From Deltaproteobacteria bacterium (GTDB taxonomy: Bacteria > Desulfobacterota > Desulfobacteria > Desulfobacterales > SpSt-501): a stretch of 64,000 bases of DNA. The stretch spans positions 1 through 64,000 of the forward strand of contig JACRCN010000104.1 of NCBI GenBank assembly GCA_016219005.1, given 5' to 3'. The position numbers and the translations under genes were made by a program. Below the pieces are notes generated by a model. The model worked only from the letters and a program-made list of their open reading frames with translations. It was not told the origin of the DNA and searched no databases. Within the stretch, counting starts at the first letter, position 1. Each line of letters begins with the position of its first letter. Of the stretch, positions 1 through 64,000 are shown one piece after another.

Positions 1-280
1 AATTTTGGATTTCATCACTGTACGCTTCTTCCCAAAATCCATACTCTTCAAACCCGCCGGGTATTGCTAAGGCATCAAACTCGTTAACGTTTATATCTTT
101 TATCAAGTAATCAACTAAAACCCTTTGGTCAAAGCTACTTACGACTTCTTTTGTGACTCCACACGAATAAAGCTGAGTTGTATGGTCGCCATCAATTAAG
201 TTCCAGCCAATCACATCAATAAACACACTTGCCTCATAGGTTTCAAATCCCTTAGCTAATAATAACAACACCTGTTTCAT
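1..280 (-). CDS. DJ-1/PfpI family protein, 3' part cut off by the window edge
   Basis: Reading leftwards from an ATG at 280, the frame stays open to base 1 and encodes about 93 residues beginning MKQVLLLLAKGFETYEASVF. This matches the N-terminus of DJ-1/PfpI (glutamine-amidotransferase-like) proteins, including the family's AIPGGFEEYGFW segment. An AAGGAG ribosome binding site lies 5 bases before the ATG. The catalytic Cys region is beyond the window, so activity cannot be judged; family members include deglycase or chaperone-like proteins and intracellular peptidases. The gene is clearly more AT-rich than the rest of the window and is followed on its 5' side by an attC site, so it reads as an integron cassette gene of foreign origin. 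Confidence 0.8.
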   Translation of the reverse strand, partial: MKQVLLLLAKGFETYEASVFIDVIGWNLIDGDHTTQLYSCGVTKEVVSSFDQRVLVDYLIKDINVNEFDALAIPGGFEEYGFWEEAYSDEIQN

Positions 281-304
281 TGTTCTCCTTTAATGCTGCG
301 AAAC

Positions 305-414
305 GCCCAACGTTGCAGTTGAGCGGCACCAAACCACGCGACCAAGAGACTACAAGAGAATACTTCATAATAAGCCCGCGTGGTTTGGTGTCCGGCTCGA
401 ACCGCTGGTTAGGT
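305..414 (-). other. attC recombination site (integron cassette)
   Basis: The outer boxes are GCCCAAC (305-311) and GTTAGGT (408-414), fitting the RYYYAAC / GTTRRRY core sites. The inner arms pair through a long stem (CACCAAACCACGCG against CGCGTGGTTTGGTG). The right arm has one unpaired base (GTTCGAGC against GTTGAGC in the left arm), the extrahelical-base hallmark of attC. The extra base lies on the right, so the site reads leftwards and belongs to the hydrolase cassette at 447-1460. Confidence 0.8.
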
Positions 415-446
415 TATATGTGAATTAAGCATGTACGCATGTTTCT

Positions 447-1460
447 TTAGGGATTCGGTAAGAGTTTTTGCTTGAAGAATGTTACGACAGCAGTGTTCAT
501 ACTCAAATGCCACGCAGTGCGATCGAATCCATTTGGGTCGATACAAATGCCGGGATTTGCTTTCTTAAGTGTTGGTGAGCATGGGGCGAGGTAAGCAAAG
601 TGTCCAGCACCTCGCGCGACGTGGTAGTCCGATAGTTGAGGAAGCGCGTCTCTGATTTCTTCAGTATGCTCGAGTTTGACGCCATCACCACCCTGTTCGG
701 AGGCCCATAACTGCACGGGTATGTGTACCGATTGCAGGCCGCGAGCATCAAACAAATTCAGCGGATCAACCACGACGGCTGCACGGATTCGAGGATCGGC
801 TTGTGGGTGAAGTTGGGATCCTTCGGCTTTGAACTGGCGGCACAGAGAATCGACCAACGACCACAAGTGGTTGCACAAATGTTTAGCCCCTGCCAAGGTG
901 CTCGGGGTGGCACCGGCTAAAACCAGCGCGGTGTACCCTCCGCGAGAAAAGCCAAATACACCAATTGCGTTGCTGTCCAAACGATCGCGATGTTGCCATT
1001 GCTGAGTCATGAACGATATCAGGCGACTTATGTCGTGAGGTCGAGTTTCGAATATCTTCAGCTGCCGGCTTGACGTTTCATCGCCAAAGAAATCTCCGGG
1101 GTGATTTAGTGTTGCAACAACGAATCCAGCATCGGTTAGTACGCTTGCCGTATCGTGATGACTCAGTAGTGACGCGCCCTTGCCATGCGAGATAACAACC
1201 AGAGGCAACTTGTTTCCCTCGACAGCGCAATCGCAAACACCTTGCACGGTTAAAGGTCCAATCTGAACCGGAATTGAAGCAGTAGCGCATGGGCTCCACA
1301 CCATTGCATGGAGTGCGGGCTCCCTGTCGACTGCGGGCACTTCAATTTTAGATATGCCAGCAGCAAGAGCACTGCTGCATAGACTATCCGTGACAAGAAC
1401 CATCATCGCACTTGTGAACAACAGACGCCAAAATTGTGTATCAATTGAGATTGGTCTCAT
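447..1460 (-). CDS. Exported alpha/beta hydrolase (dienelactone-hydrolase-like), cassette gene
   Basis: A 337-residue protein with an N-terminal signal peptide (hydrophobic stretch after MRPISIDTQFWRLLF, cleavage plausible after ALAA). The mature part is an alpha/beta hydrolase: an oxyanion/HG-type strand (VVISHGKGAS), the nucleophile elbow GFSRGG, a downstream Asp (VVVDPLNLFD) and a late His (GAGHFAYLAP) complete a plausible Ser-Asp-His triad. Such proteins are carboxylesterases or PAF-acetylhydrolase-like enzymes; the substrate is unknown. ATG at 1460 has a GGAG about 9 bases upstream. The gene is flanked by two attC sites, so it occupies one integron cassette of about 1.2 kb and was probably acquired horizontally. 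Confidence 0.8.
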   Translation of the reverse strand: MRPISIDTQFWRLLFTSAMMVLVTDSLCSSALAAGISKIEVPAVDREPALHAMVWSPCATASIPVQIGPLTVQGVCDCAVEGNKLPLVVISHGKGASLLSHHDTASVLTDAGFVVATLNHPGDFFGDETSSRQLKIFETRPHDISRLISFMTQQWQHRDRLDSNAIGVFGFSRGGYTALVLAGATPSTLAGAKHLCNHLWSLVDSLCRQFKAEGSQLHPQADPRIRAAVVVDPLNLFDARGLQSVHIPVQLWASEQGGDGVKLEHTEEIRDALPQLSDYHVARGAGHFAYLAPCSPTLKKANPGICIDPNGFDRTAWHLSMNTAVVTFFKQKLLPNP

Positions 1461-1494
1461 GAAGAAATGCTCCGTGAGTAAATAGGTGTATGTA

Positions 1495-1597
1495 GCCTAA
1501 CGTTGGGATGAGCAGCCACCGGGTTCGGAGAAATGCCGATGATGAGCTACCCCACCGGACATTCGGGAAATGTGGCTGCTCGATCCTGCTGTTCGGC
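1495..1597 (-). other. attC recombination site upstream of the hydrolase cassette
   Basis: Outer boxes are GCCTAAC (1495-1501) and a degenerate GTTCGGC (1591-1597). Inner arms GGATGAGCAGCCAC and GTGGCTGCTCGATCC pair perfectly except for one extra base in the right arm, giving the same leftward orientation as the site at 305-414. It would terminate a cassette lying to its right, but only about 200 bp separate it from the ketosynthase gene, so the neighbouring cassette is missing or very short. Confidence 0.75.
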
Positions 1598-1797
1598 ACT
1601 CAACGGGCGCCAGTATTTCCGTCCTCCCGCTTCAGCGCCTTCCTAAGGGCCACGAAAGGAAAGGTTGTCGAGACAAATACTACCCAACCACCGTGCAAAC
1701 CCAACCGGCGAGTGAAGACGAGCCAAGATGCCACAGCCAGCGTTAAAGGCAAGACGATTTCGGAAAATTACGCATCTGCACTAATCTTGCCCGTACA

Positions 1798-2943
1798 CTA
1801 GGCCTCGACCGTGAGCCAGGCGAATCCATGGGAAAACCGCCCGCTTTCGGGGATGAAGCAAAGCAGGTTCTGGCCGGGCTGGAGCTTGTCGGAGTGAAAC
1901 AACTCTTCCAGGATGATGAAAATGGCTGCACTTCCCGTGTTGCCTTTTTCCGAAAGATTCGAGACCCACTTGCCGTCGGGTATTTCAAACCCGATCCGCT
2001 TCATTTCATCGTAAAATTTCGGGCGAAAGTAAGCCGATGAATAGTGGGGCAGGAACCAATCCACCCGATCGGGGTGCAGGCGGTGCTTCTTAACGACCTG
2101 TGAAAGAGCTTCCCCCATGGTTCGCACAATTTCGATATCGAGATGCTTGATATCCTGTCGGACCGAAAACCGATGCGGCAGTGCTTCCGGTTCGAATGCT
2201 TCGGTTTGCCGCCAGCCGACCATGCTGCCGTCCGCCCGCTTCATCCCGCCGCCGTACATGCACGTGTCCAGAAGGCCGGCGTAAGAGACCACATCGACCC
2301 ATGACACCTTCAGGGAAAGCCCATCTTTCCTTTTGCCTGTGGACAAAAACACCGCACCGGCTCCGTCCGATAGCATCCATCTCAGGAAATCGGCGTCAAA
2401 AGCGCGCACCGGCCGTGTCTCCAGGTCGGCAGCCCCATCGTAAAACGGGGTCAGGAATTGCGCCCGCATGTAGGAAGAAGCCAGTTCGGAGCCGGTGGCC
2501 ACTGCATTCGAAGCCAGGCCGGCGGCGACGCTCATGCACGCATATTTAAACGCTGTAATCCCGGAAAGGCAAATGCCGGAGGTCGTCACGGCCTCGCAGG
2601 CAGGGATTCCCAATTCCCCCTGCACCATGAGGGCGTGGCCGGGGAACAACAGGTCCGGACTCGTGGTGCCGCAGCACAGGCATTGAATGTCACCTGGAAC
2701 ATACCCTTCATAAGGCTGCAGCCTGCGGACCGCCTCCGCCGTGAGCTGGGCATTGGTATGGGTCAGTCGACCCGATTCAGGGTCCAGGGCGTAATATCGC
2801 CGGGCGATTTGATTGCTTTTGAGCACCAGTCGTTTGGCTTTGGAGGATACACCCCGGACTTTTCCGAGAACATCCTCGATGGCATCGTTTGTCACCGGGC
2901 GGTTGGGAAGAATTGCCGACACATCGTTGATAAATACGTCCAT
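1798..2943 (-). CDS. KAS III-like beta-ketoacyl-ACP synthase (StlD/DarB-like)
   Basis: A 381-residue thiolase-fold ketosynthase of the KAS III type. The probable catalytic Cys is about residue 125 (TTSGICLSGITAF), with the partner His in FLPHYSSAYF and Asn in EKGNTGSAA, completing the Cys-His-Asn triad typical of FabH relatives. In dialkylresorcinol and stilbene pathways the related StlD/DarB enzymes join two acyl chains; that activity is inferred here by similarity only. A GTG 15 bases further upstream is in frame, but ATG at 2943 is preceded by AAAGGAG at the right distance and is preferred. It follows the B12 radical SAM gene by 11 bases and is the last gene of that unit. Confidence 0.8.
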   Translation of the reverse strand: MDVFINDVSAILPNRPVTNDAIEDVLGKVRGVSSKAKRLVLKSNQIARRYYALDPESGRLTHTNAQLTAEAVRRLQPYEGYVPGDIQCLCCGTTSPDLLFPGHALMVQGELGIPACEAVTTSGICLSGITAFKYACMSVAAGLASNAVATGSELASSYMRAQFLTPFYDGAADLETRPVRAFDADFLRWMLSDGAGAVFLSTGKRKDGLSLKVSWVDVVSYAGLLDTCMYGGGMKRADGSMVGWRQTEAFEPEALPHRFSVRQDIKHLDIEIVRTMGEALSQVVKKHRLHPDRVDWFLPHYSSAYFRPKFYDEMKRIGFEIPDGKWVSNLSEKGNTGSAAIFIILEELFHSDKLQPGQNLLCFIPESGRFSHGFAWLTVEA

Positions 2944-2954
2944 GATCTCCTTTC

Positions 2955-4265
2955 TCACCCGTGGGATATGTGCTTCAGGAATCGCTTCAGCATACCGGCA
3001 TAGGCCTGGTAAAAAAGCTTGGGTTCCATGCGGGTGGGGCAGACGGCGTTCGTAAACGTGTAGTAGTCCAAGTCCGTGATGGTGATTTTGTGTCTCATTG
3101 CCCGGTGCAGCGGGGTCCCGGGCAGAGGCGTCAGAATCGACGGCAACGGCAGGTCGATGGCATGCGACCCCACAAAGCGCTCCAGGGCATCGAAATCCGC
3201 TTCGGTGTATTCCGGAGCCACGATGAAATCGCCAATGACCCGGATGCCCAGATCTTTAAGGATGCCCATGGCCTCGATGTTGACGGCAACCGAGCTTCTC
3301 TTGTTCAACTGCGCAAGCCGAGCGTCGCTTATCTCCTCAAACCCGATGACCGCCGCCGCCAGCCCGGCTTGTTTCCATAACTTAAACAGGTCAGGATGCC
3401 GGGTCACCGTCTCCGCCCGCACATCAGCGACGATCGCCCTTTTCAACCCGGATTCAATAATACACTGGCCCAGGCCGAGGGCATTGTCCAGATCGCCGAA
3501 CGTGTTGGCATCCACCAGGCGGACGACCGGGACTTCCCCCAGCAGCTTCATGTCGCGCAGGACCGCTGCCGGCCGGTGAGTGAAGTAGCGCCCGTGGGTC
3601 ATATTCGGGATGGAGCAGAAAATGCACCGATGCGTACAGCCATAGGCCGAGGCGACGAAGCCGACTTTTCCGCCCACGCCGCTCATCACATACTGGTCTC
3701 TGTGCGTAGCGACCAGGTCGTAGCGGGGGGGGCAGTCTTCGACAATGTCCGCATGGGAATAGTCCCGCCGGACATAATTCAGTTTCCCGCCTGGATTGGT
3801 TTTAGCAACCCCCGCGACGCCATCGCCGACCGAACGGTCGGCGATGGCGTCGACCAATTCTCGGAAGCTGAGCTTGCCCAGGCCCACAACGATGTAATCG
3901 ATGGCGTCGTGGTTGAAAAACGCGGGATCGCACGAGGCATGATGGCCGCCCACCACGACCAGGGCATCGCTGTTTCGCTTGACCTCCCCTGCCAATCGCA
4001 CAACGGTGTTGGCTTCACAGGTCACGCCGGTGAAACCGACCAGGTCGGGTCCAAACTGGTCGAGGGTTTTTTCCAGAACGTTCGGAGCCACCTTCAAGTC
4101 GACTATGGCGACGGCATGCCCGTCCAGGTTCCCGGCGATAACCTCGAGTGCCAAGGGCTCGCCTCTGAAAATCATCTTGATCGTATCGATCCCGTATTCC
4201 TCTTCGGGGATGCTCCTGCCGCAGTTGGGCGGGTTCACGAGCAGAATCTTCATAACGCTTCCCAT
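2955..4265 (-). CDS. B12-binding-type radical SAM enzyme 1
   Basis: A 436-residue protein with an N-terminal Rossmann-type cobalamin-binding-like region (MKILLVNPPN; VVVGGHHAS) and a radical SAM core whose CTHRCIFC motif (Cys 210, 214, 217) would bind the 4Fe-4S cluster. The canonical DxHxxG cobalamin ligand motif is not obvious, as in several relatives that bind B12 base-off without it. Family members carry out C-methylations, ring formations and rearrangements. It is paired with the KAS III-like gene and divergent from the ABC exporter. The start could be ATG 4265 or the ATG four codons later. The coding sequence contains a perfect 38 bp palindrome at 3815-3852. Confidence 0.85.
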   Translation of the reverse strand: MGSVMKILLVNPPNCGRSIPEEEYGIDTIKMIFRGEPLALEVIAGNLDGHAVAIVDLKVAPNVLEKTLDQFGPDLVGFTGVTCEANTVVRLAGEVKRNSDALVVVGGHHASCDPAFFNHDAIDYIVVGLGKLSFRELVDAIADRSVGDGVAGVAKTNPGGKLNYVRRDYSHADIVEDCPPRYDLVATHRDQYVMSGVGGKVGFVASAYGCTHRCIFCSIPNMTHGRYFTHRPAAVLRDMKLLGEVPVVRLVDANTFGDLDNALGLGQCIIESGLKRAIVADVRAETVTRHPDLFKLWKQAGLAAAVIGFEEISDARLAQLNKRSSVAVNIEAMGILKDLGIRVIGDFIVAPEYTEADFDALERFVGSHAIDLPLPSILTPLPGTPLHRAMRHKITITDLDYYTFTNAVCPTRMEPKLFYQAYAGMLKRFLKHISHG

Positions 4266-4495
4266 GTTTGCATGCTGTTACTCCGGCAAAGGTTGACTCG
4301 AAAAGGCTTTGAGGTTAAGTATTAAGTTTCGACTGAAAGCCTGCCATCGATCCATCGGGTAATTATATGGGTAGTGCCGGGATTTTGCAAAGTGAATTTA
4401 ATTAAAAAAATCTCACCTAACCGACCCATCCCAGGCGATAAAAGCGAACCCCGCAAGTGCGTTCGGCGACAAGACCATCCTTCGAGGCAACGGGC

Positions 4496-5266
4496 ATGAC
4501 GCATCCGGAGTTCCCCCCTCTCACGACGATCCTTTGGGCCGAGGGGCTCACCAAGACTTATGCGCATACGCGAACTCCCGCCCTCGCATCCTTCAGCTTG
4601 TCCATGGAGCCCGGGGAAATCGTGGGCCTGTTGGGACCCAACGGTGCGGGAAAAACAACGGCCATCTCCCTGTTGACCGGGCTTTTGGCTCCGGATTCCG
4701 GCAGCGTGCACATTTGCGGCGCCGATCTTTCCAAAAACCCCAGGAAAGCGCGGCAATGGATCGGTTTGGTCCCGCAGCACATCGCCTTGTATCCAAGCCT
4801 GACGGCTGCTGAAAATCTGTCTTATTTCGGCAGAATGTATCGAATCAACGGGCGCGAATTGAAGGAGCGCGTCAATGCCTGCCTGGAATTTGTGGGTCTC
4901 TCGAACAGCGCTCATGGCCGAATTGCGGCTTTTTCCGGAGGGATGCAACGACGGGCCAATTTGGCCGTCGCACTGCTGCATCAACCCCGGCTGCTTTTCC
5001 TGGACGAACCCACGGCGGGAGTCGACCCGCAATCACGCAACATGATTTTAGACCGGCTTTCTGAACTGAGCCGCTCCGGAGTCAGCATGCTCTATACCAC
5101 GCACTATATCGAAGAAGCCGAGAAAATCTGCTCTCGCATCGCCGTTATCGACGAAGGGCGCACCATCGCACAAGGCAGTCCCGGGGAATTGACCCAAGCG
5201 CACCCAGACTGCAATGATCTCGGCCAGCTTTTTCTCCGGTTGACCGGAAAAGACCTGCGGGATTGA
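4496..5266 (+). CDS. ABC-2 type exporter, ATP-binding subunit
   Basis: A cytoplasmic ABC ATPase with Walker A GPNGAGKTT, Q-loop, signature FSGGMQRR, Walker B LLFLDEP and the H-loop (TTHYIEEAE) all intact. The DrrA/CcmA-like layout is typical of drug or lipid exporters of the ABC-2 class. ATG 4496 is chosen because GAGG lies about 8 bases upstream; an in-frame earlier start at 4457 lacks a good site. The permease gene starts 2 bases after the stop, so the two are translationally coupled. Its place between KAS III and the MMPL region suggests it may export the cluster product or a precursor, but this is inference. Confidence 0.92.
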   Translation: MTHPEFPPLTTILWAEGLTKTYAHTRTPALASFSLSMEPGEIVGLLGPNGAGKTTAISLLTGLLAPDSGSVHICGADLSKNPRKARQWIGLVPQHIALYPSLTAAENLSYFGRMYRINGRELKERVNACLEFVGLSNSAHGRIAAFSGGMQRRANLAVALLHQPRLLFLDEPTAGVDPQSRNMILDRLSELSRSGVSMLYTTHYIEEAEKICSRIAVIDEGRTIAQGSPGELTQAHPDCNDLGQLFLRLTGKDLRD

Positions 5267-5268
5267 GA

Positions 5269-6594
5269 ATGCAGCCTCTTATAGCAACCCTTTTCAAGGA
5301 ATTGCGCCTGCTCTATCGCGACCGGTCCGGGCTGCTCGTTCTTTTTGTCATGCCCGCCGTGCTGGTCGTGGTGGTTTCGCTGGTCCAGGAAAACGTGCTG
5401 AAGGCGACGGGCGCGGCCCGCATGGACATTCTCTTCATCGATCAGGATCGACAGGCCTTCGGCAAGCTCATCCGGGAACAGTTGGATGCCCTCGATACCG
5501 TGACGCTGGTCACGTCACTGGACGGGCAAGGGATAGATACCGAACATGCCAGGGCGCTGGTCGACAAGGGCCGCTACCAAGTATGTATCGTCGTTCCGGC
5601 AGGGATCACTGCAGCGGTGCGCACCCGGGCGGTTGAACAAATCTCGGATGCCTTTTCCGGCGGATCGAGGGAGGCTGCCCTGCCCCTGCCCAGCGTATCG
5701 GTTTATTTTGATCCCCTGGTTCAAGGAGCCTTTCGATCCTCCCTCCTGAATGCTCTGAAACAGATGCTCCTGGTTATGGAAATGGAAACAAAAGCCAAGG
5801 CCCTGGCGGAAGCATTGCCGGCCCGGTTCCAGCAGACTCTGAGTGCGCTTGCCGGCCGGATATCAATGGACCCGGCGAGCATCCCCAAAATTCAGATGGA
5901 TCCGGGCTGGGGAGGTCGGCGGTTGATGGATGTCGTAGCCGAGCAAAGCCGTTTGAAGAAACTGCCGACCTCGGTCCAGCAAAATGTTTCGGCGTGGTCG
6001 GTGTTCGGCATTTTTTTCATCGTGCTCCCATTGGGAGGTGCCATCATCCGCGAACGCAAGGACGGCACCCTCGCACGGCTGAGAACGTTGCCGGTTCCCT
6101 ACATTACCCTTCTAGTGGGAAAACTGGGCGCCTACGTCGCCGTCTGCTGGGTGCAATTCCTGTTCATCGTCCTGATGGGAAAAGCGGGGCTGCCCCTGCT
6201 GGGGACACCCGTTCTCAGCCTTGGCTCCGACACCACCGCCTTGATCGTTACGGTGACGATGGTCGCCCTGGCGGCCTGCGGCTACGGCCTGATGCTCGGC
6301 ACCCTCGCCCGCACCTTAGAGCAGGCGACCATGTTCGGGGCGGTCTCGGTGGTCTGCGCGGCCGCTATGGGCGGCATCATGGTACCGGTCTATGTCATGC
6401 CGCCGGCCATGCAGACCATCAGCATGTTCTCGCCTTTGGCCTGGGGACTCAATGCGCTGGTGGAGATTTCGGTGCGCGAGGGTACATTGGGGTCGGTCCG
6501 GCACGAGCTGCTCTACCTGACCGTTTTTTTTGCGGTGACCATGGCCATCGCATGGACCCGTTTCGGTCGATTCGATCGCCAGGCAGAAATATAG
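5269..6594 (+). CDS. ABC-2 type exporter, permease subunit
   Basis: A 441-residue inner-membrane protein: one N-terminal transmembrane helix (GLLVLFVMPAVLVVVV), a large extracytoplasmic domain of about 200 residues, and a C-terminal block of about five helices, the standard YhgE/ABC-2_membrane_3 arrangement. ATG 5269 follows the ATPase stop (TGA 5264-5266) by two bases; an in-frame TTG at 5263 is less likely. It should form a homodimer that works with the preceding ATPase. Confidence 0.9.
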   Translation: MQPLIATLFKELRLLYRDRSGLLVLFVMPAVLVVVVSLVQENVLKATGAARMDILFIDQDRQAFGKLIREQLDALDTVTLVTSLDGQGIDTEHARALVDKGRYQVCIVVPAGITAAVRTRAVEQISDAFSGGSREAALPLPSVSVYFDPLVQGAFRSSLLNALKQMLLVMEMETKAKALAEALPARFQQTLSALAGRISMDPASIPKIQMDPGWGGRRLMDVVAEQSRLKKLPTSVQQNVSAWSVFGIFFIVLPLGGAIIRERKDGTLARLRTLPVPYITLLVGKLGAYVAVCWVQFLFIVLMGKAGLPLLGTPVLSLGSDTTALIVTVTMVALAACGYGLMLGTLARTLEQATMFGAVSVVCAAAMGGIMVPVYVMPPAMQTISMFSPLAWGLNALVEISVREGTLGSVRHELLYLTVFFAVTMAIAWTRFGRFDRQAEI

Positions 6595-6690
6595 GCCTTT
6601 GCGCATCTTTCGCCGTCGCTCGCGCGGACGGGAATCTGTCCGCCAACTGCTTCTCTCCTGAACCCCGCACCTTCGCTGCCTGAGCAGTTA

Positions 6691-7299
6691 CTATTTCGGA
6701 ATAACCGAATGAACGTACTCGGCCAGCATTTTCCCTGTATCCGCCGGCAGGCTATGGTCACTGGCCCCACCGACCCAGGCGGCGGCCCAGGGATTATTAG
6801 CGCTGGATAATTTTTTTTCCCGGACCACTGTATGGGTTGCCGCGTCGATCAGCGTGAGGTCGACTTCCATGAACGAACTGCCGGTAAACGCCCCTCCCCA
6901 AATACGGGCTGCCCCGGACACGATTCGCATGTTGGTGACCTTGGCTTTAACCAGAAGGGTCCCGTCACGGCGGGTCATGGCGGCGTTGCCGCTTTCAACA
7001 GATTGGTAGAATTTCTTTTCCTTCAAGGCTGAAATGGTATTGGCCTGGCATTCCGGGGTTGCATTCGGGTAATCCTTGGCAATTTCCGCAGAGGTTTCAA
7101 ATTCGGCAACGGCAATCACCCGATACGGCCTGGCGAGGGGTTGGTCTTGGCCGCTTGCCGCCTTCGCGTCCGGTTTGACGTCGCTCGCGGCCTGGGTATC
7201 CGGCTTGCCCCCCTTCCCGGCACAGGACGTCATCAGCACCAGCAGCATCAGCGATATCATGCAGATGCAATTCCTTTTCCATGTTTTTTTCAAGCTCAT
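6691..7299 (-). CDS. DUF4410-like lipoprotein
   Basis: A roughly 202-residue secreted lipoprotein. The hydrophobic leader ends in the lipobox LMTSC, so the Cys would be lipidated. The mature protein is a single domain with the YRVIAVAEFETSAE start and WGGAFTGSSFMEVDLTLID middle typical of DUF4410 proteins, whose function is unknown. ATG 7299 has GGAGA eight bases upstream; an earlier ATG at 7314 is also possible. It converges with the ABC permease gene and shows no clear operon partner. Confidence 0.75.
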   Translation of the reverse strand: MSLKKTWKRNCICMISLMLLVLMTSCAGKGGKPDTQAASDVKPDAKAASGQDQPLARPYRVIAVAEFETSAEIAKDYPNATPECQANTISALKEKKFYQSVESGNAAMTRRDGTLLVKAKVTNMRIVSGAARIWGGAFTGSSFMEVDLTLIDAATHTVVREKKLSSANNPWAAAWVGGASDHSLPADTGKMLAEYVHSVIPK

Positions 7300-7619
7300 A
7301 CCATCATCTCCCATTTTTGTGGTTAGTCAGTCCGTTGGCAGTCATCAGGTCCACTTGCCGTGATTATACCATTTCGGGGTGGCATTTAAAAATTTTTCCC
7401 GGGAACGTTATTACTCCAGCAATAAGACATGCTAAAGTCCCCTGTCACATGAACAGCCGAAACGGAGTACCCACCGGCCATATCAGCTTGCCTTCGGTTC
7501 TCTCTATTCGGTTGGGAGGGAGTGGCAGCGTCACCTGAAAAATTGACACTTGCAATCATCGATTAATACTTTTATTTCAAATAGGCGGGTTTCTCCCGTA
7601 GCGGTAGGGGAATTCAAGA
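7300..7619. other. Intergenic region of about 320 bp
   Basis: Separates the divergent lipoprotein and lipase-like genes. It presumably holds both promoters. No convincing ORF, RNA or strong inverted repeat was seen. Confidence 0.5.
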
Positions 7620-8948
7620 ATGAGGCATTTCATATTGCAGAGAGTCGTGTTGGAGTTGGCGGGGTTTGCACTTTGGATCGCTGCAGCGAGCACACCGGCG
7701 TGGAGCGGATTTCCCGATTGGCACAGGTACCTGGAGATCATCAACCCGACGTCCGCAACCTTTGAGGGAACGGTACAGGGCTACTCTGCGGATCTTCTGC
7801 CGACGATCGTCGTGCTCTACTACGACGCGGAAGAACCTCAACGCGGAGTCCTGGGTTCCGGGGTCACTCAGAACGGCGGCGATTTCCGCTTTTCCGTCAA
7901 GGCCCCGGGGCGTTACCACATCATGGCCTTCGAAGACCTGAACGGAGACCTATCCTTTCAGCCCAACGAACCCGCGGGAATCTGCGAAAGCCCGTCCCCA
8001 ATTGTCGCCCGGGCGGGAGAGAGGCTGTCGAACCTGTTCGTGCGCGTACAGGCCCCCGGGGCTGTCGGCGTCCCTTTGAAAGCAGTCGCGGGTTCGAGTG
8101 CTTCCGCCGATATCGCCACGGAGCTTCGCCACTACCAGATGGGTCAAGTCGTCAGCCTGGATGATCCCCGCTTTTCGGCGACCAACGCCCGCTGGGGTCT
8201 TTGGGTGCCGCTGGAGTTCCTCCCGGACACGGGGGTTGGCTTTTATTTTCTCCAGGAGTACGACAGGGACAAGACCCCCATTCTGTTCGTGCATGGGTCC
8301 GGGGGCAACCCGACCGACTTTCGCTTCCTGATCGAAGGCCTCGACCGATCCCGCTACCAGCCATGGGTTTATTTCTACCCGACCGGAATGCGCCTGGAAC
8401 GCCAGAGCGAGCTGTTGTATCGCATGGTAGCCGCTTTGCAGAACGAGCTCGGATTCCGACAATTGTGCGTGCTTGCGCACAGCATGGGCGGACTCGTCGC
8501 CCGGGGGGCTATCTCCGAGGCGGTCAGGCGCTCGACCTCTATCGAGTTTCCGACATTCATCACGCTGTCCACGCCCTGGCAGGGCCATGCCGGCGCCGAA
8601 AAGGGCGTGGCACAGTCTCCCGCCGTCGTGCCCGCCTGGCGGGACATGGCGCCCAGCAGCCCGTTTTTAAAAAAAATATGGGAAATCCCCTTGCCGAAAA
8701 AGACCGCCTACCACCTCATCTTCAGCTACAGCGGGGATTTCAGCCTGATGATCAATCGAAACAATGACGGCGCCGTCAGCCTGGCGAGCGAGCTCGACCC
8801 GCGCGCGCAGGTGGCCGCCCGGCGGACCTTCGGGTTCAATGAAGACCACGGTGGTATCCTCTCCAGCCCTGCAGTCTCCCAGGTGGTCAATACGATCTTG
8901 AGCAACAGCGAGGTACAGGCCCCATGGGTTGAGAGGAAGATCGACTAA
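7620..8948 (+). CDS. Exported lipase/esterase-like alpha/beta hydrolase
   Basis: A 442-residue protein with a signal peptide (cleavage near TPAWS). An N-terminal beta-rich segment of roughly 150 residues resembles a carboxypeptidase-regulatory-like fold (FRFSVKAPGRYHIMAFEDLNG). It is followed by an alpha/beta hydrolase: oxyanion region ILFVHGSGGNP, nucleophile elbow AHSMGG (Ser) and a late His (NEDHGGI). The AHSMGGLVARGA stretch and STPWQGH are typical of triacylglycerol lipase or PGAP1-like enzymes. The substrate is unknown; a role in turnover of outer-membrane lipids is possible given its neighbours. Confidence 0.85.
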   Translation: MRHFILQRVVLELAGFALWIAAASTPAWSGFPDWHRYLEIINPTSATFEGTVQGYSADLLPTIVVLYYDAEEPQRGVLGSGVTQNGGDFRFSVKAPGRYHIMAFEDLNGDLSFQPNEPAGICESPSPIVARAGERLSNLFVRVQAPGAVGVPLKAVAGSSASADIATELRHYQMGQVVSLDDPRFSATNARWGLWVPLEFLPDTGVGFYFLQEYDRDKTPILFVHGSGGNPTDFRFLIEGLDRSRYQPWVYFYPTGMRLERQSELLYRMVAALQNELGFRQLCVLAHSMGGLVARGAISEAVRRSTSIEFPTFITLSTPWQGHAGAEKGVAQSPAVVPAWRDMAPSSPFLKKIWEIPLPKKTAYHLIFSYSGDFSLMINRNNDGAVSLASELDPRAQVAARRTFGFNEDHGGILSSPAVSQVVNTILSNSEVQAPWVERKID

Positions 8949-9135
8949 ATTGCAGTGACCAAGATTTAATCTGACGAGTTGATAACCAAAATTCGGAATG
9001 GATAAGAGGCGCAGCTTAGCTGTCGCAAACGCAGTTTTCTTGGGAGTCGAATTTATGGTGATATTTGCGAATGTTGCGAATCAGCGGCGCGGTTTACCGC
9101 GTACGCTGGATTTGCCTTGTCCGCTGTCCATTTTG

Positions 9136-10194
9136 CTAATCCTTAATCTGCTTCATCGCTAACTTGACGAAGCGTCCGAACGCTCTGTCCTTCTTTCGTT
9201 TCTCGACGTAGGAGAGATCGTTATACTCGGTTTCTTTCCTGAGCTTGACGTAGCTCATGTATCGATCCTCGCTCAATTCTCCTTTCTCCATCGACATCAA
9301 GACAGCACAGCCGGGTTCTCCGGTGTGGGTGCAATCGCAGAAGCGACATTCCCGCGAGAGATCATGAATCTCCGCAAAACTCTCGTCCATCCCGTCACTC
9401 GCGCCAAGAAGTCCGAGTTCTCGCATTCCTGGAGTATCAATCAACATGGCACCCTGCTCAAGAACGATCAGGTGGCGGCGTGAGGTCGTATGGACGCCTT
9501 CTCCTGTCCCGCTGATGGCTTTTGTGTCGAATTCGTCTCGTCCGATGAGGCGGTTGATGAGCGTGGTCTTCCCGACTCCCGACGAACCAAGCAGGCAGAA
9601 TGTCTTGCCCGGAACAAGGAGCCGACGCAACTCGTCCAGTCCGTAGCCCGTTGTATTGCTGAGAGCGAGGCAATCGGCAGAGATGCCGGCACGCCTGATT
9701 TCTGCAATCATCTCCTCCAATTCTTCGGGTGTAATCAAATCGCTTTTGGTGAGGATGATGAATGGCTCGATATGGCCTTCGTTGATCATCACAATGTATC
9801 GGTCGAGCCTGCGTATGTTGAAATCGTAGTGACACGATTGGACAACGAAGGCGACGTCGATGTTTGCCGCAATCATCTGGAAGTCTACGGTCTTGCCGGG
9901 GCACTTGCGACGGAGGAAGGTCTTTCTGGGTAGGACCGCATTAATAAGCGCGGGACTGTCCGCTGTGTGGTACTGCACACACACCCAGTCGCCGATGCAG
10001 GGCAAGTCAAGGCTCGACTCAACAGAGAAGCGGAACCGCCCGGCGAGTTCCGCGGAGGTCTCCCCGCGCTCGTTTCGCACATGGAATGCGCCTCGATCAA
10101 CCGCTGTCACCCGGGCAATGCTGTGCCCCGGTTGCAGCGAGATGTCGGCATGTTCCACAAACCAATGGTCAAAGCCTAGAGCGCTCAAATTCAT
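9136..10194 (-). CDS. rsgA: Ribosome small-subunit biogenesis GTPase RsgA
   Basis: A circularly permuted GTPase with motifs in the RsgA order: G4 (LTKSD), then G1 (GSSGVGKTT), then G3 (DTPGMREL). An N-terminal OB-fold (GDWVCV) and a C-terminal zinc site (ECRFCDCTHTGEPGC) complete the family layout; at about 352 residues the length is normal. RsgA matures the 30S subunit. ATG 10194 is preferred over an in-frame GTG at 10206. It is a housekeeping-type gene that appears unrelated to the lipid cluster around it. Confidence 0.95.
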   Translation of the reverse strand: MNLSALGFDHWFVEHADISLQPGHSIARVTAVDRGAFHVRNERGETSAELAGRFRFSVESSLDLPCIGDWVCVQYHTADSPALINAVLPRKTFLRRKCPGKTVDFQMIAANIDVAFVVQSCHYDFNIRRLDRYIVMINEGHIEPFIILTKSDLITPEELEEMIAEIRRAGISADCLALSNTTGYGLDELRRLLVPGKTFCLLGSSGVGKTTLINRLIGRDEFDTKAISGTGEGVHTTSRRHLIVLEQGAMLIDTPGMRELGLLGASDGMDESFAEIHDLSRECRFCDCTHTGEPGCAVLMSMEKGELSEDRYMSYVKLRKETEYNDLSYVEKRKKDRAFGRFVKLAMKQIKD

Positions 10195-10397
10195 TTCTCT
10201 TCTCACACCAAACGACCCCCTAGCCTTTTTTCAACGCCCTAGCACAGAAATATCACCGATTTGGCGTTTTTGCGATACGTCGGAGTGATGTCACAAATCG
10301 GCGCTTATTTGGAATGTGCCGTGAATATCCCAAAATGCCGCCAGTATCAAGATGCGCGATTGGATCAAATCTTGGCAAACAGAAGTAAATATATTTT

Positions 10398-10943
10398 TCA
10401 AATAACGTAAGGAATGAACATTTTGGTTTTCAGCATGTAATGACGGTAGCTTTCACCGAAATACGCTAAGTTTTCTTTTTCTTCTATCAATGCGGCAAAA
10501 ACACCTGAACCCGTTGCAGCCAAAGCAACCATGAATAATGTGACCTCGATATGTCTTAACAAAACTCCCCATGCCAGCAATAAAAGCGAGCTGTACATGG
10601 GGTGCCGGACATGCTTGAAAATCCCGGACTCTATCAATACAGTCGTTTTCTCGAAACCAAACAGCGCATGATCACTTCGCTGCCTGCTCACCCCGCCCTT
10701 TTCCCGCATGATAAATACAGCTGAAAGGACGAACACCAGGGAGGCAATCATAAGCGCCGAGGAAATCAATTGCTGAAGGTCAAATTCTTCCACGATTAAA
10801 TACCGGTGATTTTGAACCGCAAGCCATAAAATACACTCCCACACAAGCAATCGATACAAGCCATGTTTTTTCAGACTGAACAGGGTCCGCCAGGAAAGGG
10901 TTATTAGAGGAAGCGAAAGAATGCAAAATACAATGGCTTTCAT
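10398..10943 (-). CDS. Isoprenylcysteine carboxyl methyltransferase-like membrane protein
   Basis: A 181-residue inner-membrane protein with about five hydrophobic helices. It carries the family's signature GIFKHVRHPMYSSLLLLAWG, which forms the SAM-binding site in ICMT and phospholipid N-methyltransferases, and the C-terminal Glu-rich EEKENLAYFGESYRHYM. It probably methylates a membrane lipid or an acyl carboxylate; the substrate is unknown. It follows the deacetylase gene by 6 bases in the MMPL operon, which suggests tailoring of the cluster product. Confidence 0.8.
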   Translation of the reverse strand: MKAIVFCILSLPLITLSWRTLFSLKKHGLYRLLVWECILWLAVQNHRYLIVEEFDLQQLISSALMIASLVFVLSAVFIMREKGGVSRQRSDHALFGFEKTTVLIESGIFKHVRHPMYSSLLLLAWGVLLRHIEVTLFMVALAATGSGVFAALIEEKENLAYFGESYRHYMLKTKMFIPYVI

Positions 10944-10949
10944 CCCTGA

Positions 10950-11888
10950 CTAATGGTCCCGCCGGTTGGTTGGATGAAATGTTTTCGTGCCAGGTCCGGC
11001 AAGGGATGGAGGTTCATCGCTCGGAGCTCGATTAATTTCAGCGTGGTCCCTTGTAGCACTCATCACCGGCTTGCCGATCAAATCCGCGAGCGGAATGATC
11101 TCCAAGCCTTTCTCCGGGATTCCCCTTAGAATAAGATCCATCTCACCGGCCCACTGCGGAAAAAGAGAAGGCTGGGCCAAGTTGTCGTGCAGGAGCAAAA
11201 TGTCGTTTGCGCGCACACGTTTCAAGATCCTTCCTGACAGATTTCTTATCCGTCGATTCCCGCCATCCCAGGCCCGACAGCTGAAATTGACGACGAACAT
11301 GCCTTCCTTCTGCATTACCCGACGCAATCGCGGGGAAGTGATGCCCATGGGAGGCCGATAGGCCAGGGCGCCGATGCCCAAGACTTTCAGGGCACGTTGG
11401 GTGGCTCCAATTTCGTGCTGCATCTTTTTGGTGCTGCGAAAGGCACCCAACATGTCGTGATGAAAAGAATGATTGGCCACACTATGCCCTTGCGCAATGA
11501 TGTCCCTGGTCAGTTGGGGGTACCTGACGACCCGGTGGCCGGTCACGAAGAACGTCCCGCTGACCCCATGTTTTTTCAGCAGCCGCAGCAGTTCGGGAGT
11601 GGTCAGCGGATCGGGGCCATCATCGAAGGTAAGGGCCACAGCCTTTCGGCCGCATGTCCCACGACCGATCACCGGAAGGAAAAAACTGCACGTCGGGATA
11701 AACGGGGCGGCCACGCACAACACCATGAACACACCGAGAGGGATCGCCGCCGATCGGAGATCCACCCATGCCAGAAATGCAGCCGCAAGCAATGCGACGC
11801 ATCCGATGCGCCCTCCCGGCGACTGCGGCAGGTATTTTGAAAAAGCGTTTCGGACGGCACCCAGCATGTTTTCCCCGATCCCACTCAT
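10950..11888 (-). CDS. Polysaccharide deacetylase (NodB-type) family protein
   Basis: A 312-residue protein with two N-terminal hydrophobic helices and a NodB homology domain. The metal-binding and catalytic motifs are present: TFDDGP (motif 1), HSFHHD (motif 2, HxxxxH type) and RPPMG (motif 3, with RxPxG spacing). Such enzymes remove N-acetyl groups from sugars at the envelope, or de-N-acylate lipid-linked sugars. Its start ATG shares one base with the stop of the MMPL fusion gene (TGATG), so the two are coupled. With the GT25 and GT2 genes it suggests a glycan part in the final product. Confidence 0.88.
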   Translation of the reverse strand: MSGIGENMLGAVRNAFSKYLPQSPGGRIGCVALLAAAFLAWVDLRSAAIPLGVFMVLCVAAPFIPTCSFFLPVIGRGTCGRKAVALTFDDGPDPLTTPELLRLLKKHGVSGTFFVTGHRVVRYPQLTRDIIAQGHSVANHSFHHDMLGAFRSTKKMQHEIGATQRALKVLGIGALAYRPPMGITSPRLRRVMQKEGMFVVNFSCRAWDGGNRRIRNLSGRILKRVRANDILLLHDNLAQPSLFPQWAGEMDLILRGIPEKGLEIIPLADLIGKPVMSATRDHAEINRAPSDEPPSLAGPGTKTFHPTNRRDH

Positions 11889-14800
11889 CACGCTTTCCTG
11901 GCGATAAGCCAGACGAGCTCTTCATCGCACCCGGACGCGAGCGTATGTTCCATCTGAAACCCCGACTGCGCGACCATGCTCTGCAATTGGTGTACGGGCC
12001 GATAATGAGCCGGAACCCGTGAAAGCTGCAGGATCAGGTTCTGGAACCACCACGACCAAGGCAAGCGCCGCTTCGGCGGCAGCGAGGCCCGGATGATCAA
12101 CCTTCCGCCGTTTCGTGTTCGTTCCCGCAGCCGATCGAGAGTTTCAGCGAAATTCTCATCTGAAAGGAAATGAACCATGTCGATCATCGTAGACAAATCG
12201 ACACGATCGCCGATTTCGGGGATCGCCGGCGCCTGACCCTGGGCAACAAAACCCCTGTCGCCCAACGCCATGGCGGCGACCCTGACACGTTCCGGCGAAG
12301 GTTCGACCCCGTGGACGCGCGCCCCCGTGAACCGCTCGAGAAGCCAGCTTGCAGGCACGCCGTAACCCGTGCCGATGTCCAGAATCGTCTTTATGTCGTC
12401 GGCGGATCGAAACATCCGCTCCATTTCGGGGAACATCGGATCCAAGCGCATCTTGAACCGTGCAAAGAGCCTTGGATAGGCTTCCATGTCGCGGTATCGG
12501 TTCAATATCCGCTCCTGAAGAGTGCTGCCGCCGATGACCCGTTCCTGCCGGTGCCTTTGAATATGGCCCAGCACCGGTGGCAAAATGACGAAAGCTCCGA
12601 TCATCGAGTATGCGATTCCCAGAAACGCGGTTATGCCGGTGCTTTGGAGCAATGAATGGTCGGCCCCCCACATGGCCCCGAATCCGAACAGAGTGGTCAT
12701 AGAGGAAAGAAGGACAGCCATTCGAATCTGGCCGAATGCAGGATGATTCAAGGTGCCGTAGCGCTGATAGGATCGCACAAAGAAGACGGAATAATCGATC
12801 CCGATGCCGAAAACAATGATCGACAGCATCAACCCGGGAATGTCCAGCGGGCGACCCATGATGTTCAGCGTGCCAAGGGTAGCGATCATCGCAAAAAGCG
12901 AAGGCGACATGCACGCGACCGTGAGTGGCCCATCTAAAAGAAAAACGGTAACGAGGACGGCAGAGCTGACGACATTGATAAGAAAAAACGTGACCCCGGT
13001 GCTGAACAGAAGTTCCCCAATGCTCTTGGAAAAAAACAGCGGATCGAACAACTTGGCTGAGGATCTGTACTCTTCGTAAAACCGTTTGGCGTCATAACCC
13101 GGCCCGGTGGTCAAGGTGGACACCTGGATCCATTTGGACCCGTCCGAATTCCTGGAAATTCCCAGGAAGCCGGGGAACTGATCGAGTATTTGAGCATTCC
13201 CGGCAGGTGCGGATGTTGCGCTCAGCATGTCATAAAAGGCGGCGAATGCATCGTCCGCAAATCCCATCGAAGCAGGTAGATTCCCGATATTGCGTTTCAG
13301 CGTTTCGATTCGTTCCGGGCTCCAAAACCCTCTCCAGGCATTGAAATTTTTCTGCCGCAGTTCCGCTCCCGGGGCAATCATGGAGGACACAAAGCCTGAC
13401 GACAAGACTCCCGAGCGCAGATCCGAGTCGATCTTTTCAAAAAGGACATCGCCCAGATGCTGGAGTTCCTCGATCGATTGTCCCTCCGCCAGCACGTACA
13501 CTTTGTCGAATATGCCGCCCCACACCTCGGTGAGCAGCTTTTCCGCGGCGATGGTTTCGGCGCCGACGGTGTTCATGGCTTGCAGGCTCACATTGAAAAC
13601 CGGTCTAGCGAAAAACACCATGACGCCGGCAAAGATGGCCGCGCCCCACAACCCTTTGCGACCCGTGCCGGCGAGCGCATCCGCGAGCTTTTGCAGGTGA
13701 AGCGAACGCTGGCCTCCCGGCGGCAAGACAGGGAATATCCTGGGGAAAATCACGTGCACGATAAGAAAGCACAATCCAAGGCCCAGCATCGTAAACTGCC
13801 CCAACTGGACAAACACCGGAAACCCGCTGAAACACAGCGTCCCAAATGCGGCAACGGTTGTCAGCACCGCCAGCAGGCTCATGTCCCACACCTCATCGGA
13901 GGCCGCTTTTCCGGACGTGCCGTGGGGCCGGTCAAGGAAGAGGAGATAAGCGATGCCCTGATCGACAGTGAGGGATATGATCGCACCCCCAAAACCGAGA
14001 ACCAAAATCGATATGGACGTGTGAAATAGTGAAAAAATGAAATAAGCGAGCATGGTTCCGGCCATCGCCGGCAACAACGAAAAAAGACCGATAGCCGGTC
14101 GGCAGAACGAGAAAAAGAGCAGCACCGCAATTCCGATGGTGGACAGCGCCACCGCGAACCCGATATCTTTTTTGATGATCTGCTGGTTGTCCAGAGCGGC
14201 CCGATAGGCCCCGGCCGTGGTCAGAGTGACCCCCTGGCCCGCCTGGCCATAGGTTTGGCTGACCTCGTCCGCAATTCGGTTCATCCGCTCCTTGATCAAA
14301 CCCGCGAATTCGGTCGCCGTGCTCGATGCCACCGGGCTGGCAATGACGAGCAGGTGCCGGCTGTCGGCCGACAAGAGGTTTCCCCGGTAGATGCGGGCGC
14401 CGGTGGATGGAGCCAGATGAGACAATCTGGATAGGATCAGACCCCTGAAATTCAGGGGGTCTCTTGCAATCAACGCTGCCTGGCCGATGCTTTCCAGCCC
14501 CAGCAAACTCGCGTGAATTTGTTGCAACCGCTCCCGTATTTCTGCGGGCGTCAGCAGCGGTTGGATTTGATCTCGCAGCTCGTCCGCGGTGAAGAGGGCC
14601 GGCAGGTTCGCGGATACATAGTCCAGCAGGTCAGGCATAAGCGTTTGAGCGTCTTCAATACCGACGCTTTTGAATAATCCGCTCTCCTTTAACCGGGTTT
14701 CGACCAGCTTGCCGCACGCGACCAGGGCGTCCAGGTCGGCCTTCTTGAGGGAGACGTCGACGACCACCTGGTTTTGCATGGGATGATTCAAAAGAAGGTA

Positions 14801-14950
14801 GGCGGCGTCGGCTATGACGGGGTCGGTTTTGGGAAGGGAGCCGAGGATATCCGTATCGATATCCAGCCGGTACAACCCCACGCCGAACAGGCCGGAGGTA
14901 ACCAGGACCGTCAGCAATAAGGAGCGCCAATTGACTGGCAATTTCTTCAT
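11888..14950 (-). CDS. MMPL/RND-type exporter fused to a SAM methyltransferase
   Basis: A 1020-residue protein. Residues 1-800 form an RND/MMPL exporter like the one in APE clusters (COG4258 type): an N-terminal helix, a periplasmic domain, a helix bundle containing GGAIISLTVDQGIAYLLF, and a second repeat with the matching IDYSVFFVRSYQRYG motif. From about residue 800 a class I methyltransferase follows, with motif I ILDIGTGYGVPASW at residue 856, acidic motif GVEPSP and post-I DLSTMIDMVHFL. The exporter half likely moves acyl-polyene lipids towards the periplasm; the methyltransferase is cytoplasmic. Exporter and methyltransferase are usually separate genes. It lies between GT25 and the deacetylase. 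Confidence 0.9.
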   Translation of the reverse strand: MKKLPVNWRSLLLTVLVTSGLFGVGLYRLDIDTDILGSLPKTDPVIADAAYLLLNHPMQNQVVVDVSLKKADLDALVACGKLVETRLKESGLFKSVGIEDAQTLMPDLLDYVSANLPALFTADELRDQIQPLLTPAEIRERLQQIHASLLGLESIGQAALIARDPLNFRGLILSRLSHLAPSTGARIYRGNLLSADSRHLLVIASPVASSTATEFAGLIKERMNRIADEVSQTYGQAGQGVTLTTAGAYRAALDNQQIIKKDIGFAVALSTIGIAVLLFFSFCRPAIGLFSLLPAMAGTMLAYFIFSLFHTSISILVLGFGGAIISLTVDQGIAYLLFLDRPHGTSGKAASDEVWDMSLLAVLTTVAAFGTLCFSGFPVFVQLGQFTMLGLGLCFLIVHVIFPRIFPVLPPGGQRSLHLQKLADALAGTGRKGLWGAAIFAGVMVFFARPVFNVSLQAMNTVGAETIAAEKLLTEVWGGIFDKVYVLAEGQSIEELQHLGDVLFEKIDSDLRSGVLSSGFVSSMIAPGAELRQKNFNAWRGFWSPERIETLKRNIGNLPASMGFADDAFAAFYDMLSATSAPAGNAQILDQFPGFLGISRNSDGSKWIQVSTLTTGPGYDAKRFYEEYRSSAKLFDPLFFSKSIGELLFSTGVTFFLINVVSSAVLVTVFLLDGPLTVACMSPSLFAMIATLGTLNIMGRPLDIPGLMLSIIVFGIGIDYSVFFVRSYQRYGTLNHPAFGQIRMAVLLSSMTTLFGFGAMWGADHSLLQSTGITAFLGIAYSMIGAFVILPPVLGHIQRHRQERVIGGSTLQERILNRYRDMEAYPRLFARFKMRLDPMFPEMERMFRSADDIKTILDIGTGYGVPASWLLERFTGARVHGVEPSPERVRVAAMALGDRGFVAQGQAPAIPEIGDRVDLSTMIDMVHFLSDENFAETLDRLRERTRNGGRLIIRASLPPKRRLPWSWWFQNLILQLSRVPAHYRPVHQLQSMVAQSGFQMEHTLASGCDEELVWLIARKA

Positions 14951-14956
14951 AGTCGA

Positions 14957-15745
14957 TCAAGACCGCGCTAAAAGCAGCAGCAGAAGCATGATTAAGAAAA
15001 AGTGGATCCCGATAACCGCCAACCGGTTGCGATGATACCGTTCATTCATTTTCTGAATTATTAGAAGTCCTCCGCACAGCCTCCGGAATCTATCGACCTT
15101 CCGGTTGCGCATGTTGTCCGTCCGGGAATTGCTCTGGAACGCAAACGAGGGGTAGGCGGCATAATAATCCCCGGCCAGAGTGCACAGCAGGGCATCATAA
15201 GGGATGTTGCGCCATGGCGTGCTGAGCAAGGTCTCCGCGAAACGGCGCTGCACGACGTAGGCATGTGTCAGGCTGCGGTAGCGCACTTTCAAAACGGAAG
15301 CGTTTTCGGTTCTCTGACTGCCGGAGCACAGGCAACCGAAGAAGAAAAGCTTCCATGAGGAGGTTGTTGACAAGAAACGGACGCAGTCTGCCAGAACCTT
15401 AACGCTGAATCTGTCAAAAACGATATCGTCTTCAAATATGATCATGGTGCGTGCAGCGGCATGGATTCCCTTTCGCATACATATCATGTGAGATTCATGT
15501 ATGCCCTGTTCATTGTCGGCCGGATGTTTTTTTACAATGACAAACTCGACCCTGTCCGCCAAGCCGACGTTGCCGAACTGAACCCGGGCCTCTTTGCGCC
15601 GGTCACCACGATCTTCCAGCGAAATGCAATAGATCTTGTCAAAAAAGGCCCACGGGTTGGATGGCGATGAGGCTCCCGTTTCTTTTTTAACGGTGGACAC
15701 AACCCTGTTCAGTTCGCAAATTTCCCCGGAAGGGCGAAGTTCCAT
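14957..15745 (-). CDS. Glycosyltransferase family 25-like protein with C-terminal membrane helix
   Basis: A 262-residue protein with the GT25 (LPS beta-1,4-galactosyltransferase type) features: IYCISLEDRGDRR near the N-terminus, HESHMICMRKG, and the metal-binding MIIFEDDIVF. A hydrophobic C-terminal helix (FFLIMLLLLLLA) would hold it at the inner membrane. It probably adds a sugar to a lipid-linked acceptor. It is the first gene of the leftward unit with the MMPL fusion, 6 bases away. Confidence 0.85.
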   Translation of the reverse strand: MELRPSGEICELNRVVSTVKKETGASSPSNPWAFFDKIYCISLEDRGDRRKEARVQFGNVGLADRVEFVIVKKHPADNEQGIHESHMICMRKGIHAAARTMIIFEDDIVFDRFSVKVLADCVRFLSTTSSWKLFFFGCLCSGSQRTENASVLKVRYRSLTHAYVVQRRFAETLLSTPWRNIPYDALLCTLAGDYYAAYPSFAFQSNSRTDNMRNRKVDRFRRLCGGLLIIQKMNERYHRNRLAVIGIHFFLIMLLLLLLARS

Positions 15746-15987
15746 AATTTCACTTATTAAATGTTTTAGATAACTTACATAGCAGTTTCCAAGATGGTTT
15801 TCAACTCGCTTTCTGCTCTATATTTTCGAAAGCCGTCATTCTTTACACTTGATCGCCGATTCGAGTTTGGCATATGATCAACCTCCATTGGCACCCCGAA
15901 TGCCCAACCTGAAAAACCGACCGGTCATGGGTAAAACCGATCGCCGTAAATGAAACCGAATCGGCACACAGGGATGAACACCAAGAT

Positions 15988-16341
15988 ATGATATCACGGA
16001 TCATCACCAAATTCGGAAACACCCCATACGTGCGCAACGCCATCGCGGAAAAAGCGGATCTAGCAGCTTTTAGGCAAAAGCCGTCCGCCCGGATCCTGTT
16101 CGGCGTATTTCTCATCGGCTTCAGCTACATCCTCGGATGGCCGGCCGTCGGCGCTTTGGCGGGCCTGGCCATCTATTTTGAGGAGCCCCTGGTGGCGATC
16201 ATCGGGGGGCCGCTGACGTACGGGGTTTCGCATCTGGTCTTTCTGGCGGGAATGTATCTGGCCGGAGCTAAATATTCAGGGATTTTTTTGCGGTGGGCGA
16301 CACGGATCGTCATGGAAAAATTAATGCGGAAATATACGTAG
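15988..16341 (+). CDS. Small integral membrane protein, unknown function
   Basis: A 117-residue protein with two or three hydrophobic segments (residues about 35-60 and 68-88: ILFGVFLIGFSYILGWPAVG and VGALAGLAIYF/GVSHLVFLAGMYLAG). It has no motif I recognise. It is transcribed rightwards between two leftward units and converges on the dehydratase-PPTase gene. The ribosome binding site is weak. The isolated position inside the cluster and clean codon use suggest a genuine accessory gene. Confidence 0.6.
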   Translation: MISRIITKFGNTPYVRNAIAEKADLAAFRQKPSARILFGVFLIGFSYILGWPAVGALAGLAIYFEEPLVAIIGGPLTYGVSHLVFLAGMYLAGAKYSGIFLRWATRIVMEKLMRKYT

Positions 16342-16383
16342 CAAGGATGTCGATCAAGGCGGGTTCCACCCCTTCTTTTTGTT

Positions 16384-17907
16384 TCACAACCGGCAAACCA
16401 GCGTAAAAACATGCTGTCCCACCGCATCATGAACCGCACTGCACGGGTCTTGGTCGTCAATTTGAAACCTGCTCTCCGAAGAGCCGACGCTTCGAACCTG
16501 AACGCGATTCCACGCATCGGTCAGGCTGATGTCAAGGGCCTTGGTCACCGCTTCTTTAATCGACCATATTCTGACGGCGGCTTCGATTTCGCCGAGTCGC
16601 GACTCCCGCGCCAGGGCCTGCTCCTGTCCACTCATGTACAAGGATCGGGATTTCAGCACCCGCTCGGAGATTTTTTCCACGTCAACCCCCACCCGCCCGG
16701 TGGAGGCCACTGCCACGGCGAACCGGTCGTCATGCGAGACCGAACATAGATAAGCAGAACGCCCGTCGGTCAGAGGGCAGCAGGGACGTGGTCTGTCTGC
16801 GTAAACGGTGGTGATGGCCCGGGGGTCGGTTTGGGTGTCATTGCCGGAGAGGATTCTGGAAAGCCGCTTGCACGCCAGACGCGCTGCGAGATAACTCTTC
16901 CTGCGCCGGTCGCCCATGTTTTCAAAGCGCTTTCTCTCATCCGCCGACAGCACCTTGTCGGCAAAGGGCGCTACGGTTTTCGACTCAATCACCGCAAAGG
17001 CGTCACACCCGGCAGCCATGCGGTCCGTTGTCTGATCCGCCTCCGATATTCCAATCCACCGAGGGGGGGAGTTCTTCCCACCGCTGACATCTTTCATGCG
17101 AACGCCGGAACAGGCCACGTAAAGGCACCCGTCACGATCATAAATTCGCAGATCGAAGATCAACAGACCCGAATCGGTCCGGACATGAATCACGTGCGCA
17201 AAATAGGTTTCGCCGGCGCGGGTCGGTGCGTATACCCTGCAGCGGTCCATGGCAACCGGGAAAGCGACAACCCCGGCAAACCGCTGCCCCCAGACACAGG
17301 CGGCGTGCATGGCCGCATCGAGGACAAACGGGGACCCGAGCTGGTGCGAGCTTTCCGCGCTCGTCGCGACGACCGGAGCCCTGATTTCCGCAATGGCACT
17401 TTGACCGGCGACGTGCAGTATCGCCACGTTTCGATAGGACGGCCCGAAAGGAATAAGGTCCGGGTAGATTTTCTCAGCCTGAACGGAAAAACAGACCCCC
17501 TCCAGAGATGCGGCCAAATCCAATGCAAGATTCGGTATCGGCGGCTCCTGTTGGGGGAATATCAAAGCGGCATGCGCCTTGACCCGCGCCAGGGCTGCTT
17601 TTTTCGATTGTGTGCGCGTCGTCAGCACGGCTTTGACATCGCCGTTCTCGTAGACCGAAATGTCGCAGAATGCCGCTACTCGATCGGCTTCGGGTGCAAG
17701 GTATAAAAATTTTTCGAACTGCAGCGCGGTCATGGCGGTCACGTCTGTTCCCGGACGAAAACGCTTGACCGCTTGAGCCAGCATTGCCATGGCTTCCACA
17801 GCGGGCAATACGGCGTGGCCGTCAACGCAATGATCATTCAAGTAGAGTCGGATCGGAATATCGAGCGGTAAGCGCGCGGATTCGATTACCCTGGGAAGAT
17901 CTTCCAT
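16384..17907 (-). CDS. PKS-type dehydratase fused to 4'-phosphopantetheinyl transferase
   Basis: A 507-residue bifunctional protein. The N-terminal half is a double-hotdog polyketide dehydratase: HxxxGxxxxP motif with His26 (DHCVDGHAVLP), a GPSYRN motif near residue 155, and the catalytic Asp197 in DxxxH (VLDAAMHAA). The C-terminal part is a Sfp/AcpT phosphopantetheinyl transferase with the Mg-binding GVDVEK (from about residue 407) and WSIKEA (from about 443). It would both dehydrate carrier-bound intermediates and activate the cluster's three ACPs with the 4'-phosphopantetheine arm. The start overlaps the thioesterase gene by 22 bases. These activities are usually encoded separately in APE-type clusters. 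Confidence 0.88.
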   Translation of the reverse strand: MEDLPRVIESARLPLDIPIRLYLNDHCVDGHAVLPAVEAMAMLAQAVKRFRPGTDVTAMTALQFEKFLYLAPEADRVAAFCDISVYENGDVKAVLTTRTQSKKAALARVKAHAALIFPQQEPPIPNLALDLAASLEGVCFSVQAEKIYPDLIPFGPSYRNVAILHVAGQSAIAEIRAPVVATSAESSHQLGSPFVLDAAMHAACVWGQRFAGVVAFPVAMDRCRVYAPTRAGETYFAHVIHVRTDSGLLIFDLRIYDRDGCLYVACSGVRMKDVSGGKNSPPRWIGISEADQTTDRMAAGCDAFAVIESKTVAPFADKVLSADERKRFENMGDRRRKSYLAARLACKRLSRILSGNDTQTDPRAITTVYADRPRPCCPLTDGRSAYLCSVSHDDRFAVAVASTGRVGVDVEKISERVLKSRSLYMSGQEQALARESRLGEIEAAVRIWSIKEAVTKALDISLTDAWNRVQVRSVGSSESRFQIDDQDPCSAVHDAVGQHVFTLVCRL

Positions 17908-18365
17908 AGGTAGGCCGTTTTTTCATCTACTTCCACTGGAGTTTTTTTGGCATTGACAGCACAATGCCGCGTAAATCCCTTGCAGGCGATCTCTTGAGTC
18001 TGCTCATGCGTCACCACATAATCGAAACGAAGCCTCACTCTTTCAAGAAGCGATGGCCGGGTGTAAATGCACACGGCGTCATCGTAGTAGACCGGGCTGA
18101 AATAGCTGACCTCGATTTGTATGATCGGATAGATGTAGCCGCTTTCCTCGATTTCCTTGTAGGAGTAAGCGGTTTCGCGCATCAGGGAGGCCCGTCCGAA
18201 TTCGAAATAGCGCAGGAAATTGGCGTGGTAAACCACCTGGGAACGGTCGGTATCCGCATACAGGGTCCTGAGCCTGCTGCAATGCCATACGAGCCCCTCT
18301 GTTTCATCCCTGACATAGGGCGTGCCGCTGTCAAGCGCTACCGGCACAAACGGTTTCGGTCTCAT
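17886..18365 (-). CDS. Hotdog acyl-CoA/acyl-ACP thioesterase (4HBT type) 1
   Basis: A 159-residue single-hotdog protein with the 4-hydroxybenzoyl-CoA-thioesterase signature: TLYADTDRSQVVYHANFLRYFEFGRASLMRE contains the catalytic Asp followed by the Y-H-A-N helix. ATG 18365 is chosen because AGAGGAG lies just upstream; the frame is open further 5' but that part is inside the ketosynthase gene. It starts 1 base after the ketosynthase stop. The likely role is hydrolytic release or proof-reading of acyl intermediates; a transferase role cannot be excluded. Confidence 0.85.
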   Translation of the reverse strand: MRPKPFVPVALDSGTPYVRDETEGLVWHCSRLRTLYADTDRSQVVYHANFLRYFEFGRASLMRETAYSYKEIEESGYIYPIIQIEVSYFSPVYYDDAVCIYTRPSLLERVRLRFDYVVTHEQTQEIACKGFTRHCAVNAKKTPVEVDEKTAYLWKIFPG

Positions 18366-18366
18366 A

Positions 18367-19632
18367 TCATACTCCTCTGAAGACGATGCAACAGTTGGTA
18401 CCACCGAAGCCGAATGCATTGGACAGGAAGAACTCGTACGGATGCCTGCGGGCGAAATTGGGGACCACGTCCACATCTTCCAATTCAGGATCGGGAATAT
18501 GGTTCACCGTCGGCAGGATCAGCCCCTGCTGCATCGCCTCGATCCCCAGCGCGGCCTCGATCGCGGCGGAAGCCCCCAGCGTGTGTCCGATCTGGGACTT
18601 GTTCGAAGATACCGGTATTTTTCCCAGGTTTTTACCGAATACCTCTCTCAGACATTCGATTTCGATTTTGTCGCCCTTCTGGGTCGATGTGCCGTGAGCG
18701 TTGACATAAGCGATGTCTTCCGGTGCCAGGCCGGCGTCGTCGATGGCCTCCTGGATGGCCCGGATAATCGTCCTGGCATTGGGCAATGTAAAGTGATGGG
18801 CATCGGAGGTCCAACCGATTCCCATCACTTCGGCTTTCGGTGTCAGACCGCAAGCCGACAGCTTCTCTTCGGCGGCCAGGACCAAAACCCCCGCCCCTTC
18901 GGAAAGAACGATACCTTTTCGGTCGACGCTGAATGGCCGGGACGCCTGCCTCGGATCATCATGGGCACGGTCCTTGGGGCCGACATAAATGCTGGCCAGC
19001 ATATTGGCAAAGCCTTGAATGATTTCAGGCAGCAGGCAGGAATCAACGCCGCCGACAAGGGCAAAATCGCAATCGCCGTCCCGGATCATCCTGGCACCGA
19101 TGCCGATGGCGTGGTTGCCGGATGCGCAGGCCCCCTGGGGGGAAAAGATCGGCCCGGTAAACCCCGTCAGAATGCCGGCCTTGCTGGAAGGAAGATTGGC
19201 GCAGAGATTGGGCAACAGATAGGGGCTGACCTTCGTCGGCCCCCGGTTCACATAGTTGTCCATGGCGACCCGAAATGCATCCGTGCCATTCAAGGCGGAC
19301 CCTATCAGACAGGCGGTCCGGGGGCCGGTGTCATTGTTGATTTCCAGTCCCGAACGAAGCAGGGCCTCCTTGCAGACGGCCATGGTCAGAAAAACATATC
19401 CGGCGTTCCAGTTGTAGGCCTCTCTCGGGGCCATGAAATCAAGGGCCATCGGGTCCCAATCCGGAATCTCCCCCACAATGGCAGAACCCGAATCCATCCG
19501 GAACCGGGTCAGCCTTCTGAAACCCGCTTCTCCGTTCACCGCCCGCTGCCAGGTCGTTTCAAACGTCTTGCCCAATGGGGTGGCCGCACCGTACCCCACA
19601 ACAAAAACGCGTCTATTTAGAGGTGCTTTCAT
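18367..19632 (-). CDS. FabF-type beta-ketoacyl-ACP synthase A
   Basis: A 421-residue KAS I/II enzyme with the full Cys-His-His triad: Cys169 (PQGACASGNH), His in NAHGTSTQKGD, and His in NKSQIGHTLGAS; the glycine-rich NAFGFGGTN loop ends the protein. ATG 19632 is used because sequence upstream of it belongs to the MITE-like repeat. It follows ketosynthase B with the repeat between them. It should extend acyl chains by Claisen condensation with malonyl-ACP. Confidence 0.9.
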   Translation of the reverse strand: MKAPLNRRVFVVGYGAATPLGKTFETTWQRAVNGEAGFRRLTRFRMDSGSAIVGEIPDWDPMALDFMAPREAYNWNAGYVFLTMAVCKEALLRSGLEINNDTGPRTACLIGSALNGTDAFRVAMDNYVNRGPTKVSPYLLPNLCANLPSSKAGILTGFTGPIFSPQGACASGNHAIGIGARMIRDGDCDFALVGGVDSCLLPEIIQGFANMLASIYVGPKDRAHDDPRQASRPFSVDRKGIVLSEGAGVLVLAAEEKLSACGLTPKAEVMGIGWTSDAHHFTLPNARTIIRAIQEAIDDAGLAPEDIAYVNAHGTSTQKGDKIEIECLREVFGKNLGKIPVSSNKSQIGHTLGASAAIEAALGIEAMQQGLILPTVNHIPDPELEDVDVVPNFARRHPYEFFLSNAFGFGGTNCCIVFRGV

Positions 19633-19644
19633 TTTACAGTCTAC

Positions 19645-19787
19645 CAGGCTGTTGAAAAACAAGCATCAGGCCGCCAGCCAAGGCGCGCGGCGCCTTGGAA
19701 AGCGCAGCATGTTCATTAATATGTGAGCATTTTCAAACGCCGTGCAACGCAGGATCACGGCCTAAGGCGCCGTTTTTCAACAGCCTG
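19645..19787. mobile_element. MITE-like repeat, copy 1 (143 bp, 16 bp perfect terminal inverted repeats)
   Basis: Begins CAGGCTGTTGAAAAAC and ends with its exact reverse complement. The interior shares the motif GCATCAGGCCG, a TTGGAAAGCGCAGC block and a TGTTCATTA/ATATGTG block with a second copy at 39822-39962. It has no coding capacity. It sits directly after the TAG of ketosynthase B (19788-19790), between two co-directional ketosynthase genes, so it may also act as a hairpin within the operon transcript. Confidence 0.75.
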
Positions 19788-21038
19788 CTATGCGATTCGG
19801 TGTAAGACCATGCAGGCATTGCATCCGCCGAAGCCGAACGAATTCTTCAACACGAACTCCTGCTGAACCGGGCGTGCCCCCTCGTGGACGCAATCGAGAA
19901 CCAGTTCCGGATCCGCTGTATAATTAATCGTCGGCAGGACTATGCCTCTTAGCATCCCTTCCATGGCAAAAATGGACTCAATAGCGCTGGAGGCTCCCAT
20001 GGCATGACCGATCATCGATTTGTTCGCCGTGACCGGCGGGATCCGATCCCCAAATAAGGCTTTCAAGGCCTGGTATTCCACTTTGTCGCCTATTCTGGTG
20101 GATGCGGCGTGGGCATTCACAGAGGCGATGTCCTGCACGGATATCCCGGCATTGTCAATGCTGTCAGCCATACAGCCCGCAACCGTTCTCAGGTAGGGCG
20201 CCACAAAGTGATGTGCGTCCGAATTCATACTCGATCCGGCGATTTCGATGGCATATGCCAGGCCGTGTGCGTCGGCAAAGGCCTGGGTCGTCAAGATGAT
20301 GCAGCCGGCACCTTCAGAAATAACAAAGCCCCGGCGATCAATGGAGAAGGGGCGACTGGCTCTTTCCGGCGGTTCGTCCACTTGGCCGGGTTTGCCTTGA
20401 TAGGCGCCGTTCATCGTCGCAAACCCGGCCACGATCGGCTCGACAAGGGCAAAATCAACGGCGCCGCAAATGGCCACATCGGCCCGCCCGGCATCCAGAA
20501 GCAGGGCCCCGATGATCATTGACGTCACGCCCGTGGCACACGCCGTTATCGTCGCCGTAATGGGACCGGTCGCCCCTGTTAAAATGGATATTTTGCCGCC
20601 CACCATGTTGATGCATGAATTGGGATTGGCATATGGCGGCGGCATCTTGCCTTCGGCGATCATGCGCCGGTCGGCTGCCAGAACGGCATCCTGGCCGCCG
20701 ATCGCCGAGCTGAAGGTTACGGCGACCCTGGGAGACAGTTCCGGGGTGATCTCGATCCCGCTGTTGGCGAGCGCCCGGTGCACCACCAGCATGGCGTATT
20801 TAAAAATCGGCGACGGCCAGAGCGCCAGGCTGCGGGGGCTCAAGAAGGCGTAAGGGGTGGTATCGATTTCTGCAACTTCTCCGGAAATTTGAACCGGGAA
20901 GTCGCGCGTCATTGGGAAGCGCGTCAGTCTGCCGACCCCGCTTGCTCCCCGTGCCGCCCGGTCCCACTGGGCCGCAAGATCCGTCCCAAGCGCGGATACC
21001 GCATCATACCCCACGATAACGTTTTTTTTCGATGACAT
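19788..21038 (-). CDS. FabF-type beta-ketoacyl-ACP synthase B
   Basis: A 416-residue KAS I/II protein, paralogous to ketosynthase A. The active Cys167 (ITACATG) and second His (NKSMIGHAMGAS) are present. The first His lies in NAHAAST, where the usual GT is replaced by AA, a small change near the active site. It ends with the expected NSFGFGGCNA loop. It starts the KS-KS-thioesterase-DH/PPTase unit. Together with A it may form a heterodimer or act on a different chain length. Confidence 0.9.
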   Translation of the reverse strand: MSSKKNVIVGYDAVSALGTDLAAQWDRAARGASGVGRLTRFPMTRDFPVQISGEVAEIDTTPYAFLSPRSLALWPSPIFKYAMLVVHRALANSGIEITPELSPRVAVTFSSAIGGQDAVLAADRRMIAEGKMPPPYANPNSCINMVGGKISILTGATGPITATITACATGVTSMIIGALLLDAGRADVAICGAVDFALVEPIVAGFATMNGAYQGKPGQVDEPPERASRPFSIDRRGFVISEGAGCIILTTQAFADAHGLAYAIEIAGSSMNSDAHHFVAPYLRTVAGCMADSIDNAGISVQDIASVNAHAASTRIGDKVEYQALKALFGDRIPPVTANKSMIGHAMGASSAIESIFAMEGMLRGIVLPTINYTADPELVLDCVHEGARPVQQEFVLKNSFGFGGCNACMVLHRIA

Positions 21039-21173
21039 AATTCATGCAAATGATTCAAGGTTTCCGGCCTGCGCGATGCCGTCAGCGAACACGCGGCGCC
21101 GCACGGAGGGATCGGCGGCAATCCATCCGGGCACGGCGCTTCACGTCAAAACGAAGCCGGAGGGGCACATCAC

Positions 21174-22172
21174 TTACCAGGGCATAAACTGATAGAGCTT
21201 GGCGAACATTTCGTAGACTTCAATCCAATTCTGCAAATCCCGGGTCGTACGGACGTGCGCACGCTTGTTCACCATGACCCAACTCATATGCGCCGCGCCG
21301 TCCTTGCAGGTGGCACAGTCTCTGGTTTCCGAAGTGCAGCAGCGGTGCATGGTGTGAAGGTCCGATGCCCACCGGATGAACTCGATCAAGCGTTTGGGGG
21401 GAGGGCTGCGGTGGTCCAGGGGCTGAGTCACGGAGGGGCACTCGTTCCAACCGAAGCTCCGGCCCAGCATTTTTCCGGTGGTGATGACTTCATGGTAATA
21501 TTTTGAAGATATGACGGTGTCCGGATAGGCGTCCAGCATCGCATCCATTTCGGCGCGGATCGCATCAAATTGTTCCGGAGTCCATGAAAACCCGCTGACG
21601 CCTTCGTCGTTGGAAAGAAGCTGCATGTGGACCTTCAGGCCCACGTCTTTTATTTTGCGAATGACCCCCTCTGTTTTTCCGATCTGTCGCGGGGTAATCG
21701 TGTAAAGATAGTAGACATGGGGGTCGCCCTCGTAATTTTGGCTCGATATCCTGAAGGTGTCTTTTCCGCGCAGAACCGTTTCATCATGCTCGTCCCCCCA
21801 CAGGGAAATTCCCAGCATCATGTCCGGAAACCGGTCCCGGGGAATTTTAATCAACCCGTTGGTCGCGCAAAAGGTGGATAGGCGCTTGTAGAAGGCCTCG
21901 ACCCGGTCGAGGCAAAGGGTGGGTTCTCCGCCGATCAATATGGCCAGGTTCACGCCTCGCTCGGTTTCCCGGTCGATAAACGCCTCCCACCTTTTGATAT
22001 CATTTTCCTCGGGGGCCGCCTGGTGTTCGTTCGAGGAGAAAAAAAAGCAGCCCTTACAGCGCAGATTGCACCGATTGGTAACATCGTAGATGGAGCTTCG
22101 GATGTTCAATTTGGAAATCTTTTTATAACGCTCATACCATTCCGGATTCAGCAGCGAACTGACGGTCTTCAT
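21174..22172 (-). CDS. Radical SAM enzyme with Cys-rich C-terminus, paralogue 1
   Basis: A 332-residue radical SAM protein whose cluster motif lies close to the N-terminus (CNLRCKGC, Cys 35, 39, 42), without a B12 domain. SAM-binding GGEPT follows. The C-terminal third has a HRCCTSETRDCATC cluster of Cys residues that could bind an auxiliary Fe-S cluster, as in SPASM/Twitch enzymes. It is clearly related to the next gene upstream (shared TNRCN-RC-GC, CC-x-C-x2-C and the late Val/Ala-rich region). The substrate is unknown; the neighbouring ACP suggests a carrier-bound one. Confidence 0.85.
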   Translation of the reverse strand: MKTVSSLLNPEWYERYKKISKLNIRSSIYDVTNRCNLRCKGCFFFSSNEHQAAPEENDIKRWEAFIDRETERGVNLAILIGGEPTLCLDRVEAFYKRLSTFCATNGLIKIPRDRFPDMMLGISLWGDEHDETVLRGKDTFRISSQNYEGDPHVYYLYTITPRQIGKTEGVIRKIKDVGLKVHMQLLSNDEGVSGFSWTPEQFDAIRAEMDAMLDAYPDTVISSKYYHEVITTGKMLGRSFGWNECPSVTQPLDHRSPPPKRLIEFIRWASDLHTMHRCCTSETRDCATCKDGAAHMSWVMVNKRAHVRTTRDLQNWIEVYEMFAKLYQFMPW

Positions 22173-22219
22173 TAAAACGCTCCTTGAGAACCTACACCTT
22201 GCGGGTGTGCGGTCAGATA

Positions 22220-23317
22220 TTAAAGTAGCCCATGCCCGGGCGGAGCGATCGGGTTATCGGACAAGTTGGGTCCTTTTTCATATCCCATGACCCAGACCGC
22301 AAGGTAAGTGTCCACATAGTCGAGCCAGGCTTTGAAGATATCCGGATCCGTCGCATGGCGGAACATGCGGGCCGTGACCACCGCACTGCCTGCGGCATAA
22401 TGCCGGCAGTCTCTGCAATCGGTATCCGGCACGCAACAGGCCGCGCTTCGATTCCAGGACAAATCCGTCCGATACTGCCGGAAAGAGCGCCCGAGCCCGA
22501 TAGCGGTGGACGGATTCATGCGCGGATATGGACAGCTGAACAGCTCATGCAGCCCTGACGTGTGCGTGTGGGCGACGGCGCTGTATGGAGAAAACAGGAG
22601 GTTGTCCGGATATTTTTCCAACAAGCCGAGCATGGCTTTTCTGCATTCCTTGAGCGAGTCCGCTGTGTGGCGCAGACCGCCGTCATAATCCATCGGCGCC
22701 GAGAACATATTGAAGGTCAGCCGGCACCCGTCGGCTGCCAGAATCTCTGCGACCTGCCGGGCCTGGTCGATGTTTTCCCGTGTAAACGTATAGACGAAAA
22801 CAGCTCTGGGATCATTCCGATAATTTCTGATCTGTCGCTGGAGCATGTTCTTGGCCTTGCGAACGTTCAGACTGGTCTCATCCGACCCCCACACGGAAAT
22901 GTGAATCCTGTATTGGATCGACTCCGGAATAAAAATCAACCCGTTGGTGGCAATAGTCCCCAGAGGGATTTCCTGATGGCAGACCTCACAGAGATCGAGG
23001 ACCAGCGAAGGTTCGGCGCCGGCCAGAACAACATAGGTGATCCCTCTTTTTTTTTCCGACTGCATGAGTGTGCGCCACGCTTCCAACTCCCTGTTTTCCC
23101 GCGCAAACTGTTTATCCCCCTCATAATAATAGCACCCATCGCATCGAATATTGCAGCGGTTGGTCATGTCATAGGTGGATTCCCGCAGGAAAAACCATTT
23201 CTTGACCTTCTGCCAGCGCTCCAGAATCCCGGGAAGGGCCAGAATTTCCGAGAATTTCCATTCCTTTTCGGATAGCCGGTTTCTTTCAGGACCATTATTT
23301 TCGGTTGTAACCACCAC
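22220..23317 (-). CDS. Radical SAM enzyme with Cys-rich C-terminus, paralogue 2
   Basis: A 365-residue paralogue of the downstream gene with CNIRCDGC (Cys 55, 59, 62) and a C-terminal CCVPDTDCRDC cluster. In place of the usual GGEP the motif reads AGAEPS. The GTG start at 23317 has GGAGA five bases upstream; the frame has no better start. It follows the ACP gene by 14 bases and precedes paralogue 1 by 47. The two may act as a heterodimer or in succession. Confidence 0.85.
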   Translation of the reverse strand: MVVTTENNGPERNRLSEKEWKFSEILALPGILERWQKVKKWFFLRESTYDMTNRCNIRCDGCYYYEGDKQFARENRELEAWRTLMQSEKKRGITYVVLAGAEPSLVLDLCEVCHQEIPLGTIATNGLIFIPESIQYRIHISVWGSDETSLNVRKAKNMLQRQIRNYRNDPRAVFVYTFTRENIDQARQVAEILAADGCRLTFNMFSAPMDYDGGLRHTADSLKECRKAMLGLLEKYPDNLLFSPYSAVAHTHTSGLHELFSCPYPRMNPSTAIGLGRSFRQYRTDLSWNRSAACCVPDTDCRDCRHYAAGSAVVTARMFRHATDPDIFKAWLDYVDTYLAVWVMGYEKGPNLSDNPIAPPGHGLL

Positions 23318-23331
23318 GATTCTCTCCGGAT

Positions 23332-23622
23332 TTAAACCGCAGCCCCTTCGGCGGCCTTTTCTTTCAATTTCCGTTCGATATACTCTGAGATCAGCTGGAC
23401 ACTGGTCAGCTTGGGATAGTCATCCTCATCGATTCTGATGCGATATTCATCGCGGATCACCAGTGCCACGGTAGCCAAATCCATGCTATCGATACCCACT
23501 TCATCAACAAGGTCGATGACGGGATCGAATGTTTCCGGCGTCACGTCTTCGAGTTTCAGCTCCTGAATCATGATTTCGGCAACCCGGAGAAGAATTTTAT
23601 CAATGCTATTGTCCCTTGTCAT
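23332..23622 (-). CDS. Acyl carrier protein 1
   Basis: A 96-residue acidic carrier protein. The phosphopantetheine attachment Ser is residue 46 in VGIDSMDL, which fits the DSL/DSM consensus. It has a slightly long C-terminal helix rich in Lys and Glu. It lies directly upstream of the paired radical SAM genes and downstream of the ApeI-like dehydratase. It would carry the growing acyl chain after activation by the phosphopantetheinyl transferase domain encoded at 16384-17907. Confidence 0.9.
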   Translation of the reverse strand: MTRDNSIDKILLRVAEIMIQELKLEDVTPETFDPVIDLVDEVGIDSMDLATVALVIRDEYRIRIDEDDYPKLTSVQLISEYIERKLKEKAAEGAAV

Positions 23623-23658
23623 TAGGCCGCGCTCCTTGTTCTCAAAATTTTGACCCCA

Positions 23659-24039
23659 TCAGGGCTCAAGAATATCGTTTCGTTTCCCCAACGTCATGGT
23701 GCCGCTGCATGCGAGATCGTCTCCGGCGACGATGCGAAATACATACACTCCCTGCCTGGCCTCTTTGGGCGTAATAATAATTTTCAGGCAATCCCGAGGC
23801 CTGATTATCTTTTTGAATTTGACTCGGCTGAAACCGGTAATGCCGATTTGACATCCCAGTGCCTTGCTCACGGCATCGTAGGCGATCCCGAGCTGGGCAA
23901 TTCCCGGAAGGATCGGCTCTCCGGGGAAATGACCGGAAAACCAGAGCGATTCCGGGGGGATTCGCACTTCGGCGTGCATTTCGCCCGTATCGGACGTTTC
24001 AACCCGACCCAACACATACCATGCGGGCGCGTCATTCAT
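23659..24039 (-). CDS. ApeI-like hotdog dehydratase
   Basis: A 126-residue single-hotdog protein with the FabZ-like loop WFSGHFPGEPILPGIAQLG, which supplies the catalytic His. The usual FabA/FabZ Glu is replaced by Gln/Leu in that helix, as in ApeI-type dehydratases of APE clusters. The start ATG overlaps the stop of the B12 radical SAM gene by 4 bases (ATGA), so the two are coupled. It would remove water from 3-hydroxyacyl-ACP to give the trans-enoyl unit. Confidence 0.82.
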   Translation of the reverse strand: MNDAPAWYVLGRVETSDTGEMHAEVRIPPESLWFSGHFPGEPILPGIAQLGIAYDAVSKALGCQIGITGFSRVKFKKIIRPRDCLKIIITPKEARQGVYVFRIVAGDDLACSGTMTLGKRNDILEP

Positions 24040-25385
24040 CGTATCAGATGCTCCCATAACGGGCCGCAGTGCCCGCGCGCGTGCAATTTGGCCAAGTTGC
24101 GAGCTGTTATCTCTCCGCCGTCGCCTATCAGCCAGTTCAATCGTCCATTGGCCTGCCGTCTCACCCGGGCCAAAACCTCCTCGTTGCCGATCCGGGAGGA
24201 TTGGTAAAAAACCGGTTCCAGCAGGTTCCGGGCGTCATCAATCTGTCCGTCATGCCGGGCCATGTCGTTGAGCTCGGTTTGCGGATAGATCCGCATCCCG
24301 CAAAACAGGACCAGAGCGCACTTACCCAATTGTTCGATGCGTTGGAGGGTTTCGTTCACAGTGTCGGAATTTTCCCCCGGCCCTCCGAACAGGAAATAGT
24401 GAGCGACATGCAGGCCGGCCTCCACCGCCGCTGCGTGCGCCTTGAACACGTTCTCCGCCCTGAAGGGTTTGCGATAGGCCTTCAACACCGGGTCGGACAA
24501 CGATTCACTGCCGAACTCGGCATGGCTCAACCCGGCATCCGCCAGGATCCGGAAATAGTCGCGGTCTATATTTACCGGGGCGAAAAACGCCCCCCAGGGA
24601 ATGCTCACGCCGGCTTTCTTGAAAGCCTTGGCCACGGCAAGGCTGTGGGAGCCGCTGGAATTGAAGGCGGCGTCCGTCACGAAAATATACCCGGCTCCCG
24701 CTTCCTGCAATTGGCGTGCCGTTTGGCCCGTTTCCTCCGGGTCGAACAGCCGCAGGGTCCGTCCCTCGATGGAGGGATAGGTGCAGTAGATGCAATTGAA
24801 GCCGCACCCCCGCTTGGTCTGAAGATTCAGCATCCCTCCCCGTTTCAGGTAAAACGCCACATGGGGCAGACATGGGTCGAACCTTCGCGTGATCCGGTGG
24901 GGCCACGGCGGAGGGACGGCCGCCGCGGAGTGCTGTGTTACGATGCCGGGGATCGGCGGCACATCCGTGTGGCGCTCCAAAGCATCCAGCAGCAACGACA
25001 ACCGTTCCCCTTCGCCGATGATTCCGTAATCGGCGCCCAGTTCACGCATCATCGGCTCCGGGAAGATGGTAAAACCGCTCCCCCCAAGGACCAGCGGGAC
25101 AGCGGTTTGCGCGCGGATGGTATCGACCAGGTCCTTGTATTTTGAGAAAAAGCCGTCCGGATGGGTGGCGTCGGTGGTGTCGACGTTGCGGATGGAAAGA
25201 CCTATAACCTCGGGCCCAAACCCTTCAATGGCCTCCGCCAGGGCATTGCCGTCCTCCTGCGCATTCATATCCACAATGCAAACCGGATGACGCTCCGCTA
25301 TCGCACCGGCCACATAATCAAGCCCGAGCGGGTACACCGGATAGGGCTGTGTGTGCGTATTGGCGGAAACCAGCAGCACTCTCAT
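24036..25385 (-). CDS. B12-binding-type radical SAM enzyme 2
   Basis: A 449-residue protein with an N-terminal cobalamin-binding-like domain (MRVLLVSANTHTQ; LGGSGFTIFPE) and the cluster motif CGFNCIYC (Cys 194, 198, 201). ATG 25385 begins the conserved RVLLVSAN strand; the 30 in-frame codons upstream are Arg- and Pro-rich and probably not translated. It lies between ACP 2 and the ApeI-like dehydratase. It could methylate or cyclise the ACP-bound chain, but its reaction is not predictable. Confidence 0.87.
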   Translation of the reverse strand: MRVLLVSANTHTQPYPVYPLGLDYVAGAIAERHPVCIVDMNAQEDGNALAEAIEGFGPEVIGLSIRNVDTTDATHPDGFFSKYKDLVDTIRAQTAVPLVLGGSGFTIFPEPMMRELGADYGIIGEGERLSLLLDALERHTDVPPIPGIVTQHSAAAVPPPWPHRITRRFDPCLPHVAFYLKRGGMLNLQTKRGCGFNCIYCTYPSIEGRTLRLFDPEETGQTARQLQEAGAGYIFVTDAAFNSSGSHSLAVAKAFKKAGVSIPWGAFFAPVNIDRDYFRILADAGLSHAEFGSESLSDPVLKAYRKPFRAENVFKAHAAAVEAGLHVAHYFLFGGPGENSDTVNETLQRIEQLGKCALVLFCGMRIYPQTELNDMARHDGQIDDARNLLEPVFYQSSRIGNEEVLARVRRQANGRLNWLIGDGGEITARNLAKLHARGHCGPLWEHLIR

Positions 25386-25520
25386 TGCCGTCCAACCTCT
25401 ATGGCCGTGACCGAGTTGCCGAGCCCTGCCACCCGGCAGCCGTTTCCCGGGAGGCGGGTCTAACCGCCGCCGCAAAGCGCCGCAGGGACCGCCTCCGCCG
25501 GCGCAAACATCGCCGCCTGG

Positions 25521-25787
25521 TCATTTTCTCAGCCGTGGAGAGTTTTCATAGACGTATGCGGCCAGGGTTTTCAGACTCGCAAAGACTTTCTCCCCGAGTT
25601 CGCGATTATCGATCCGGATTCCATAATCCTTTTCGATCATAATGACCATTTCCAACACGTCGATGGAATCGAGCCCCAGCGCTCCTCCCACCAGAGGACC
25701 GTCGACATCCATAGTTGTTGGCGATGCACCAGCCAGATCCAGGATATCCACTATCCTGACCTTAAGTTCGTTTATCAGCTCTTCCAT
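25521..25787 (-). CDS. Acyl carrier protein 2
   Basis: An 88-residue ACP with the attachment Ser at residue 41 (GLDSIDVLEM). It has the four-helix pattern expected of type II systems. It is the first gene of the leftward unit, opposite the ApeP-like dehydratase, so it lies at a divergent promoter. Confidence 0.9.
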   Translation of the reverse strand: MEELINELKVRIVDILDLAGASPTTMDVDGPLVGGALGLDSIDVLEMVIMIEKDYGIRIDNRELGEKVFASLKTLAAYVYENSPRLRK

Positions 25788-25845
25788 TCACCTTCCTTTA
25801 CACTACCGGCAAATTATTGTATCTCTTTGTGGCGATGAAAATGAC

Positions 25846-25873
25846 TTGAACGGATAATATTATTGAATAATAA
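25846..25873 (+). promoter_or_regulatory. Candidate sigma70-like promoter in the divergent ACP2/dehydratase region
   Basis: TTGAAC and TAATAA separated by 16 bases, in an AT-rich island 40-70 bp upstream of the rightward dehydratase gene. The 127 bp gap must also drive the leftward ACP unit, for which no clear boxes were resolved. Confidence 0.35.
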
Positions 25874-25914
25874 AAATATTTTCAATCTTTTTCCTTGAGA
25901 ATACCAGACCCGGA

Positions 25915-26352
25915 ATGAACCCGAAAGACTTGCGGCCCGAAAACATTCTGCCCCATCGGGGTCGAATGTTGTTGATCGACGAAATTCTGGGCGTGGATGA
26001 CGCCGGCGCCGTGACCCGGTCGGTTGTAACGGAAAGTTGGCCGTTTTTCAACGGTCGGGATGCCCATGCCATCGTACTGATAGAGTTGGTGGCCCAGACC
26101 GCCGGGATCCATAACGGGTGGATCCGGGACAAATTGCACGGTCCCGCGGCCGACAAGAAAGGCTGGATTGTAGGCATCCGGCAGGCCCGCCTGGCGGTGA
26201 ACGCCGTTCCCCTCGGCACGGAGCTGATCGCCCGGGCGAAAAACCAGATGGAGTACGAAGGTTTCCGCGATATCTATGGCACGGTCGCAATGGGAACACG
26301 AATCGTTGCTGAAATAGCTTTGCAGCTGCTGCGTTCCGATGCCACGGCGTGA
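25915..26352 (+). CDS. ApeP-like 3-hydroxyacyl-ACP dehydratase
   Basis: A 145-residue hotdog protein with the FabZ-like start ILPHRGRMLLIDEI and the conserved helix IELVAQTAGI, where Glu would be catalytic. The GHFPG His loop of FabZ is replaced by a WPFFNGRDAHA segment, as I recall for ApeP-type proteins. It opens the rightward unit dehydratase-ketoreductase-LolA-DUF3261-radical SAM. It is the third distinct dehydratase in the cluster. Confidence 0.78.
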   Translation: MNPKDLRPENILPHRGRMLLIDEILGVDDAGAVTRSVVTESWPFFNGRDAHAIVLIELVAQTAGIHNGWIRDKLHGPAADKKGWIVGIRQARLAVNAVPLGTELIARAKNQMEYEGFRDIYGTVAMGTRIVAEIALQLLRSDATA

Positions 26353-26440
26353 AAACGGTCAGCTGCGGCCGGCGCCGCCTTAGCCCGCGGGGGCTTCCTT
26401 TCATCGCATCCTGCTCACCGACATGGGGGCGAGGGGACTT

Positions 26441-27178
26441 ATGACGGATAGACCAGAGCAAAAACTGGCCATCGTAACCGGTGCAAGCAAAGGTATCGGC
26501 CGGGCCGTATGCGTCGAACTGGCGCGTTGCGGCTTTTTCATAATCATCAATTACCGGTCCGATAAACCTGGTGCGGCAGAAACGCTTAGAATGGTCGAAG
26601 CCCAGGGCACCGGAGGAGAGATCACGCAGTTTGACGTCGCCGATTTTGATGCCACCCAGGCAGCCGTCAGCCAAATCATTGCACGCCATAACAAGATCGA
26701 CGTGCTGGTGAGCAATGCCGGCATCACGGCCGACCAGCTTTTTGTGTTGATGTCCAGGAGGGAATGGCATTCGGTTATCGATACGAGTCTGCACGGATTT
26801 CACAATATCGCCCGGCCGGTACTCGAAAAAATGGTGATGAATAAAAAAGGGGCCATCGTCTCCATTGCCTCTGTTTCGGCGATGATGGGCAACAGGGGAC
26901 AGGCCAACTATGCGGCGGCCAAGGCCGGTCTGATCGGGGCCAGCCGAGCGATTGCGGCTGAAGTTGCGCGCCTGGGGGTGCGCGTCAATGTCGTAGCCCC
27001 GGGTCTGATCGATACCGATATGATCAAGAATTTCCCGCTGCACAACCTCAAGTCTCTGATACCGATGGCGCGGGTCGGGCGACCGGAAGAAGTCGCGAAA
27101 GTCGTCCGGTTTCTCTGCTCGGAGGACGCCTCCTACATCACCGGGCAGGTCATCTCCGTCAACGGCGGCATGTGCTGA
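26441..27178 (+). CDS. FabG-type 3-oxoacyl-ACP reductase
   Basis: A 245-residue short-chain dehydrogenase with the NADP-binding TGASKGIG motif, the NAG strand (SNAGITAD) and the Ser-Tyr-Lys catalytic set in [20 protein letters not shown]. The C-terminal VISVNGGMC is typical of FabG. ATG 26441 is preferred because GAGGGG lies 5 bases upstream. It would reduce the 3-keto intermediates made by the ketosynthases, corresponding to ApeQ in APE clusters. Confidence 0.93.
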
Positions 27179-27340
27179 TGACTTCCGGCGAAGTCATCCA
27201 GTCGATTAATTTTTGACGGACTCAAGAGATCCCCGCTCACATGCCATTTCGAGCGAAGCGAGAATTCTTTCGGCGGCAGCGCATTAAAAACATCAGGTGT
27301 TGGAATTATTCCCATGGCAGATTTTAGAACCGGAGATCTC

Positions 27341-27934
27341 ATGCGGACCGCTGCGGTCCTGATGGCAGCCTGCCTTTCGATCGGTTGGGGGTCCAGTTGG
27401 GAAGAACTGAAATCAGCCGCCGGGCCTATAAAATCGATCAGCGCTGAGTTTGTCCAGGAAAAGCACATGAAGATCCTCGCCCGCCCGCTCGTATCATCCG
27501 GTGTCTTCTTTTATCAGGCCCCTGCCTCCCTGCGCTGGGAATATCGGGCACCGGTGCGCAACATCCTTTTGATGAACAACGATCGCACGGAACGCCATGT
27601 GGCGACCGATACCGGCCTGGTAAAGGAGGCGGGGGCTAATCTTCAAGCCATGCAGGTTGTGCTGGAACAGATCACGCAATGGCTCGACGGCCGCTTTGAC
27701 GAAAATCCGATGTTCGCGGCGAACCTTGAAGCCGGCCCCAAAATCGTCCTGATCCCGAAGGAGAAGGCCTTTGCCAAGATGATTCAGCGCATCGAACTCC
27801 TGCTTTCGAATCGGGCCGGGATCATCGACACCGTCACCATTTATGAAACCGCTGACTCTTTTACAAAACTCGTGTTCAAAAACGTCGTCATCAACCAGCC
27901 CATGGACGACTCCGTTTTTCGGAAGGCTTCGTGA
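27341..27934 (+). CDS. LolA-like outer-membrane lipoprotein carrier
   Basis: A 197-residue periplasmic protein with a signal peptide (MRTAAVLMAACLSIGWG) and a LolA fold: EFVQEKHMKILARPLVSSGVFFYQ and LRWEYRAPVRNILLMN are the characteristic strands. ATG 27341 is chosen for GGAG six bases upstream and a proper signal start. APE clusters encode a dedicated LolA that is thought to carry the lipidated product across the periplasm. The GTG of the next gene overlaps the stop. Confidence 0.85.
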   Translation: MRTAAVLMAACLSIGWGSSWEELKSAAGPIKSISAEFVQEKHMKILARPLVSSGVFFYQAPASLRWEYRAPVRNILLMNNDRTERHVATDTGLVKEAGANLQAMQVVLEQITQWLDGRFDENPMFAANLEAGPKIVLIPKEKAFAKMIQRIELLLSNRAGIIDTVTIYETADSFTKLVFKNVVINQPMDDSVFRKAS

Positions 27935-28593
27935 CAAGACAACTGCTGATATCTCCACTGCTTTTTCTATTGCTGGCATGCGCTCATCTTCCACCGATCG
28001 CACCGACAGCCGTGGCACCCCCGTCCGGGCTCGGTCCGGAATCCTGCAGCATTTTTCCGGATGGGAAATGGCAGTTCCTTCATTCCATAAGGGCCGAAAT
28101 GCCGGGTGGCATGAACTTCGTGATGATGGGCCTGACGGTGACGTCTTCCCGGTTCCGTACCAGCCGGAGCGTGATCATGACCTTAGAGGGATTTGTGGTG
28201 TTCGATGGCGAATATGATCAACAACTCATCGTTCACCGGGCACTTCCGCCGTTCGATTCACCGCATTTTGCCGGGGGTCTCATGGATGACATCCGGCTGA
28301 TTTTTTTGGAGCCTGATGGACCGCTGATCGGCTTCGGAGAGTCGGCGATTGGTTCGGTCGTGTGCCGTCATGCAGCCCCGGACGGCAGCACGGTCGATAT
28401 TGGACTTCAGCGCGATGGTGCCTGGGAGCTAAGGCGCTACAGCTCGGCGCAGCGCTTGACCCGGACCGTCAGGGCCCTGACGGGCGCAAGGAACCATTCC
28501 GGTTTTCCGGAAACGCTTGAACTGGCAGCCCGCGGAGACCAAACCTATAAACTGGTCATGACACTTGTGGAAGCGGTTCAGATCGAACCATAG
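27931..28593 (+). CDS. DUF3261-like outer-membrane lipoprotein
   Basis: A 220-residue lipoprotein with a short leader ending in LLLACAH (lipobox LLAC). The mature part is beta-rich and resembles the DUF3261 lipoproteins found in APE clusters, where they are thought to help place the polyene in the outer membrane. It starts at a GTG whose bases overlap the LolA stop by 4, so it is coupled to the LolA-like gene. Confidence 0.75.
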   Translation: MTRQLLISPLLFLLLACAHLPPIAPTAVAPPSGLGPESCSIFPDGKWQFLHSIRAEMPGGMNFVMMGLTVTSSRFRTSRSVIMTLEGFVVFDGEYDQQLIVHRALPPFDSPHFAGGLMDDIRLIFLEPDGPLIGFGESAIGSVVCRHAAPDGSTVDIGLQRDGAWELRRYSSAQRLTRTVRALTGARNHSGFPETLELAARGDQTYKLVMTLVEAVQIEP

Positions 28594-28662
28594 AATGTTC
28601 ATTTGTTCAGGGCGCAGCTTCCCGAACCGTATAAAAACAGTACCGAATACAGGCAACCCCCG

Positions 28663-29937
28663 ATGAAGTTTATTTTGATCTACCCCAAGTGGCCCAAGCT
28701 TGACCGTCAGACGGAATTTCACCTGCCTCCCCACGGTCCTGTCGTATTTGCCGCAACCTTGCCGGATGACGTCGAGGTGGTCTTTATCGACGAAAATGTG
28801 CAGCAGATCGATCTTGACGAGCCGGCGGATTTCGTCGGCATTTCGGTCATGCTGACCATCCAGATCAAACGCGGCTGGGAAATTGCCGATAGTTACCGAA
28901 AGAAGGGAACAAAGGTCATCTTCGGCGGCATCGCCGCCATGCTCCACGCCGAGGAAACCTTGGTCCATGCCGATGCGGTTTTTCTCGGCGAGGCCGAGGG
29001 GAGAATGGCGGAGGTTTTCGCCGATTTTCGAAAAGGAGAGCTGAAAAAAATATACAACTATCTGGACGACCGTCCGCCGATCGAGACCGTCGGACCGGCC
29101 CGGCGCGATATCTTGAAAAAGGGCCTCTACAACTACCGGGGTATTCAAATGGTCGACCTGGTGCACGCTTCACGGGGATGCCGGTATGACTGTTATCCCT
29201 GTGCGGTTGCCTATCTGGGCGGAAGAAAATTCCGGCCCCGGCCGATTGAAAAATCAATCGCCGAGATGGCCGGCATCGACAACAATCGCCTATTCATCGT
29301 CGACAACTCCCTGGCCCAAGACACGCAGTGGGAGATGGATCTGTTCCGGGAGATGATCCCCCTGAAAAAGAAATGGGTAAGCCATCCCATCGAGGACAAA
29401 CCCGCGGTCCTCGATCTCGCGGCCCAGGCGGGCGCCTGGTATGTGTACCAGGCCGTATTCGACACTTCGGATTATATCCGCGAACGCATCAAACGTTATC
29501 ATGATTACGGCATCCTCGTCGAAGGCACCATCCTGCTCGGGCTTGACGATCATACGGAAGACGGCATCAAGCGGCTTATTGATTTTCTTCTGGAAATCGA
29601 ACTGGATCTGGCGGAGTTCACGGTACTGACCCCTTTTCCCCACACCCGGGCCTACGAGGAACTCAAACGGCAGGGCCGAATTTTTTCTTTTGATTGGGAT
29701 GACTATTCAGCCGACCGCGTCGTCTACACCCCGAAGCACATGCCGCCTGAAAAACTCCAGGAGCTGCTGCACTATTCCTGGAATACCTTCTACGCCGACG
29801 AACCCCAGGCGATCAAGATGTTCAAGCTTTTTCAACACGTGGTTCGAAAAGAGATGGAGGACCATACGTTCCGGCCGCGGAACCGCTCACTGGCAAAGGC
29901 GGCGTTCGGAAAATCGATCGAATCGGGGAGTCCCTGA
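28663..29937 (+). CDS. B12-binding-type radical SAM enzyme 3
   Basis: A 424-residue protein with N-terminal cobalamin-binding-like domain (MKFILIYPKWPK; IFGGIAAMLH) and the cluster motif CRYDCYPC (Cys 173, 177, 180). ATG 28663 is used because the conserved KFILIYP strand begins there. A late segment (FTVLTPFPHTRAYEELKRQGR) is shared with hopanoid/BchE-type relatives. It is the last gene of the rightward unit and converges on the chain-length-factor-like gene with 11 bases between. Confidence 0.87.
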   Translation: MKFILIYPKWPKLDRQTEFHLPPHGPVVFAATLPDDVEVVFIDENVQQIDLDEPADFVGISVMLTIQIKRGWEIADSYRKKGTKVIFGGIAAMLHAEETLVHADAVFLGEAEGRMAEVFADFRKGELKKIYNYLDDRPPIETVGPARRDILKKGLYNYRGIQMVDLVHASRGCRYDCYPCAVAYLGGRKFRPRPIEKSIAEMAGIDNNRLFIVDNSLAQDTQWEMDLFREMIPLKKKWVSHPIEDKPAVLDLAAQAGAWYVYQAVFDTSDYIRERIKRYHDYGILVEGTILLGLDDHTEDGIKRLIDFLLEIELDLAEFTVLTPFPHTRAYEELKRQGRIFSFDWDDYSADRVVYTPKHMPPEKLQELLHYSWNTFYADEPQAIKMFKLFQHVVRKEMEDHTFRPRNRSLAKAAFGKSIESGSP

Positions 29938-29948
29938 AGAACGGGCCA

Positions 29949-30644
29949 TCAGGTCACGAGATCCATGAGCGTAGTGATCTTCATCCCGGAGCCCGCCAAC
30001 AGCTCGGAATTTTCTTGCCGGATGTGTCGGATTGTCTTTTCTTCGTGTGCGGTGGACAGGGCGATGAACATTGCGCCGCGCACCCCATCGTCACCGGCTG
30101 CTTTTTGTTTCAGCAACCTGCTCCCGGCATCAATCCAGCCGGCTAAAACCGTGCGGCATGTTCCGGATGAAAGCAGGTCGACGGCAATGCAGAGGGCATT
30201 GTAGCCTCTTTGTCCGATCGGGTCGCCAACGGTAAATGTCGGCCCTGTCAGCTTGAAATGAATTGCCGCTTCACTGATCGCAATGCCGGGCAGGGTGAAG
30301 GCGAACAGGTTCGGGCTCGCGTAAATGCCTTCTTCTTCTCTGGCGGTCGCATAAAACGCCAAATCGGTTTCAAAACATCCGTAGCGGGTGGAGGCAATGA
30401 TTCCGATGGGTCGCGTGCTCTCCGCGCGGTCCATCCCGGTATCTTTCAAAGCCAAGGCGATCGCGGCACATCCGATCTGGCAGTAGCTGTCAAATCGTCG
30501 ATACCGGACCGGCGGGCTTGAATATATCTCCTCGACCGGGGGGACCAGGGGATCCCCTGCCGCCATGACGGGTTTCAGCCCATCCGTCATCCGGCCCCAC
30601 TTGAAGGCGGTGACCCAACCCCCGCCGATGACATTGACGTTCAT
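29949..30644 (-). CDS. Truncated ketosynthase, chain-length-factor-like (ApeC-like)
   Basis: A 231-residue protein matching only the N-terminal half of KAS enzymes. In the place of the catalytic Cys the helix reads GDPIGQRGYNAL, with Gly/Gln instead of Cys, and the His-containing C-terminal half is absent. This is the pattern of the ApeC chain length factor, which pairs with the active ketosynthase ApeO. The neighbouring gene at 30687-31805 is the likely partner. It is not a broken gene: the frame is intact and has a clean start. Confidence 0.75.
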   Translation of the reverse strand: MNVNVIGGGWVTAFKWGRMTDGLKPVMAAGDPLVPPVEEIYSSPPVRYRRFDSYCQIGCAAIALALKDTGMDRAESTRPIGIIASTRYGCFETDLAFYATAREEEGIYASPNLFAFTLPGIAISEAAIHFKLTGPTFTVGDPIGQRGYNALCIAVDLLSSGTCRTVLAGWIDAGSRLLKQKAAGDDGVRGAMFIALSTAHEEKTIRHIRQENSELLAGSGMKITTLMDLVT

Positions 30645-30686
30645 GATTTCCTTTTGAGCCGGCTGCCGGATACGGTCCCGGCATTT

Positions 30687-31805
30687 TCAGATCTGCACTA
30701 CCTGCAGCACGAGGGCGGCGTTGACGCCGCCGAATCCGGAATTGGATGTTATGATGTTCCGGCCATCAAACGCCTGGGCCTGAGGCGACACCCGGCCTGC
30801 CGCCTTGGATTCAGGGGTCTGCAACCCCACGGTGGGCGGAATCAGCTTTTGAGCGAGGGCGTGGGCACATATCACGGCATCGATGCCGCCGGCGGCTCCC
30901 AGCGTATGCCCGACCGCCCCTTTGATCGAAAAGACCGGAAAACGACGATCACCGAAAACCGCCTCGATGGCCGCCAGTTCCATGCTGTCGTTGAAAATGG
31001 TGCCGGTTCCATGCGCGCAAAACGCCTGTGTGTCATCCGGGGACAACCCGGCCATCCCCATGGCCGCTTCCATTGCCATGACAAGGCCGGCGCCATCCCG
31101 CGACGGTCCCGTGATGTGGTTGGCGTCATTCGAGATGCCCCACCCGGACAGATGTGCCAGTCTATCCAGTTTATGCTTTCGCGCGGTTGCCGCATCGGCC
31201 AGCAATATGGCCACGGCACCGTCGCCGATGCACATCCCGTCCCTCGCTTTATCGAAAGGACGGCACGCGGTAGGGGTGAGCGCCTTCAGGACGGAAAATC
31301 CGGCAACGGCGAAGCGGGTGACGACATCGGCAGCACAGATAAGGACGGAGCCGTACTCTCCCCGGGCAATCTTCTGGGCGCCGACCGCCATCGCCACGGT
31401 GGAAGAGGCGCACGCCGCATTGATGTCAAACCCGAGGGGACCGATGCCCAGCCGCTCTGCCACCCATTGGTGGTAATGCTCCGGCAGGTAGGGCATCTGA
31501 ATGTCCTGATCGGCTTCGATATACTCGGCGTTACCTTTAATACCGGCCCAGATAATGCAGGTTCCCGGGGGGACCGGCGTTATCTGCTCAAGAACTCTGC
31601 GGGTTAAAGCACATACGCGGTTTTCCCTTGCCGCGGGCAGCGCGTCGGGTATGCGGCGGGCCTTCCGGCCGGTCAACCGATCCGCATGAAAACGGTGGAT
31701 GGCATCCAGGGCACGGTGTCCCTTCCACAACCCCTGCCAGGTGGCTTCAACGCTATTTCCGAGGCTGGTCGCGATCGAATGTTTGACAACATAGACGTCC
31801 CGCAT
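30687..31805 (-). CDS. FabF-type beta-ketoacyl-ACP synthase C (ApeO-like)
   Basis: A 372-residue KAS enzyme, a little shorter than FabF. Active residues are present: Cys132 (NAACASSTVAM), His in CAHGTGT, and His in KGAVGHTLGAAG; the NSGFGGVNA loop closes the protein. GGGGAA precedes ATG 31805. It lies next to the truncated ketosynthase and probably forms a KS:CLF heterodimer that sets chain length. Confidence 0.88.
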   Translation of the reverse strand: MRDVYVVKHSIATSLGNSVEATWQGLWKGHRALDAIHRFHADRLTGRKARRIPDALPAARENRVCALTRRVLEQITPVPPGTCIIWAGIKGNAEYIEADQDIQMPYLPEHYHQWVAERLGIGPLGFDINAACASSTVAMAVGAQKIARGEYGSVLICAADVVTRFAVAGFSVLKALTPTACRPFDKARDGMCIGDGAVAILLADAATARKHKLDRLAHLSGWGISNDANHITGPSRDGAGLVMAMEAAMGMAGLSPDDTQAFCAHGTGTIFNDSMELAAIEAVFGDRRFPVFSIKGAVGHTLGAAGGIDAVICAHALAQKLIPPTVGLQTPESKAAGRVSPQAQAFDGRNIITSNSGFGGVNAALVLQVVQI

Positions 31806-31820
31806 CAGGTGTTCCCCGGA

Positions 31821-33311
31821 TTATACGTGGTCCAGATCGCGGAAATTGTTTGCCTCCCCTCTGCCTTTTAAATGCATCTCGTACCGGCCCCTCCAGCCGT
31901 ATTTTCTCAGTTTCCGGCCCAGATAGATTTTCAAAAACGGCCTGAATGCATATATCCAGATACCCGTCCACAGCGGGCCCCTGGCACGCACCCTTTCCGA
32001 CGGCTCCCACCAACCCATCACCTTCTGTTGATGATACCAGACCAGGTATTGAAGCTGCTCCGAACTCAAATTGCGGGTTTTTACATTGGCCCACATTCCA
32101 TTATAGCGGGTGAAATCATCCGGATTGGTCACCAGCCCCTCGTCAAGGAGATGCTGGCGCATGGCGGTTTTCGGATAGGGTGTCAAGATCTGGCAGTAGG
32201 AGGTATCCGCCTCGATCGATTTTAAGAACTGGTAGTTCTTGACGATGTCGTCTTCATCATCGTCCGGAAAGCCGAAGATCATCCCGGCCACCACCATGAT
32301 GCCGTACGCGTGACAAATGGCCACGGCCTTCCGGGACGCTTCAACGATATCGCCCTTTCCCGCAGCCTTTAGATTCTTTTTGGATACGTTTTCGATGCCG
32401 AGAAAAATTGTCTTGAACCCGGCCTGGGCCATCTTGCGCACCATGTCTTCATTCCGGGACATGGTGATGCAATCGCACTGAGCTACGAAATTCAGGTTCC
32501 GGAATTTTCTGGCGATGATGGCATCGCAGAGTGCCTTAACGCGGTCCGGCTCCAGCACGAGGTTGTCGTCGGCCACGAATATCCAGCGGGTATTGCGCTT
32601 GAAGTAGATATCTTCGATGTCGGTGAGAACCCGCTCCTGGGGAAAAGAGCGGAAGGTCCGGCCATACATGTGATTCATGCTGCAAAAGTTGCAGGCACGG
32701 GTGCAGCCCCGGGAAGTCTCGATCACTTCTACCTTGCCCGACATGATATGATATCCCCAGGTCAGCCGCCGCTTGTCCCGAATGGGCAGCTTGAGCTTGG
32801 ACAGGTCGAGAAGTTCTCCCCGGGGGTTGTGAATAAATCCTGTGCCGTTTTTAAAGGACAGGGAGGGTATTTCCTCCAAGCGGTCTTTACCGTCCAGTGC
32901 ATTGATGAGTCGCCGAAAGGCCTCCTCGCCCTCGCCCCGGATGATGAAATCGATCCAAGCCGCCTCGCCCGAGGCGGCAATCTCTTCATACATCAACGTC
33001 GCGTGGTACCCGCCGATGACGATTTTTACCCCCGGCAGCAGATGTTTGATCAGCCGGGCAAGCCGGGTGCAGGTTTTATACTGCCAGGCCATGGCCGACA
33101 GGCCGACCACATCCGGCCGAATTTTCAGCAGCGACCTGGTCACGTATTGTCTGACCCGGCCGCGCTTCCGGATCAGGTCGATGATGGTTACCCGGTGCCC
33201 TTCATCGACATTGGCGCCGATGCTGGCAATGCCGTTGTTCGGCATGTGAAAGGCACTCTCATGCATGATAACCGCTGCCACATCGGGCATTGACATCAAT
33301 ACAATCTTCAT
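31821..33311 (-). CDS. B12-binding-type radical SAM enzyme 4
   Basis: A 496-residue protein with cobalamin-binding-like N-terminus (MKIVLMSMPD; IVIGGYHATLMYEE; RGEGEEAF) and motif CTRACNFC (Cys 203, 207, 210). The C-terminal 60 residues are basic and hydrophobic (RPFLKIYLGRKLRKYGW) and may touch the membrane. It shares a 4-base ATGA overlap with the PlsC-like gene, so the pair is co-translated. It is similar in layout to hopanoid-modifying radical SAM enzymes, but the reaction is unknown. Confidence 0.87.
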   Translation of the reverse strand: MKIVLMSMPDVAAVIMHESAFHMPNNGIASIGANVDEGHRVTIIDLIRKRGRVRQYVTRSLLKIRPDVVGLSAMAWQYKTCTRLARLIKHLLPGVKIVIGGYHATLMYEEIAASGEAAWIDFIIRGEGEEAFRRLINALDGKDRLEEIPSLSFKNGTGFIHNPRGELLDLSKLKLPIRDKRRLTWGYHIMSGKVEVIETSRGCTRACNFCSMNHMYGRTFRSFPQERVLTDIEDIYFKRNTRWIFVADDNLVLEPDRVKALCDAIIARKFRNLNFVAQCDCITMSRNEDMVRKMAQAGFKTIFLGIENVSKKNLKAAGKGDIVEASRKAVAICHAYGIMVVAGMIFGFPDDDEDDIVKNYQFLKSIEADTSYCQILTPYPKTAMRQHLLDEGLVTNPDDFTRYNGMWANVKTRNLSSEQLQYLVWYHQQKVMGWWEPSERVRARGPLWTGIWIYAFRPFLKIYLGRKLRKYGWRGRYEMHLKGRGEANNFRDLDHV

Positions 33312-34093
33312 GCCTCTTCCTCACCGTCATTTTTTAATTCGAGCATTGCGCGCACCGTGGCCGCCACGCGGGACAAGGAACCTGTTGCACACTCGGCTGC
33401 CGCGTCGATGCCGCCGATCCGCTCCAGGCGGATGGTGTTGGGCCCACGGGTATTGAACGAAAACACGCCGCGCCGGAACATCCTGTCGGTATTGCGGATG
33501 AAAAGAACTTCAATCGGCGCCCGACAGCGCCGGGCTATTTTGAACGCCCCCTTGTTAAATCGCCCGAGGCTTCCATTCGGACTCCGGGTGCCTTCAGGAA
33601 AAACAATCAGGTTACCCCCATCGGCCAGGAACGCATCCATTCTTTCGAGCCGCTGGATCATCATTTCGGCAAAGCGCCCCTCCGCGGATGACGGAATATA
33701 ACCGGACCACTGCAGCATGCGGCCGAAGAACGGGATATCAAACAGCCGGCTTTTTACAATGGTATTGTGTTTTTCGTACAAAGATATGAGCAGAATCGAA
33801 TCCAGATAAGACCTGTGGTTGCAGACGATGACCGATGAGCGGATCCGCCTAACCTCGGGTTGAATATGCCAGCGGTGACCGGGCATCAACCTCCTCACCA
33901 GGAAAAAGAAACCCCGGTAGAACCGGCTGTTGAGCTGCTGAAAGGCCCGCTCGCGATTCTTCGAAAAAATCCCGGCCCAGAGATAAAAGGGGGAGAACAG
34001 CAACACGAATCCGGCTGTAAAATACGTCCACACTACGAGCGTGATTAAAAAATCGAAAATGGGTTGAAGCCGCCCTCGCCCCGCGGAGGTCAT
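33308..34093 (-). CDS. PlsC-type 1-acyl-glycerol-3-phosphate acyltransferase-like protein
   Basis: A 261-residue membrane-associated acyltransferase: N-terminal hydrophobic helix, the catalytic HxxxxD motif in NHRSYLDS, and the substrate motif VFPEGTRS. It would transfer the completed acyl or polyene chain from carrier to a glycerol-type or sugar acceptor. It is coupled to radical SAM 4 by overlap, and is preceded by ketosynthase D. Confidence 0.9.
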   Translation of the reverse strand: MTSAGRGRLQPIFDFLITLVVWTYFTAGFVLLFSPFYLWAGIFSKNRERAFQQLNSRFYRGFFFLVRRLMPGHRWHIQPEVRRIRSSVIVCNHRSYLDSILLISLYEKHNTIVKSRLFDIPFFGRMLQWSGYIPSSAEGRFAEMMIQRLERMDAFLADGGNLIVFPEGTRSPNGSLGRFNKGAFKIARRCRAPIEVLFIRNTDRMFRRGVFSFNTRGPNTIRLERIGGIDAAAECATGSLSRVAATVRAMLELKNDGEEEA

Positions 34094-34118
34094 CTTTGCC
34101 GCCCTGATTATGAATGAA

Positions 34119-35363
34119 TCATTCCCCGTCGAATTTTTTTAGAATGAAGCAGGTGTTCACGCCACCGAAGGCGAAATTCTGAACTGCGGCGATCCGGATC
34201 GGCTGCTCCAAAAGCTGAACCGCGTGCCGAATCATTGCACAGCGCTCATCCACCTCGTCCAGATTCAGCGTCGGCGGAATGAATCCTTCCTCCATCAAGT
34301 AAAGGCTGATGATCGCCTCAATCGCACCGCAAGAGCCCATGGTATGGCCCATATAGCTTTTCAAACCGGTAACCACCGGCCCGTCTCCGTACAAGCTGCC
34401 GATGGCCTGGGCCTCGATCACGTCTCCCATTTTGGTTGCCGTGGCGTGGGCGCTGACGAAATCGACCTGACCCGGAGCGATCGCGGCGGCTTCCAGGGCC
34501 AGCGCAATCGTCCGGGTGATCCCCTGGATATTCGGCAGGATCAAATCGCCGCCGTTATTGTTGCATGAAAACCCGATGATCTCCCCGAGGATAGGGGCCC
34601 CCCGATTTTTGGCGTGCTCATACTCTTCGAGCAGAACCGCTCCGGCCCCTTCGCCGACGACCAATCCGTCGCGCGACACGTCAAAGGGGCGCGGTGTCAG
34701 ATGCGGTGTCGCGTTGAATTCCGTGGAGCAAGCCAGCAGGTTGTCGAATACCGCTACGGTGGTCGTATCGTATTCGTCGGCCCCACCGCAAAGCATGGCA
34801 TCCTGCATGCCGTACTTGACCGTTTCGTAGCCAAACCCGATGGACTGGCTGCTCGTGGTGCAGGCCGTTGATGAAGAGATGACCCGGCCGGTAATGCCGA
34901 ACATCTTTGTGATGTTTACCGCCGTGGTGTGGACCATGGATTTGAGATAATCCACCGCACCGATGGAAGCGAACCGTTGTTTCGATTCGGTGAAAAACGT
35001 TTTGTAGATATCCCGCTGGGCCGACGGGCTGCCATGGGTGGATCCGAACGCAACTCCGAGACGGCCCGAGGTGATGAACTCCGGGTCAAGCCCCGACGCC
35101 TCTAATGCTTCCTTGGCGACCTGGCATGCATAAAAAGAAACCGGCCCCATGGTTTTGCGATGGCTGCGTTTGAAATCGTATGCGATGGGGTAATCCACGG
35201 TGCCGTAGACGCCGGAATGCATGTGGGCGGTCAGGAGCCCGTCGTCGCGCAGCTTCTTGACGCCGGAGATCCCCTCCACCAGATGCCGAACGATCTCCTC
35301 CCGGGTTCGGCCGATCGGCGTTATGGCGCTGCATCCCGTGATGACGACGCGTCGGGCCATCAT
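34119..35363 (-). CDS. FabF-type beta-ketoacyl-ACP synthase D
   Basis: A 414-residue KAS enzyme with Cys168 (SSSTACTTSS), the first His in SAHATATKMGD and the second in LKSYMGHTMGSCG. It ends with NFAFGGVNT. Its start (ATGATGG) overlaps the ACP 3 stop, so ACP and KS are co-translated, the arrangement usual for cognate partners. The His loop lacks the GT of NAHGT, as in ketosynthase B. It may be the elongating KS of the right-hand operon. Confidence 0.9.
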   Translation of the reverse strand: MMARRVVITGCSAITPIGRTREEIVRHLVEGISGVKKLRDDGLLTAHMHSGVYGTVDYPIAYDFKRSHRKTMGPVSFYACQVAKEALEASGLDPEFITSGRLGVAFGSTHGSPSAQRDIYKTFFTESKQRFASIGAVDYLKSMVHTTAVNITKMFGITGRVISSSTACTTSSQSIGFGYETVKYGMQDAMLCGGADEYDTTTVAVFDNLLACSTEFNATPHLTPRPFDVSRDGLVVGEGAGAVLLEEYEHAKNRGAPILGEIIGFSCNNNGGDLILPNIQGITRTIALALEAAAIAPGQVDFVSAHATATKMGDVIEAQAIGSLYGDGPVVTGLKSYMGHTMGSCGAIEAIISLYLMEEGFIPPTLNLDEVDERCAMIRHAVQLLEQPIRIAAVQNFAFGGVNTCFILKKFDGE

Positions 35364-35662
35364 TGTTCCATGGTGGACAGGCATGGTTCGGAACCGGAGG
35401 ATTTCGCAAGACACCGATCCTGGGCCAGGGCCTCGATATAATCCACGATCTGGTTGATGGTTCGAATTTCCATGGCATTCTTTTTTTCAGCCTGGCTCAG
35501 TTGGGTGTCGAGGAGGATCTCGATCTCGTGCAGAAGCTCAACTGCGTCGATGCTGTCGAATTCGTAAGCGTCCCTTAGATTGTCATCGGCACTCGGGTCT
35601 ACGATTTCGAATTTTTCATCGAAAATCCGTATGATTGCAGCTTTGATGGCGTCGCGTTCCAT
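35360..35662 (-). CDS. Acyl carrier protein 3
   Basis: A 100-residue ACP with attachment Ser37 in EFDSIDAVEL. The last 15 residues form a polar tail beyond the ACP fold. It overlaps the ketosynthase D start by 4 bases. It resembles the ACPs of APE clusters in size and in its position next to an LpxL-like acyltransferase. Confidence 0.9.
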   Translation of the reverse strand: MERDAIKAAIIRIFDEKFEIVDPSADDNLRDAYEFDSIDAVELLHEIEILLDTQLSQAEKKNAMEIRTINQIVDYIEALAQDRCLAKSSGSEPCLSTMEQ

Positions 35663-35762
35663 TGGACCGTCTCTTTAGCATCGGTTATGGTAAAAGAATA
35701 TTCTTACTACAATACGCGTCTGAATTCAAAAAATATCGGTGAATCAAGCTCATGGCCGAATG

Positions 35763-36641
35763 TCATTTCAGCCTTGGGCCGAGAAACCGTTCGAAATGAT
35801 ACCATTCCAGCGGATTGCCGCGGAGATGGGTTTCCAACAAATCCGCATATCCCTGGGCCGATTTGCGGATGGCCTCCGCTCTCAGCCGGCGGGGTGCTTT
35901 TTCGATATACAGGGGGTCGGACATTTTCAGGTGGTAACGCTTTTTGCCGGTACGGCGTGAGAAGAAAACAATGAGCGGCGCTCCGGACAGCATGGCCAGC
36001 AAGTGCGGCGTTTCCGGCAGGCACACCTTGTGACCCAGCATGGAAACTGAAACGACGCGCTGGCTTGAATTCCAGATCTGGTCTCCGGTCATGGAAACCA
36101 GGCCACCGTCCTGGATGAACCGCAGGCCCTCCAGAAGATCGAACGATGTCCCCCAGTTCTTTTCGGCGGCAACGATGCGAATGCCCCTTCGCCGCAGATC
36201 TTCCTTCTGAAGACGCTCGATATGGGCCTTGGCGCGCTGTCCCATGAATAAGATCAGTGGGATCTGCTCCCTTTTCTGTTTCATCAAATGGGCGGCGATT
36301 TCCCAGTTGCCGAGGTGGGACATCAGGACGATACCGCCGGTTTTTCGGTCCAGGGCGTTTTCTACGTGCTCCCAACCCTCATTGGTATAGCTGATATCGC
36401 CGAACTCCTGGAACAGATAGCGGTCCAGATAAACAGACGTGAAGTTCTGGAATTGTTTCCAGGTGCACCAGAAATGATAGGCCCTGGCACGCTGCGGGAA
36501 TAGCGCACGATAAAACCGCACACTGACCATCACCCGCCGGGGAGCAAAGAAAAAATAACCGGCGGCAATGCCTTTGGCGATGAGATCGAACGTCCACACC
36601 CCGAAGATCCGGGCCATAAATGGCAGGATGCGATAAAACAT
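35763..36641 (-). CDS. LpxL/HtrB-type lysophospholipid acyltransferase
   Basis: A 292-residue inner-membrane acyltransferase with an N-terminal hydrophobic anchor and the catalytic HxxxxE motif in SHLGNWE. Further family segments are LLEGLRFIQDGGLVSMTGDQ and PEWY-like NPLEWYHFERF. In APE clusters the equivalent activity is joined to a glycosyltransferase in one protein (ApeJ-like); here the glycosyltransferase is the adjacent upstream gene. It probably acylates a sugar or lipid headgroup with the cluster's product. Confidence 0.88.
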   Translation of the reverse strand: MFYRILPFMARIFGVWTFDLIAKGIAAGYFFFAPRRVMVSVRFYRALFPQRARAYHFWCTWKQFQNFTSVYLDRYLFQEFGDISYTNEGWEHVENALDRKTGGIVLMSHLGNWEIAAHLMKQKREQIPLILFMGQRAKAHIERLQKEDLRRRGIRIVAAEKNWGTSFDLLEGLRFIQDGGLVSMTGDQIWNSSQRVVSVSMLGHKVCLPETPHLLAMLSGAPLIVFFSRRTGKKRYHLKMSDPLYIEKAPRRLRAEAIRKSAQGYADLLETHLRGNPLEWYHFERFLGPRLK

Positions 36642-36652
36642 GTCAGCCTGGG

Positions 36653-37399
36653 TCAGTGCCTCCTGAAGCGACGGGTCAGAATACGATGGGTGATCAGACG
36701 ACTGAACAGGCCCGTGTTTCTCAGGAAATCAAAAAAAGGATGAAAATGCGAGATCCGACGAGCACCCGGTCCGTAGGACACACGAACGGGGACCTCGGTC
36801 ACCGGCATTTGGCTCCACTTGGCCTTGACCAGGACTTCAATCTCGAATTGGAACCGTCGGGCGATGATGCCCAGGTGGAGGCATTCGGGCAGAGGATATG
36901 CCCTGAACCCGCTCTGGGAATCCGCCACAACCGGCCCACCGGCCATCCGCACCCAAAAATTTGAAAATTCCCGGCCGAATCTACTCGTCCACGGCACATC
37001 CGGCGCAAGCATCCCCTGGCGTTTTCCGATGACAATGGGACGCTGGTTCTCAGGAATTGCCCTGATCAAGGTCTTCGCATCCTCAGGGTCGTGCTGGCCG
37101 TCGGCATCCAGCGTAATCGCCCAGTCCGATATTTTTGCGACCTCCGCAAAGCCGGTCATAATGGCAGCTCCTTTGCCTCGGTTGAAACGATGACGCAGAA
37201 CCCGGGCGCCTTCGATGCCTTTTATTCGCTCGAAGGTTGCATCGGTCGATCCATCGTCCACAACCACAACCGGAATATCGAGTTTCAGAGTCCGTTGCAC
37301 CACGTCGGCAACCGTTTGTTCATGGTTGTAAACGGGGATCAGGGCGGCAAACCTGTTGCGGAGGATGTCGTCGGTCCTTGCGGCGTGCAATGGCTGCAT
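36653..37399 (-). CDS. Family 2 glycosyltransferase (dolichol-phosphate mannosyltransferase-like)
   Basis: A 248-residue GT-A fold enzyme: AALIPVYNHEQTV, VVVDDGST (nucleotide-sugar site), GKGAAIMTGF and LDADGQHDPED (metal-binding DxD). The C-terminal QSGFRAYP and basic RFLF-like end fit polyprenyl-phosphate mannosyl/glucosyl transferases. It lacks the membrane domain of larger relatives. It lies 11 bases from the LpxL-type gene. Confidence 0.88.
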   Translation of the reverse strand: MQPLHAARTDDILRNRFAALIPVYNHEQTVADVVQRTLKLDIPVVVVDDGSTDATFERIKGIEGARVLRHRFNRGKGAAIMTGFAEVAKISDWAITLDADGQHDPEDAKTLIRAIPENQRPIVIGKRQGMLAPDVPWTSRFGREFSNFWVRMAGGPVVADSQSGFRAYPLPECLHLGIIARRFQFEIEVLVKAKWSQMPVTEVPVRVSYGPGARRISHFHPFFDFLRNTGLFSRLITHRILTRRFRRH

Positions 37400-37482
37400 C
37401 CTATACGGTCTGAATCGTTTTGATGGAACCGTCTTTGCGGCCCCTCGATTGGCGAATAGAACCCCTGGGGTTTATTGAAGGG

Positions 37483-39201
37483 TTAACGGGTTGACCCTAG
37501 AAATGCAACCGCCCAGGTCCCCGGTCCCATATGGGCACCCGACGTCAGGGAAAGGGGTTGGAGGATGATCTCGGCCGAAACATGCCGGCTTTTGATTTCC
37601 CCCAAAACATCATTTTCCACCCACTGTCGGTTGTCTGAATATTCTATCATGATCAGCGGCCGGGCATCCTGTCCCAAACCCTTTTCCAGCTTTTCCAAGG
37701 CGAATTTGAGCTGCTCGTCTTTATCGCGGACCGTCCCCGCCTTCACGGCCCCTTCGGCCGTGGGGCTGATGACGGGTTTCATGTGAAATAGATCGCCCAA
37801 AAAACCTTTGGTCCTGGACAATCGCCCGCCCGCGGCCAGATACTGAAGCCGGTCAAGAAAAATGTATTCCTGGCTATTTCGAACAGCAGTCTCGGCAAAT
37901 CGAATCACCTTCCCGGCGTCATCGGTCCGGGTCGCATACCGGGCAGTCGCCAGGGCGGCAATCCCTAGCCGTCCGGAAGCCAGACCGGTGTCGATGACCG
38001 CCAGCCGGTCCTCCGGGTCATTGCGCCTTTTCCAGGCTGCGACGACCTCATAATTGCCCGTGTAAACCGAGCCGACACAAAGATAAAGGGCCTGGCCGTA
38101 ACGGCTGAGAATGCTCTGGCACCGCTGGTGACGTTCGAATACGGATGCCTGTGCCGTGGTCACCCTGACACCGCTTCGCATCAAAGCATAAAGCTCCTCA
38201 GGCGGAAACAGCGTTTCCGGCAGCGATTTGTCTCCGACAATAATATAGCTGTCAAGCAGGGTCATCCCCAACCGTGCGGCATCTTCTCGCGTAATCGAGC
38301 CTGCCGCATCGGTTACGATATGCATCACCGGAGGCTTGTCCGAGGAAGGCCTGTTTTCTGCCTGGGCCCCCATATCCTCCTCCGACCAATGGACTAGCTC
38401 TCCTATATCTGCAAGTTGTTTGCGGACAGCATCACGCTGCTCGGTGTGGATATGGATTTTAAGCCTCTCATTATCCTGCAGCGCTACAATACTGCCTCCG
38501 TATTGGGATAGGTTTTCCAGCGGTGAATCAAATTCCTTGCCAACGTGGATCACCGCATCGACACAATATCCTTTTGGATTATCCGCCGCAAAATCGGAAG
38601 GCAGTCGAAGTTTTTTTCTGAAGATCTCGGTTATGGGACGAAACACATCCGCCCGGCCGGCAAGGCGGCAGAAAAAACCTTCCATGAAAATGAACATCCC
38701 CAATGCCCCTGAATCGACAACGCCTGCGGCTTTTAGAGCAGGCAGTGTTTCAGAAGTGGAATGTACGGCTTTTTCAAGTTGATCGATCAGAGTGGGGGAA
38801 GTTGCCGCCAATGGATCTGAAGATAAATTTTCGAGATGGCTCAGCAATTCATCGAAAACGGTAAGCATCGTCCCCGGCTTTGGATCTGCGATCGCCTGCC
38901 AGGCCCTGTCTCGTCCAACCCGGGTTGCCTGATAGATGTCTTTTGAAGGATTTTCAGCAACGAAGCCTGCGAAAAACCCGGACGCGATATTACCGGAATT
39001 GCCGGTGGCGGAGACAAGCAGCTTTCGAACGGTGGTTTCCGCGCTGGCATCCATCCGATGCAAGGGCGCCAGGCTGATCATCAAATTGCGGCCGGTGTCG
39101 GCATCGGCAACCGGAAATACATTGATTTCATCCAGAAGATCCGCCCACGCAGCAAGCCTTTCGTAGCCGGCGGCAAATGCACCTTGCAGAACTGGATCCA
39201 T
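37483..39201 (-). CDS. FakA-like kinase fused to DegV/FakB-like fatty-acid-binding domain
   Basis: A 572-residue fusion. The N-terminal part is DhaL/DAK2-like with the nucleotide/Mg loop INVFPVADADTGRN (residues about 26-39), GNSGNIASGF and VVDSGALG; the FakA-type middle domain ends in KIHIHTEQ (about 248-255). From about residue 293 a DegV domain follows (MHIVTDAAGSITRE; VTTAQAS; VGSVYTGNYEVV). In Firmicutes separate FakA and FakB proteins phosphorylate free fatty acids to acyl phosphate. This single chain could activate a released acyl chain for reuse. It overlaps the thioesterase start by one base, and linking a thioesterase to a fatty-acid kinase is suggestive. Confidence 0.85.
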   Translation of the reverse strand: MDPVLQGAFAAGYERLAAWADLLDEINVFPVADADTGRNLMISLAPLHRMDASAETTVRKLLVSATGNSGNIASGFFAGFVAENPSKDIYQATRVGRDRAWQAIADPKPGTMLTVFDELLSHLENLSSDPLAATSPTLIDQLEKAVHSTSETLPALKAAGVVDSGALGMFIFMEGFFCRLAGRADVFRPITEIFRKKLRLPSDFAADNPKGYCVDAVIHVGKEFDSPLENLSQYGGSIVALQDNERLKIHIHTEQRDAVRKQLADIGELVHWSEEDMGAQAENRPSSDKPPVMHIVTDAAGSITREDAARLGMTLLDSYIIVGDKSLPETLFPPEELYALMRSGVRVTTAQASVFERHQRCQSILSRYGQALYLCVGSVYTGNYEVVAAWKRRNDPEDRLAVIDTGLASGRLGIAALATARYATRTDDAGKVIRFAETAVRNSQEYIFLDRLQYLAAGGRLSRTKGFLGDLFHMKPVISPTAEGAVKAGTVRDKDEQLKFALEKLEKGLGQDARPLIMIEYSDNRQWVENDVLGEIKSRHVSAEIILQPLSLTSGAHMGPGTWAVAFLGSTR

Positions 39202-39605
39202 TATGCAAACCCCAGCGCCCGAGTGATATCAGCCGGTATTTCAAACTGCATCTCCATTTCCGGCAATTTAACGGATAGCTGTTCGCTTTTGCCCCGGGTA
39301 CAGACTTGTCCATTTTCAGCCAGCCTGATTTCAAAATCGATGGCAATCTTGTAGACCGCTTCGTTCACGGTCGCCTTACAGATGAACTCATCGTCAAAGC
39401 GAAGAGGGACAATATGCTTGACGGAAAAACGCGTTACGGGGAAGATGATCTGCTGCCTAACAGAATATTGATAAAGATCCACCCCGGCATGCCTAAAGAG
39501 CCCAAACCTGGCGATATCAAAATATTTCAAATAGTTACCATGCCATACAATCTGCAGGGGATCCAGATCATGAAAGGGCACACGCAGCTTTATCTCGTAG
39601 TTCAT
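39201..39605 (-). CDS. Hotdog acyl-CoA/acyl-ACP thioesterase (ApeK-like) 2
   Basis: A 134-residue 4HBT-type hotdog protein: FHDLDPLQIVWHGNYLKYFDIAR includes the catalytic Asp and the following W-H-G-N turn. Together with the FakA/DegV fusion (TAATG overlap) it opens the right-hand leftward operon. It is shorter than the first thioesterase and not closely similar in sequence. It would release free acyl chains, which could then be phosphorylated by the fused kinase. Confidence 0.85.
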   Translation of the reverse strand: MNYEIKLRVPFHDLDPLQIVWHGNYLKYFDIARFGLFRHAGVDLYQYSVRQQIIFPVTRFSVKHIVPLRFDDEFICKATVNEAVYKIAIDFEIRLAENGQVCTRGKSEQLSVKLPEMEMQFEIPADITRALGFA

Positions 39606-40090
39606 AATTGTCCCGCAAATTCAGTCTGTGATGCTGTCCTTAAACTTTATTTGACCTGGTATTGCATGGCTGACTTGTCCGCAGTTTTATATATCACTTT
39701 TCTATCTAGATTTGAACCATACTTTCAAGAAACGGAAAGCGACAACAAGCCGGAATGGGTCCTGTCAGGAGGAGAACATAGCTGGAAGGATTGACAAATA
39801 CGGGGATCTCAAACGTAACACGGGTGTTTAAAAACAGGCATCAGGCCGTCAACCGAGGCGTGCGGCGTTTTGGAAAGCGCAGCTTGTTCATTATAATATG
39901 TGCGCATTTACAAAAGCCGCATAAAAGCGGATGGCGGCCTCAGACGCGGATTTTCAACACCCTTGCAAAGCGAGGCTGCGACGCTATGCGCCCACCACGC
40001 GCCAGGGCCCGCAGGAAAACATGAGCATCCCGCAAAGGATCGAGCGCCTCACGCGCAGGCGAGGCTCAGGCCAGCCGTCGAACCCGCGGC
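39606..40090. other. Non-coding region at the right border of the lipid cluster
   Basis: About 485 bp without a convincing gene. It must hold the promoter of the right-hand cluster operon and contains the second MITE-like repeat (39822-39962). Composition changes from AT-rich near 39650-39800 to GC-rich after 39970, which fits a cluster boundary. Confidence 0.5.
39822..39962. mobile_element. MITE-like repeat, copy 2 (about 141 bp, diverged ends)
   Basis: Shares with copy 1 (19645-19787) the order AAAAACA-GCATCAGGCCG, AGGCG-GCGGCG, TTGGAAAGCGCAGC, TGTTCATTA, ATATGTG and GCATTT. The ends are GGGTGTTTAAAA and TTTTCAACACCC, a shorter and imperfect inverted repeat. It has no coding capacity and sits at the edge of the cluster. 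Confidence 0.65.
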
Positions 40091-40291
40091 TTAAAAACCA
40101 GCGCCGTCGCAGCACAACCGGGGAAATGGGTCCAGCAAGCTCTGGTAGCAGGACATGCACAGAAGGTCTTTGCCGCTGCGAACCAGATCCGCGGAGGACT
40201 TGAAGGTCTGGTTGCAGAGGGAGCATTTTTCGCTCTTCATCTCGGACCGGGGTGAGTTGGCCTCTTTGTCGACGATGCATTCAAGTTTCAT
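40091..40291 (-). CDS. Small zinc-ribbon-like protein, unknown function
   Basis: A 66-residue protein with two Cys pairs, CSLCNQTF and LLCMSCYQ, spaced to bind one metal ion. An AGG-rich ribosome binding site precedes ATG 40291. I do not recognise the family; it may be a small regulatory or scaffold protein. The orientation matches the cluster but the gap and composition suggest it is independent. Confidence 0.55.
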   Translation of the reverse strand: MKLECIVDKEANSPRSEMKSEKCSLCNQTFKSSADLVRSGKDLLCMSCYQSLLDPFPRLCCDGAGF

Positions 40292-40526
40292 GAGCCTGCC
40301 TTTCGAGCCAGAGTTTCCAGCGGTCATCATCCTTGATATACAAACTACATGCCACCCACTTTGGTGTTTTTGAACATCCTAATTTATCATGCCATTTCAA
40401 TTTGTTAACTCGATATTGCCTGTTACCGGCCGCCGGCCTGCTATTTTTTAAACATAACATGAATGTAAAATAACTGGTGATTTTTAGACATTTTTGTAGT
40501 TTATTGATTTTCCGACATCGTCCATT

Positions 40527-40555
40527 TTGACACCCCGGGGTCCGTGTACTATACA
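40527..40555 (+). promoter_or_regulatory. Strong sigma70-type promoter for the UPF0173 hydrolase
   Basis: Consensus TTGACA (40527-40532) and TATACA (40550-40555) with a 17-base spacer containing CCCCGGGG. The AAGGAGG ribosome binding site is at 40567-40573, giving a very short leader. Confidence 0.6.
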
Positions 40556-40578
40556 AACAATAAACGAAGGAGGATCCA

Positions 40579-41265
40579 ATGACGCTCCAAGCCACATGGT
40601 TCAGCCATGCGTGTTTCTTGATCCAAGGCGCCAAGGCCAGACTCCTGATCGACCCCTTCATCACCGGCAACCCTCTGGCCCCGGTCACGGCCGATTCCCT
40701 TTCGGCCGACTACATCCTTGTCTCCCACGGTCACGGCGACCATGTGGGCGACACGGTGGCCATCGCCAAACGCACCGGCGCCACCGTGATATCCAACTTC
40801 GAGATCCAGAACTGGATGGTGGCACAGGGGATCAGGAATGTTCATCCCCAGCACATCGGGGGCGGATTCAACTACCCCTGGGGGCGGGTCAAACTGACCC
40901 TCGCCCTGCACGGCTCGGCCCTGCCGGACGGCTCCTACGGTGGGAACCCCTGCGGGTTTCTCTTCTACATCGACGGCAAGAAAATCTACCACGCCTGCGA
41001 CACGGGACTGTTCTATGACATGAAGCTGATCGGCGAGGAGGGCATCGACTTGGCCATCCTGCCCATCGGCGACAACTTCACCATGGGCCCGGACGACGCC
41101 CTGCGGGCCGTCCAACTGATCCAGCCCAAACGCGTGGTGCCGATCCACTACAATACCTTCGACGTGATCAAACAGGACGCAAGCGCCTGGGCCGCCCGGG
41201 TGGAGAAGGAAACGCCGGCCAAGGTCACGGTGATGAAACCGGGGGACACGATTGACGTGGTTTAA
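40579..41265 (+). CDS. UPF0173 metal-dependent hydrolase (metallo-beta-lactamase fold)
   Basis: A 228-residue protein beginning with WFSHACFLIQG and carrying the metal motif SHGHGDHVGD, a downstream His (QHIGGGFNYPWG), the Asp ligand in HACDTGLF and the last His in IHYNTF. This is the UPF0173/YtkL-type zinc hydrolase, close to UlaG-like lactonases. Its substrate is unknown. AAGGAGG is placed 5 bases before the ATG. It converges on the FmdB gene. Confidence 0.93.
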   Translation: MTLQATWFSHACFLIQGAKARLLIDPFITGNPLAPVTADSLSADYILVSHGHGDHVGDTVAIAKRTGATVISNFEIQNWMVAQGIRNVHPQHIGGGFNYPWGRVKLTLALHGSALPDGSYGGNPCGFLFYIDGKKIYHACDTGLFYDMKLIGEEGIDLAILPIGDNFTMGPDDALRAVQLIQPKRVVPIHYNTFDVIKQDASAWAARVEKETPAKVTVMKPGDTIDVV

Positions 41266-41458
41266 AGCAGGTTTTTAAAGGACCAGCGGTTTCAAAGCCA
41301 CGAATCACGCCTGAGCGCAAAGCAGCCTGCGGTTTGAAACCCGAGCGTACACGTGCCGTGTGTGCGGATTTAATACTGCAGGGCAAGGCCGCCGATCGGG
41401 CGTCAGTCGGGGCTTTGAAACCATTGTGCCCCCCCGGACCGGGGGAGGGTTAGATCCG

Positions 41459-41665
41459 TCAGCCGCCGGACGGCTTGCAGGCCGGGCCCTTGAACCCGCC
41501 CGAACCGGTGGGGATGCCCTCCGCCCGCACGCAGCCGGCCGACATCAGTTTCTGGACGTCCTCGCACTGGCACTTGGGGCACCGGGGCGCAGGGGCGTCG
41601 GACGAAAACACGAGCTCCTCGAAACAATTACAGCAGGCCTTGCACTGGTATTCGTAGATCGGCAT
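41459..41665 (-). CDS. FmdB-type zinc-ribbon protein
   Basis: A 68-residue protein starting MPIYEYQCKACCNCFEE, with CxxC pairs at the N-terminus and in CPKCQCED. This is the FmdB/CxxC_CxxC_SSSS family of small regulatory zinc ribbons, often single genes. The C-terminus is Gly-rich. No operon partner is evident. Confidence 0.9.
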   Translation of the reverse strand: MPIYEYQCKACCNCFEELVFSSDAPAPRCPKCQCEDVQKLMSAGCVRAEGIPTGSGGFKGPACKPSGG

Positions 41666-41814
41666 ATAAACTCCTCAGAAGAAATATCAATATGATAGGT
41701 TCTGCGGCCACCCCGTCAAGCCGCAGCCCCGCGCTGGCGCCCCCTCTTGCCGCCGAAATCACCGGCGCGATGCCCCGCGGCTGATCAGCAGGCCGTATTC
41801 CCCTGCCATCTGTC

Positions 41815-43731
41815 CTATACGCCTTGCCATGCCATCGCTTTCTCCACGTACCCGTCCGGGCAGGTCAGCAACAGCCAGCGCCGTTGAAGCCCCACCTCCG
41901 CGAAGCTGATGTGGTATTGCTCGGCCGCCGGCAGGCCCCACCGGTCCTGCCAGGCGCAGATCTCTTCCGGCGGGAGCGCACTGTCGATGAGGATACCGTC
42001 CAGCTCGGCAAACTCGGATAGGTCTTCCAGGCTCGGCAGCGCGGATCTGCGCCACCAGTAGGCCTGGCGCTCCATTTCACCCTGAAACCGCGGCTGGCGG
42101 GCCCCCGAGACCACGGTGAACAGAACCGCGCGATTGCCTGACCGCGGGAAGAGAAAGCGCAGGTCCCCGTCGAGAAAGTGCGGGCGCCGCAGCCTCACGG
42201 CCGTGAGAAGCTCGGGTGTCGCCGGAAGCTCCGCCGGCTCGAAGAAGACCACCTCAAGCGGCGTGAAGGGGTTCACGGCGGTGAGAACGGCCAGCACTTT
42301 TTTCAGATAGACCGGATCCCGCACAGTCGGGCCGACCAGCACCTGGTAGGGCTGCGTGAGACAGCCGGCCAGGCCTTCGATTTCGACGATGGGCCTTTCG
42401 CCCTGCAGGTTCAGCTTGGCCACGTAACTGCGCCCCCCCAGGCCCACGCGGATGTCCGGCGGCCCGTTCCGGCCGGCCCCGCCGGCCAGGCGCCAGGACA
42501 GATCCAGGTCGGGCAAGGGGAAGAACACCGTATCCAGACGCTTTTCCGCGTAGTCGTAGGCCAGCATAAAATCCTCCGGCGTGAACGTCGGGGTTGCGAT
42601 GACCGTGTAGGGCGGGTGCGCTTCGAAGCTTAGTCCGAGTTCGCGCTTCCGCCGCCGGAATCTCGTGCCGGGCAGGATGGACAGCGGGAAAACCTGGATG
42701 TCGTTCTGCAGGTCATGGTCGGCCACGAAGTCGACGCTGCGCATGAACCCCGCGAGGTCGTCTCCCGGCAGTCCGACGATCAGGTCGAGGCTGGGGGTGA
42801 TGCCCCTTTGCTTGAGCCGCTGCGCCCCCTGGACAAAGCGGTCGAGACGGGTCGGCCGGTTCATGATCTTGAGCGCCTTCGGGTTGATGCTCTGAAGCCC
42901 GATTTCAAACCAGGTGAACCCGGCCGCGGCCAGCAGGTCCGCCAGCGTTTCGTCGATCGCTTCGGCCCGGATTTCACTGAAGAGGCGGATGCGCTTCTCC
43001 GCGTTCAGCCGGCCGATTCCGGCGAGAAGCCCCTTCAGTCGGGGGCGCGCATTCAGGGAGGGGTCCAGCAGGTACACTTCGCTGATCCGCCGTTCCACCG
43101 CCCAGGCGACGGCCCGCAGCAGGTGCTCCTCCTCCGCGAACACGAGCCCGGCGCGGGATTTGTTGTAATAGCAGAAGCCGCAGCGGTAGGGGCAGCCGCG
43201 CTGGGTCTCGAGCAGCATGAGGCCTTGCGCCTCGGGTTCGAGCCACCCGCTCAGATAGGGGCTTGGCGCGCGGCGGAAGATGTCGGCCGCGCTCTCGGCC
43301 GCACTGCCGTTCGCCCAGAAACCGGGCTCCGAGAGAAGCCTGCGGAAGACGGCCTCGCCTTCGCCATGCACCCGGAAATCCACTTGCGGCGCTCGCGGCA
43401 GGGCATTGTCAGGGGTGATCTCCGGCCCGCCGAAAACGATCCTGGGCCCCCCGCCGGTCTCTTTGATCTTCTCGCAGACGTAGAGACTGCGCTCGATGTT
43501 CCAGTTGAAGACCGTAAAGCCCAACACGTCGGGCCGGCGGTCGCGGATCGCCTCCACGAGCGCGGCATCGGCCAGGTAGGAGACGATGCTTTCCGGCAGG
43601 ATCTCCACCGCAACACCGGAAAGAGCGTGCACCGCCTGCTTCAGGCAGGCAGCCCCCAGGGGGACGTTGCCGGTTTTCCGGCCGAAATTTTGCCGCGGAA
43701 TCGGTAGCTGAACCAAGAGAACGCGCGTCAT
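41815..43731 (-). CDS. B12-binding-type radical SAM protein with long C-terminal extension
   Basis: A 638-residue protein with cobalamin-binding-like N-terminus (TRVLLVQLPIP; IVFGGPEITPDN; VHGEGEAVFRR), cluster motif CPYRCGFC and the radical SAM core (SEIRAEAID; FEIGLQSINPKALKIMNRP). The last 230 residues are not part of the radical SAM core and have no motif I can name. ATG 43731 has AAGGG about six bases upstream; an in-frame GTG six bases earlier is less likely. It lies outside the cluster, 2 kb past its right edge, so it may be unrelated to it. Confidence 0.85.
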   Translation of the reverse strand: MTRVLLVQLPIPRQNFGRKTGNVPLGAACLKQAVHALSGVAVEILPESIVSYLADAALVEAIRDRRPDVLGFTVFNWNIERSLYVCEKIKETGGGPRIVFGGPEITPDNALPRAPQVDFRVHGEGEAVFRRLLSEPGFWANGSAAESAADIFRRAPSPYLSGWLEPEAQGLMLLETQRGCPYRCGFCYYNKSRAGLVFAEEEHLLRAVAWAVERRISEVYLLDPSLNARPRLKGLLAGIGRLNAEKRIRLFSEIRAEAIDETLADLLAAAGFTWFEIGLQSINPKALKIMNRPTRLDRFVQGAQRLKQRGITPSLDLIVGLPGDDLAGFMRSVDFVADHDLQNDIQVFPLSILPGTRFRRRKRELGLSFEAHPPYTVIATPTFTPEDFMLAYDYAEKRLDTVFFPLPDLDLSWRLAGGAGRNGPPDIRVGLGGRSYVAKLNLQGERPIVEIEGLAGCLTQPYQVLVGPTVRDPVYLKKVLAVLTAVNPFTPLEVVFFEPAELPATPELLTAVRLRRPHFLDGDLRFLFPRSGNRAVLFTVVSGARQPRFQGEMERQAYWWRRSALPSLEDLSEFAELDGILIDSALPPEEICAWQDRWGLPAAEQYHISFAEVGLQRRWLLLTCPDGYVEKAMAWQGV

Positions 43732-43885
43732 GCTCACCCTTCACCATCTGATGCTGAAAGATCATGGCTACCAGAGACCGGCGGACGTCGTCAAGGTCGT
43801 CAAGATGGACGGCTTTCAACGAAGCTCTTCCTGACAGTTGTGGGTGCGGCATCTTTCCGCGACGACGTGGGCGGTTGAGCGGGAG

Positions 43886-44398
43886 TCAGGCTCTGGGGGC
43901 GATGATGCAGATCAGCACGATCTCCCAGACGACCACGATCGCGAAAGCGGCCATGGTAAAGGTGAAAAGATTGTGCATGCGAAACCGGGTGCGGGGAAGG
44001 ACGGTTTGGTTGACCAGCAGGAAAATGACGACCGAAATGCTCGTCAGCAGGTACTTCACGCTGGTGAAGATGAGGGGGCCCTGCTCCAGGAAAAAGGCCA
44101 TGACCGGGTTGAGCTCCGTGGCCCCGTGGTCAATCAGACTGAGGGTCAAGAATGCATCGAGAAGACTCAGGCAGAGGATGCCGACAATGGCCGCAAGGAG
44201 ATGAGGGCTGTAACGGTCCAGGATGATGATCCGCTGTTTGTCCTCGACCCGGCGCACGCCCCTCCGCCGTCCACCGGCCACCAGATACCGCAGCGACGGA
44301 ATCGTTTTGCGACGCCGGTCGACGCCGGAACGTTGCGCGCCGAGGTCTGCGGCCGCTTTCCGGTTTCCGCTCGTTTCATTGCCTGGTTTCGAGGTCAT
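43886..44398 (-). CDS. DUF5658-like membrane protein
   Basis: About 170 residues with three hydrophobic helices; the segment LSLLDAFLTLSLIDHGATELNPVM is the DUF5658 hallmark (D-x-x-x-T with NPVM). The N-terminal 60 residues are basic and polar (SGVDRRRK). ATG 44398 is a guess; the frame is open up to 44626 and no strong ribosome binding site marks the start. Function unknown. Confidence 0.65.
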   Translation of the reverse strand: MTSKPGNETSGNRKAAADLGAQRSGVDRRRKTIPSLRYLVAGGRRRGVRRVEDKQRIIILDRYSPHLLAAIVGILCLSLLDAFLTLSLIDHGATELNPVMAFFLEQGPLIFTSVKYLLTSISVVIFLLVNQTVLPRTRFRMHNLFTFTMAAFAIVVVWEIVLICIIAPRA

Positions 44399-44777
44399 TT
44401 GCGTTCGCGGCCGTCTGGCGCGCTCCGGGGCCGGGGCTCCCGCCGGTAAGCCGTGCTTGCGACCACGGGAGTGAATGAGTAAGGCCACTTCATGTCTATC
44501 GACCGGCGCAGCATAAACTTGAGAAGAACTTTTCGCACCCCTGCGCCTGGGCGTGTTGACAAATGCAGGGCCTTCCGATACCAGTCGACGAGCACCCGGG
44601 GCACGGGTGGCTTGAATGTTCAGCAAGCGGTCAAAAAAGGCAAAAACGCGTCAGTGCTTCGAGCGTTTAACCCTCAACTGCGTGCAACGCATGCGGTTGG
44701 GTTGGCAACCATCACCGGCAGCCGCGCGCGGGCAGCGCCGCCGGCGTGCCGCCGATTCCGAACATGCGGGCGCGCGC

Positions 44778-45524
44778 ATGGGCCTTCTTCAAGGACTTTC
44801 CTACAACCTGCGAGGGCTCAGCCTCGGGCTGAAGACGCCGAAACTTCTATTGCTGGGGCTCATCCGGTTTGCCGCCGTGATTTTCATCACAATTCTGGCG
44901 GTCGGGTTCATCGTGGCCTACCATCTGCAACTGATGGACCTAGTCTGGTCAAAACCGGCCAACCCTTGGCTGGTGTGGCTGTGGCATCTCGTTGCCTGGC
45001 TGCTCGTGCTGTTGCTGACCGGTGTTGCGGCACTCGTCTCCTACCTCGCCGCACAGATCCTCTTCAGCGTGCTGATCATGGACCATATGTCGCGCATCAC
45101 CGAAAAACTGGTTACGGGCCGGGTGCAGGCGCCGGCGCATGTGAACGTCATCCGCCGGTTCGGCTACCTGATTCGGCAGGAGACCCCGCGTGCGGTTATC
45201 CCGGTCCTGTTGTCGCTTGCCCTCATGGTCTTGGCCTGGGCGACCCCCCTGGGGCCATTCGTCACGATCCTTTTGGCCGTAACGGCCGCTGCTTTTCTGG
45301 CCTGGGACTCGACCGATCTGACCCCGGCGCGGCGAATGGTGCCTTTTCAGAAGCGGCTGCTGTTTTTCAGGCAAACGTTTATGTTTCACCTGGGTTTCGG
45401 GCTGCTTTTCCTCATTCCGTTTGTCAACATTGTCTTCCTGGCGTTCGCGCCCGTCGGCGCCACCCTGTATTATATTGAAACCCGGGACGGGGCTTCACGC
45501 GCAATGAAAGGCACAGGTGCATGA
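44778..45524 (+). CDS. EI24/CysZ-like membrane protein
   Basis: A 248-residue integral membrane protein with about five helices and the EI24-domain pattern (MGLLQGLSYNLRGLSLGLKTP at the start, HLGFGLLFLIPFVNIVFLAFAPVGATLYY at the end). CysZ members take up sulfate; others are of unknown role. ATG 44778 is the start of the conserved part; the frame is open upstream to 44616. It overlaps the Nudix gene by 4 bases (ATGA). Confidence 0.8.
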   Translation: MGLLQGLSYNLRGLSLGLKTPKLLLLGLIRFAAVIFITILAVGFIVAYHLQLMDLVWSKPANPWLVWLWHLVAWLLVLLLTGVAALVSYLAAQILFSVLIMDHMSRITEKLVTGRVQAPAHVNVIRRFGYLIRQETPRAVIPVLLSLALMVLAWATPLGPFVTILLAVTAAAFLAWDSTDLTPARRMVPFQKRLLFFRQTFMFHLGFGLLFLIPFVNIVFLAFAPVGATLYYIETRDGASRAMKGTGA

Positions 45525-46096
45525 AGATTCTGCGGGTGGACAAACTCAGCGATACCGAATGGCTGAACCTGTTCCAGGTGACCTACCGCCTGCCGGACCG
45601 CGACCCGCGATCGTGGCTGCTTGCCTCCCGGCAGGAAGCGCCGCGCTGCGTCACCGGCCGGTTTGAGACCCCGGATGCCGTGATCATCGCAGCCTTCCAC
45701 CGCCACCGGGCGAAGCTGGTGGTCACCCGGGAATACCGCGTGCCGCTTGGCGGCTATGAGGTCGGTTTCCCCGCCGGCCTCGTGGACCCGGGCGAAACCG
45801 TCGTGGACGCCGCCCGGCGCGAGCTCAGGGAGGAAACCGGCCTGGACGTCACCCGTTTCCTGAACGCCAGCCCGCCGTTGTATTCATCCGCCGGTATGAC
45901 CGACGAGTCCATCACCCTGGTGACCGTCGAATGCGAGGGGGAGCCTTCCAACAAGGCGCTCGATGCCTCCGAAGTCATCGAGGTGCTCTTCGTCTCGCCG
46001 GCGGAGGCTGCCTGCCTGTGCGCCGACAGCTCTCTCAAGTTCGATGCCAAGGCATGGCTCGTGCTGTCCCGCTTCGCCGCCACCGGCAAAGTGTGA
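45521..46096 (+). CDS. Nudix hydrolase (ADP-ribose pyrophosphatase-like)
   Basis: A 191-residue protein with a complete Nudix box (GLVDPGETVVDAARRELREETGL), preceded by the GGYEVGFPAG strand typical of ADP-sugar pyrophosphatases. The start overlaps the EI24 gene stop. It would hydrolyse ADP-ribose or another NDP-sugar. Confidence 0.9.
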   Translation: MKILRVDKLSDTEWLNLFQVTYRLPDRDPRSWLLASRQEAPRCVTGRFETPDAVIIAAFHRHRAKLVVTREYRVPLGGYEVGFPAGLVDPGETVVDAARRELREETGLDVTRFLNASPPLYSSAGMTDESITLVTVECEGEPSNKALDASEVIEVLFVSPAEAACLCADSSLKFDAKAWLVLSRFAATGKV

Positions 46097-46117
46097 CGGC
46101 CTCGCGGAGATCACCGG

Positions 46118-46300
46118 CTATACCCTCGGATGCGGGGCCGCATCCGACAGGTCATGGCAGTCGAAGCGTCGTCCACAGCCACCGCAAATGAGCGGCTTGC
46201 CTTCGTCCAGCCGTGTGCGGGGGATCTGAAGCAGCCGCCTGCATTCCGGGCATTTCAGCGTCAGCCCCGGGCGCACGTTCTGCCGATCATCGCGTGGCAT
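46118..46300 (-). CDS. Small zinc-ribbon protein (MJ0042-like), putative
   Basis: A 60-residue frame with two CxxC pairs (LKCPECRRLL and LICGGCGRRFDC), the pattern of MJ0042-type zinc ribbons. It overlaps the end of the next small frame (46287-46436) by 14 bases. It could be real, but the length is short and no clear ribosome binding site was seen. Confidence 0.5.
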   Translation of the reverse strand: MPRDDRQNVRPGLTLKCPECRRLLQIPRTRLDEGKPLICGGCGRRFDCHDLSDAAPHPRV

Positions 46301-46436
46301 CGGTCATCCTTTCCCACCGGATTCCATCCGCGAACCGGCGCAGGTCGATCAAACTCGTCCTGTACGACAGCTTCAGTGTAAAGCAGCCCTTGTCCGCTGT
46401 CCAACGCCGTTGACTTATGCGCCGGAATATGGTCAT
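46287..46436 (-). CDS. Small protein of unknown function, putative
   Basis: A roughly 49-residue frame starting MTIFRRISQRR and containing FTLKLSYRTSLIDLRRFADG. It lies divergent to dnaJ and directly before the zinc-ribbon frame. The sequence looks protein-like but has no recognisable motif; an in-frame ATG at 46478 is the alternative start. Confidence 0.35.
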   Translation of the reverse strand: MTIFRRISQRRWTADKGCFTLKLSYRTSLIDLRRFADGIRWERMTDATR

Positions 46437-46476
46437 TTTCACGGTCGCCGCATTGACCTTCAACAGGTGAGCCTCC

Positions 46477-47280
46477 ATGTCCCAGGACGATTACTACGCT
46501 ACACTCGGCCTGCCGCCCCAGGCCGAGCCCCGCCAAGTCAAGGAGGCGTATCGACGGCTCGCCTTCGAGCACCACCCGGACCGCAACCGCGATACACCTT
46601 CCGCGGCCGATACAATGAAGCGGATCAACGAGGCCTACGCCGTGCTCTCCCATCCCGCCAAGCGCCGGGAGTACGACACCCTGCGCGAGCGGTTCGGGTC
46701 TTCGGCGCACAGCCGGTTTCGCACAAGCCACACCGAGCAGGACATCTTCAGCGGCTCGGACATCAATGCCGTCTTCGAGGAGCTGGCCCGGTCCTTCGGG
46801 TTCAGGGGCTTCGAGGACATCTTCCGGGATGTCTACGGCCAATCCCCCCAGGGCTTCGAGTTCAAGCGGCCGCGGGTCACCATCCGCACCTTCGGTTTCG
46901 GCCGGCCGTTTCGATCCGGGGGCGGCAGCGGCGCGCTGCCCCCATCGGCGGGCATTCTCGGCCGGCTCGCCCGCCTCGCGCTCGGCAAACTGGGGGGCGG
47001 ACTGCCCCAGAAGGGAACGGATATCCACGACCGGATTTGCATCAGCCCGGAACTGGCCGCCGCCGGAGGGCCTTACGCTTATCTCCTGAGGCCGGCGTTC
47101 AAGAAACTGGTGGTCAAAATACCGCCCGGGATCCGCGCCGGCCAGCGCATACGCCTGGCCGGCATGGGTTCTCCCGGCCGCAACGGCGGCAGCGACGGCG
47201 ACCTCTTCCTGAAAGTCCGTTTGCGCAAACCGTTTCGCGAAAGGATGAGAAGCTTCATCACGGGAATCTTAGGCGAATAA
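46477..47280 (+). CDS. DnaJ/CbpA-type co-chaperone without zinc finger
   Basis: A 267-residue J-protein: N-terminal J domain with HHPDRNRD (HPD motif), a Phe/Gly-rich linker (residues about 70-160), and a C-terminal DnaJ substrate-binding region containing VVKIPPGIRAGQRIRLAGMG and GDLFLKV. There is no Cys-rich domain, so it is a class II/CbpA-like protein. Only one of the two C-terminal barrels is fully recognisable. The 3' end overlaps the convergent pseudouridine synthase gene by 12 bases. Confidence 0.9.
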   Translation: MSQDDYYATLGLPPQAEPRQVKEAYRRLAFEHHPDRNRDTPSAADTMKRINEAYAVLSHPAKRREYDTLRERFGSSAHSRFRTSHTEQDIFSGSDINAVFEELARSFGFRGFEDIFRDVYGQSPQGFEFKRPRVTIRTFGFGRPFRSGGGSGALPPSAGILGRLARLALGKLGGGLPQKGTDIHDRICISPELAAAGGPYAYLLRPAFKKLVVKIPPGIRAGQRIRLAGMGSPGRNGGSDGDLFLKVRLRKPFRERMRSFITGILGE

Positions 47281-47988
47281 TCCCTGCAGTTCAGCCGGCA
47301 CCGCGCTGGAGCGAAACGTCACAGGCCGGGACTGCCCGGGCGGCACCACGCGGATTTCCATGGCGTGCAGTGCCAGCCGCGTGAAGCCGCATTGCTCGCG
47401 CACATGCGCGTTCAACCGGTTCGAGCCATAGCGCCGGTCACCGACCACGGGGTGGCCGGAGAGCCTGGCATGGCGCCGGATCTGATGGGTTCTCCCGCTC
47501 TGGGGCTCGCACTCCACCATCGTGTAGTGCCGGCTCACCTCCTGCACCCGAAACCGGGTGCGGCATTCCTTCAGTTCCCCCGTGCCCTGCGGAAACCGCC
47601 GGCCGCCGGCATCGGCCGCCAGCGGCCAGTCCCATACCGACCACGCCCCGTCACCGGGCGCTGTCTGTATCCGCCCGTGCAGCACGGCGATATAGCGCTT
47701 GATGACGGCGCCGGTTTCAAACTGCCTCGCAAAGAAACGCAACGCCTCGCGCTCGCTGCACAGGATCATCACGCCGCTGGTCTCCCGGTCCAGGCGATGC
47801 ACGGGGTGAATGCCGAATGCCCCGACCGTGCCCGTCCCGCGGCGGGCGAGAGAAACAAGATCCACCCCCGCGTCGTTGTGGACACTCATGCCCCGGGGTT
47901 TCTCAACCACCAGCCACCCGTTTCCGGCAGCAATGACCGGGATCTCAAACTGTCCAAACGTGAGGAGGGGAGTCATGACCGGCTTCAC
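47269..47988 (-). CDS. RluA-family pseudouridine synthase
   Basis: A 239-residue protein with the RluA motif HRLDRETSGVMIL (catalytic Asp), VEKPRGMSVHND and the late SGRTHQIRRHARLSGHPVVGD. It lacks an S4 domain. The GTG start at 47988 is supported by AAGGAGG six bases upstream. It would modify uridines in tRNA or 23S rRNA. It is convergent with dnaJ. Confidence 0.9.
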   Translation of the reverse strand: MKPVMTPLLTFGQFEIPVIAAGNGWLVVEKPRGMSVHNDAGVDLVSLARRGTGTVGAFGIHPVHRLDRETSGVMILCSEREALRFFARQFETGAVIKRYIAVLHGRIQTAPGDGAWSVWDWPLAADAGGRRFPQGTGELKECRTRFRVQEVSRHYTMVECEPQSGRTHQIRRHARLSGHPVVGDRRYGSNRLNAHVREQCGFTRLALHAMEIRVVPPGQSRPVTFRSSAVPAELQGLFA

Positions 47989-48081
47989 GCGGTTCCTCCT
48001 TGACTGAGCGGGATTATTTCTATACGCTGAAATACGTTAACATCTTAGAAACCATCGGAATTCCCCTTGCGGAGTTTGCCC

Positions 48082-48537
48082 ATGAAGTTTTCCACCCGCA
48101 GCAGGTACGGCACACGGCTGATTCTCGACATGGCCCAGCATCACGGCCACGGCCCCATTCAATTGGGCGAAATCGCGCGGCGTCAAAACTTATCGCTTAA
48201 GTATCTCGAGCAGATCATCCGACCGCTCAAGCGGGCCAACTACGTCAAAAGCTTCCGCGGCTCCAAGGGCGGCCACCTGCTGAACAAACCCCCGGAGCAG
48301 ATTTCGGTCGGCGAAATCGTATCCCTGCTCGAGGGCGGCGCCTTCCTGACCGGTTGCGCCAAAGACCCCACGCGATGCGAGCGCGCGGCCGACTGCCTCA
48401 CGCGCTATCTGTGGATCGAGGCCTCGCAGGCCATGTTCACCCGGCTCAATCAAATCACCTTCGCGGACCTCCTCAACGGCAACAAGGGCCGCGTTGCGGA
48501 GGACTGCCTTAACGCGCCGGCCAGCCGGCCGGTGTGA
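48082..48537 (+). CDS. Rrf2-family regulator with IscR-like cysteines
   Basis: A 151-residue winged-helix regulator (MKFSTRSRYGTRLILDMAQ). Three Cys residues at 92, 99 and 105 (GCAKDPTRCERAADC) sit almost as in IscR (92, 98, 104), so an Fe-S cluster is likely to be the sensor. ATG 48082 has GGAG at 8 bases. Its target is not evident in the window; no isc/suf operon lies next to it. Confidence 0.88.
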   Translation: MKFSTRSRYGTRLILDMAQHHGHGPIQLGEIARRQNLSLKYLEQIIRPLKRANYVKSFRGSKGGHLLNKPPEQISVGEIVSLLEGGAFLTGCAKDPTRCERAADCLTRYLWIEASQAMFTRLNQITFADLLNGNKGRVAEDCLNAPASRPV

Positions 48538-48731
48538 ACGCCCGCAAACGACTCATCACCCTGTACCGGGCCCATCGCAGGTCCAAGGCTCGTTGAGAAG
48601 GAAGCCGGAGAGGAATTTCAGTCTTTCTTCCTTCGGCCGGGCATCGTTGCGGTGTATCCCGATATCGGCCCTATCGATGCCCGAGCCGGAGGCTGGTTCC
48701 CAACGTTTCTCCAAACCGGCAGCCATCCACG

Positions 48732-49697
48732 ATGAAAGACCGTTCGATGATTGAGGACCGCTACCGGTCGCTGCTGCAAAAAGCCGTCCGGCGCGGGAAC
48801 ACCGAGCTTGTCTACACGACGAGCGCGATCATCGAGAGCCTCGGCGGGCGTCCCGCGGCCTGGCTTGAGACCCGCACGGCGGTCATCCTGTTTGCAGAGT
48901 GCTGGCCGCTGGGCGCCGACCTGCTGTTTACCAAACCCTTTCACAGCAAGGTGGCCGCGCTCCTCCGGGTGGCACACCGCCAAAAGGCGCGGGATGCGAC
49001 CGGCCTCGGATTCCTGGCATATGACCTGGACCAGGGCGATGACACGGTGCTGGCCGGGGTCTCCGACGACAAGGCGCTCCGCTTGATTGCCAGGGCCATC
49101 CGCCAGCCCGCCGGCTTCTGGAGCTGGATATCCGAACAGCCGGCCGAGGGAAGTCGCAAGGCTCTGATCGAAAATGCGTTTCGCTACCGCGAGGGGGGGC
49201 GGCCGCACGATAAGGCCGTCGTGCAGGCAGCGGCATATCTGGCGCTGACCACCCCGCCTCCGGAAATTGAGGCGGCGCCGACGCCTGAAGGCGCGTTCCC
49301 CTACTGGGTGGTGTTCGACCGCCACACGGCCGAGGGCAAGCGCGTGCTGCGGGACGTCGCGCGCGACCTGCACATGCCGTTGCCGCTGCTGGAATGGTCC
49401 CATTTCTACTACGAGGGTGCGGTCGCGAACGCCGACGCCCCGTCACCGTGGTGGCAGCAGTATTGCCGCTGGCATTTCGAGCGGCTCGGCATGCCGCCGG
49501 CGGAGGCCCACCTGATCTGGGAGCCGGCCCGGGAGCAGATCATCGACGCCCTGGCCGAAGACAGCCGGCGGCTCCAGAGCGACTTGTACCGCTGGAAGCT
49601 TGGCAATCTGGATCGCATCGACGCCTTGAAACGGCAGGTGGAGTTGTTTGTCAGCCACATCAAGGAAGTTCAGCACGGCCAGTCGACATTGTTCTAA
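48732..49697 (+). CDS. Conserved protein of unknown function, partly like the MgsA/RarA C-terminus
   Basis: A 321-residue protein. The first 190 residues follow the helical pattern of the C-terminal domain of MgsA/RarA AAA+ proteins (LQKAVRRGN, WLETRTAVILFAECWP, AVVQAAAYLAL), but no AAA+ ATPase part is present. The last 130 residues have no recognised motif. I cannot assign a function. The frame has a normal composition for the region. Confidence 0.7.
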   Translation: MKDRSMIEDRYRSLLQKAVRRGNTELVYTTSAIIESLGGRPAAWLETRTAVILFAECWPLGADLLFTKPFHSKVAALLRVAHRQKARDATGLGFLAYDLDQGDDTVLAGVSDDKALRLIARAIRQPAGFWSWISEQPAEGSRKALIENAFRYREGGRPHDKAVVQAAAYLALTTPPPEIEAAPTPEGAFPYWVVFDRHTAEGKRVLRDVARDLHMPLPLLEWSHFYYEGAVANADAPSPWWQQYCRWHFERLGMPPAEAHLIWEPAREQIIDALAEDSRRLQSDLYRWKLGNLDRIDALKRQVELFVSHIKEVQHGQSTLF

Positions 49698-49750
49698 CCT
49701 GGTTTTTTGCACCGGTAGGCTTGCAGCTCAACCTCGGGATCGGAGGCCCC

Positions 49751-50365
49751 ATGTCCAGCATCGTCGATTCCCCCGAAAGCTATTTCAGACAGCTCGTCCC
49801 CGCTGTCGGCCCCCTGCTCGAGGAACTGGAGCAAGAGGCGCGCAGGGAAAACATCCCCATCGTGGGCCCGGTGGTCGGCACGCTCCTCTTCCTTCTGGCG
49901 CGAGTGGCGCAGGCCCGGGTTATTCTGGAGCTGGGAACCGCCTCAGGCTATTCCGCCCTGTTTCTCGCCCGTGCCTGCGCCCTCAACGGCGGACGGCTCC
50001 TGACCCTCGAGTTGGACCCGGCGATGGCCGAACGGGCACAACGGAATCTGGAGCGCGCAGAGCTTGCGGCGTCCGCGCGCGTGATCGTCGGCGATGCTCT
50101 GTCCGAGCTTCCCCGGATGGATGCCGTCGTCGACCTCGTGTTCATGGACATCGAAAAGGCCGACTACATCCGCGCCCTTCCGCACTGCCACCGGCTCCTG
50201 AAACCGGGGGGACTCCTGGTTGCCGACAACGTCGGCTTCAAGGACGCGGACGCGTTCAACCGCGCGATCGTCACCGATCCCCGCTGGACATCCGCGTCGC
50301 TGTTCTCGTTTCTGCCGGGACATTCACCGGAAATGGACGGAATCTGCCTGGCGCTGCGCGGGTGA
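49751..50365 (+). CDS. O-methyltransferase (caffeoyl-CoA/catechol-type)
   Basis: A 204-residue SAM-dependent enzyme: motif I ILELGTASGYSALFLA, motif with LELDP, the metal/catalytic FMDIEKADY and GGLLVADNVGF. ATG 49751 has GGAGG 5 bases upstream. It belongs to the O-methyltransferase family 3; the substrate is unknown. The gene follows the preceding one by 53 bases. Confidence 0.9.
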   Translation: MSSIVDSPESYFRQLVPAVGPLLEELEQEARRENIPIVGPVVGTLLFLLARVAQARVILELGTASGYSALFLARACALNGGRLLTLELDPAMAERAQRNLERAELAASARVIVGDALSELPRMDAVVDLVFMDIEKADYIRALPHCHRLLKPGGLLVADNVGFKDADAFNRAIVTDPRWTSASLFSFLPGHSPEMDGICLALRG

Positions 50366-50429
50366 CGTGCGGTTCGACAAGCCTGGTCCTCGATGGATGT
50401 GGCTTTAAAACCACTTCCACGCCACTTGC

Positions 50430-51101
50430 TTACTTCGGAGCGACCGGCGCGGAGGAGCCCCCCGCCCCTTTCACGTTAAGGTCTTCTGCCCGCTCCGGCA
50501 CCTGGCCTGCCTTGGTACCGGTCTTCGAACCATCCGGTTTCGGCTGAGGCTTGCCGCGCGGAGGCGAAGGAACACCAGGGCGAAGGGGCGGCTTCGGCCC
50601 GGGCCTGAGGCGGTCTTTGTCGTAAAGGCTGTTGTTTTCGCGGTAATACCCGCGGTAGACGTTGTTGGGACCGGGTCGCCCGCCATGGCTGTAGCCGTAT
50701 CCCGGCCCGCAGTAGCCGTAGCGCAGGAAAGCATCTGCGCAGTCGTCGTCATCACGCTCCTTGTACAGCACCTGCTGCTGGGCCTCCTGCATCCGGCGAT
50801 TGGCCTCCTCCAGATTAAGCTGCGCCTCGCGCTCCCGGCCGGCGAGTTCGGCTTTCCGCTCCTCCAGCTCCAGCTTCTCACGCTCGATCCGATAGTTGCG
50901 CTCCTCTTTGATGCGCTGGCGGTCGGCGTCCGCATCGTAAGGGGTTTCTTCGAGCTTGTCCAAGACCTTCACCCCGGCCGGAGGAGGCTGGTTCGAGAAA
51001 TGCGTCAGACCGTCGGCATCGGTCCAGCGGTAAATATCGGCCGACACCGGGCCCGCCCACCAAAACCACAGCAGGGTCAACAGGATCAACAGCCGCTTCA
51101 T
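50430..51101 (-). CDS. DUF4124-domain secreted protein with coiled coil
   Basis: A 223-residue secreted protein with signal peptide (MKRLLILLTLLWFWWAGPVSA), DUF4124 motif (DIYRWTDADGLTHFSNQPPP), a Glu/Lys/Arg-rich coiled coil (residues about 60-110) and a Pro/Gly-rich tail. DUF4124 proteins are envelope proteins of unknown role. GAGGTG precedes the ATG. It lies in a unit with the LOG-family gene. Confidence 0.85.
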   Translation of the reverse strand: MKRLLILLTLLWFWWAGPVSADIYRWTDADGLTHFSNQPPPAGVKVLDKLEETPYDADADRQRIKEERNYRIEREKLELEERKAELAGREREAQLNLEEANRRMQEAQQQVLYKERDDDDCADAFLRYGYCGPGYGYSHGGRPGPNNVYRGYYRENNSLYDKDRLRPGPKPPLRPGVPSPPRGKPQPKPDGSKTGTKAGQVPERAEDLNVKGAGGSSAPVAPK

Positions 51102-51153
51102 GGCGCCCACCTCGTCCGTTTTGAAATCACCTTTATACGCTTATTGGACGCTG

Positions 51154-52068
51154 TCAATATCGATTCGGTTTACCAAGGCTGTTGCCCTCCCGACCGGTCC
51201 CGTTACGTTCGATGATGGCCCATGCCTCCTCGGCCGTGTCGACATAGGTGAGCAGGCCGAGATCCTCCGGCGCGATGGTCCCTTCGTCCACCAGCGCCTG
51301 GAAATTTATGACGCCGCTCCAGAAATCCTTGCCGAACAGCAGCACCGGTATGGGCTGGATTCTCCCGGTTTGGATCAAGGTGAGGGTTTCAAAGAGCTCA
51401 TCCAGCGTCCCGAATCCACCGGGAAAGGCGACCAGGCACTTGGCCCGCATGAGCAAGTGCATCTTGCGGATGGCAAAATAGTGGAACTGAAAATTGAGCT
51501 CCGGCGTGATGTAGGGGTTGGGAAGCTCTTCGTGGGGCAGAACGATATTCATCCCGATGCTCAGCGCACCGGCATCCTGGGCGCCGCGGTTGGCCGCCTC
51601 CATGATGCCCGGTCCGCCGCCGGTCATCACCACCATGCGATGGTCGTCGGAGTGCCGGCCGATCATCCGGCCCAGTTTGCGGGCCTCTGCGTAGTAGCGG
51701 CTGTTGGCCAGAGTGCGTTCGGCACTCTTGACCCTTCGCTCCAGGGGGGGATCGGGCTCGTCCTGCCGGAGCTCGGAAACGGCGGCCTCCAGATGGGCCG
51801 CCGCCGTCTGCGGATCCGGGATGCGGGCACTGCCGAAGACCACCACGGCGGATTCGATTCCCTTTTCCTGGAGGGCCAGCTCGGGTTTCAGCAGCTCGAG
51901 CTGCAGCCGTACGGGCCGCAGCTCGTCTCTCAGAAGAAAATCCAGGTCCTGGAAGGCCAGCCGGTAGCTGGGCGCCCGGCCATGGGGAGGTTCGGTTTTC
52001 TGAAGGGCTTGACGGGCGTCTTCGTGGGCCGAGGGGAAAATGCGTCGGCGGAGGCGGGGGTTAGCCAT
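51154..52068 (-). CDS. LOG-family (TIGR00730-type) protein, lysine-decarboxylase-like fold
   Basis: A 304-residue protein with VVVFGSARIP, GGGPGIMEAANRGA and PGGFGTLDELFE, the signature of the LOG family (cytokinin riboside 5'-monophosphate phosphoribohydrolases). It is longer than the typical 180-residue enzyme because of an N-terminal 70-residue region and an insertion between the strand and the GGGPG loop. AAAGGA precedes ATG 52068. It probably acts on nucleotides or nucleotide-like compounds. Confidence 0.88.
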   Translation of the reverse strand: MANPRLRRRIFPSAHEDARQALQKTEPPHGRAPSYRLAFQDLDFLLRDELRPVRLQLELLKPELALQEKGIESAVVVFGSARIPDPQTAAAHLEAAVSELRQDEPDPPLERRVKSAERTLANSRYYAEARKLGRMIGRHSDDHRMVVMTGGGPGIMEAANRGAQDAGALSIGMNIVLPHEELPNPYITPELNFQFHYFAIRKMHLLMRAKCLVAFPGGFGTLDELFETLTLIQTGRIQPIPVLLFGKDFWSGVINFQALVDEGTIAPEDLGLLTYVDTAEEAWAIIERNGTGREGNSLGKPNRY

Positions 52069-52235
52069 GACACGTCCTTTTTGGGGATTTAAATCAAGCA
52101 AGCGATCAGGCGTCGCTGGAAAGTGTAGCAGACTGGGGCAGGTCTATGCAACCGCCGCGACCAAGGGCGGAAATCCGGCCGCGCGATACCATCGGGATGC
52201 AAAAGCAAGAATCCAACGGCGGAGTGCGAACCGGC

Positions 52236-52586
52236 TCAGGCCACCGTGTCCAAGAGGCTGCCCAGAATTTCATTCTGGGCCTTCAGGGTTTTCAAATTGG
52301 CCTTGAAGCCGTAGATGCTGGTGATCAGCTCGGGAAATTCCTCCTCCAGCGCAACGTTCGAGGCCTTCAGCGCGGGTGGTTCGTCCTCTTCCAGGTGGTC
52401 GATGGGTATGCCTGCTTCTACGCGCTGCGCCACCACTTCGACCTCGCCGTTTTGTCCCTCCTGGAGTATCGCCCTATACTTCTTGTATCCGTCGGTGTTG
52501 ACGTTGGCGATGTTTCCGGCAGTGACGCCGAGTTTTTGCCCGAAGGCGTGGAGGGCCGAAACAGCGGCGTTGAGAGGGGGTATCAT
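52236..52586 (-). CDS. Flagellar basal-body rod (FlgC-like) protein
   Basis: A 116-residue protein with N-terminal LNAAVSALHAFGQKLGVTAGNIANVNTDGYKK, the flagellar rod signature, and C-terminal SNVALEEEFPELITSIYGFKANLKTLKAQNEILGSLLDTV, the rod C-terminal helix. Other flagellar genes are not seen nearby, so it may be an orphan. ATG 52586 has GGAG six bases upstream. Confidence 0.8.
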   Translation of the reverse strand: MIPPLNAAVSALHAFGQKLGVTAGNIANVNTDGYKKYRAILQEGQNGEVEVVAQRVEAGIPIDHLEEDEPPALKASNVALEEEFPELITSIYGFKANLKTLKAQNEILGSLLDTVA

Positions 52587-53017
52587 GCTCGACTCCATAT
52601 TCAAGTGCGTTATATGTTGGCCGTCCGGATTGGATCGTGTAACGCTGCCGGCCGAAACAGCCACGGTCGGGAAAAAGAAAACTTCCCACGATGCCGTTTT
52701 TTCCTGACGGCGCAGTCCTCCAATCTTTTACAGTTGAGAGAGCCCGTCGGGGAAGATGCACGCGCATCCGAGAAGTTCGCTTTTTAGTGATACAATATCC
52801 ATGCCACAATGCGGTAAAATAAAATTTAATGAACATTCAATAAGTTATGTTTTTATGCCTCAACAGCTCCTGCGGTCGATGTGCCGATTTTTGTCATTTT
52901 TCTGTCCGAAAAATGTCAAACCGCAAGCCCCGTGATTGAATTAACGCATCCGAGGTGCTATCGAAAGGGGCGCTCTGAGCCAGTGTTGAGCCGCAAACAG
53001 TTGACACGGGAGTCGTC
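52587..53017. other. AT-rich intergenic region with operator-like palindrome
   Basis: About 430 bp between the divergent FlgC-like gene and the alcohol dehydrogenase. It holds a 31-base palindrome (52890-52920) but no convincing gene. Confidence 0.5.
52890..52920. promoter_or_regulatory. Candidate operator palindrome
   Basis: Arms TTTGTCATTTTT (52890-52901) and AAAAATGTCAAA (52909-52920), complementary at 11 of 12 positions, with a 7-base spacer. It lies about 130 bp upstream of the short ABM-like frame and the alcohol dehydrogenase. The form fits a dimeric regulator site; the regulator is unknown. Confidence 0.4.
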
Positions 53018-53095
53018 ATGCTCATCATTATCGTATACGTTTATGTGAAACCGGATCGGGCGGAGGCTTTCAAGGCGTTTAAGGAAAACACATGA
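53018..53095 (+). pseudogene. Truncated antibiotic-biosynthesis-monooxygenase (ABM)-like fragment
   Basis: A 25-residue frame MLIIIVYVYVKPDRAEAFKA followed by FKENT and a stop. It matches only the first strand and helix of an ABM-domain protein (normally about 95 residues). The stop overlaps the start of the alcohol dehydrogenase (ATGA). It is either a remnant of an ABM gene whose rest was deleted next to the dehydrogenase, or a leader peptide. Confidence 0.5.
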
Positions 53096-54246
53096 CATTC
53101 GAGTTTGCCACGGCGGGCCGGATCATCTTCGGCGTAGGCAGCGCCAAGACCATCGGCGAGCATGCGGCCCGGTTGGGGAGGCACGCTTTTGTCCTGACGG
53201 GCGCGCACGCGGAGCGTTGCGCGCCGGTGTTGCGCCAGTTGGACGATCATCACGTCCGGCACACGCAGCTTGGGGTGTGCAGGGAACCCACCACCGATTT
53301 CGTTTGGAGCGGGGTTGAAAAGGCCCGCGATTGCAGCTGCGATCTCGTGATCGGGGTCGGGGGCGGCAGCGTACTGGACGCTGGCAAGGTGATCGCCGCC
53401 ATGCTCACCAACGGCGGCGCACTCATGGATTACCTGGAGGTGGTCGGTGCCGGCCGCGAGCTCAGCCGGATGTCCGCCCCCTACATCGCCATCCCCACGA
53501 CGGCGGGCACCGGGGCCGAGGTGACCCGCAACGCCGTTCTGGAGTCCCCCGCGCACGGGGTCAAGGTCAGCATGCGCAGTCCCTTCCTGCTGCCGCGACT
53601 GGCGGTGATCGACCCGCAGATGACATACTCGATGCCCCCCGCCCTGACCGCCAGCACCGGCCTCGACGCCCTGACCCAGCTGCTGGAGGCCTTCGTCACC
53701 CGCCACGCCAACCCCCTGACGGACGGGATTTGCCGCGAGGGGTTGCGCCGGGCCGGCCGCTCCCTGATCATCGCCTTCGAGGACGGCGGCAACCCAGCTG
53801 CCCGGGAGGACATGTGTGTGGCCAGCCTCTGCGGGGGTCTCGCCCTGGCCAACGCCAGGCTCGGAGCGGTGCACGGCATTGCCGGACCTTTCGGGGGCAT
53901 GTTCAAAGCCCCCCACGGCGCAGTTTGCGGACGGCTGCTGCCGTTCGTCATGACGGCCAATGTCGCCGCCCTGAGACAGCGGGCGGCCGGGTCGGTGGCG
54001 CTCGCCCGCTTCGACGAGGCGGCCCGGCTGCTGACCGGGGACGAGCGGCCCGCCGCCGAGGACGGCATCGCCTGGCTGCAGACCCTGTGTGAACGGTTCG
54101 CGCTCCCGCCGCTGTCCGCCTACGGGTTCTCGGACCCGCACGCCGCGGACCTGATCGCAAAATCCCTTAAGTCCAGCAGCATGCGCGGAAACCCGATCGA
54201 CCTGACCGAGGCGGAATTGGAGTCGGTCCTGAATCGCTCAAAATGA
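53092..54246 (+). CDS. Iron-containing alcohol dehydrogenase
   Basis: A 384-residue group III (Fe-type) dehydrogenase: GVGGGSVLDAGK (NAD-binding), PTTAGTGAEVTRNAVL, and metal ligands in GLDALTQLLEAF, AVHGIAGP and APHGAVCG. It is normal in length. The start overlaps the ABM-like fragment by 4 bases. It would oxidise primary alcohols or reduce aldehydes; the exact substrate is unknown. Confidence 0.92.
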   Translation: MTFEFATAGRIIFGVGSAKTIGEHAARLGRHAFVLTGAHAERCAPVLRQLDDHHVRHTQLGVCREPTTDFVWSGVEKARDCSCDLVIGVGGGSVLDAGKVIAAMLTNGGALMDYLEVVGAGRELSRMSAPYIAIPTTAGTGAEVTRNAVLESPAHGVKVSMRSPFLLPRLAVIDPQMTYSMPPALTASTGLDALTQLLEAFVTRHANPLTDGICREGLRRAGRSLIIAFEDGGNPAAREDMCVASLCGGLALANARLGAVHGIAGPFGGMFKAPHGAVCGRLLPFVMTANVAALRQRAAGSVALARFDEAARLLTGDERPAAEDGIAWLQTLCERFALPPLSAYGFSDPHAADLIAKSLKSSSMRGNPIDLTEAELESVLNRSK

Positions 54247-54265
54247 CAGAGCCTTGAGATTGAGC

Positions 54266-55762
54266 ATGCGAAAGCATCTTAACATATTGTCCCTTGCGGC
54301 GGCGGTCCTGCTGGCAGCCGGTCCATCCGCAGCGGCGGATTCGGGTCTCACCCGGCTGGTGAAGAAAATCCAACCCGCGGTCGTGACAGTGATTGTCTAC
54401 GACGCCGAGCGTCACCTCTCCGGCATCGGCACGGGGTTCTTCGTCAGCCCCCAGGGCCACCTGATCACGAACTTCCACGTTCTGGCCGGAAAATACGCGG
54501 CCGATGTCAGGACCTCGCAGGGGAAATCCTACCACGTCAAGGCGGTGCTGGCGGAGAACAAGGCCTTCGACCTGGTGAAACTGCAGGTGGACATCCCGGA
54601 AAACGAGGTGGCCTGGATCTCCGTGAGCGACCGGCCGCCGGAAATCGCCGAGCGCATCGTCGTGGTGGGCAGCCCCATGGGCCTGGAGCAGACCGTAAGC
54701 GAGGGCATCGTTTCCTCCGTGCGGGAGGTCCCCACGGTGGGCCGGGTGTTCCAGATCTCGGCCCCCATCTCGTCCGGATCCAGCGGCAGCCCCGTGGTGA
54801 GCACCAAGGGCCAGGTGATCGGCATCGCCACCTTCCAGTTCATCCAGGGCCAGAACCTGAATTTCGCCGTGACGGCGCAGCAGATCATGGCGCTCAAAAA
54901 ATTCGCTGGCACCAAGTCCGTCCCCGAGTGGACGTTCGACCATTTAGGCAGCAAGCTGCGGGTGGCCGAGGAGCTGTGCCAGAAAGGGTTCAAGTTCTCC
55001 ATCGCCGGCGAGGATCAGCTGGCGCTGCAGCACTTCATCAAGGCCACCCAGGAGGACCCGGGTGACGCCGCGGCCTGGAGCGGCCTGGGTTCGTGCTATG
55101 CCGGTCTGAACAACCCCGAGGACGCCATTGCCGCCTTCCAGCAGGCCATCCAGGCCAATCCGCAGGACGAAATGGCCCATTTCAACCTGGCCAACTACTT
55201 CGGCCGAATCGGCCGCTTCGAAGAAGCCATCGCGGCGTACAAGGATACCATAACCATCAACCCGCAGCTCGAGGCGGCCCATTTCAATTTAGGCTTGGCC
55301 TACGTGCAGCTCGGCCGATATGCCGAGGGCAAAGACGAATTCGAAACCGTCGCCCGCATCAACCCCGAGGCCGCTCCCGCCCATTACAACGCCGGCATCT
55401 CCTACAGCCAGCTCGGCCGGTTCCAGGAGGCGATCGAAGCCCAGAAGATCGTCATCCGGATCAACCCGGATTACGCGCCGGCGTATTACGCCATCGGAGT
55501 GGCATTCGGCAAGCTGGGCCGGGGCCGGGACGAGATCAGAGCCTACACGGAGGCTATTCGCGTGGACCCGGATTTCGCGCCGGCCCATCACGCCGTGGGC
55601 AACGCGTTTCTGCAGCGCGGGGATATAGCCGGAGCACTCGAGGAATACAAGATTCTGAAGAAGCTCGACGTGAACCTTGCCGACAACCTGTTCACCCACA
55701 TCTACCCGACCGATGAAATCAGCCCAAAACCTAAGAGAGCTGCCAAACAGCCGAAACCATAA
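54266..55762 (+). CDS. Secreted trypsin-like serine protease with TPR repeats
   Basis: A 498-residue protein with signal peptide (cleavage near PSAAA). Residues about 30-210 form a HtrA-like protease with all three catalytic residues: His (ITNFHVLAG), Asp (KAFDLVKL) and Ser (SSGSSGSPVV). No PDZ domain follows; instead six or seven TPR units occupy residues 250-470 (for example AAWSGLGSCYAGLNNPEDAI). The TPR region probably binds partner proteins in the periplasm. The end overlaps the PaaI-like gene by 50 bases. Confidence 0.88.
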   Translation: MRKHLNILSLAAAVLLAAGPSAAADSGLTRLVKKIQPAVVTVIVYDAERHLSGIGTGFFVSPQGHLITNFHVLAGKYAADVRTSQGKSYHVKAVLAENKAFDLVKLQVDIPENEVAWISVSDRPPEIAERIVVVGSPMGLEQTVSEGIVSSVREVPTVGRVFQISAPISSGSSGSPVVSTKGQVIGIATFQFIQGQNLNFAVTAQQIMALKKFAGTKSVPEWTFDHLGSKLRVAEELCQKGFKFSIAGEDQLALQHFIKATQEDPGDAAAWSGLGSCYAGLNNPEDAIAAFQQAIQANPQDEMAHFNLANYFGRIGRFEEAIAAYKDTITINPQLEAAHFNLGLAYVQLGRYAEGKDEFETVARINPEAAPAHYNAGISYSQLGRFQEAIEAQKIVIRINPDYAPAYYAIGVAFGKLGRGRDEIRAYTEAIRVDPDFAPAHHAVGNAFLQRGDIAGALEEYKILKKLDVNLADNLFTHIYPTDEISPKPKRAAKQPKP

Positions 55763-56213
55763 CTGCTTCGGCTGCAGCCCGGGGAACCCGTCGGGGCTGC
55801 AGATGCGCTTCTTCACCGACGGCCGTGCGGTCTACTCGCGGGTGAAGGTGCCGGAACACCTGTGCGGCTGGAGCAACATCGTACACGGCGGCGTGCTCAC
55901 CACCATTCTGGACGAGGTCATGAGCTGGTCGGCCATCACCCTGCTCAAGCGCATCGCGCTCACCCGGAGCATCGCCGTCGAATTCATCAAACCGATTCAG
56001 GTGGGTAGCGAGTTGAAGGCCGAAGGCCGCGTGCGGGAAACGGGGGGCAAGAACGACGCCGTCACCGAGGGGGTTCTCTACGACGCGAGCGATGAGCCTT
56101 GTGCCCGTGCGAGCGCCACCTTCAAGGTGTTCTCCCCGGCTGTCGCCCGGCGCCTCGCCATCGCGGATGAGGCCTCCATCGCCTGGTTCGAGCGCATCTT
56201 CAATCTCGCCTGA
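55713..56213 (+). CDS. PaaI-type hotdog thioesterase
   Basis: A 166-residue protein with the PaaI motif NIVHGGVLTTILDEVMSW (His, Gly-Gly and Asp). It begins with NHNCFGCSPGNPSGLQMRFF, a start often seen in this family. ATG 55713 lies inside the end of the protease gene, giving a 50-base overlap; no alternative start gives the conserved NCFGC end. Confidence 0.85.
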   Translation: MKSAQNLRELPNSRNHNCFGCSPGNPSGLQMRFFTDGRAVYSRVKVPEHLCGWSNIVHGGVLTTILDEVMSWSAITLLKRIALTRSIAVEFIKPIQVGSELKAEGRVRETGGKNDAVTEGVLYDASDEPCARASATFKVFSPAVARRLAIADEASIAWFERIFNLA

Positions 56214-56302
56214 AGCGGCCGCGACGCTCAGCCGTCCGCAACACCTGCCGTGCTCCCACTCCGCGCCGGCATGTTATCGGCGCTTGGAAGCGGTTATGGG
56301 CT

Positions 56303-56349
56303 CGTAAAAAGCGGGTTGCGGTGCAACGCGCCGCAACCCGCTTTTTACG
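56303..56349. terminator. Bidirectional rho-independent terminator
   Basis: A perfect 19-base stem (CGTAAAAAGCGGGTTGCGG with its complement) and a 9-base loop. The stem includes T runs on both strands. It lies between the convergent PaaI-like gene (ends 56213) and the conserved gene at 56356. Confidence 0.85.
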
Positions 56350-56355
56350 AAGTCG

Positions 56356-58152
56356 TCATTTCTTGGGCGCCGGGGCGGCGACCGGAACCAGGACGCGCTC
56401 GATCTCGGCCTGCAACGACTCGAGCTCCTCCAGAAAACGGCCTCTCTGATCGTCGATGAACTGTTTGGCGAGGCCGCGGTAATAGTCGACCCCGGCGAGG
56501 AGGTTTTCTTTGAACGTGGCAAAGTAGCTCTGGGGGCGGCGCGACAGTCCGATGGAAAACCGCTTGATCTCCTGGCGCAAGTGCTCCACGTACAGCCTGA
56601 GCTCCTGAACGAACATGTTCGGCCGCTCGCTGTTGGCCAGCAGGCACAGCCGGCCGTAGATGTGGCCGACCATCTCCTCCAGGGAGGCGAGTTTGGAGAA
56701 GTTCAGAATGTTCGGACCGCAGCAGATGGCAGGGGTGGCCTTCGCATCGAAGTTGTAGTTCAGGGCAACCCCGCCGGCCAGGTCGTGACACAGACAGGAC
56801 TTGTCGAGAACGCCCTGCCGGGTGAAGGCAAGTTGCTCCTCCGACAGGTTCTCCTCGAGGAGGTGCTTGAGTTTGCGCGTGATGTAGGCCCGGGAAGCCA
56901 GGCAGACCGGGGCCTCGGTGAGCTCCGTGTTGAATGTGGCATACCCCTTGGGGCAGGGGCTTCCGGGGTTGTCGGCCTGGTTGCGCCGGCGGCGGGCTTC
57001 TTCGCTCGACGACGTGCGCAGGTTCCAGAAGGGAACGCCCAACGGCGAGCTGTCGCTCAGGTAGACATCGCCGGGCTTCGCCGAAAGAAGTTTTTCGAGC
57101 TGGTTCCGGTCCACGTTGGTGGCCTCCGGGACCAGCAGGAAGGGGGTGCCCCAGCCGGTGCCGTTCAGCAGGTAATATCTCAGAAGAAAATCATTTTCCA
57201 ACGCCGTCCCGATGCCGCCTTGCACGGTGATGCGCACATCGTCGGGTGCTGCGCCGGCCGGACGGCCCTGGGCGTCGAGGGCCTTCAAATAGGCTTCCCG
57301 CAGCATCAAGACGAGCTCCTGCCGTTTCTGTTTGAACTCCTCGAGCACCGGCCCCAGCAGGTGGCCGTCGGTTGCGAAGGCGTGGCCGCCGCAGTTGAGC
57401 CCGGACTCGATGCGAAACTCGGACACCCACAGCCCACGCTTGGCCAGGAACTTTCCCTGCACTTCCGCGGAGTGAAAATCGCTCACCTTCAGGATGATGG
57501 TTTTCTTGAAATCGCCGCCCGTGTCCGCAAAAAAATCATCGAACGTGGCGGCATAACGGTAGAGCCGCTGGTTGATCCCGGCCGAAAAAATGATGGCGGA
57601 GCTGAGCGCGCTGCGAGCGAAGCCGCGCAAGGCCGCCATCGCGTCGGCACACTCCGGCGGCAGCTTCTGGCCGTTACGGTAGGCGTCGCTGTCGAGCTTG
57701 GTCATGATGTTGACGTCGATGCTGCCCGGCACGGCCAGCGGCCTGAGCAGCGCCTGCCGGCGGTCCTTTTCCGGGCCGTCCGGTGCGCCGAGCATGTCCT
57801 CGTAGGCCGTTCTGAGGGGCGAGTCCGGCAGCATCCGGAAATAGCGGGTGATCTCGCTGCCGTCCTCGAAAGGCGCAGCCTGCAGAGCCAGGGTTTGCCT
57901 CCGGACGATTCCGTCCACAAGGTTCAGATAGGCGGTGATGCGGCGGGCGCGGGCGTCGTCCGCGCCGGCGCCGATAGGCTCGAAGGGTTCGCCGAGCTTA
58001 TCGCAGTGATACTTGCGCACCTGCTCGATGAGCACGTCATCCACCAGGGATATGACGGAGGAGATGCCGTAGCGGGCGACTTTCAAGGGGGTATCGATGG
58101 TGAACCCCGTGCCCATGACGGGGATGTGAAACGAATGGGGCTGATAGCGCAT
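56356..58152 (-). CDS. Large conserved protein of unknown function
   Basis: A 598-residue protein starting MRYQPHSFHIPVMGTGFTID. The first part (MGTGFTIDTPLKVARYGISSVISLVDD) and VQGGIGTALENDF with GTGWGTPFLLVPEA recall FMN-dependent TIM-barrel enzymes such as nitronate monooxygenases, but the assignment is weak. Two Cys pairs (SCLCHDLAGG, AICCGPN) stand out near the C-terminus. ATG 58152 is supported by AGAGG at 7 bases; the frame upstream is noise. I do not know its role. Confidence 0.75.
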   Translation of the reverse strand: MRYQPHSFHIPVMGTGFTIDTPLKVARYGISSVISLVDDVLIEQVRKYHCDKLGEPFEPIGAGADDARARRITAYLNLVDGIVRRQTLALQAAPFEDGSEITRYFRMLPDSPLRTAYEDMLGAPDGPEKDRRQALLRPLAVPGSIDVNIMTKLDSDAYRNGQKLPPECADAMAALRGFARSALSSAIIFSAGINQRLYRYAATFDDFFADTGGDFKKTIILKVSDFHSAEVQGKFLAKRGLWVSEFRIESGLNCGGHAFATDGHLLGPVLEEFKQKRQELVLMLREAYLKALDAQGRPAGAAPDDVRITVQGGIGTALENDFLLRYYLLNGTGWGTPFLLVPEATNVDRNQLEKLLSAKPGDVYLSDSSPLGVPFWNLRTSSSEEARRRRNQADNPGSPCPKGYATFNTELTEAPVCLASRAYITRKLKHLLEENLSEEQLAFTRQGVLDKSCLCHDLAGGVALNYNFDAKATPAICCGPNILNFSKLASLEEMVGHIYGRLCLLANSERPNMFVQELRLYVEHLRQEIKRFSIGLSRRPQSYFATFKENLLAGVDYYRGLAKQFIDDQRGRFLEELESLQAEIERVLVPVAAPAPKK

Positions 58153-58479
58153 TCCAAAACCTCTTCTTATTTTAGACTTGTCTGGGTCGCCATGCCTCAT
58201 CGGCCAGCTTCCCATCGCGCATCCGCACCCCGGTTGTCCGAAGGTCGGAAAGCAACATATCCTATCAGATACGAGGGGAAAAGCCCAGCACATTCCGATC
58301 CCTGTAAATTTTTGTCAAGTTTCTCTGGTTTCAGCCGATAGTGATATCAAGCCTGTGGATGATGAATCCCGGCGTCATCTCACCTCCTTTCGCAGGGGTG
58401 ACTCCACGGGGGAGTCACCCCAACCTTTTTCCAATAAGAGATGATTTCTTGGCGGTTTGGCACGGAGCACGAAAAACTC
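58153..58479. other. Intergenic region with an 11 bp-arm hairpin
   Basis: About 327 bp without a supported gene. A perfect inverted repeat, GGGGTGACTCC at 58395-58405 and GGAGTCACCCC at 58411-58421, is followed by CTTTTT, so it could be a terminator or an attenuator preceding the small Cys-rich gene. Confidence 0.5.
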
Positions 58480-58761
58480 ATGGAAGAAACTCAGGTTTGT
58501 GAAAAGTGCAAGTACTGGGCGGAAACGGGGGGCACGGATTCGGGTCTGGTCGGCGAATGCCACCGCAATGCACCCCAGCCGGAACTGATCGATGCAGCAT
58601 CCACGGCGAACATCCGTTATGCGGTCTGGCCGGTCACGGCGGACAGGGATTGGTGCGGGAAGTACGAAGAGCGGCCCATGGCCTCCAAGGAATTGCTGGC
58701 CCGGGTGGCCATGATCGAGAAACTGGAGGCGGAGCGAAAGACCAAGGCCAAAACCGCCTGA
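58480..58761 (+). CDS. Small four-cysteine protein
   Basis: A 93-residue protein with CEKCKYW, GECHRNAP and DWCGKYE: four Cys residues spaced to bind a metal or Fe-S cluster. Similar short proteins are widespread in proteobacteria and phages and have no known function. The C-terminus is a charged helix. The start may be at 58441 instead; both are in frame. Confidence 0.7.
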   Translation: MEETQVCEKCKYWAETGGTDSGLVGECHRNAPQPELIDAASTANIRYAVWPVTADRDWCGKYEERPMASKELLARVAMIEKLEAERKTKAKTA

Positions 58762-58770
58762 TGATGCACC

Positions 58771-60531
58771 TCAACCGGGCCATGCATCCGTCATCCGTAG
58801 CACCGCTTGCAGCTGCAGGTGCAGCGGCGGCACCTGCCCTTCCGGAGGCTGCAGGTCGCGCTTCAGGCGATCGAGCGCACGGCCGGCGAGGCGTTTGGAA
58901 TTCAGACTGGCCCGGATGATGGCCTGCAGCAGGGAAAAACTCAGCAGCAGGGCGATAACGATCGCCCAGAGGGCGTGCAGGAAGAAATCGCCGCTGAGGT
59001 AGCTCCCGCTGAAAAAGTTCACGATCGTGATCCAGCCCGCATATCCCAGCAGACCGACCACCGGCGCGTTCAGCAGGACCTGAAGCCAGAAACCGCTGAG
59101 CCGGCGGGGAATCCGGTCGATTTCAGCATTCACGACCTCCGCCCAAAGGGATGAGAATCGCTCGGCAAAGCGCTCCACCGACGCCGCGGCGGCCCCGCCA
59201 TCGCGCACCGAGCCGTCGAAGCGGCCCCGGACCAGCATCTCGGCCGCATCGGGCCAGCGCCGCAGCAATTCCATGCGGTAGGTGCGCAGCACCACCTGCA
59301 GGTGTTCGGGGGCCAGGGCTTCGGGGCGACCTCCCTTTTCACCCGTCGAACGCCGCCAGCCGGAAGCGGCCCGAAACCTGCCAAAGCGGAAAATCGATGC
59401 GACCCCGCCGCCGAGAGCCATCAGACGCGTCCATGCAGCCAGCACCCATCCCACCGGCCCGACCCAGCGCTGGGAAAGCGTCTGGCATACGCTGAGGCCC
59501 ATGCCGGGCAGGATCTGTTCGTCGCCGCCCCGCACGGCCGCTACCGCGGCTGCCATCGCCTCGGTTTCCGCCTCGATCAGCCGCCGGCCGGCCGACTCCA
59601 GGGCCTCGCGGTCGGACGCCAGCTCCTGCCGGGCCTCGTCCAACACGAAGGCATGCAGGCGCCGGGCGTTTTCGACCCGGCGGTCGATCACGAACCCGTC
59701 GCGGGTCATATGGCTGAAAACGAGTCGGTGCAGCTCGTCGAACTGGTCGAACCCGTGCCGGGGGCCCGCCTCCGGGTCCCAACCCGGTTCCTTCACGTGC
59801 CGGCGGGCGGAAGCGCAAAGGGCGCGATCGACGGCCCCATCCCAGGACGCCCGGATGTAATCGAGAAAGTCCGGCAGAATCCGCTCCTTGAGCTCGGTCT
59901 CGTCCAGCCGGTCGCACTTGTTGAGCACGGCCACGAGCGACTCGCCGTCGAAACGCCGAACGATCGGCGCGAGATAATCCGCGTGATCCCGGCGCTTGGG
60001 GTTTTCGGCATCGAACACGCAGATCAGCACATCCGAGTGGGCCACGGCGGCGCCGAGCGCGGCCAAGTGCCGGTGGCTGGCCATGCTGTCGGTATCCGGT
60101 GTGTCGATCAGGCACACGCCCTCCGGCAACCGACTGCCCGCAGCGGGCCGGACCACGACGGCCTCGGCGCCGAGCTCCCTGGGGAGCTCCGCAGCCTCCT
60201 CCGATCCGCTGCCGAAGACCATGAGCCGGCCCGTGGTTGGACGCCGATGCCCGGTCTCCGATAGCTCAGCGCCCCCCGCCAGGGCGTTCACCAGCGTGGA
60301 TTTTCCGGAGCCGGAGGGGCCGATGATCGTCACTACCAGGCGGCGGTCGAGCCGGGCGGCGATGGCGTCGATCATACGGATTCCCTCCGCGCACTGCCGG
60401 ACAAGACCGGCCGCCGGGAGCCACAGCGGAACGGCTTCCAGCGCTGACGCCAGCCGGCCCAGCTCCGCCTTGAACCCTTCGATGCGCCCCAGCGCCCTGA
60501 GGGCCGCTGCCTGTCGTACCAGCTTGTTCAC
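58771..60531 (-). CDS. Dynamin-like GTPase B
   Basis: A 586-residue protein. The N-terminal GTPase has G1 GPSGSGKST, G3 DTPD and G4 NKCD. A long helical region follows, then two hydrophobic helices (VVGLLGYAGWITIVNFF and ALWAIVIALLLSFSLLQAII, residues about 500-545) that would insert in the membrane. Its start overlaps the stop of the neighbouring GTPase A by 4 bases, so the two are co-translated. The pair resembles bacterial dynamin-like proteins that often occur as tandem genes. Confidence 0.82.
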   Translation of the reverse strand: MNKLVRQAAALRALGRIEGFKAELGRLASALEAVPLWLPAAGLVRQCAEGIRMIDAIAARLDRRLVVTIIGPSGSGKSTLVNALAGGAELSETGHRRPTTGRLMVFGSGSEEAAELPRELGAEAVVVRPAAGSRLPEGVCLIDTPDTDSMASHRHLAALGAAVAHSDVLICVFDAENPKRRDHADYLAPIVRRFDGESLVAVLNKCDRLDETELKERILPDFLDYIRASWDGAVDRALCASARRHVKEPGWDPEAGPRHGFDQFDELHRLVFSHMTRDGFVIDRRVENARRLHAFVLDEARQELASDREALESAGRRLIEAETEAMAAAVAAVRGGDEQILPGMGLSVCQTLSQRWVGPVGWVLAAWTRLMALGGGVASIFRFGRFRAASGWRRSTGEKGGRPEALAPEHLQVVLRTYRMELLRRWPDAAEMLVRGRFDGSVRDGGAAAASVERFAERFSSLWAEVVNAEIDRIPRRLSGFWLQVLLNAPVVGLLGYAGWITIVNFFSGSYLSGDFFLHALWAIVIALLLSFSLLQAIIRASLNSKRLAGRALDRLKRDLQPPEGQVPPLHLQLQAVLRMTDAWPG

Positions 60532-62423
60532 CGGACCCTCCCCGTCGTCGTGTGGTTGAGGTATTCCTCAATCTGTGCCACCAGACACCCGGCGGCCTCG
60601 GCCGTGTTCTCGGCCGACCGCAGGATATTACCGGAGAGCTCCTCTTCAAAGAGCGCCTGAACCTTGGTGAACTTGTGCCGCAGCCAGGTCTGGGCGAGCG
60701 GACCGAGCATTGCCTTGAGCTGCTTCCGGTCGGCCTGCTTCATCCCGCGAGTGACCGGGATGGCCACCAGTGCGTAGAGGTCTTTCAGGCCGAAAAGCCC
60801 GGCCAGTTTGACCTTGATCGTCGCGGCCCCGACCGGGTCTCCGGTCGACAACACGTAGGTCACGGCGACGGTCGCCGGCAGCACGTTGAGGGCGGCCCAG
60901 AAGGTCTGGTTGATCTTGGACCACAATCCCATCCGGCGGCGAAAATGGTCGGCCACCGCTCTCAGCTCGACCTCCATGTCGTGGTCGATGCGGCTGATCG
61001 CCTGCTTCCGGGCCAGGATGGCCTGCAGGATGGAGCTGAAATCCACCCGGCGAAGCTTTTCTTGTTCGGGGAGCACGACCGGGTGGGCTCTCACCGTAAA
61101 CGGCGGATCGGGTTCCGCCGCGGCGACCGGAGTGCCACGGCCTTCCACGGCGGCGACCGGCGACAGCTGCGGGCTCAACAGGGCATGATGCAGCGTGGTC
61201 GCCGCGGCCACGAGGTTCTCCTCGAGCCTCCGTATAAACTGCTCGGCCGGGGGCACGGGTGCCGGCTCGCCGGAGAGCCTTTCACGGGCCCAGCCGGCGG
61301 CCCCGAGCACGACCCTGAAGGGCAGCTCGATCACGCTGCCCGTCCGCCGCATGAACTTGACCGCCGGCGGGTCGGTCGCGGCCCAGATCTTCGCAAACCG
61401 GCGCATGACCCGGTCCATCGGAAAAAAACGCAGCGCCTCCTGCAGGCAGCGTCCCTGGGCCGCCCGCAGGGCCATGGCATAGCGCCGCAGCTCGTCCAGC
61501 GAGAGTTTGGCCCGGCCGACCATGGCCGCCGCACCCTCGAGGACGTCGGCGAGCAGAGCGGCATGCAGGTCAAAGCGCAGCTGCGTCAGGTCGATCGCCC
61601 GCAGGGCCTCCGGGAAGGACGGGGCCCCGGGCCCGACCGGGAGCAGGGTCATCGAGGCGACGCCGGCCGCGATGCGGTTGTCCTCGTCGGCACGAAAGAC
61701 CCCGAGCACGTAGCGGTCGGCCGCGTCGCCGTAAATATTGCGGCCGACGGTCATGGCATGCTCCGCCACCTCCTCTGCGGTGAAGCTGGGGTAGCTGCGG
61801 TAGACCAGGAAACACTTGCGCCGGCCGATTCCGGTCAGCATCCGGGCGATGAAGTCGGTGTTGTCGCGATTGTTGTAGTTGGAGTTGGTGAAAACGTAAA
61901 TCAGGATGTCGGACGCCTCCAGGGCGCTTTGCGCGCTGTTCCGGTTGGCGTAGCGACCGCGCGAGCCCGTGTCGAAATCGGGAGTGTCCAGCAGGATCAT
62001 GTCGGCGGGGGTGGAGCGGCCGACGACGTACAGCGGCCCCCCGGGTTCAAGCAGGTCCCCGGAGTTCTTGAGCGGCGCCGGAGGCTCCCCGAAGGGTTCG
62101 ACCAGCGCGGCGATGGCGGCCGACTGCGAAACCAGCTCCGGCGGGATCGACAACAGCACGCGGCGGTTCATGCCCGCCCGTCCGCCGGTGGGCGCATGCC
62201 GTTTGCCCATGAGCGAGTTGAACAGGGTGGACTTGCCCGATGACCCGCCCCCGCAGATAGCGGCCACCAGGGGGAAGGCCGGGTCGAAGCGGGCGAGCAG
62301 GCGCGCATCGATCACCTGGGCCCAGGAGCCGATCTCTTTTTCGGCGTCGAGCTTCAGGATTTCGGCCAGCCGGGGCAGCTCGACCCGGATCCTTTTCAAG
62401 TTGTGGTGCAGCGACGCCTCCAT
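60528..62423 (-). CDS. Dynamin-like GTPase A
   Basis: A 631-residue protein with G1 GGGSSGKST, G3 DTPDFDTG and a helical body. A hydrophobic stretch near residues 520-545 (ALNVLPATVAVTYVLSTG) may be a membrane paddle. No clear NKxD G4 is visible; VYRSYPS occupies its place. ATG 62423 is chosen for GGGGTGGC just upstream. It heads the two-gene unit with GTPase B. Confidence 0.82.
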   Translation of the reverse strand: MEASLHHNLKRIRVELPRLAEILKLDAEKEIGSWAQVIDARLLARFDPAFPLVAAICGGGSSGKSTLFNSLMGKRHAPTGGRAGMNRRVLLSIPPELVSQSAAIAALVEPFGEPPAPLKNSGDLLEPGGPLYVVGRSTPADMILLDTPDFDTGSRGRYANRNSAQSALEASDILIYVFTNSNYNNRDNTDFIARMLTGIGRRKCFLVYRSYPSFTAEEVAEHAMTVGRNIYGDAADRYVLGVFRADEDNRIAAGVASMTLLPVGPGAPSFPEALRAIDLTQLRFDLHAALLADVLEGAAAMVGRAKLSLDELRRYAMALRAAQGRCLQEALRFFPMDRVMRRFAKIWAATDPPAVKFMRRTGSVIELPFRVVLGAAGWARERLSGEPAPVPPAEQFIRRLEENLVAAATTLHHALLSPQLSPVAAVEGRGTPVAAAEPDPPFTVRAHPVVLPEQEKLRRVDFSSILQAILARKQAISRIDHDMEVELRAVADHFRRRMGLWSKINQTFWAALNVLPATVAVTYVLSTGDPVGAATIKVKLAGLFGLKDLYALVAIPVTRGMKQADRKQLKAMLGPLAQTWLRHKFTKVQALFEEELSGNILRSAENTAEAAGCLVAQIEEYLNHTTTGRVR

Positions 62424-62643
62424 GCCACCCCGTTCTCCCGCAGAATCACGGTCGTAAAAAAACACGGCTGAATGGGAACGATAAACATGATTCAGCGCGT
62501 TTCAAACCCTCCCGCACGTCCAGTCCGAACATTGCATGAAAATTTTTCAGAATCGGCATGCTGGCGAGAAGAACGAACGCGCCGCCGTTGCGGCTTGCGC
62601 AGTGAGTGTGATAAGGTTCAAGGAACATCTCCGGAGGCTGCCC

Positions 62644-64000
62644 GTGGACTTCACGCCACTGTTCAAACCCAAAACCGCCGTCGTGATCGGGGTGTCGTTC
62701 ACCAACGAGCGGCACCCGGCCAACGTCATCTATAACAAGATCCACCTGCGCTACCCGGTCAAGGTCTACCCGGTGAACCCCCGCGGCGGCGTGTTCAACC
62801 GCGACCCGGTTTACCGGACCGTCGGGGAAGTCCCCGGCCGGGTCGATCTGGCCGTCATCGCGGTCAGGGCCGATCTCGTACCGGAGGCGCTCGCGGACTG
62901 CATCCGCAGCAGGGTGGGCGGCGCCGTGATCATTTCGGGCGGCTTTGCGGAAAGCGGCCGCGGCGACCTCCAGGACCGCATCGCCGGCATGGCCCGCGAG
63001 GCGGAGTTCCCGTTCATCGGCCCCAACTGCCTGGGCATCTACTCGCCGGGACACTTCGACACGTTTTTCCTGCCCGGTGAACGCCTCGTGCGGCCCAACC
63101 CCGGCAACGTCGGCTTCGTCAGCCAGAGCGGCGGTGTCCTGGTGGATCAGATGGTGAAGTTTACCGAGCAAGGTCTGGGTCTGTCACTGGCCGTCAGCAT
63201 CGGCAACAAGGCCTTGATTCGCGAAACCGACCTGCTGCGGCACCTCGCCGGCGATGCGGATACCCGGGTGATCGCCTTCTACGTGGAGGGGTTCGGCCGC
63301 AACGAAGGCCGCGCCTTCGTGGAGCTGGCCGCCGCCATCTCCAAACCGGTGGTCGTGCTCAAGGCTGGCAAAACCGCCGAAGGCAGCCGCGCGGTGAGCA
63401 GCCACACCGCATCCCTTGCCGGCGACCACAAAGTGTTTTCCGACGTGATCGCCCAGCACGGCATCGTCGAGGCCCGCAACGAGTTTGAGCTCACCTGCTT
63501 CTGCGAATCCCTCAGCCACTATCCTCGAGCCATCGACGGCAACGTCGGCGTCATCACGGTGAGCGGCGGCCATGGCGCCCTGGCCTCCGACATCTGCACC
63601 GACCTGGGATTGCGGCTGCCGCGGCTATCGGATGCAGTCAAGGCGGAAATCCGGGCAGGCCTCTCGGCCAACATCCGCGGCATCGCATCCCTGGAAAACC
63701 CGGTCGACCTCACGGGAAGCTCCACCGACGCAGACTTCGAAGCGGCCGTCAGCGCGCTGGGTCGCGCCCCCGAGGTGGACTGCCTGCTGCTCTTGCTGCT
63801 GCCCTACTCCCCGGGGATCAGCTCCGATCTCGGCGCCCGGCTGAGCTATGTGCACCGGCAGACCGGCAAACCGCTGATCGCCTATGTGCCGCACGTCGAA
63901 AAATACCGGATACTGATCGAGGGTTTCGAGCTGAACAACGTGCCGGTGGCCTCCTCGATCGACGGGGCGGCCTTCATGGTGGAAGCCATGCGGAGGTGCA
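62644..64000 (+). CDS. ADP-forming acyl-CoA synthetase, partial (runs off window)
   Basis: The frame begins at GTG 62644 with GGAGG six bases upstream and continues beyond base 64000 (at least 452 codons). The N-terminal CoA-binding Rossmann domain (VVIGVSFTNERHP) is followed by the succinyl-CoA-ligase-like domains (GFVSQSGGVLVDQM) with the phospho-accepting His in SSHTASLAG. Full-length relatives have 650-900 residues and often a C-terminal ATP-grasp domain; this part is not in the window. It would make acyl-CoA with ATP or run in reverse to gain ATP. It is divergent from the dynamin-like pair. Confidence 0.9.
   Translation, partial: MDFTPLFKPKTAVVIGVSFTNERHPANVIYNKIHLRYPVKVYPVNPRGGVFNRDPVYRTVGEVPGRVDLAVIAVRADLVPEALADCIRSRVGGAVIISGGFAESGRGDLQDRIAGMAREAEFPFIGPNCLGIYSPGHFDTFFLPGERLVRPNPGNVGFVSQSGGVLVDQMVKFTEQGLGLSLAVSIGNKALIRETDLLRHLAGDADTRVIAFYVEGFGRNEGRAFVELAAAISKPVVVLKAGKTAEGSRAVSSHTASLAGDHKVFSDVIAQHGIVEARNEFELTCFCESLSHYPRAIDGNVGVITVSGGHGALASDICTDLGLRLPRLSDAVKAEIRAGLSANIRGIASLENPVDLTGSSTDADFEAAVSALGRAPEVDCLLLLLLPYSPGISSDLGARLSYVHRQTGKPLIAYVPHVEKYRILIEGFELNNVPVASSIDGAAFMVEAMRRC

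Follow-up and report, generated by a model that had tools for sequence, protein, structure and literature searches.

We consider it reasonably probable that the gene cluster at 1.8-39.6 kb of the window (the whole 64,000-nucleotide stretch of DNA analysed) directs the synthesis, in anaerobes, of a polyene lipid of the aryl polyene/flexirubin superfamily that is tailored by radical SAM enzymes and would be released, attached to an anchor and transported to the outer membrane. By sequence comparison, the chassis of the cluster is homologous to the E. coli aryl polyene (APE) genes, and the cluster connects three lipid and pigment systems, the aryl polyenes, the flexirubins and the ladderane-type clusters. 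The core is shared by many bacteria, most of them anaerobes.

Gene content and the aryl polyene chassis

We observed four FabF-type ketosynthases (KSs), a DarB-family KAS III, a KS subunit lacking Cys, three ACPs, three dehydratases, FabG, two 4HBT thioesterases, PlsC, LpxL, GT2, GT25, LolA and MMPL within the cluster (Table 1). All enzyme classes listed in a preliminary description of this island were found in place by Pfam, NCBIfam and motif searches, except that the DUF3261-like protein was recognised through homologues only, PF11659 being detected in 11 of 23 aligned homologues and not in the window protein itself. Parts beyond that list included a PPTase fused to the 507-aa dehydratase, a methyltransferase at the MMPL C-terminus (full-length relatives of this fusion were found in type B loci), a DAK2/FakA-middle/DegV fusion, its gene overlapping that of a thioesterase, the ABC-2 pair, a PEMT/ICMT-like methyltransferase and a polysaccharide deacetylase. 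The sister locus L029 lacks a counterpart of RsgA (9136-10206). A seventh radical SAM gene (41815-43737) was rejected as a cluster member and is a flank gene, as it was present in 7/7 genomes of the genus while rS2 was present in only 2/7.

Table 1. Features of the cluster, with positions in the window
Feature	Position	Strand	Basis
StlD/DarB-family ketosynthase (dialkylresorcinol-type), accessory DAR cassette	1798..2958	-	NCBIfam NF005293
rS1, B12-binding radical SAM, distantly HpnR-like	2955..4265	-	Pfam B12-binding + Radical_SAM
ABC-2 ATPase + permease (DAR cassette)	4457..6594	+	Pfam
PEMT/ICMT-like methyltransferase + polysaccharide deacetylase	10398..11891	-	Pfam
MMPL exporter fused to C-terminal methyltransferase	11888..14950	-	Pfam
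GT25-like glycosyltransferase	14957..15745	-	Pfam
PKS-type dehydratase fused to 4'-phosphopantetheinyl transferase (DH-PPT)	16384..17907	-	Pfam PS-DH + ACPS
4HBT thioesterase TEa	17886..18476	-	Pfam
KS1, FabF-type, Cys-His-His	18367..19662	-	Pfam, motifs
KS2, FabF-type, sister of KS1	19788..21038	-	Pfam, tree
rS2, radical SAM with C-terminal CCx6CxxC	21174..22172	-	Pfam, motifs
rS3, rS2 paralogue	22220..23317	-	hhalign probability 99.9
ACP1	23332..23622	-	Pfam; DS motif
ApeI-like dehydratase	23659..24057	-	Pfam PF22818, FabA
rS4, B12-binding radical SAM, ladderane-cluster family	24036..25475	-	TIGR04072
ACP2, nearest E. coli ApeE	25521..25787	-	Pfam; BLAST 37%
ApeP-like dehydratase	25915..26352	+	Pfam PF22817
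FabG / ApeQ-like ketoreductase	26423..27178	+	Pfam; 47% to E. coli ApeQ
LolA-like	27314..27934	+	Pfam
DUF3261 (ApeN/LolB-like)	27931..28593	+	PF11659 in homologues, not in protein itself
rS5, cobalamin radical SAM	28603..29937	+	Pfam B12-binding; model's PDB matches
Chain-length-factor-like KS subunit (CLF) without catalytic Cys	29949..30644	-	Pfam, motifs
KS3, probable CLF partner	30687..31805	-	Pfam, tree
rS6, B12-binding radical SAM, BchE-like	31821..33311	-	Pfam
PlsC-type acyltransferase, ApeD-like	33308..34093	-	Pfam, BLAST
KS4, ApeR-like	34119..35414	-	40% to E. coli ApeR
ACP3	35360..35662	-	Pfam
LpxL-type acyltransferase, matches part of ApeJ	35763..36641	-	Pfam, BLAST
GT2, matches part of ApeJ	36653..37399	-	Pfam, BLAST
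DAK2/FakA-middle/DegV fusion, fatty-acid-kinase-like	37483..39201	-	Pfam; NCBIfam DegV 135 bits over 99.7
4HBT thioesterase TEb, ApeK-like	39201..39605	-	Pfam; 31% to ApeK

When the 18 E. coli APE proteins (c1186-c1204) were compared with 37 window proteins by BLAST (E 0.01), 12 were matched (ApeR, Q, P, O, M, L, K, J, I, F, E and D), ApeL and ApeF only weakly, with the ApeJ counterpart split into separate GT2 and LpxL proteins. No match at this threshold was obtained among these 37 proteins for ApeH, which loads the aryl group, or for ApeG, C, B, A and N. The earlier reading of the island as APE-like is supported for its chassis. Nine ORFs in other loci matched ApeH at 25-30%; the window CLF had no BLAST match to ApeC, while fusion ORFs of relatives did. 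An APE-type core (ApeO/ApeC-type KS-CLF, ApeR KS, ketoreductase, ApeI/ApeP dehydratases and ACPs) was recovered by Pfam, BLAST and tree, as was the outer-membrane export set MMPL/LolA/DUF3261, the last by homologues; an ApeH-type aryl-loading synthetase was not found within the cluster. In common with the E. coli cluster are the KS, the ApeR-type KS, the ketoreductase, two hotdog dehydratases, ACPs, a thioesterase, PlsC, GT2/LpxL, MMPL and LolA, together with DUF3261 by homologues and the CLF-like subunit by Pfam. Unlike E. coli, the window has its own PPTase, six radical SAM proteins, the extra KS1 and KS2, and the DAK2-DegV fusion.

A motif search found Cys-His-His kept in all four FabF-type KSs and none of the catalytic Cys, His and His residues in the 231-aa KS subunit. 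KS1 and KS2 were sisters in the tree. KS3, the probable partner of the CLF-like subunit, grouped with KSs of type A, a sister cluster type (nine-row set, SH-aLRT 100), and KS4 grouped with E. coli ApeR (SH-aLRT 89; 40% identity by BLAST). Searched against PDB sequences, KS3 and DH-PPT gave general FabF and PKS-DH matches.

Radical SAM proteins and their conservation

The CX3CX2C motif was present in all six radical SAM proteins, four of which (rS1, rS2, rS4, rS6) were over the Pfam Radical_SAM cut-off, with rS3 just under it (27.5 versus 29.5). rS5 had no Pfam Radical_SAM match; it carries a B12-binding domain, and its structure model (mean pLDDT 77.7) matched the cobalamin radical SAM proteins AprD4, MgmA, TsrM and CysS in the PDB. 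rS4 passed the ladderane-cluster model TIGR04072 (394.6 bits, cut-off 360), while rS1 scored 153.5 bits against the HpnR model (cut-off 650) and rS6 176.2 bits against the BchE model (cut-off 481). The start of rS4 may lie at 25382, where the TIGR04072 match begins.

The most conserved of the proteins compared was rS2. Its structure model was of moderate quality (mean pLDDT 66.7), the fold search gave general radical SAM matches only (BlsE, DesII, viperin; TM about 0.4), and a PDB sequence search returned no solved relative at E 0.01; rS3 had weak solved relatives, the best being SkfB (3.2e-9). Descent of rS2 and rS3 from the SPASM-domain gene of the type A locus L041 was rejected (hhalign probability under 1%). 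Distant rS2/rS3 relatives with both Cys motifs were found on Methylomagnum, Alteromonas and Burkholderia plasmids, where they adjoin or lie near ACPs, a MaoC dehydratase or a PaaI thioesterase. This points to acyl-thioester substrates for an uncharacterised radical SAM family, an assignment made by guilt by association, as are the substrates we suggest for the other radical SAM proteins.

The island is not unique to this genome, as an rS2 bait search of 84,980 GTDB species genomes returned 310 stretches. In the 80 loci kept for comparison, whose flanks were often cut, we observed rS3 in 79, ACP1 in 73, KS2 in 73, ApeI in 71 and KS1 in 66. Cultured carriers include Desulfosarcina widdelii PP31, Desulfofustis glycolicus DSM 9705 and Desulfogranum japonicum DSM 18378. 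Among 197 genomes of the phylum, KS1 and rS2 were confined to one common set of 15, which includes the window genome, and rS5 was present in 16/16 carrier genomes, which led us to reject the radical SAM genes as passengers. rS4 was present in 15/16 carriers and shares the contig of rS2 in 14; it was missing in G100, and in G172 it was weak and located elsewhere. In three carriers (G084, G120, G170) rS5 lies on another contig than rS2, and in G120 it is interrupted by a stop. An rS6 orthologue was found in 9/16 carriers. Syntenic clusters without the radical SAM genes had been named beforehand as evidence against the first interpretation of the island; the common distribution of KS1 and rS2 speaks the other way, but the relative G056 retains much of the cluster, including rS4 and rS5, without rS2, rS3 and rS6, and only 6/16 carriers have rS6 near rS2.

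Ladderane-type and dialkylresorcinol relatives

Clusters of this kind, combining fatty acid and radical SAM genes, were reported in 2009 from anammox bacteria, Desulfotalea, Geobacter and Pelobacter (excerpts of PMC2649909). The radical SAM load, which the preliminary description set apart from APE clusters and took to suggest C-C chemistry and a possible new lipid class, is indeed foreign to them but was already known, given these clusters and the TIGR04072 match of rS4. Relatives of rS5 (58-63% identity) adjoin rS4 in 6/6 type A genomes, and type A clusters within the same order score higher on TIGR04072 (539-680 bits). The sole type A locus scanned, L041, contains a phytoene-dehydrogenase-like gene and an AMP ligase, matching Rattray's ladderane candidates; both are absent from the window, where Pfam scans of 39 ORFs found no phytoene-dehydrogenase-like oxidase. 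The window shares with ladderane-candidate and Desulfotalea-type clusters the TIGR04072 radical SAM, an rS5 relative, KS3/CLF, multiple FabF proteins and ACPs, and differs in having rS2/rS3, KS1/KS2 and DH-PPT, none of which was found in type A loci. From TIGR04072 and gene neighbours, rather than Kuenenia or Desulfotalea sequences, we infer that rS4 and rS5 may be counterparts of the Kuenenia pair. How ladderanes are made is unsolved, in part for want of a pure culture of anammox bacteria (excerpts of PMC4790861), and non-anammox 'ladderane' antiSMASH clusters from Cariaco Basin Desulfobacterota and other phyla were reported as being of unknown function (excerpts of PMC9902471); here, relatives of the ladderane-cluster radical SAM proteins are found within an APE-like, exported pathway.

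The left end of the window is part of a dialkylresorcinol (DAR) cassette that continues, with a 141-base identical overlap, on a contig that probably abuts the window and carries DarG-like, DarH, KS and CLF genes. The DarB-family KS scored 502.9 bits against NF005293 (cut-off 450) and 419.9 bits against the stricter resorcinol-DarB model, under its cut-off of 550. Its gene overlaps that of rS1 by 4 bases, and DarB also adjoins rS1 in G004, G030 and Desulfofustis L091. Relatives of the ABC pair lie near DarG/DarH in L168, L169 and L170. The DAR loci of the window genus yielded no DarA-like gene. The DarH of the window genome (G000:C21) scored 459.8 bits (cut-off 300), and DarH was over this cut-off in 8/58 relatives (6/13 rS2 carriers, 2/6 type A genomes, 0/39 others). 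Elsewhere in the window genome is an aryl module with KSs and with an aromatic amino-acid lyase and an AMP ligase that lie on another contig; the lyase and ligase are present in G004 and G000, and an orthologue of the lyase (71-100%, the query's own genome included) was found in 3/13 rS2 carriers and 0/45 others. With these frequencies among rS2 carriers, neither module can define the core product. In the search for a DarA aromatase, a 305-aa gene beside DarB at L102 was read as flavodoxin-like from a weak PDB match only (E 0.09), and it had no BLAST relative (E 1e-5) in the window, L128, L171, L168-L170, L166, L091, L093, L036 or L037.

Proposed pathway and alternatives

The reactions and product proposed here are predicted from gene identities, motifs, conservation and linkage. 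The PPTase half of DH-PPT would activate the dedicated ACPs, on which KS1/KS2, the KS3-CLF pair and KS4 would elongate the chain, with reduction by FabG. Double bonds formed by the ApeI-, ApeP- and PS-DH-type dehydratases would persist, because no enoyl reductase was recognised in domain scans of the cluster. The ACP-bound chain or starter would be modified by rS3 and rS2, whose genes lie beside ACP1, and by the cobalamin enzymes rS4 and rS5, with rS6 where present. A 4HBT thioesterase would then free the acid, the DAK2-DegV fusion would phosphorylate it, PlsC and LpxL would move the phosphorylated acyl chain to a glycosylated anchor (GT2, GT25), and MMPL, LolA and DUF3261 would deliver the lipid to the outer membrane. 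In this genus the DAR cassette (DarB, rS1, the ABC pair, DarG-like, DarH, KS and CLF) may add a resorcinol partner, and the aryl module may supply a starter. More tentatively, the cluster could represent a widespread class of anaerobic lipids that is new to chemistry. A fixed radical SAM team would then rebuild the skeleton of a polyene assembled on ACPs, with rS2/rS3 acting on the chain bound to ACP1 and rS4/rS5 acting as they do in ladderane clusters; in some lineages rS1 would replace DarA beside DarB for the resorcinol partner.

An ordinary pigment of the flexirubin/arcuflavin type, an aryl polyene-dialkylresorcinol ester in which the radical SAM proteins serve ring or chain C-methylation only, appears unlikely. 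Such clusters, including those for the Azoarcus and Chitinophaga pigments with their comparable gene sets (excerpts of PMC3949708 and PMC3992019), share with this genome the DarB-family KS and ABC pair, the DarG-like, DarH, KS and CLF genes of the probably abutting contig and the aromatic lyase and AMP ligase encoded elsewhere (also in G004). However, DarA was not seen beside DarB, which adjoins rS1, and the radical SAM core is conserved although 7/13 rS2 carriers lack DarH over the cut-off and 10/13 lack the lyase orthologue. We find it quite improbable that rS4 and rS5 cyclise the polyene to a ladderane-like or other strained or ring-bearing chain. The TIGR04072 match, the rS4-rS5 adjacency in type A genomes and the oxidase and ligase of L041 are consistent with carbocyclisation, but the phytoene-dehydrogenase-like gene is absent among the window proteins scanned, and Desulfotalea has a syntenic cluster, yet excerpts of PMC2649909 report no ladderanes found there. 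Kuenenia candidate genes expressed in E. coli likewise gave no detected ladderanes, although the two radical SAM proteins of one operon were not detected in those cells (excerpts of PMC4790861).

It seems very unlikely that the cluster encodes an anaerobic route to polyunsaturated fatty acids or hydrocarbons, of the kind proposed for Desulfotalea, in which the APE-like genes would serve export only. Unusual polyunsaturated hydrocarbons were reported from Desulfotalea (excerpts of PMC2649909), and DH-PPT shows a weak similarity to the PfaA dehydratase region (36 bits, well under the cut-off); against this stand the outer-membrane export genes, glycosyltransferases and acyltransferases of the cluster and the lack of a recognised enoyl reductase. 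Returning to the radical-SAM-tailored, exported polyene lipid, no description of a cluster of this sort was seen among the matches listed from titles and abstract beginnings in open-licence PMC. Within 10-kb flanks, rS2 and rS4 were observed together in the named strains Desulfatitalea alkaliphila (L047), Desulfosarcina widdelii (L060), Desulfogranum mediterraneum (L079) and Desulfofustis glycolicus (L091), which makes the chemistry testable.

Composition and proposed product

Translations of the window were scanned against Pfam, and 23 of them also against NCBIfam, and the scans bore out the gene list drawn up for 1.8–39.6 kb in the preliminary description. Motif searches found CX3CX2C in all six radical SAM proteins of this stretch (rS1–rS6), and four of them (rS1, rS4, rS5, rS6) carry a B12-binding domain. 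The remaining two, rS2 and rS3, are paralogues (hhalign 99.9%) with a C-terminal CC-x-C-x2-C motif. Radical_SAM was not matched in rS5 in the Pfam scan; its predicted structure (mean pLDDT 77.7) resembles the cobalamin radical SAM structures AprD4 (TM 0.71), MgmA, TsrM and CysS. By motif search, Cys-His-His is retained in the four FabF-type ketosynthases (KS1–KS4), with none of these residues in the CLF-like subunit, and the KAS III-like protein belongs to the StlD/DarB family (NCBIfam).

The cluster had been called aryl-polyene-like, a label that applies in part. A BLAST comparison of 18 E. coli aryl polyene (APE) proteins with 37 window proteins (E 0.01) found relatives for 12 (ApeR, Q, P, O, M, L, K, J, I, F, E, D), with ApeL (E 0.001) and ApeF (3e-4) matched only weakly, but ApeH, G, C, B, A and N had no relative among the 37. 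Functions of the E. coli genes follow PMC8253772. DUF3261, the family of ApeN, was confirmed via homologues of the window protein. Other loci contain nine ORFs matching ApeH at 25–30% (two are one gene seen twice) and seventeen matching ApeC, sixteen of them of fusion length.

A polyene product is proposed because the cluster would encode a reducing type II assembly line, and no enoyl reductase was recognised in it in the Pfam and NCBIfam scans. The genes, their intact motifs and overlaps, and their conservation are observed directly. Judging from knowledge of the families, a thioesterase would release the chain, a DAK2-DegV fusion, whose gene overlaps a thioesterase gene, would re-activate it as an acyl phosphate, and PlsC and LpxL would transfer it; MMPL, LolA and DUF3261 would bring it to the outer membrane, following the proposal for APE. 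The radical steps may be methylation, cyclisation or rearrangement, among which sequence alone cannot choose. On balance, we lean towards a radical-SAM-tailored polyene lipid as the product.

Distribution and co-occurrence

One genome for each of 84,980 species was searched with rS2 as bait, and 310 of the 330 stretches matched by pattern encode an rS2 relative, ruling out the reading of the cluster as a lone island. Our locus survey covered the best 80 of the 310 (79–87% identity), with flanks stopping at 10 kb or sooner at contig ends. Record titles place 74 of these 80 in Desulfo- or deltaproteobacteria, three in Spirochaetes and one in Planctomycetota, with two unspecific. Among the same best 80 loci, rS3 was present in 79, the acyl carrier protein ACP1 and KS2 in 73 each, ApeI in 71, KS1 in 66, the 4HBT thioesterase TEa in 57, the dehydratase–phosphopantetheinyl transferase fusion (DH-PPT) in 56, rS4 in 48 (including three at just 34–36% identity), ACP2 in 45 and rS5 in 30.

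A test independent of the radical SAM bait used KS1 (E 1e-150) and rS2 (E 1e-60) against 197 genomes sampled evenly across the phylum. KS1 was found in 15, the window's own included, and rS2 in exactly those 15 and no others. The two genes share a contig in 14 of the 15 genomes; G202 has them on two contigs, both near contig ends. With G004 added, the carrier set numbers 16. All 16 have rS5, which is off the rS2 contig in G084, G120 and G170 and has an internal stop in G120. Fifteen have rS4, absent from G100 and, in G172, a weak match located elsewhere, and nine have rS6 (at least 55% identity), away from rS2 in G158, G202 and G068.

The preliminary description had treated the six radical SAM genes as integral to the layout. 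This holds for rS2 among the 197 genomes, where KS1 always accompanies it, but not for G056, a related genome with rS4, rS5, ACP2, ApeP, FabG, LolA, DUF3261, PlsC, KS4, ACP3, LpxL, GT2, DegV, MMPL and a deacetylase in order. There, rS2 was not found anywhere in the genome, and the 40 kb fetched showed no rS3, KS1, KS2 or DH-PPT. Because G056 keeps rS4, rS5 and the chassis without rS2, we count it against a fixed radical SAM team.

Relatives of rS2 at 31–34% identity were observed in fifteen plasmid records. In Burkholderia stagnalis the gene has a phenylacetate-catabolic-type protein on one side and a PaaI thioesterase on the other; two ACPs and a chlorinating enzyme lie 6–9 kb away. An Alteromonas plasmid (L173) has a three-gene set of phenylacetate-catabolic-type protein, rS2-like radical SAM and MaoC dehydratase; Methylomagnum has an ACP and a TauD oxygenase before the rS2 relative and an NRPS after it. 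Both Cys motifs are retained in these three relatives, all that were judged. Tistrella has a phenylacetate-catabolic-type relative ~1 kb after its rS2 relative. Carrier proteins and acyl thioesters are the theme common to the three annotated loci, which fits the position of ACP1 beside rS3-rS2 in the window and points to acyl thioesters as possible substrates of rS2.

Relationship to ladderane-type clusters

rS4 scored 394.6 bits (cut-off 360) against TIGR04072, a model named for the ladderane-cluster radical SAM. The cut-off was passed in 19 of 58 relatives' genomes, with scores in two groups, the higher of which (539–680 bits; G007, G009, G025, G039, G040, G046) defines the ladderane-candidate type A. 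In these six genomes rS2 was not found, and rS5 relatives (58–63%) adjoin rS4 in all six. Pfam was run on one type A locus, L041/L042, where it recognised an AMP ligase, a SPASM protein and an ApeI-like dehydratase alongside an amine-oxidase/phytoene-dehydrogenase-like protein, a combination like that described for Kuenenia and Desulfotalea by Rattray (PMC2649909). Compared with type A, the window's type B has in addition rS2, rS3, KS1, KS2, DH-PPT and an MMPL-methyltransferase fusion, but is without the phytoene-dehydrogenase-like oxidase and AMP ligase, although the nine ORFs noted above at other loci do match ApeH. The cluster is a real, conserved and under-described variant joining known kinds, not a categorically new one, and its value lies in giving cultured hosts in which the role of the ladderane-associated radical SAM enzymes can be studied.

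A ketosynthase tree of 68 rows, built by a quick method from 28 selected loci together with the window and E. coli, placed KS1 and KS2 as sister clades confined to type B, and KS4 with E. coli ApeR (SH-aLRT 89). The window's KS3 grouped with the six type A ketosynthases, a G056 sequence and a G004 sequence (nine rows, SH-aLRT 100). Relatives also contain 41 ORFs of 642–813 aa, at least three counted twice under two locus ids, that begin with a ketosynthase 29–39% identical to KS3. In the sole one scanned (L061) the ketosynthase is followed by a KS-like N-terminal domain; with the ApeC matches of fusion length noted above, the long ORFs are read as KS-CLF fusions within a type II system. Together with the grouping of KS3, they suggest that in the window genus a split pair descended from type A took the place of the fusion.

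A third kind of TIGR04072-like locus (L027, L033, L035; 359–373 bits) has two ketosynthases, FabG and an ACP-like gene, with few further parts of type A or type B in the fetched stretches.

Associated modules and cluster edges

The left end of the window holds DarB, rS1 and an ABC pair. DarB and ABC genes are shared with the Azoarcus dialkylresorcinol (DAR) cluster, for which PMC3949708 lists darA, darB, ABC genes and a BtrH-like protein. Further along the cluster of G004, a genome of the same genus as the window's, come KS, CLF, DarH (452 bits, cut-off 300) and a DarG-like gene; a tryptophanase-family lyase, an aromatic amino-acid lyase, an AMP ligase and two KSs follow. The window genome has DarG-like, DarH, KS and CLF genes on contig C21, at least 3.3 kb from its end, and the lyase/ligase/KS module mid-contig on C30 (proteins 75–91% identical). 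C21 ends with the same 141 bases that begin C77, the contig whose start is the window. Contigs that are neighbours in an assembly graph usually overlap in this way, and, judging from this end pair, the window very probably follows directly on C21. The tryptophanase/tyrosine-phenol-lyase family gene adjoins the aromatic amino-acid lyase in L128 and on C30.

DarH passed the cut-off in eight of 58 relatives (6/13 rS2 carriers, 2/6 type A genomes, 0/39 others, two of these 39 having matches below it at 142–147 bits). Orthologues of the aromatic lyase (71–100%, the query's own genome included) were found in 3/13 rS2 carriers and 0/45 others; counting weaker matches (39% or less), probably other ammonia-lyases, gives 33/58. 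By these counts, the DAR and aryl modules are tied to polyene clusters yet optional.

rS1 lies beside DarB in the window, G004, G030 and Desulfofustis L091; L102 has no rS1 and a 305-aa gene beside DarB, read as flavodoxin-like on a weak PDB match (E 0.09). DarA is a flavodoxin-like protein, and that rS1 substitutes for it is speculation.

Coordinates of features in the window and related loci
Feature	Sequence	Position
RsgA-type GTPase, inside cluster	Window	9136-10206
Palindromic repeat, between KS1 and KS2	Window	19641-19790
Cluster right edge	Window	between 39605 and 40567
Palindromic repeat, at cluster right edge	Window	39822-39973
Gene with homologue in G001	Window	40567-41265
Metallo-beta-lactamase-fold gene	Window	40579-41265
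Seventh B12 radical SAM	Window	41815-43737
Long KS-initial ORF (example)	L021	16760-18949
Tryptophanase/tyrosine-phenol-lyase family gene	L128	7632-9131

The window genome (5.24 Mb, 98.5% complete) has a GC content of 60.8% in ten 20-kb stretches, versus 55.8% in the cluster and 63.9% on its right-hand side. rS2 occurs in two of the seven genomes of the genus (three of the five without it being only 80–87% complete). The seventh B12 radical SAM gene, beside the metallo-beta-lactamase-fold gene, is in all seven and is flank, not a cluster member. In G001 a homologue of the 40567-41265 gene lies ~2 kb from a partial homologue of a G004 gene located past the cluster; in G004 itself ~52.7 kb separate the two. 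Among four non-carriers fetched (G001, G002, G003, G006), the second gene was seen only in G001, and by this one-genome empty-site comparison the block was likely gained or lost as one unit.

In G004 (L029), matches to the window neighbours of RsgA, PEMT and a lipase-like gene, are ~15 bases apart, with no space for RsgA. The ~150-base palindromic repeat (78–82% alike, DNA fold z-score -5.2) is MITE- or REP-like, and more copies occur among the fetched stretches on C7, C21, C30 and C46 of the window genome.
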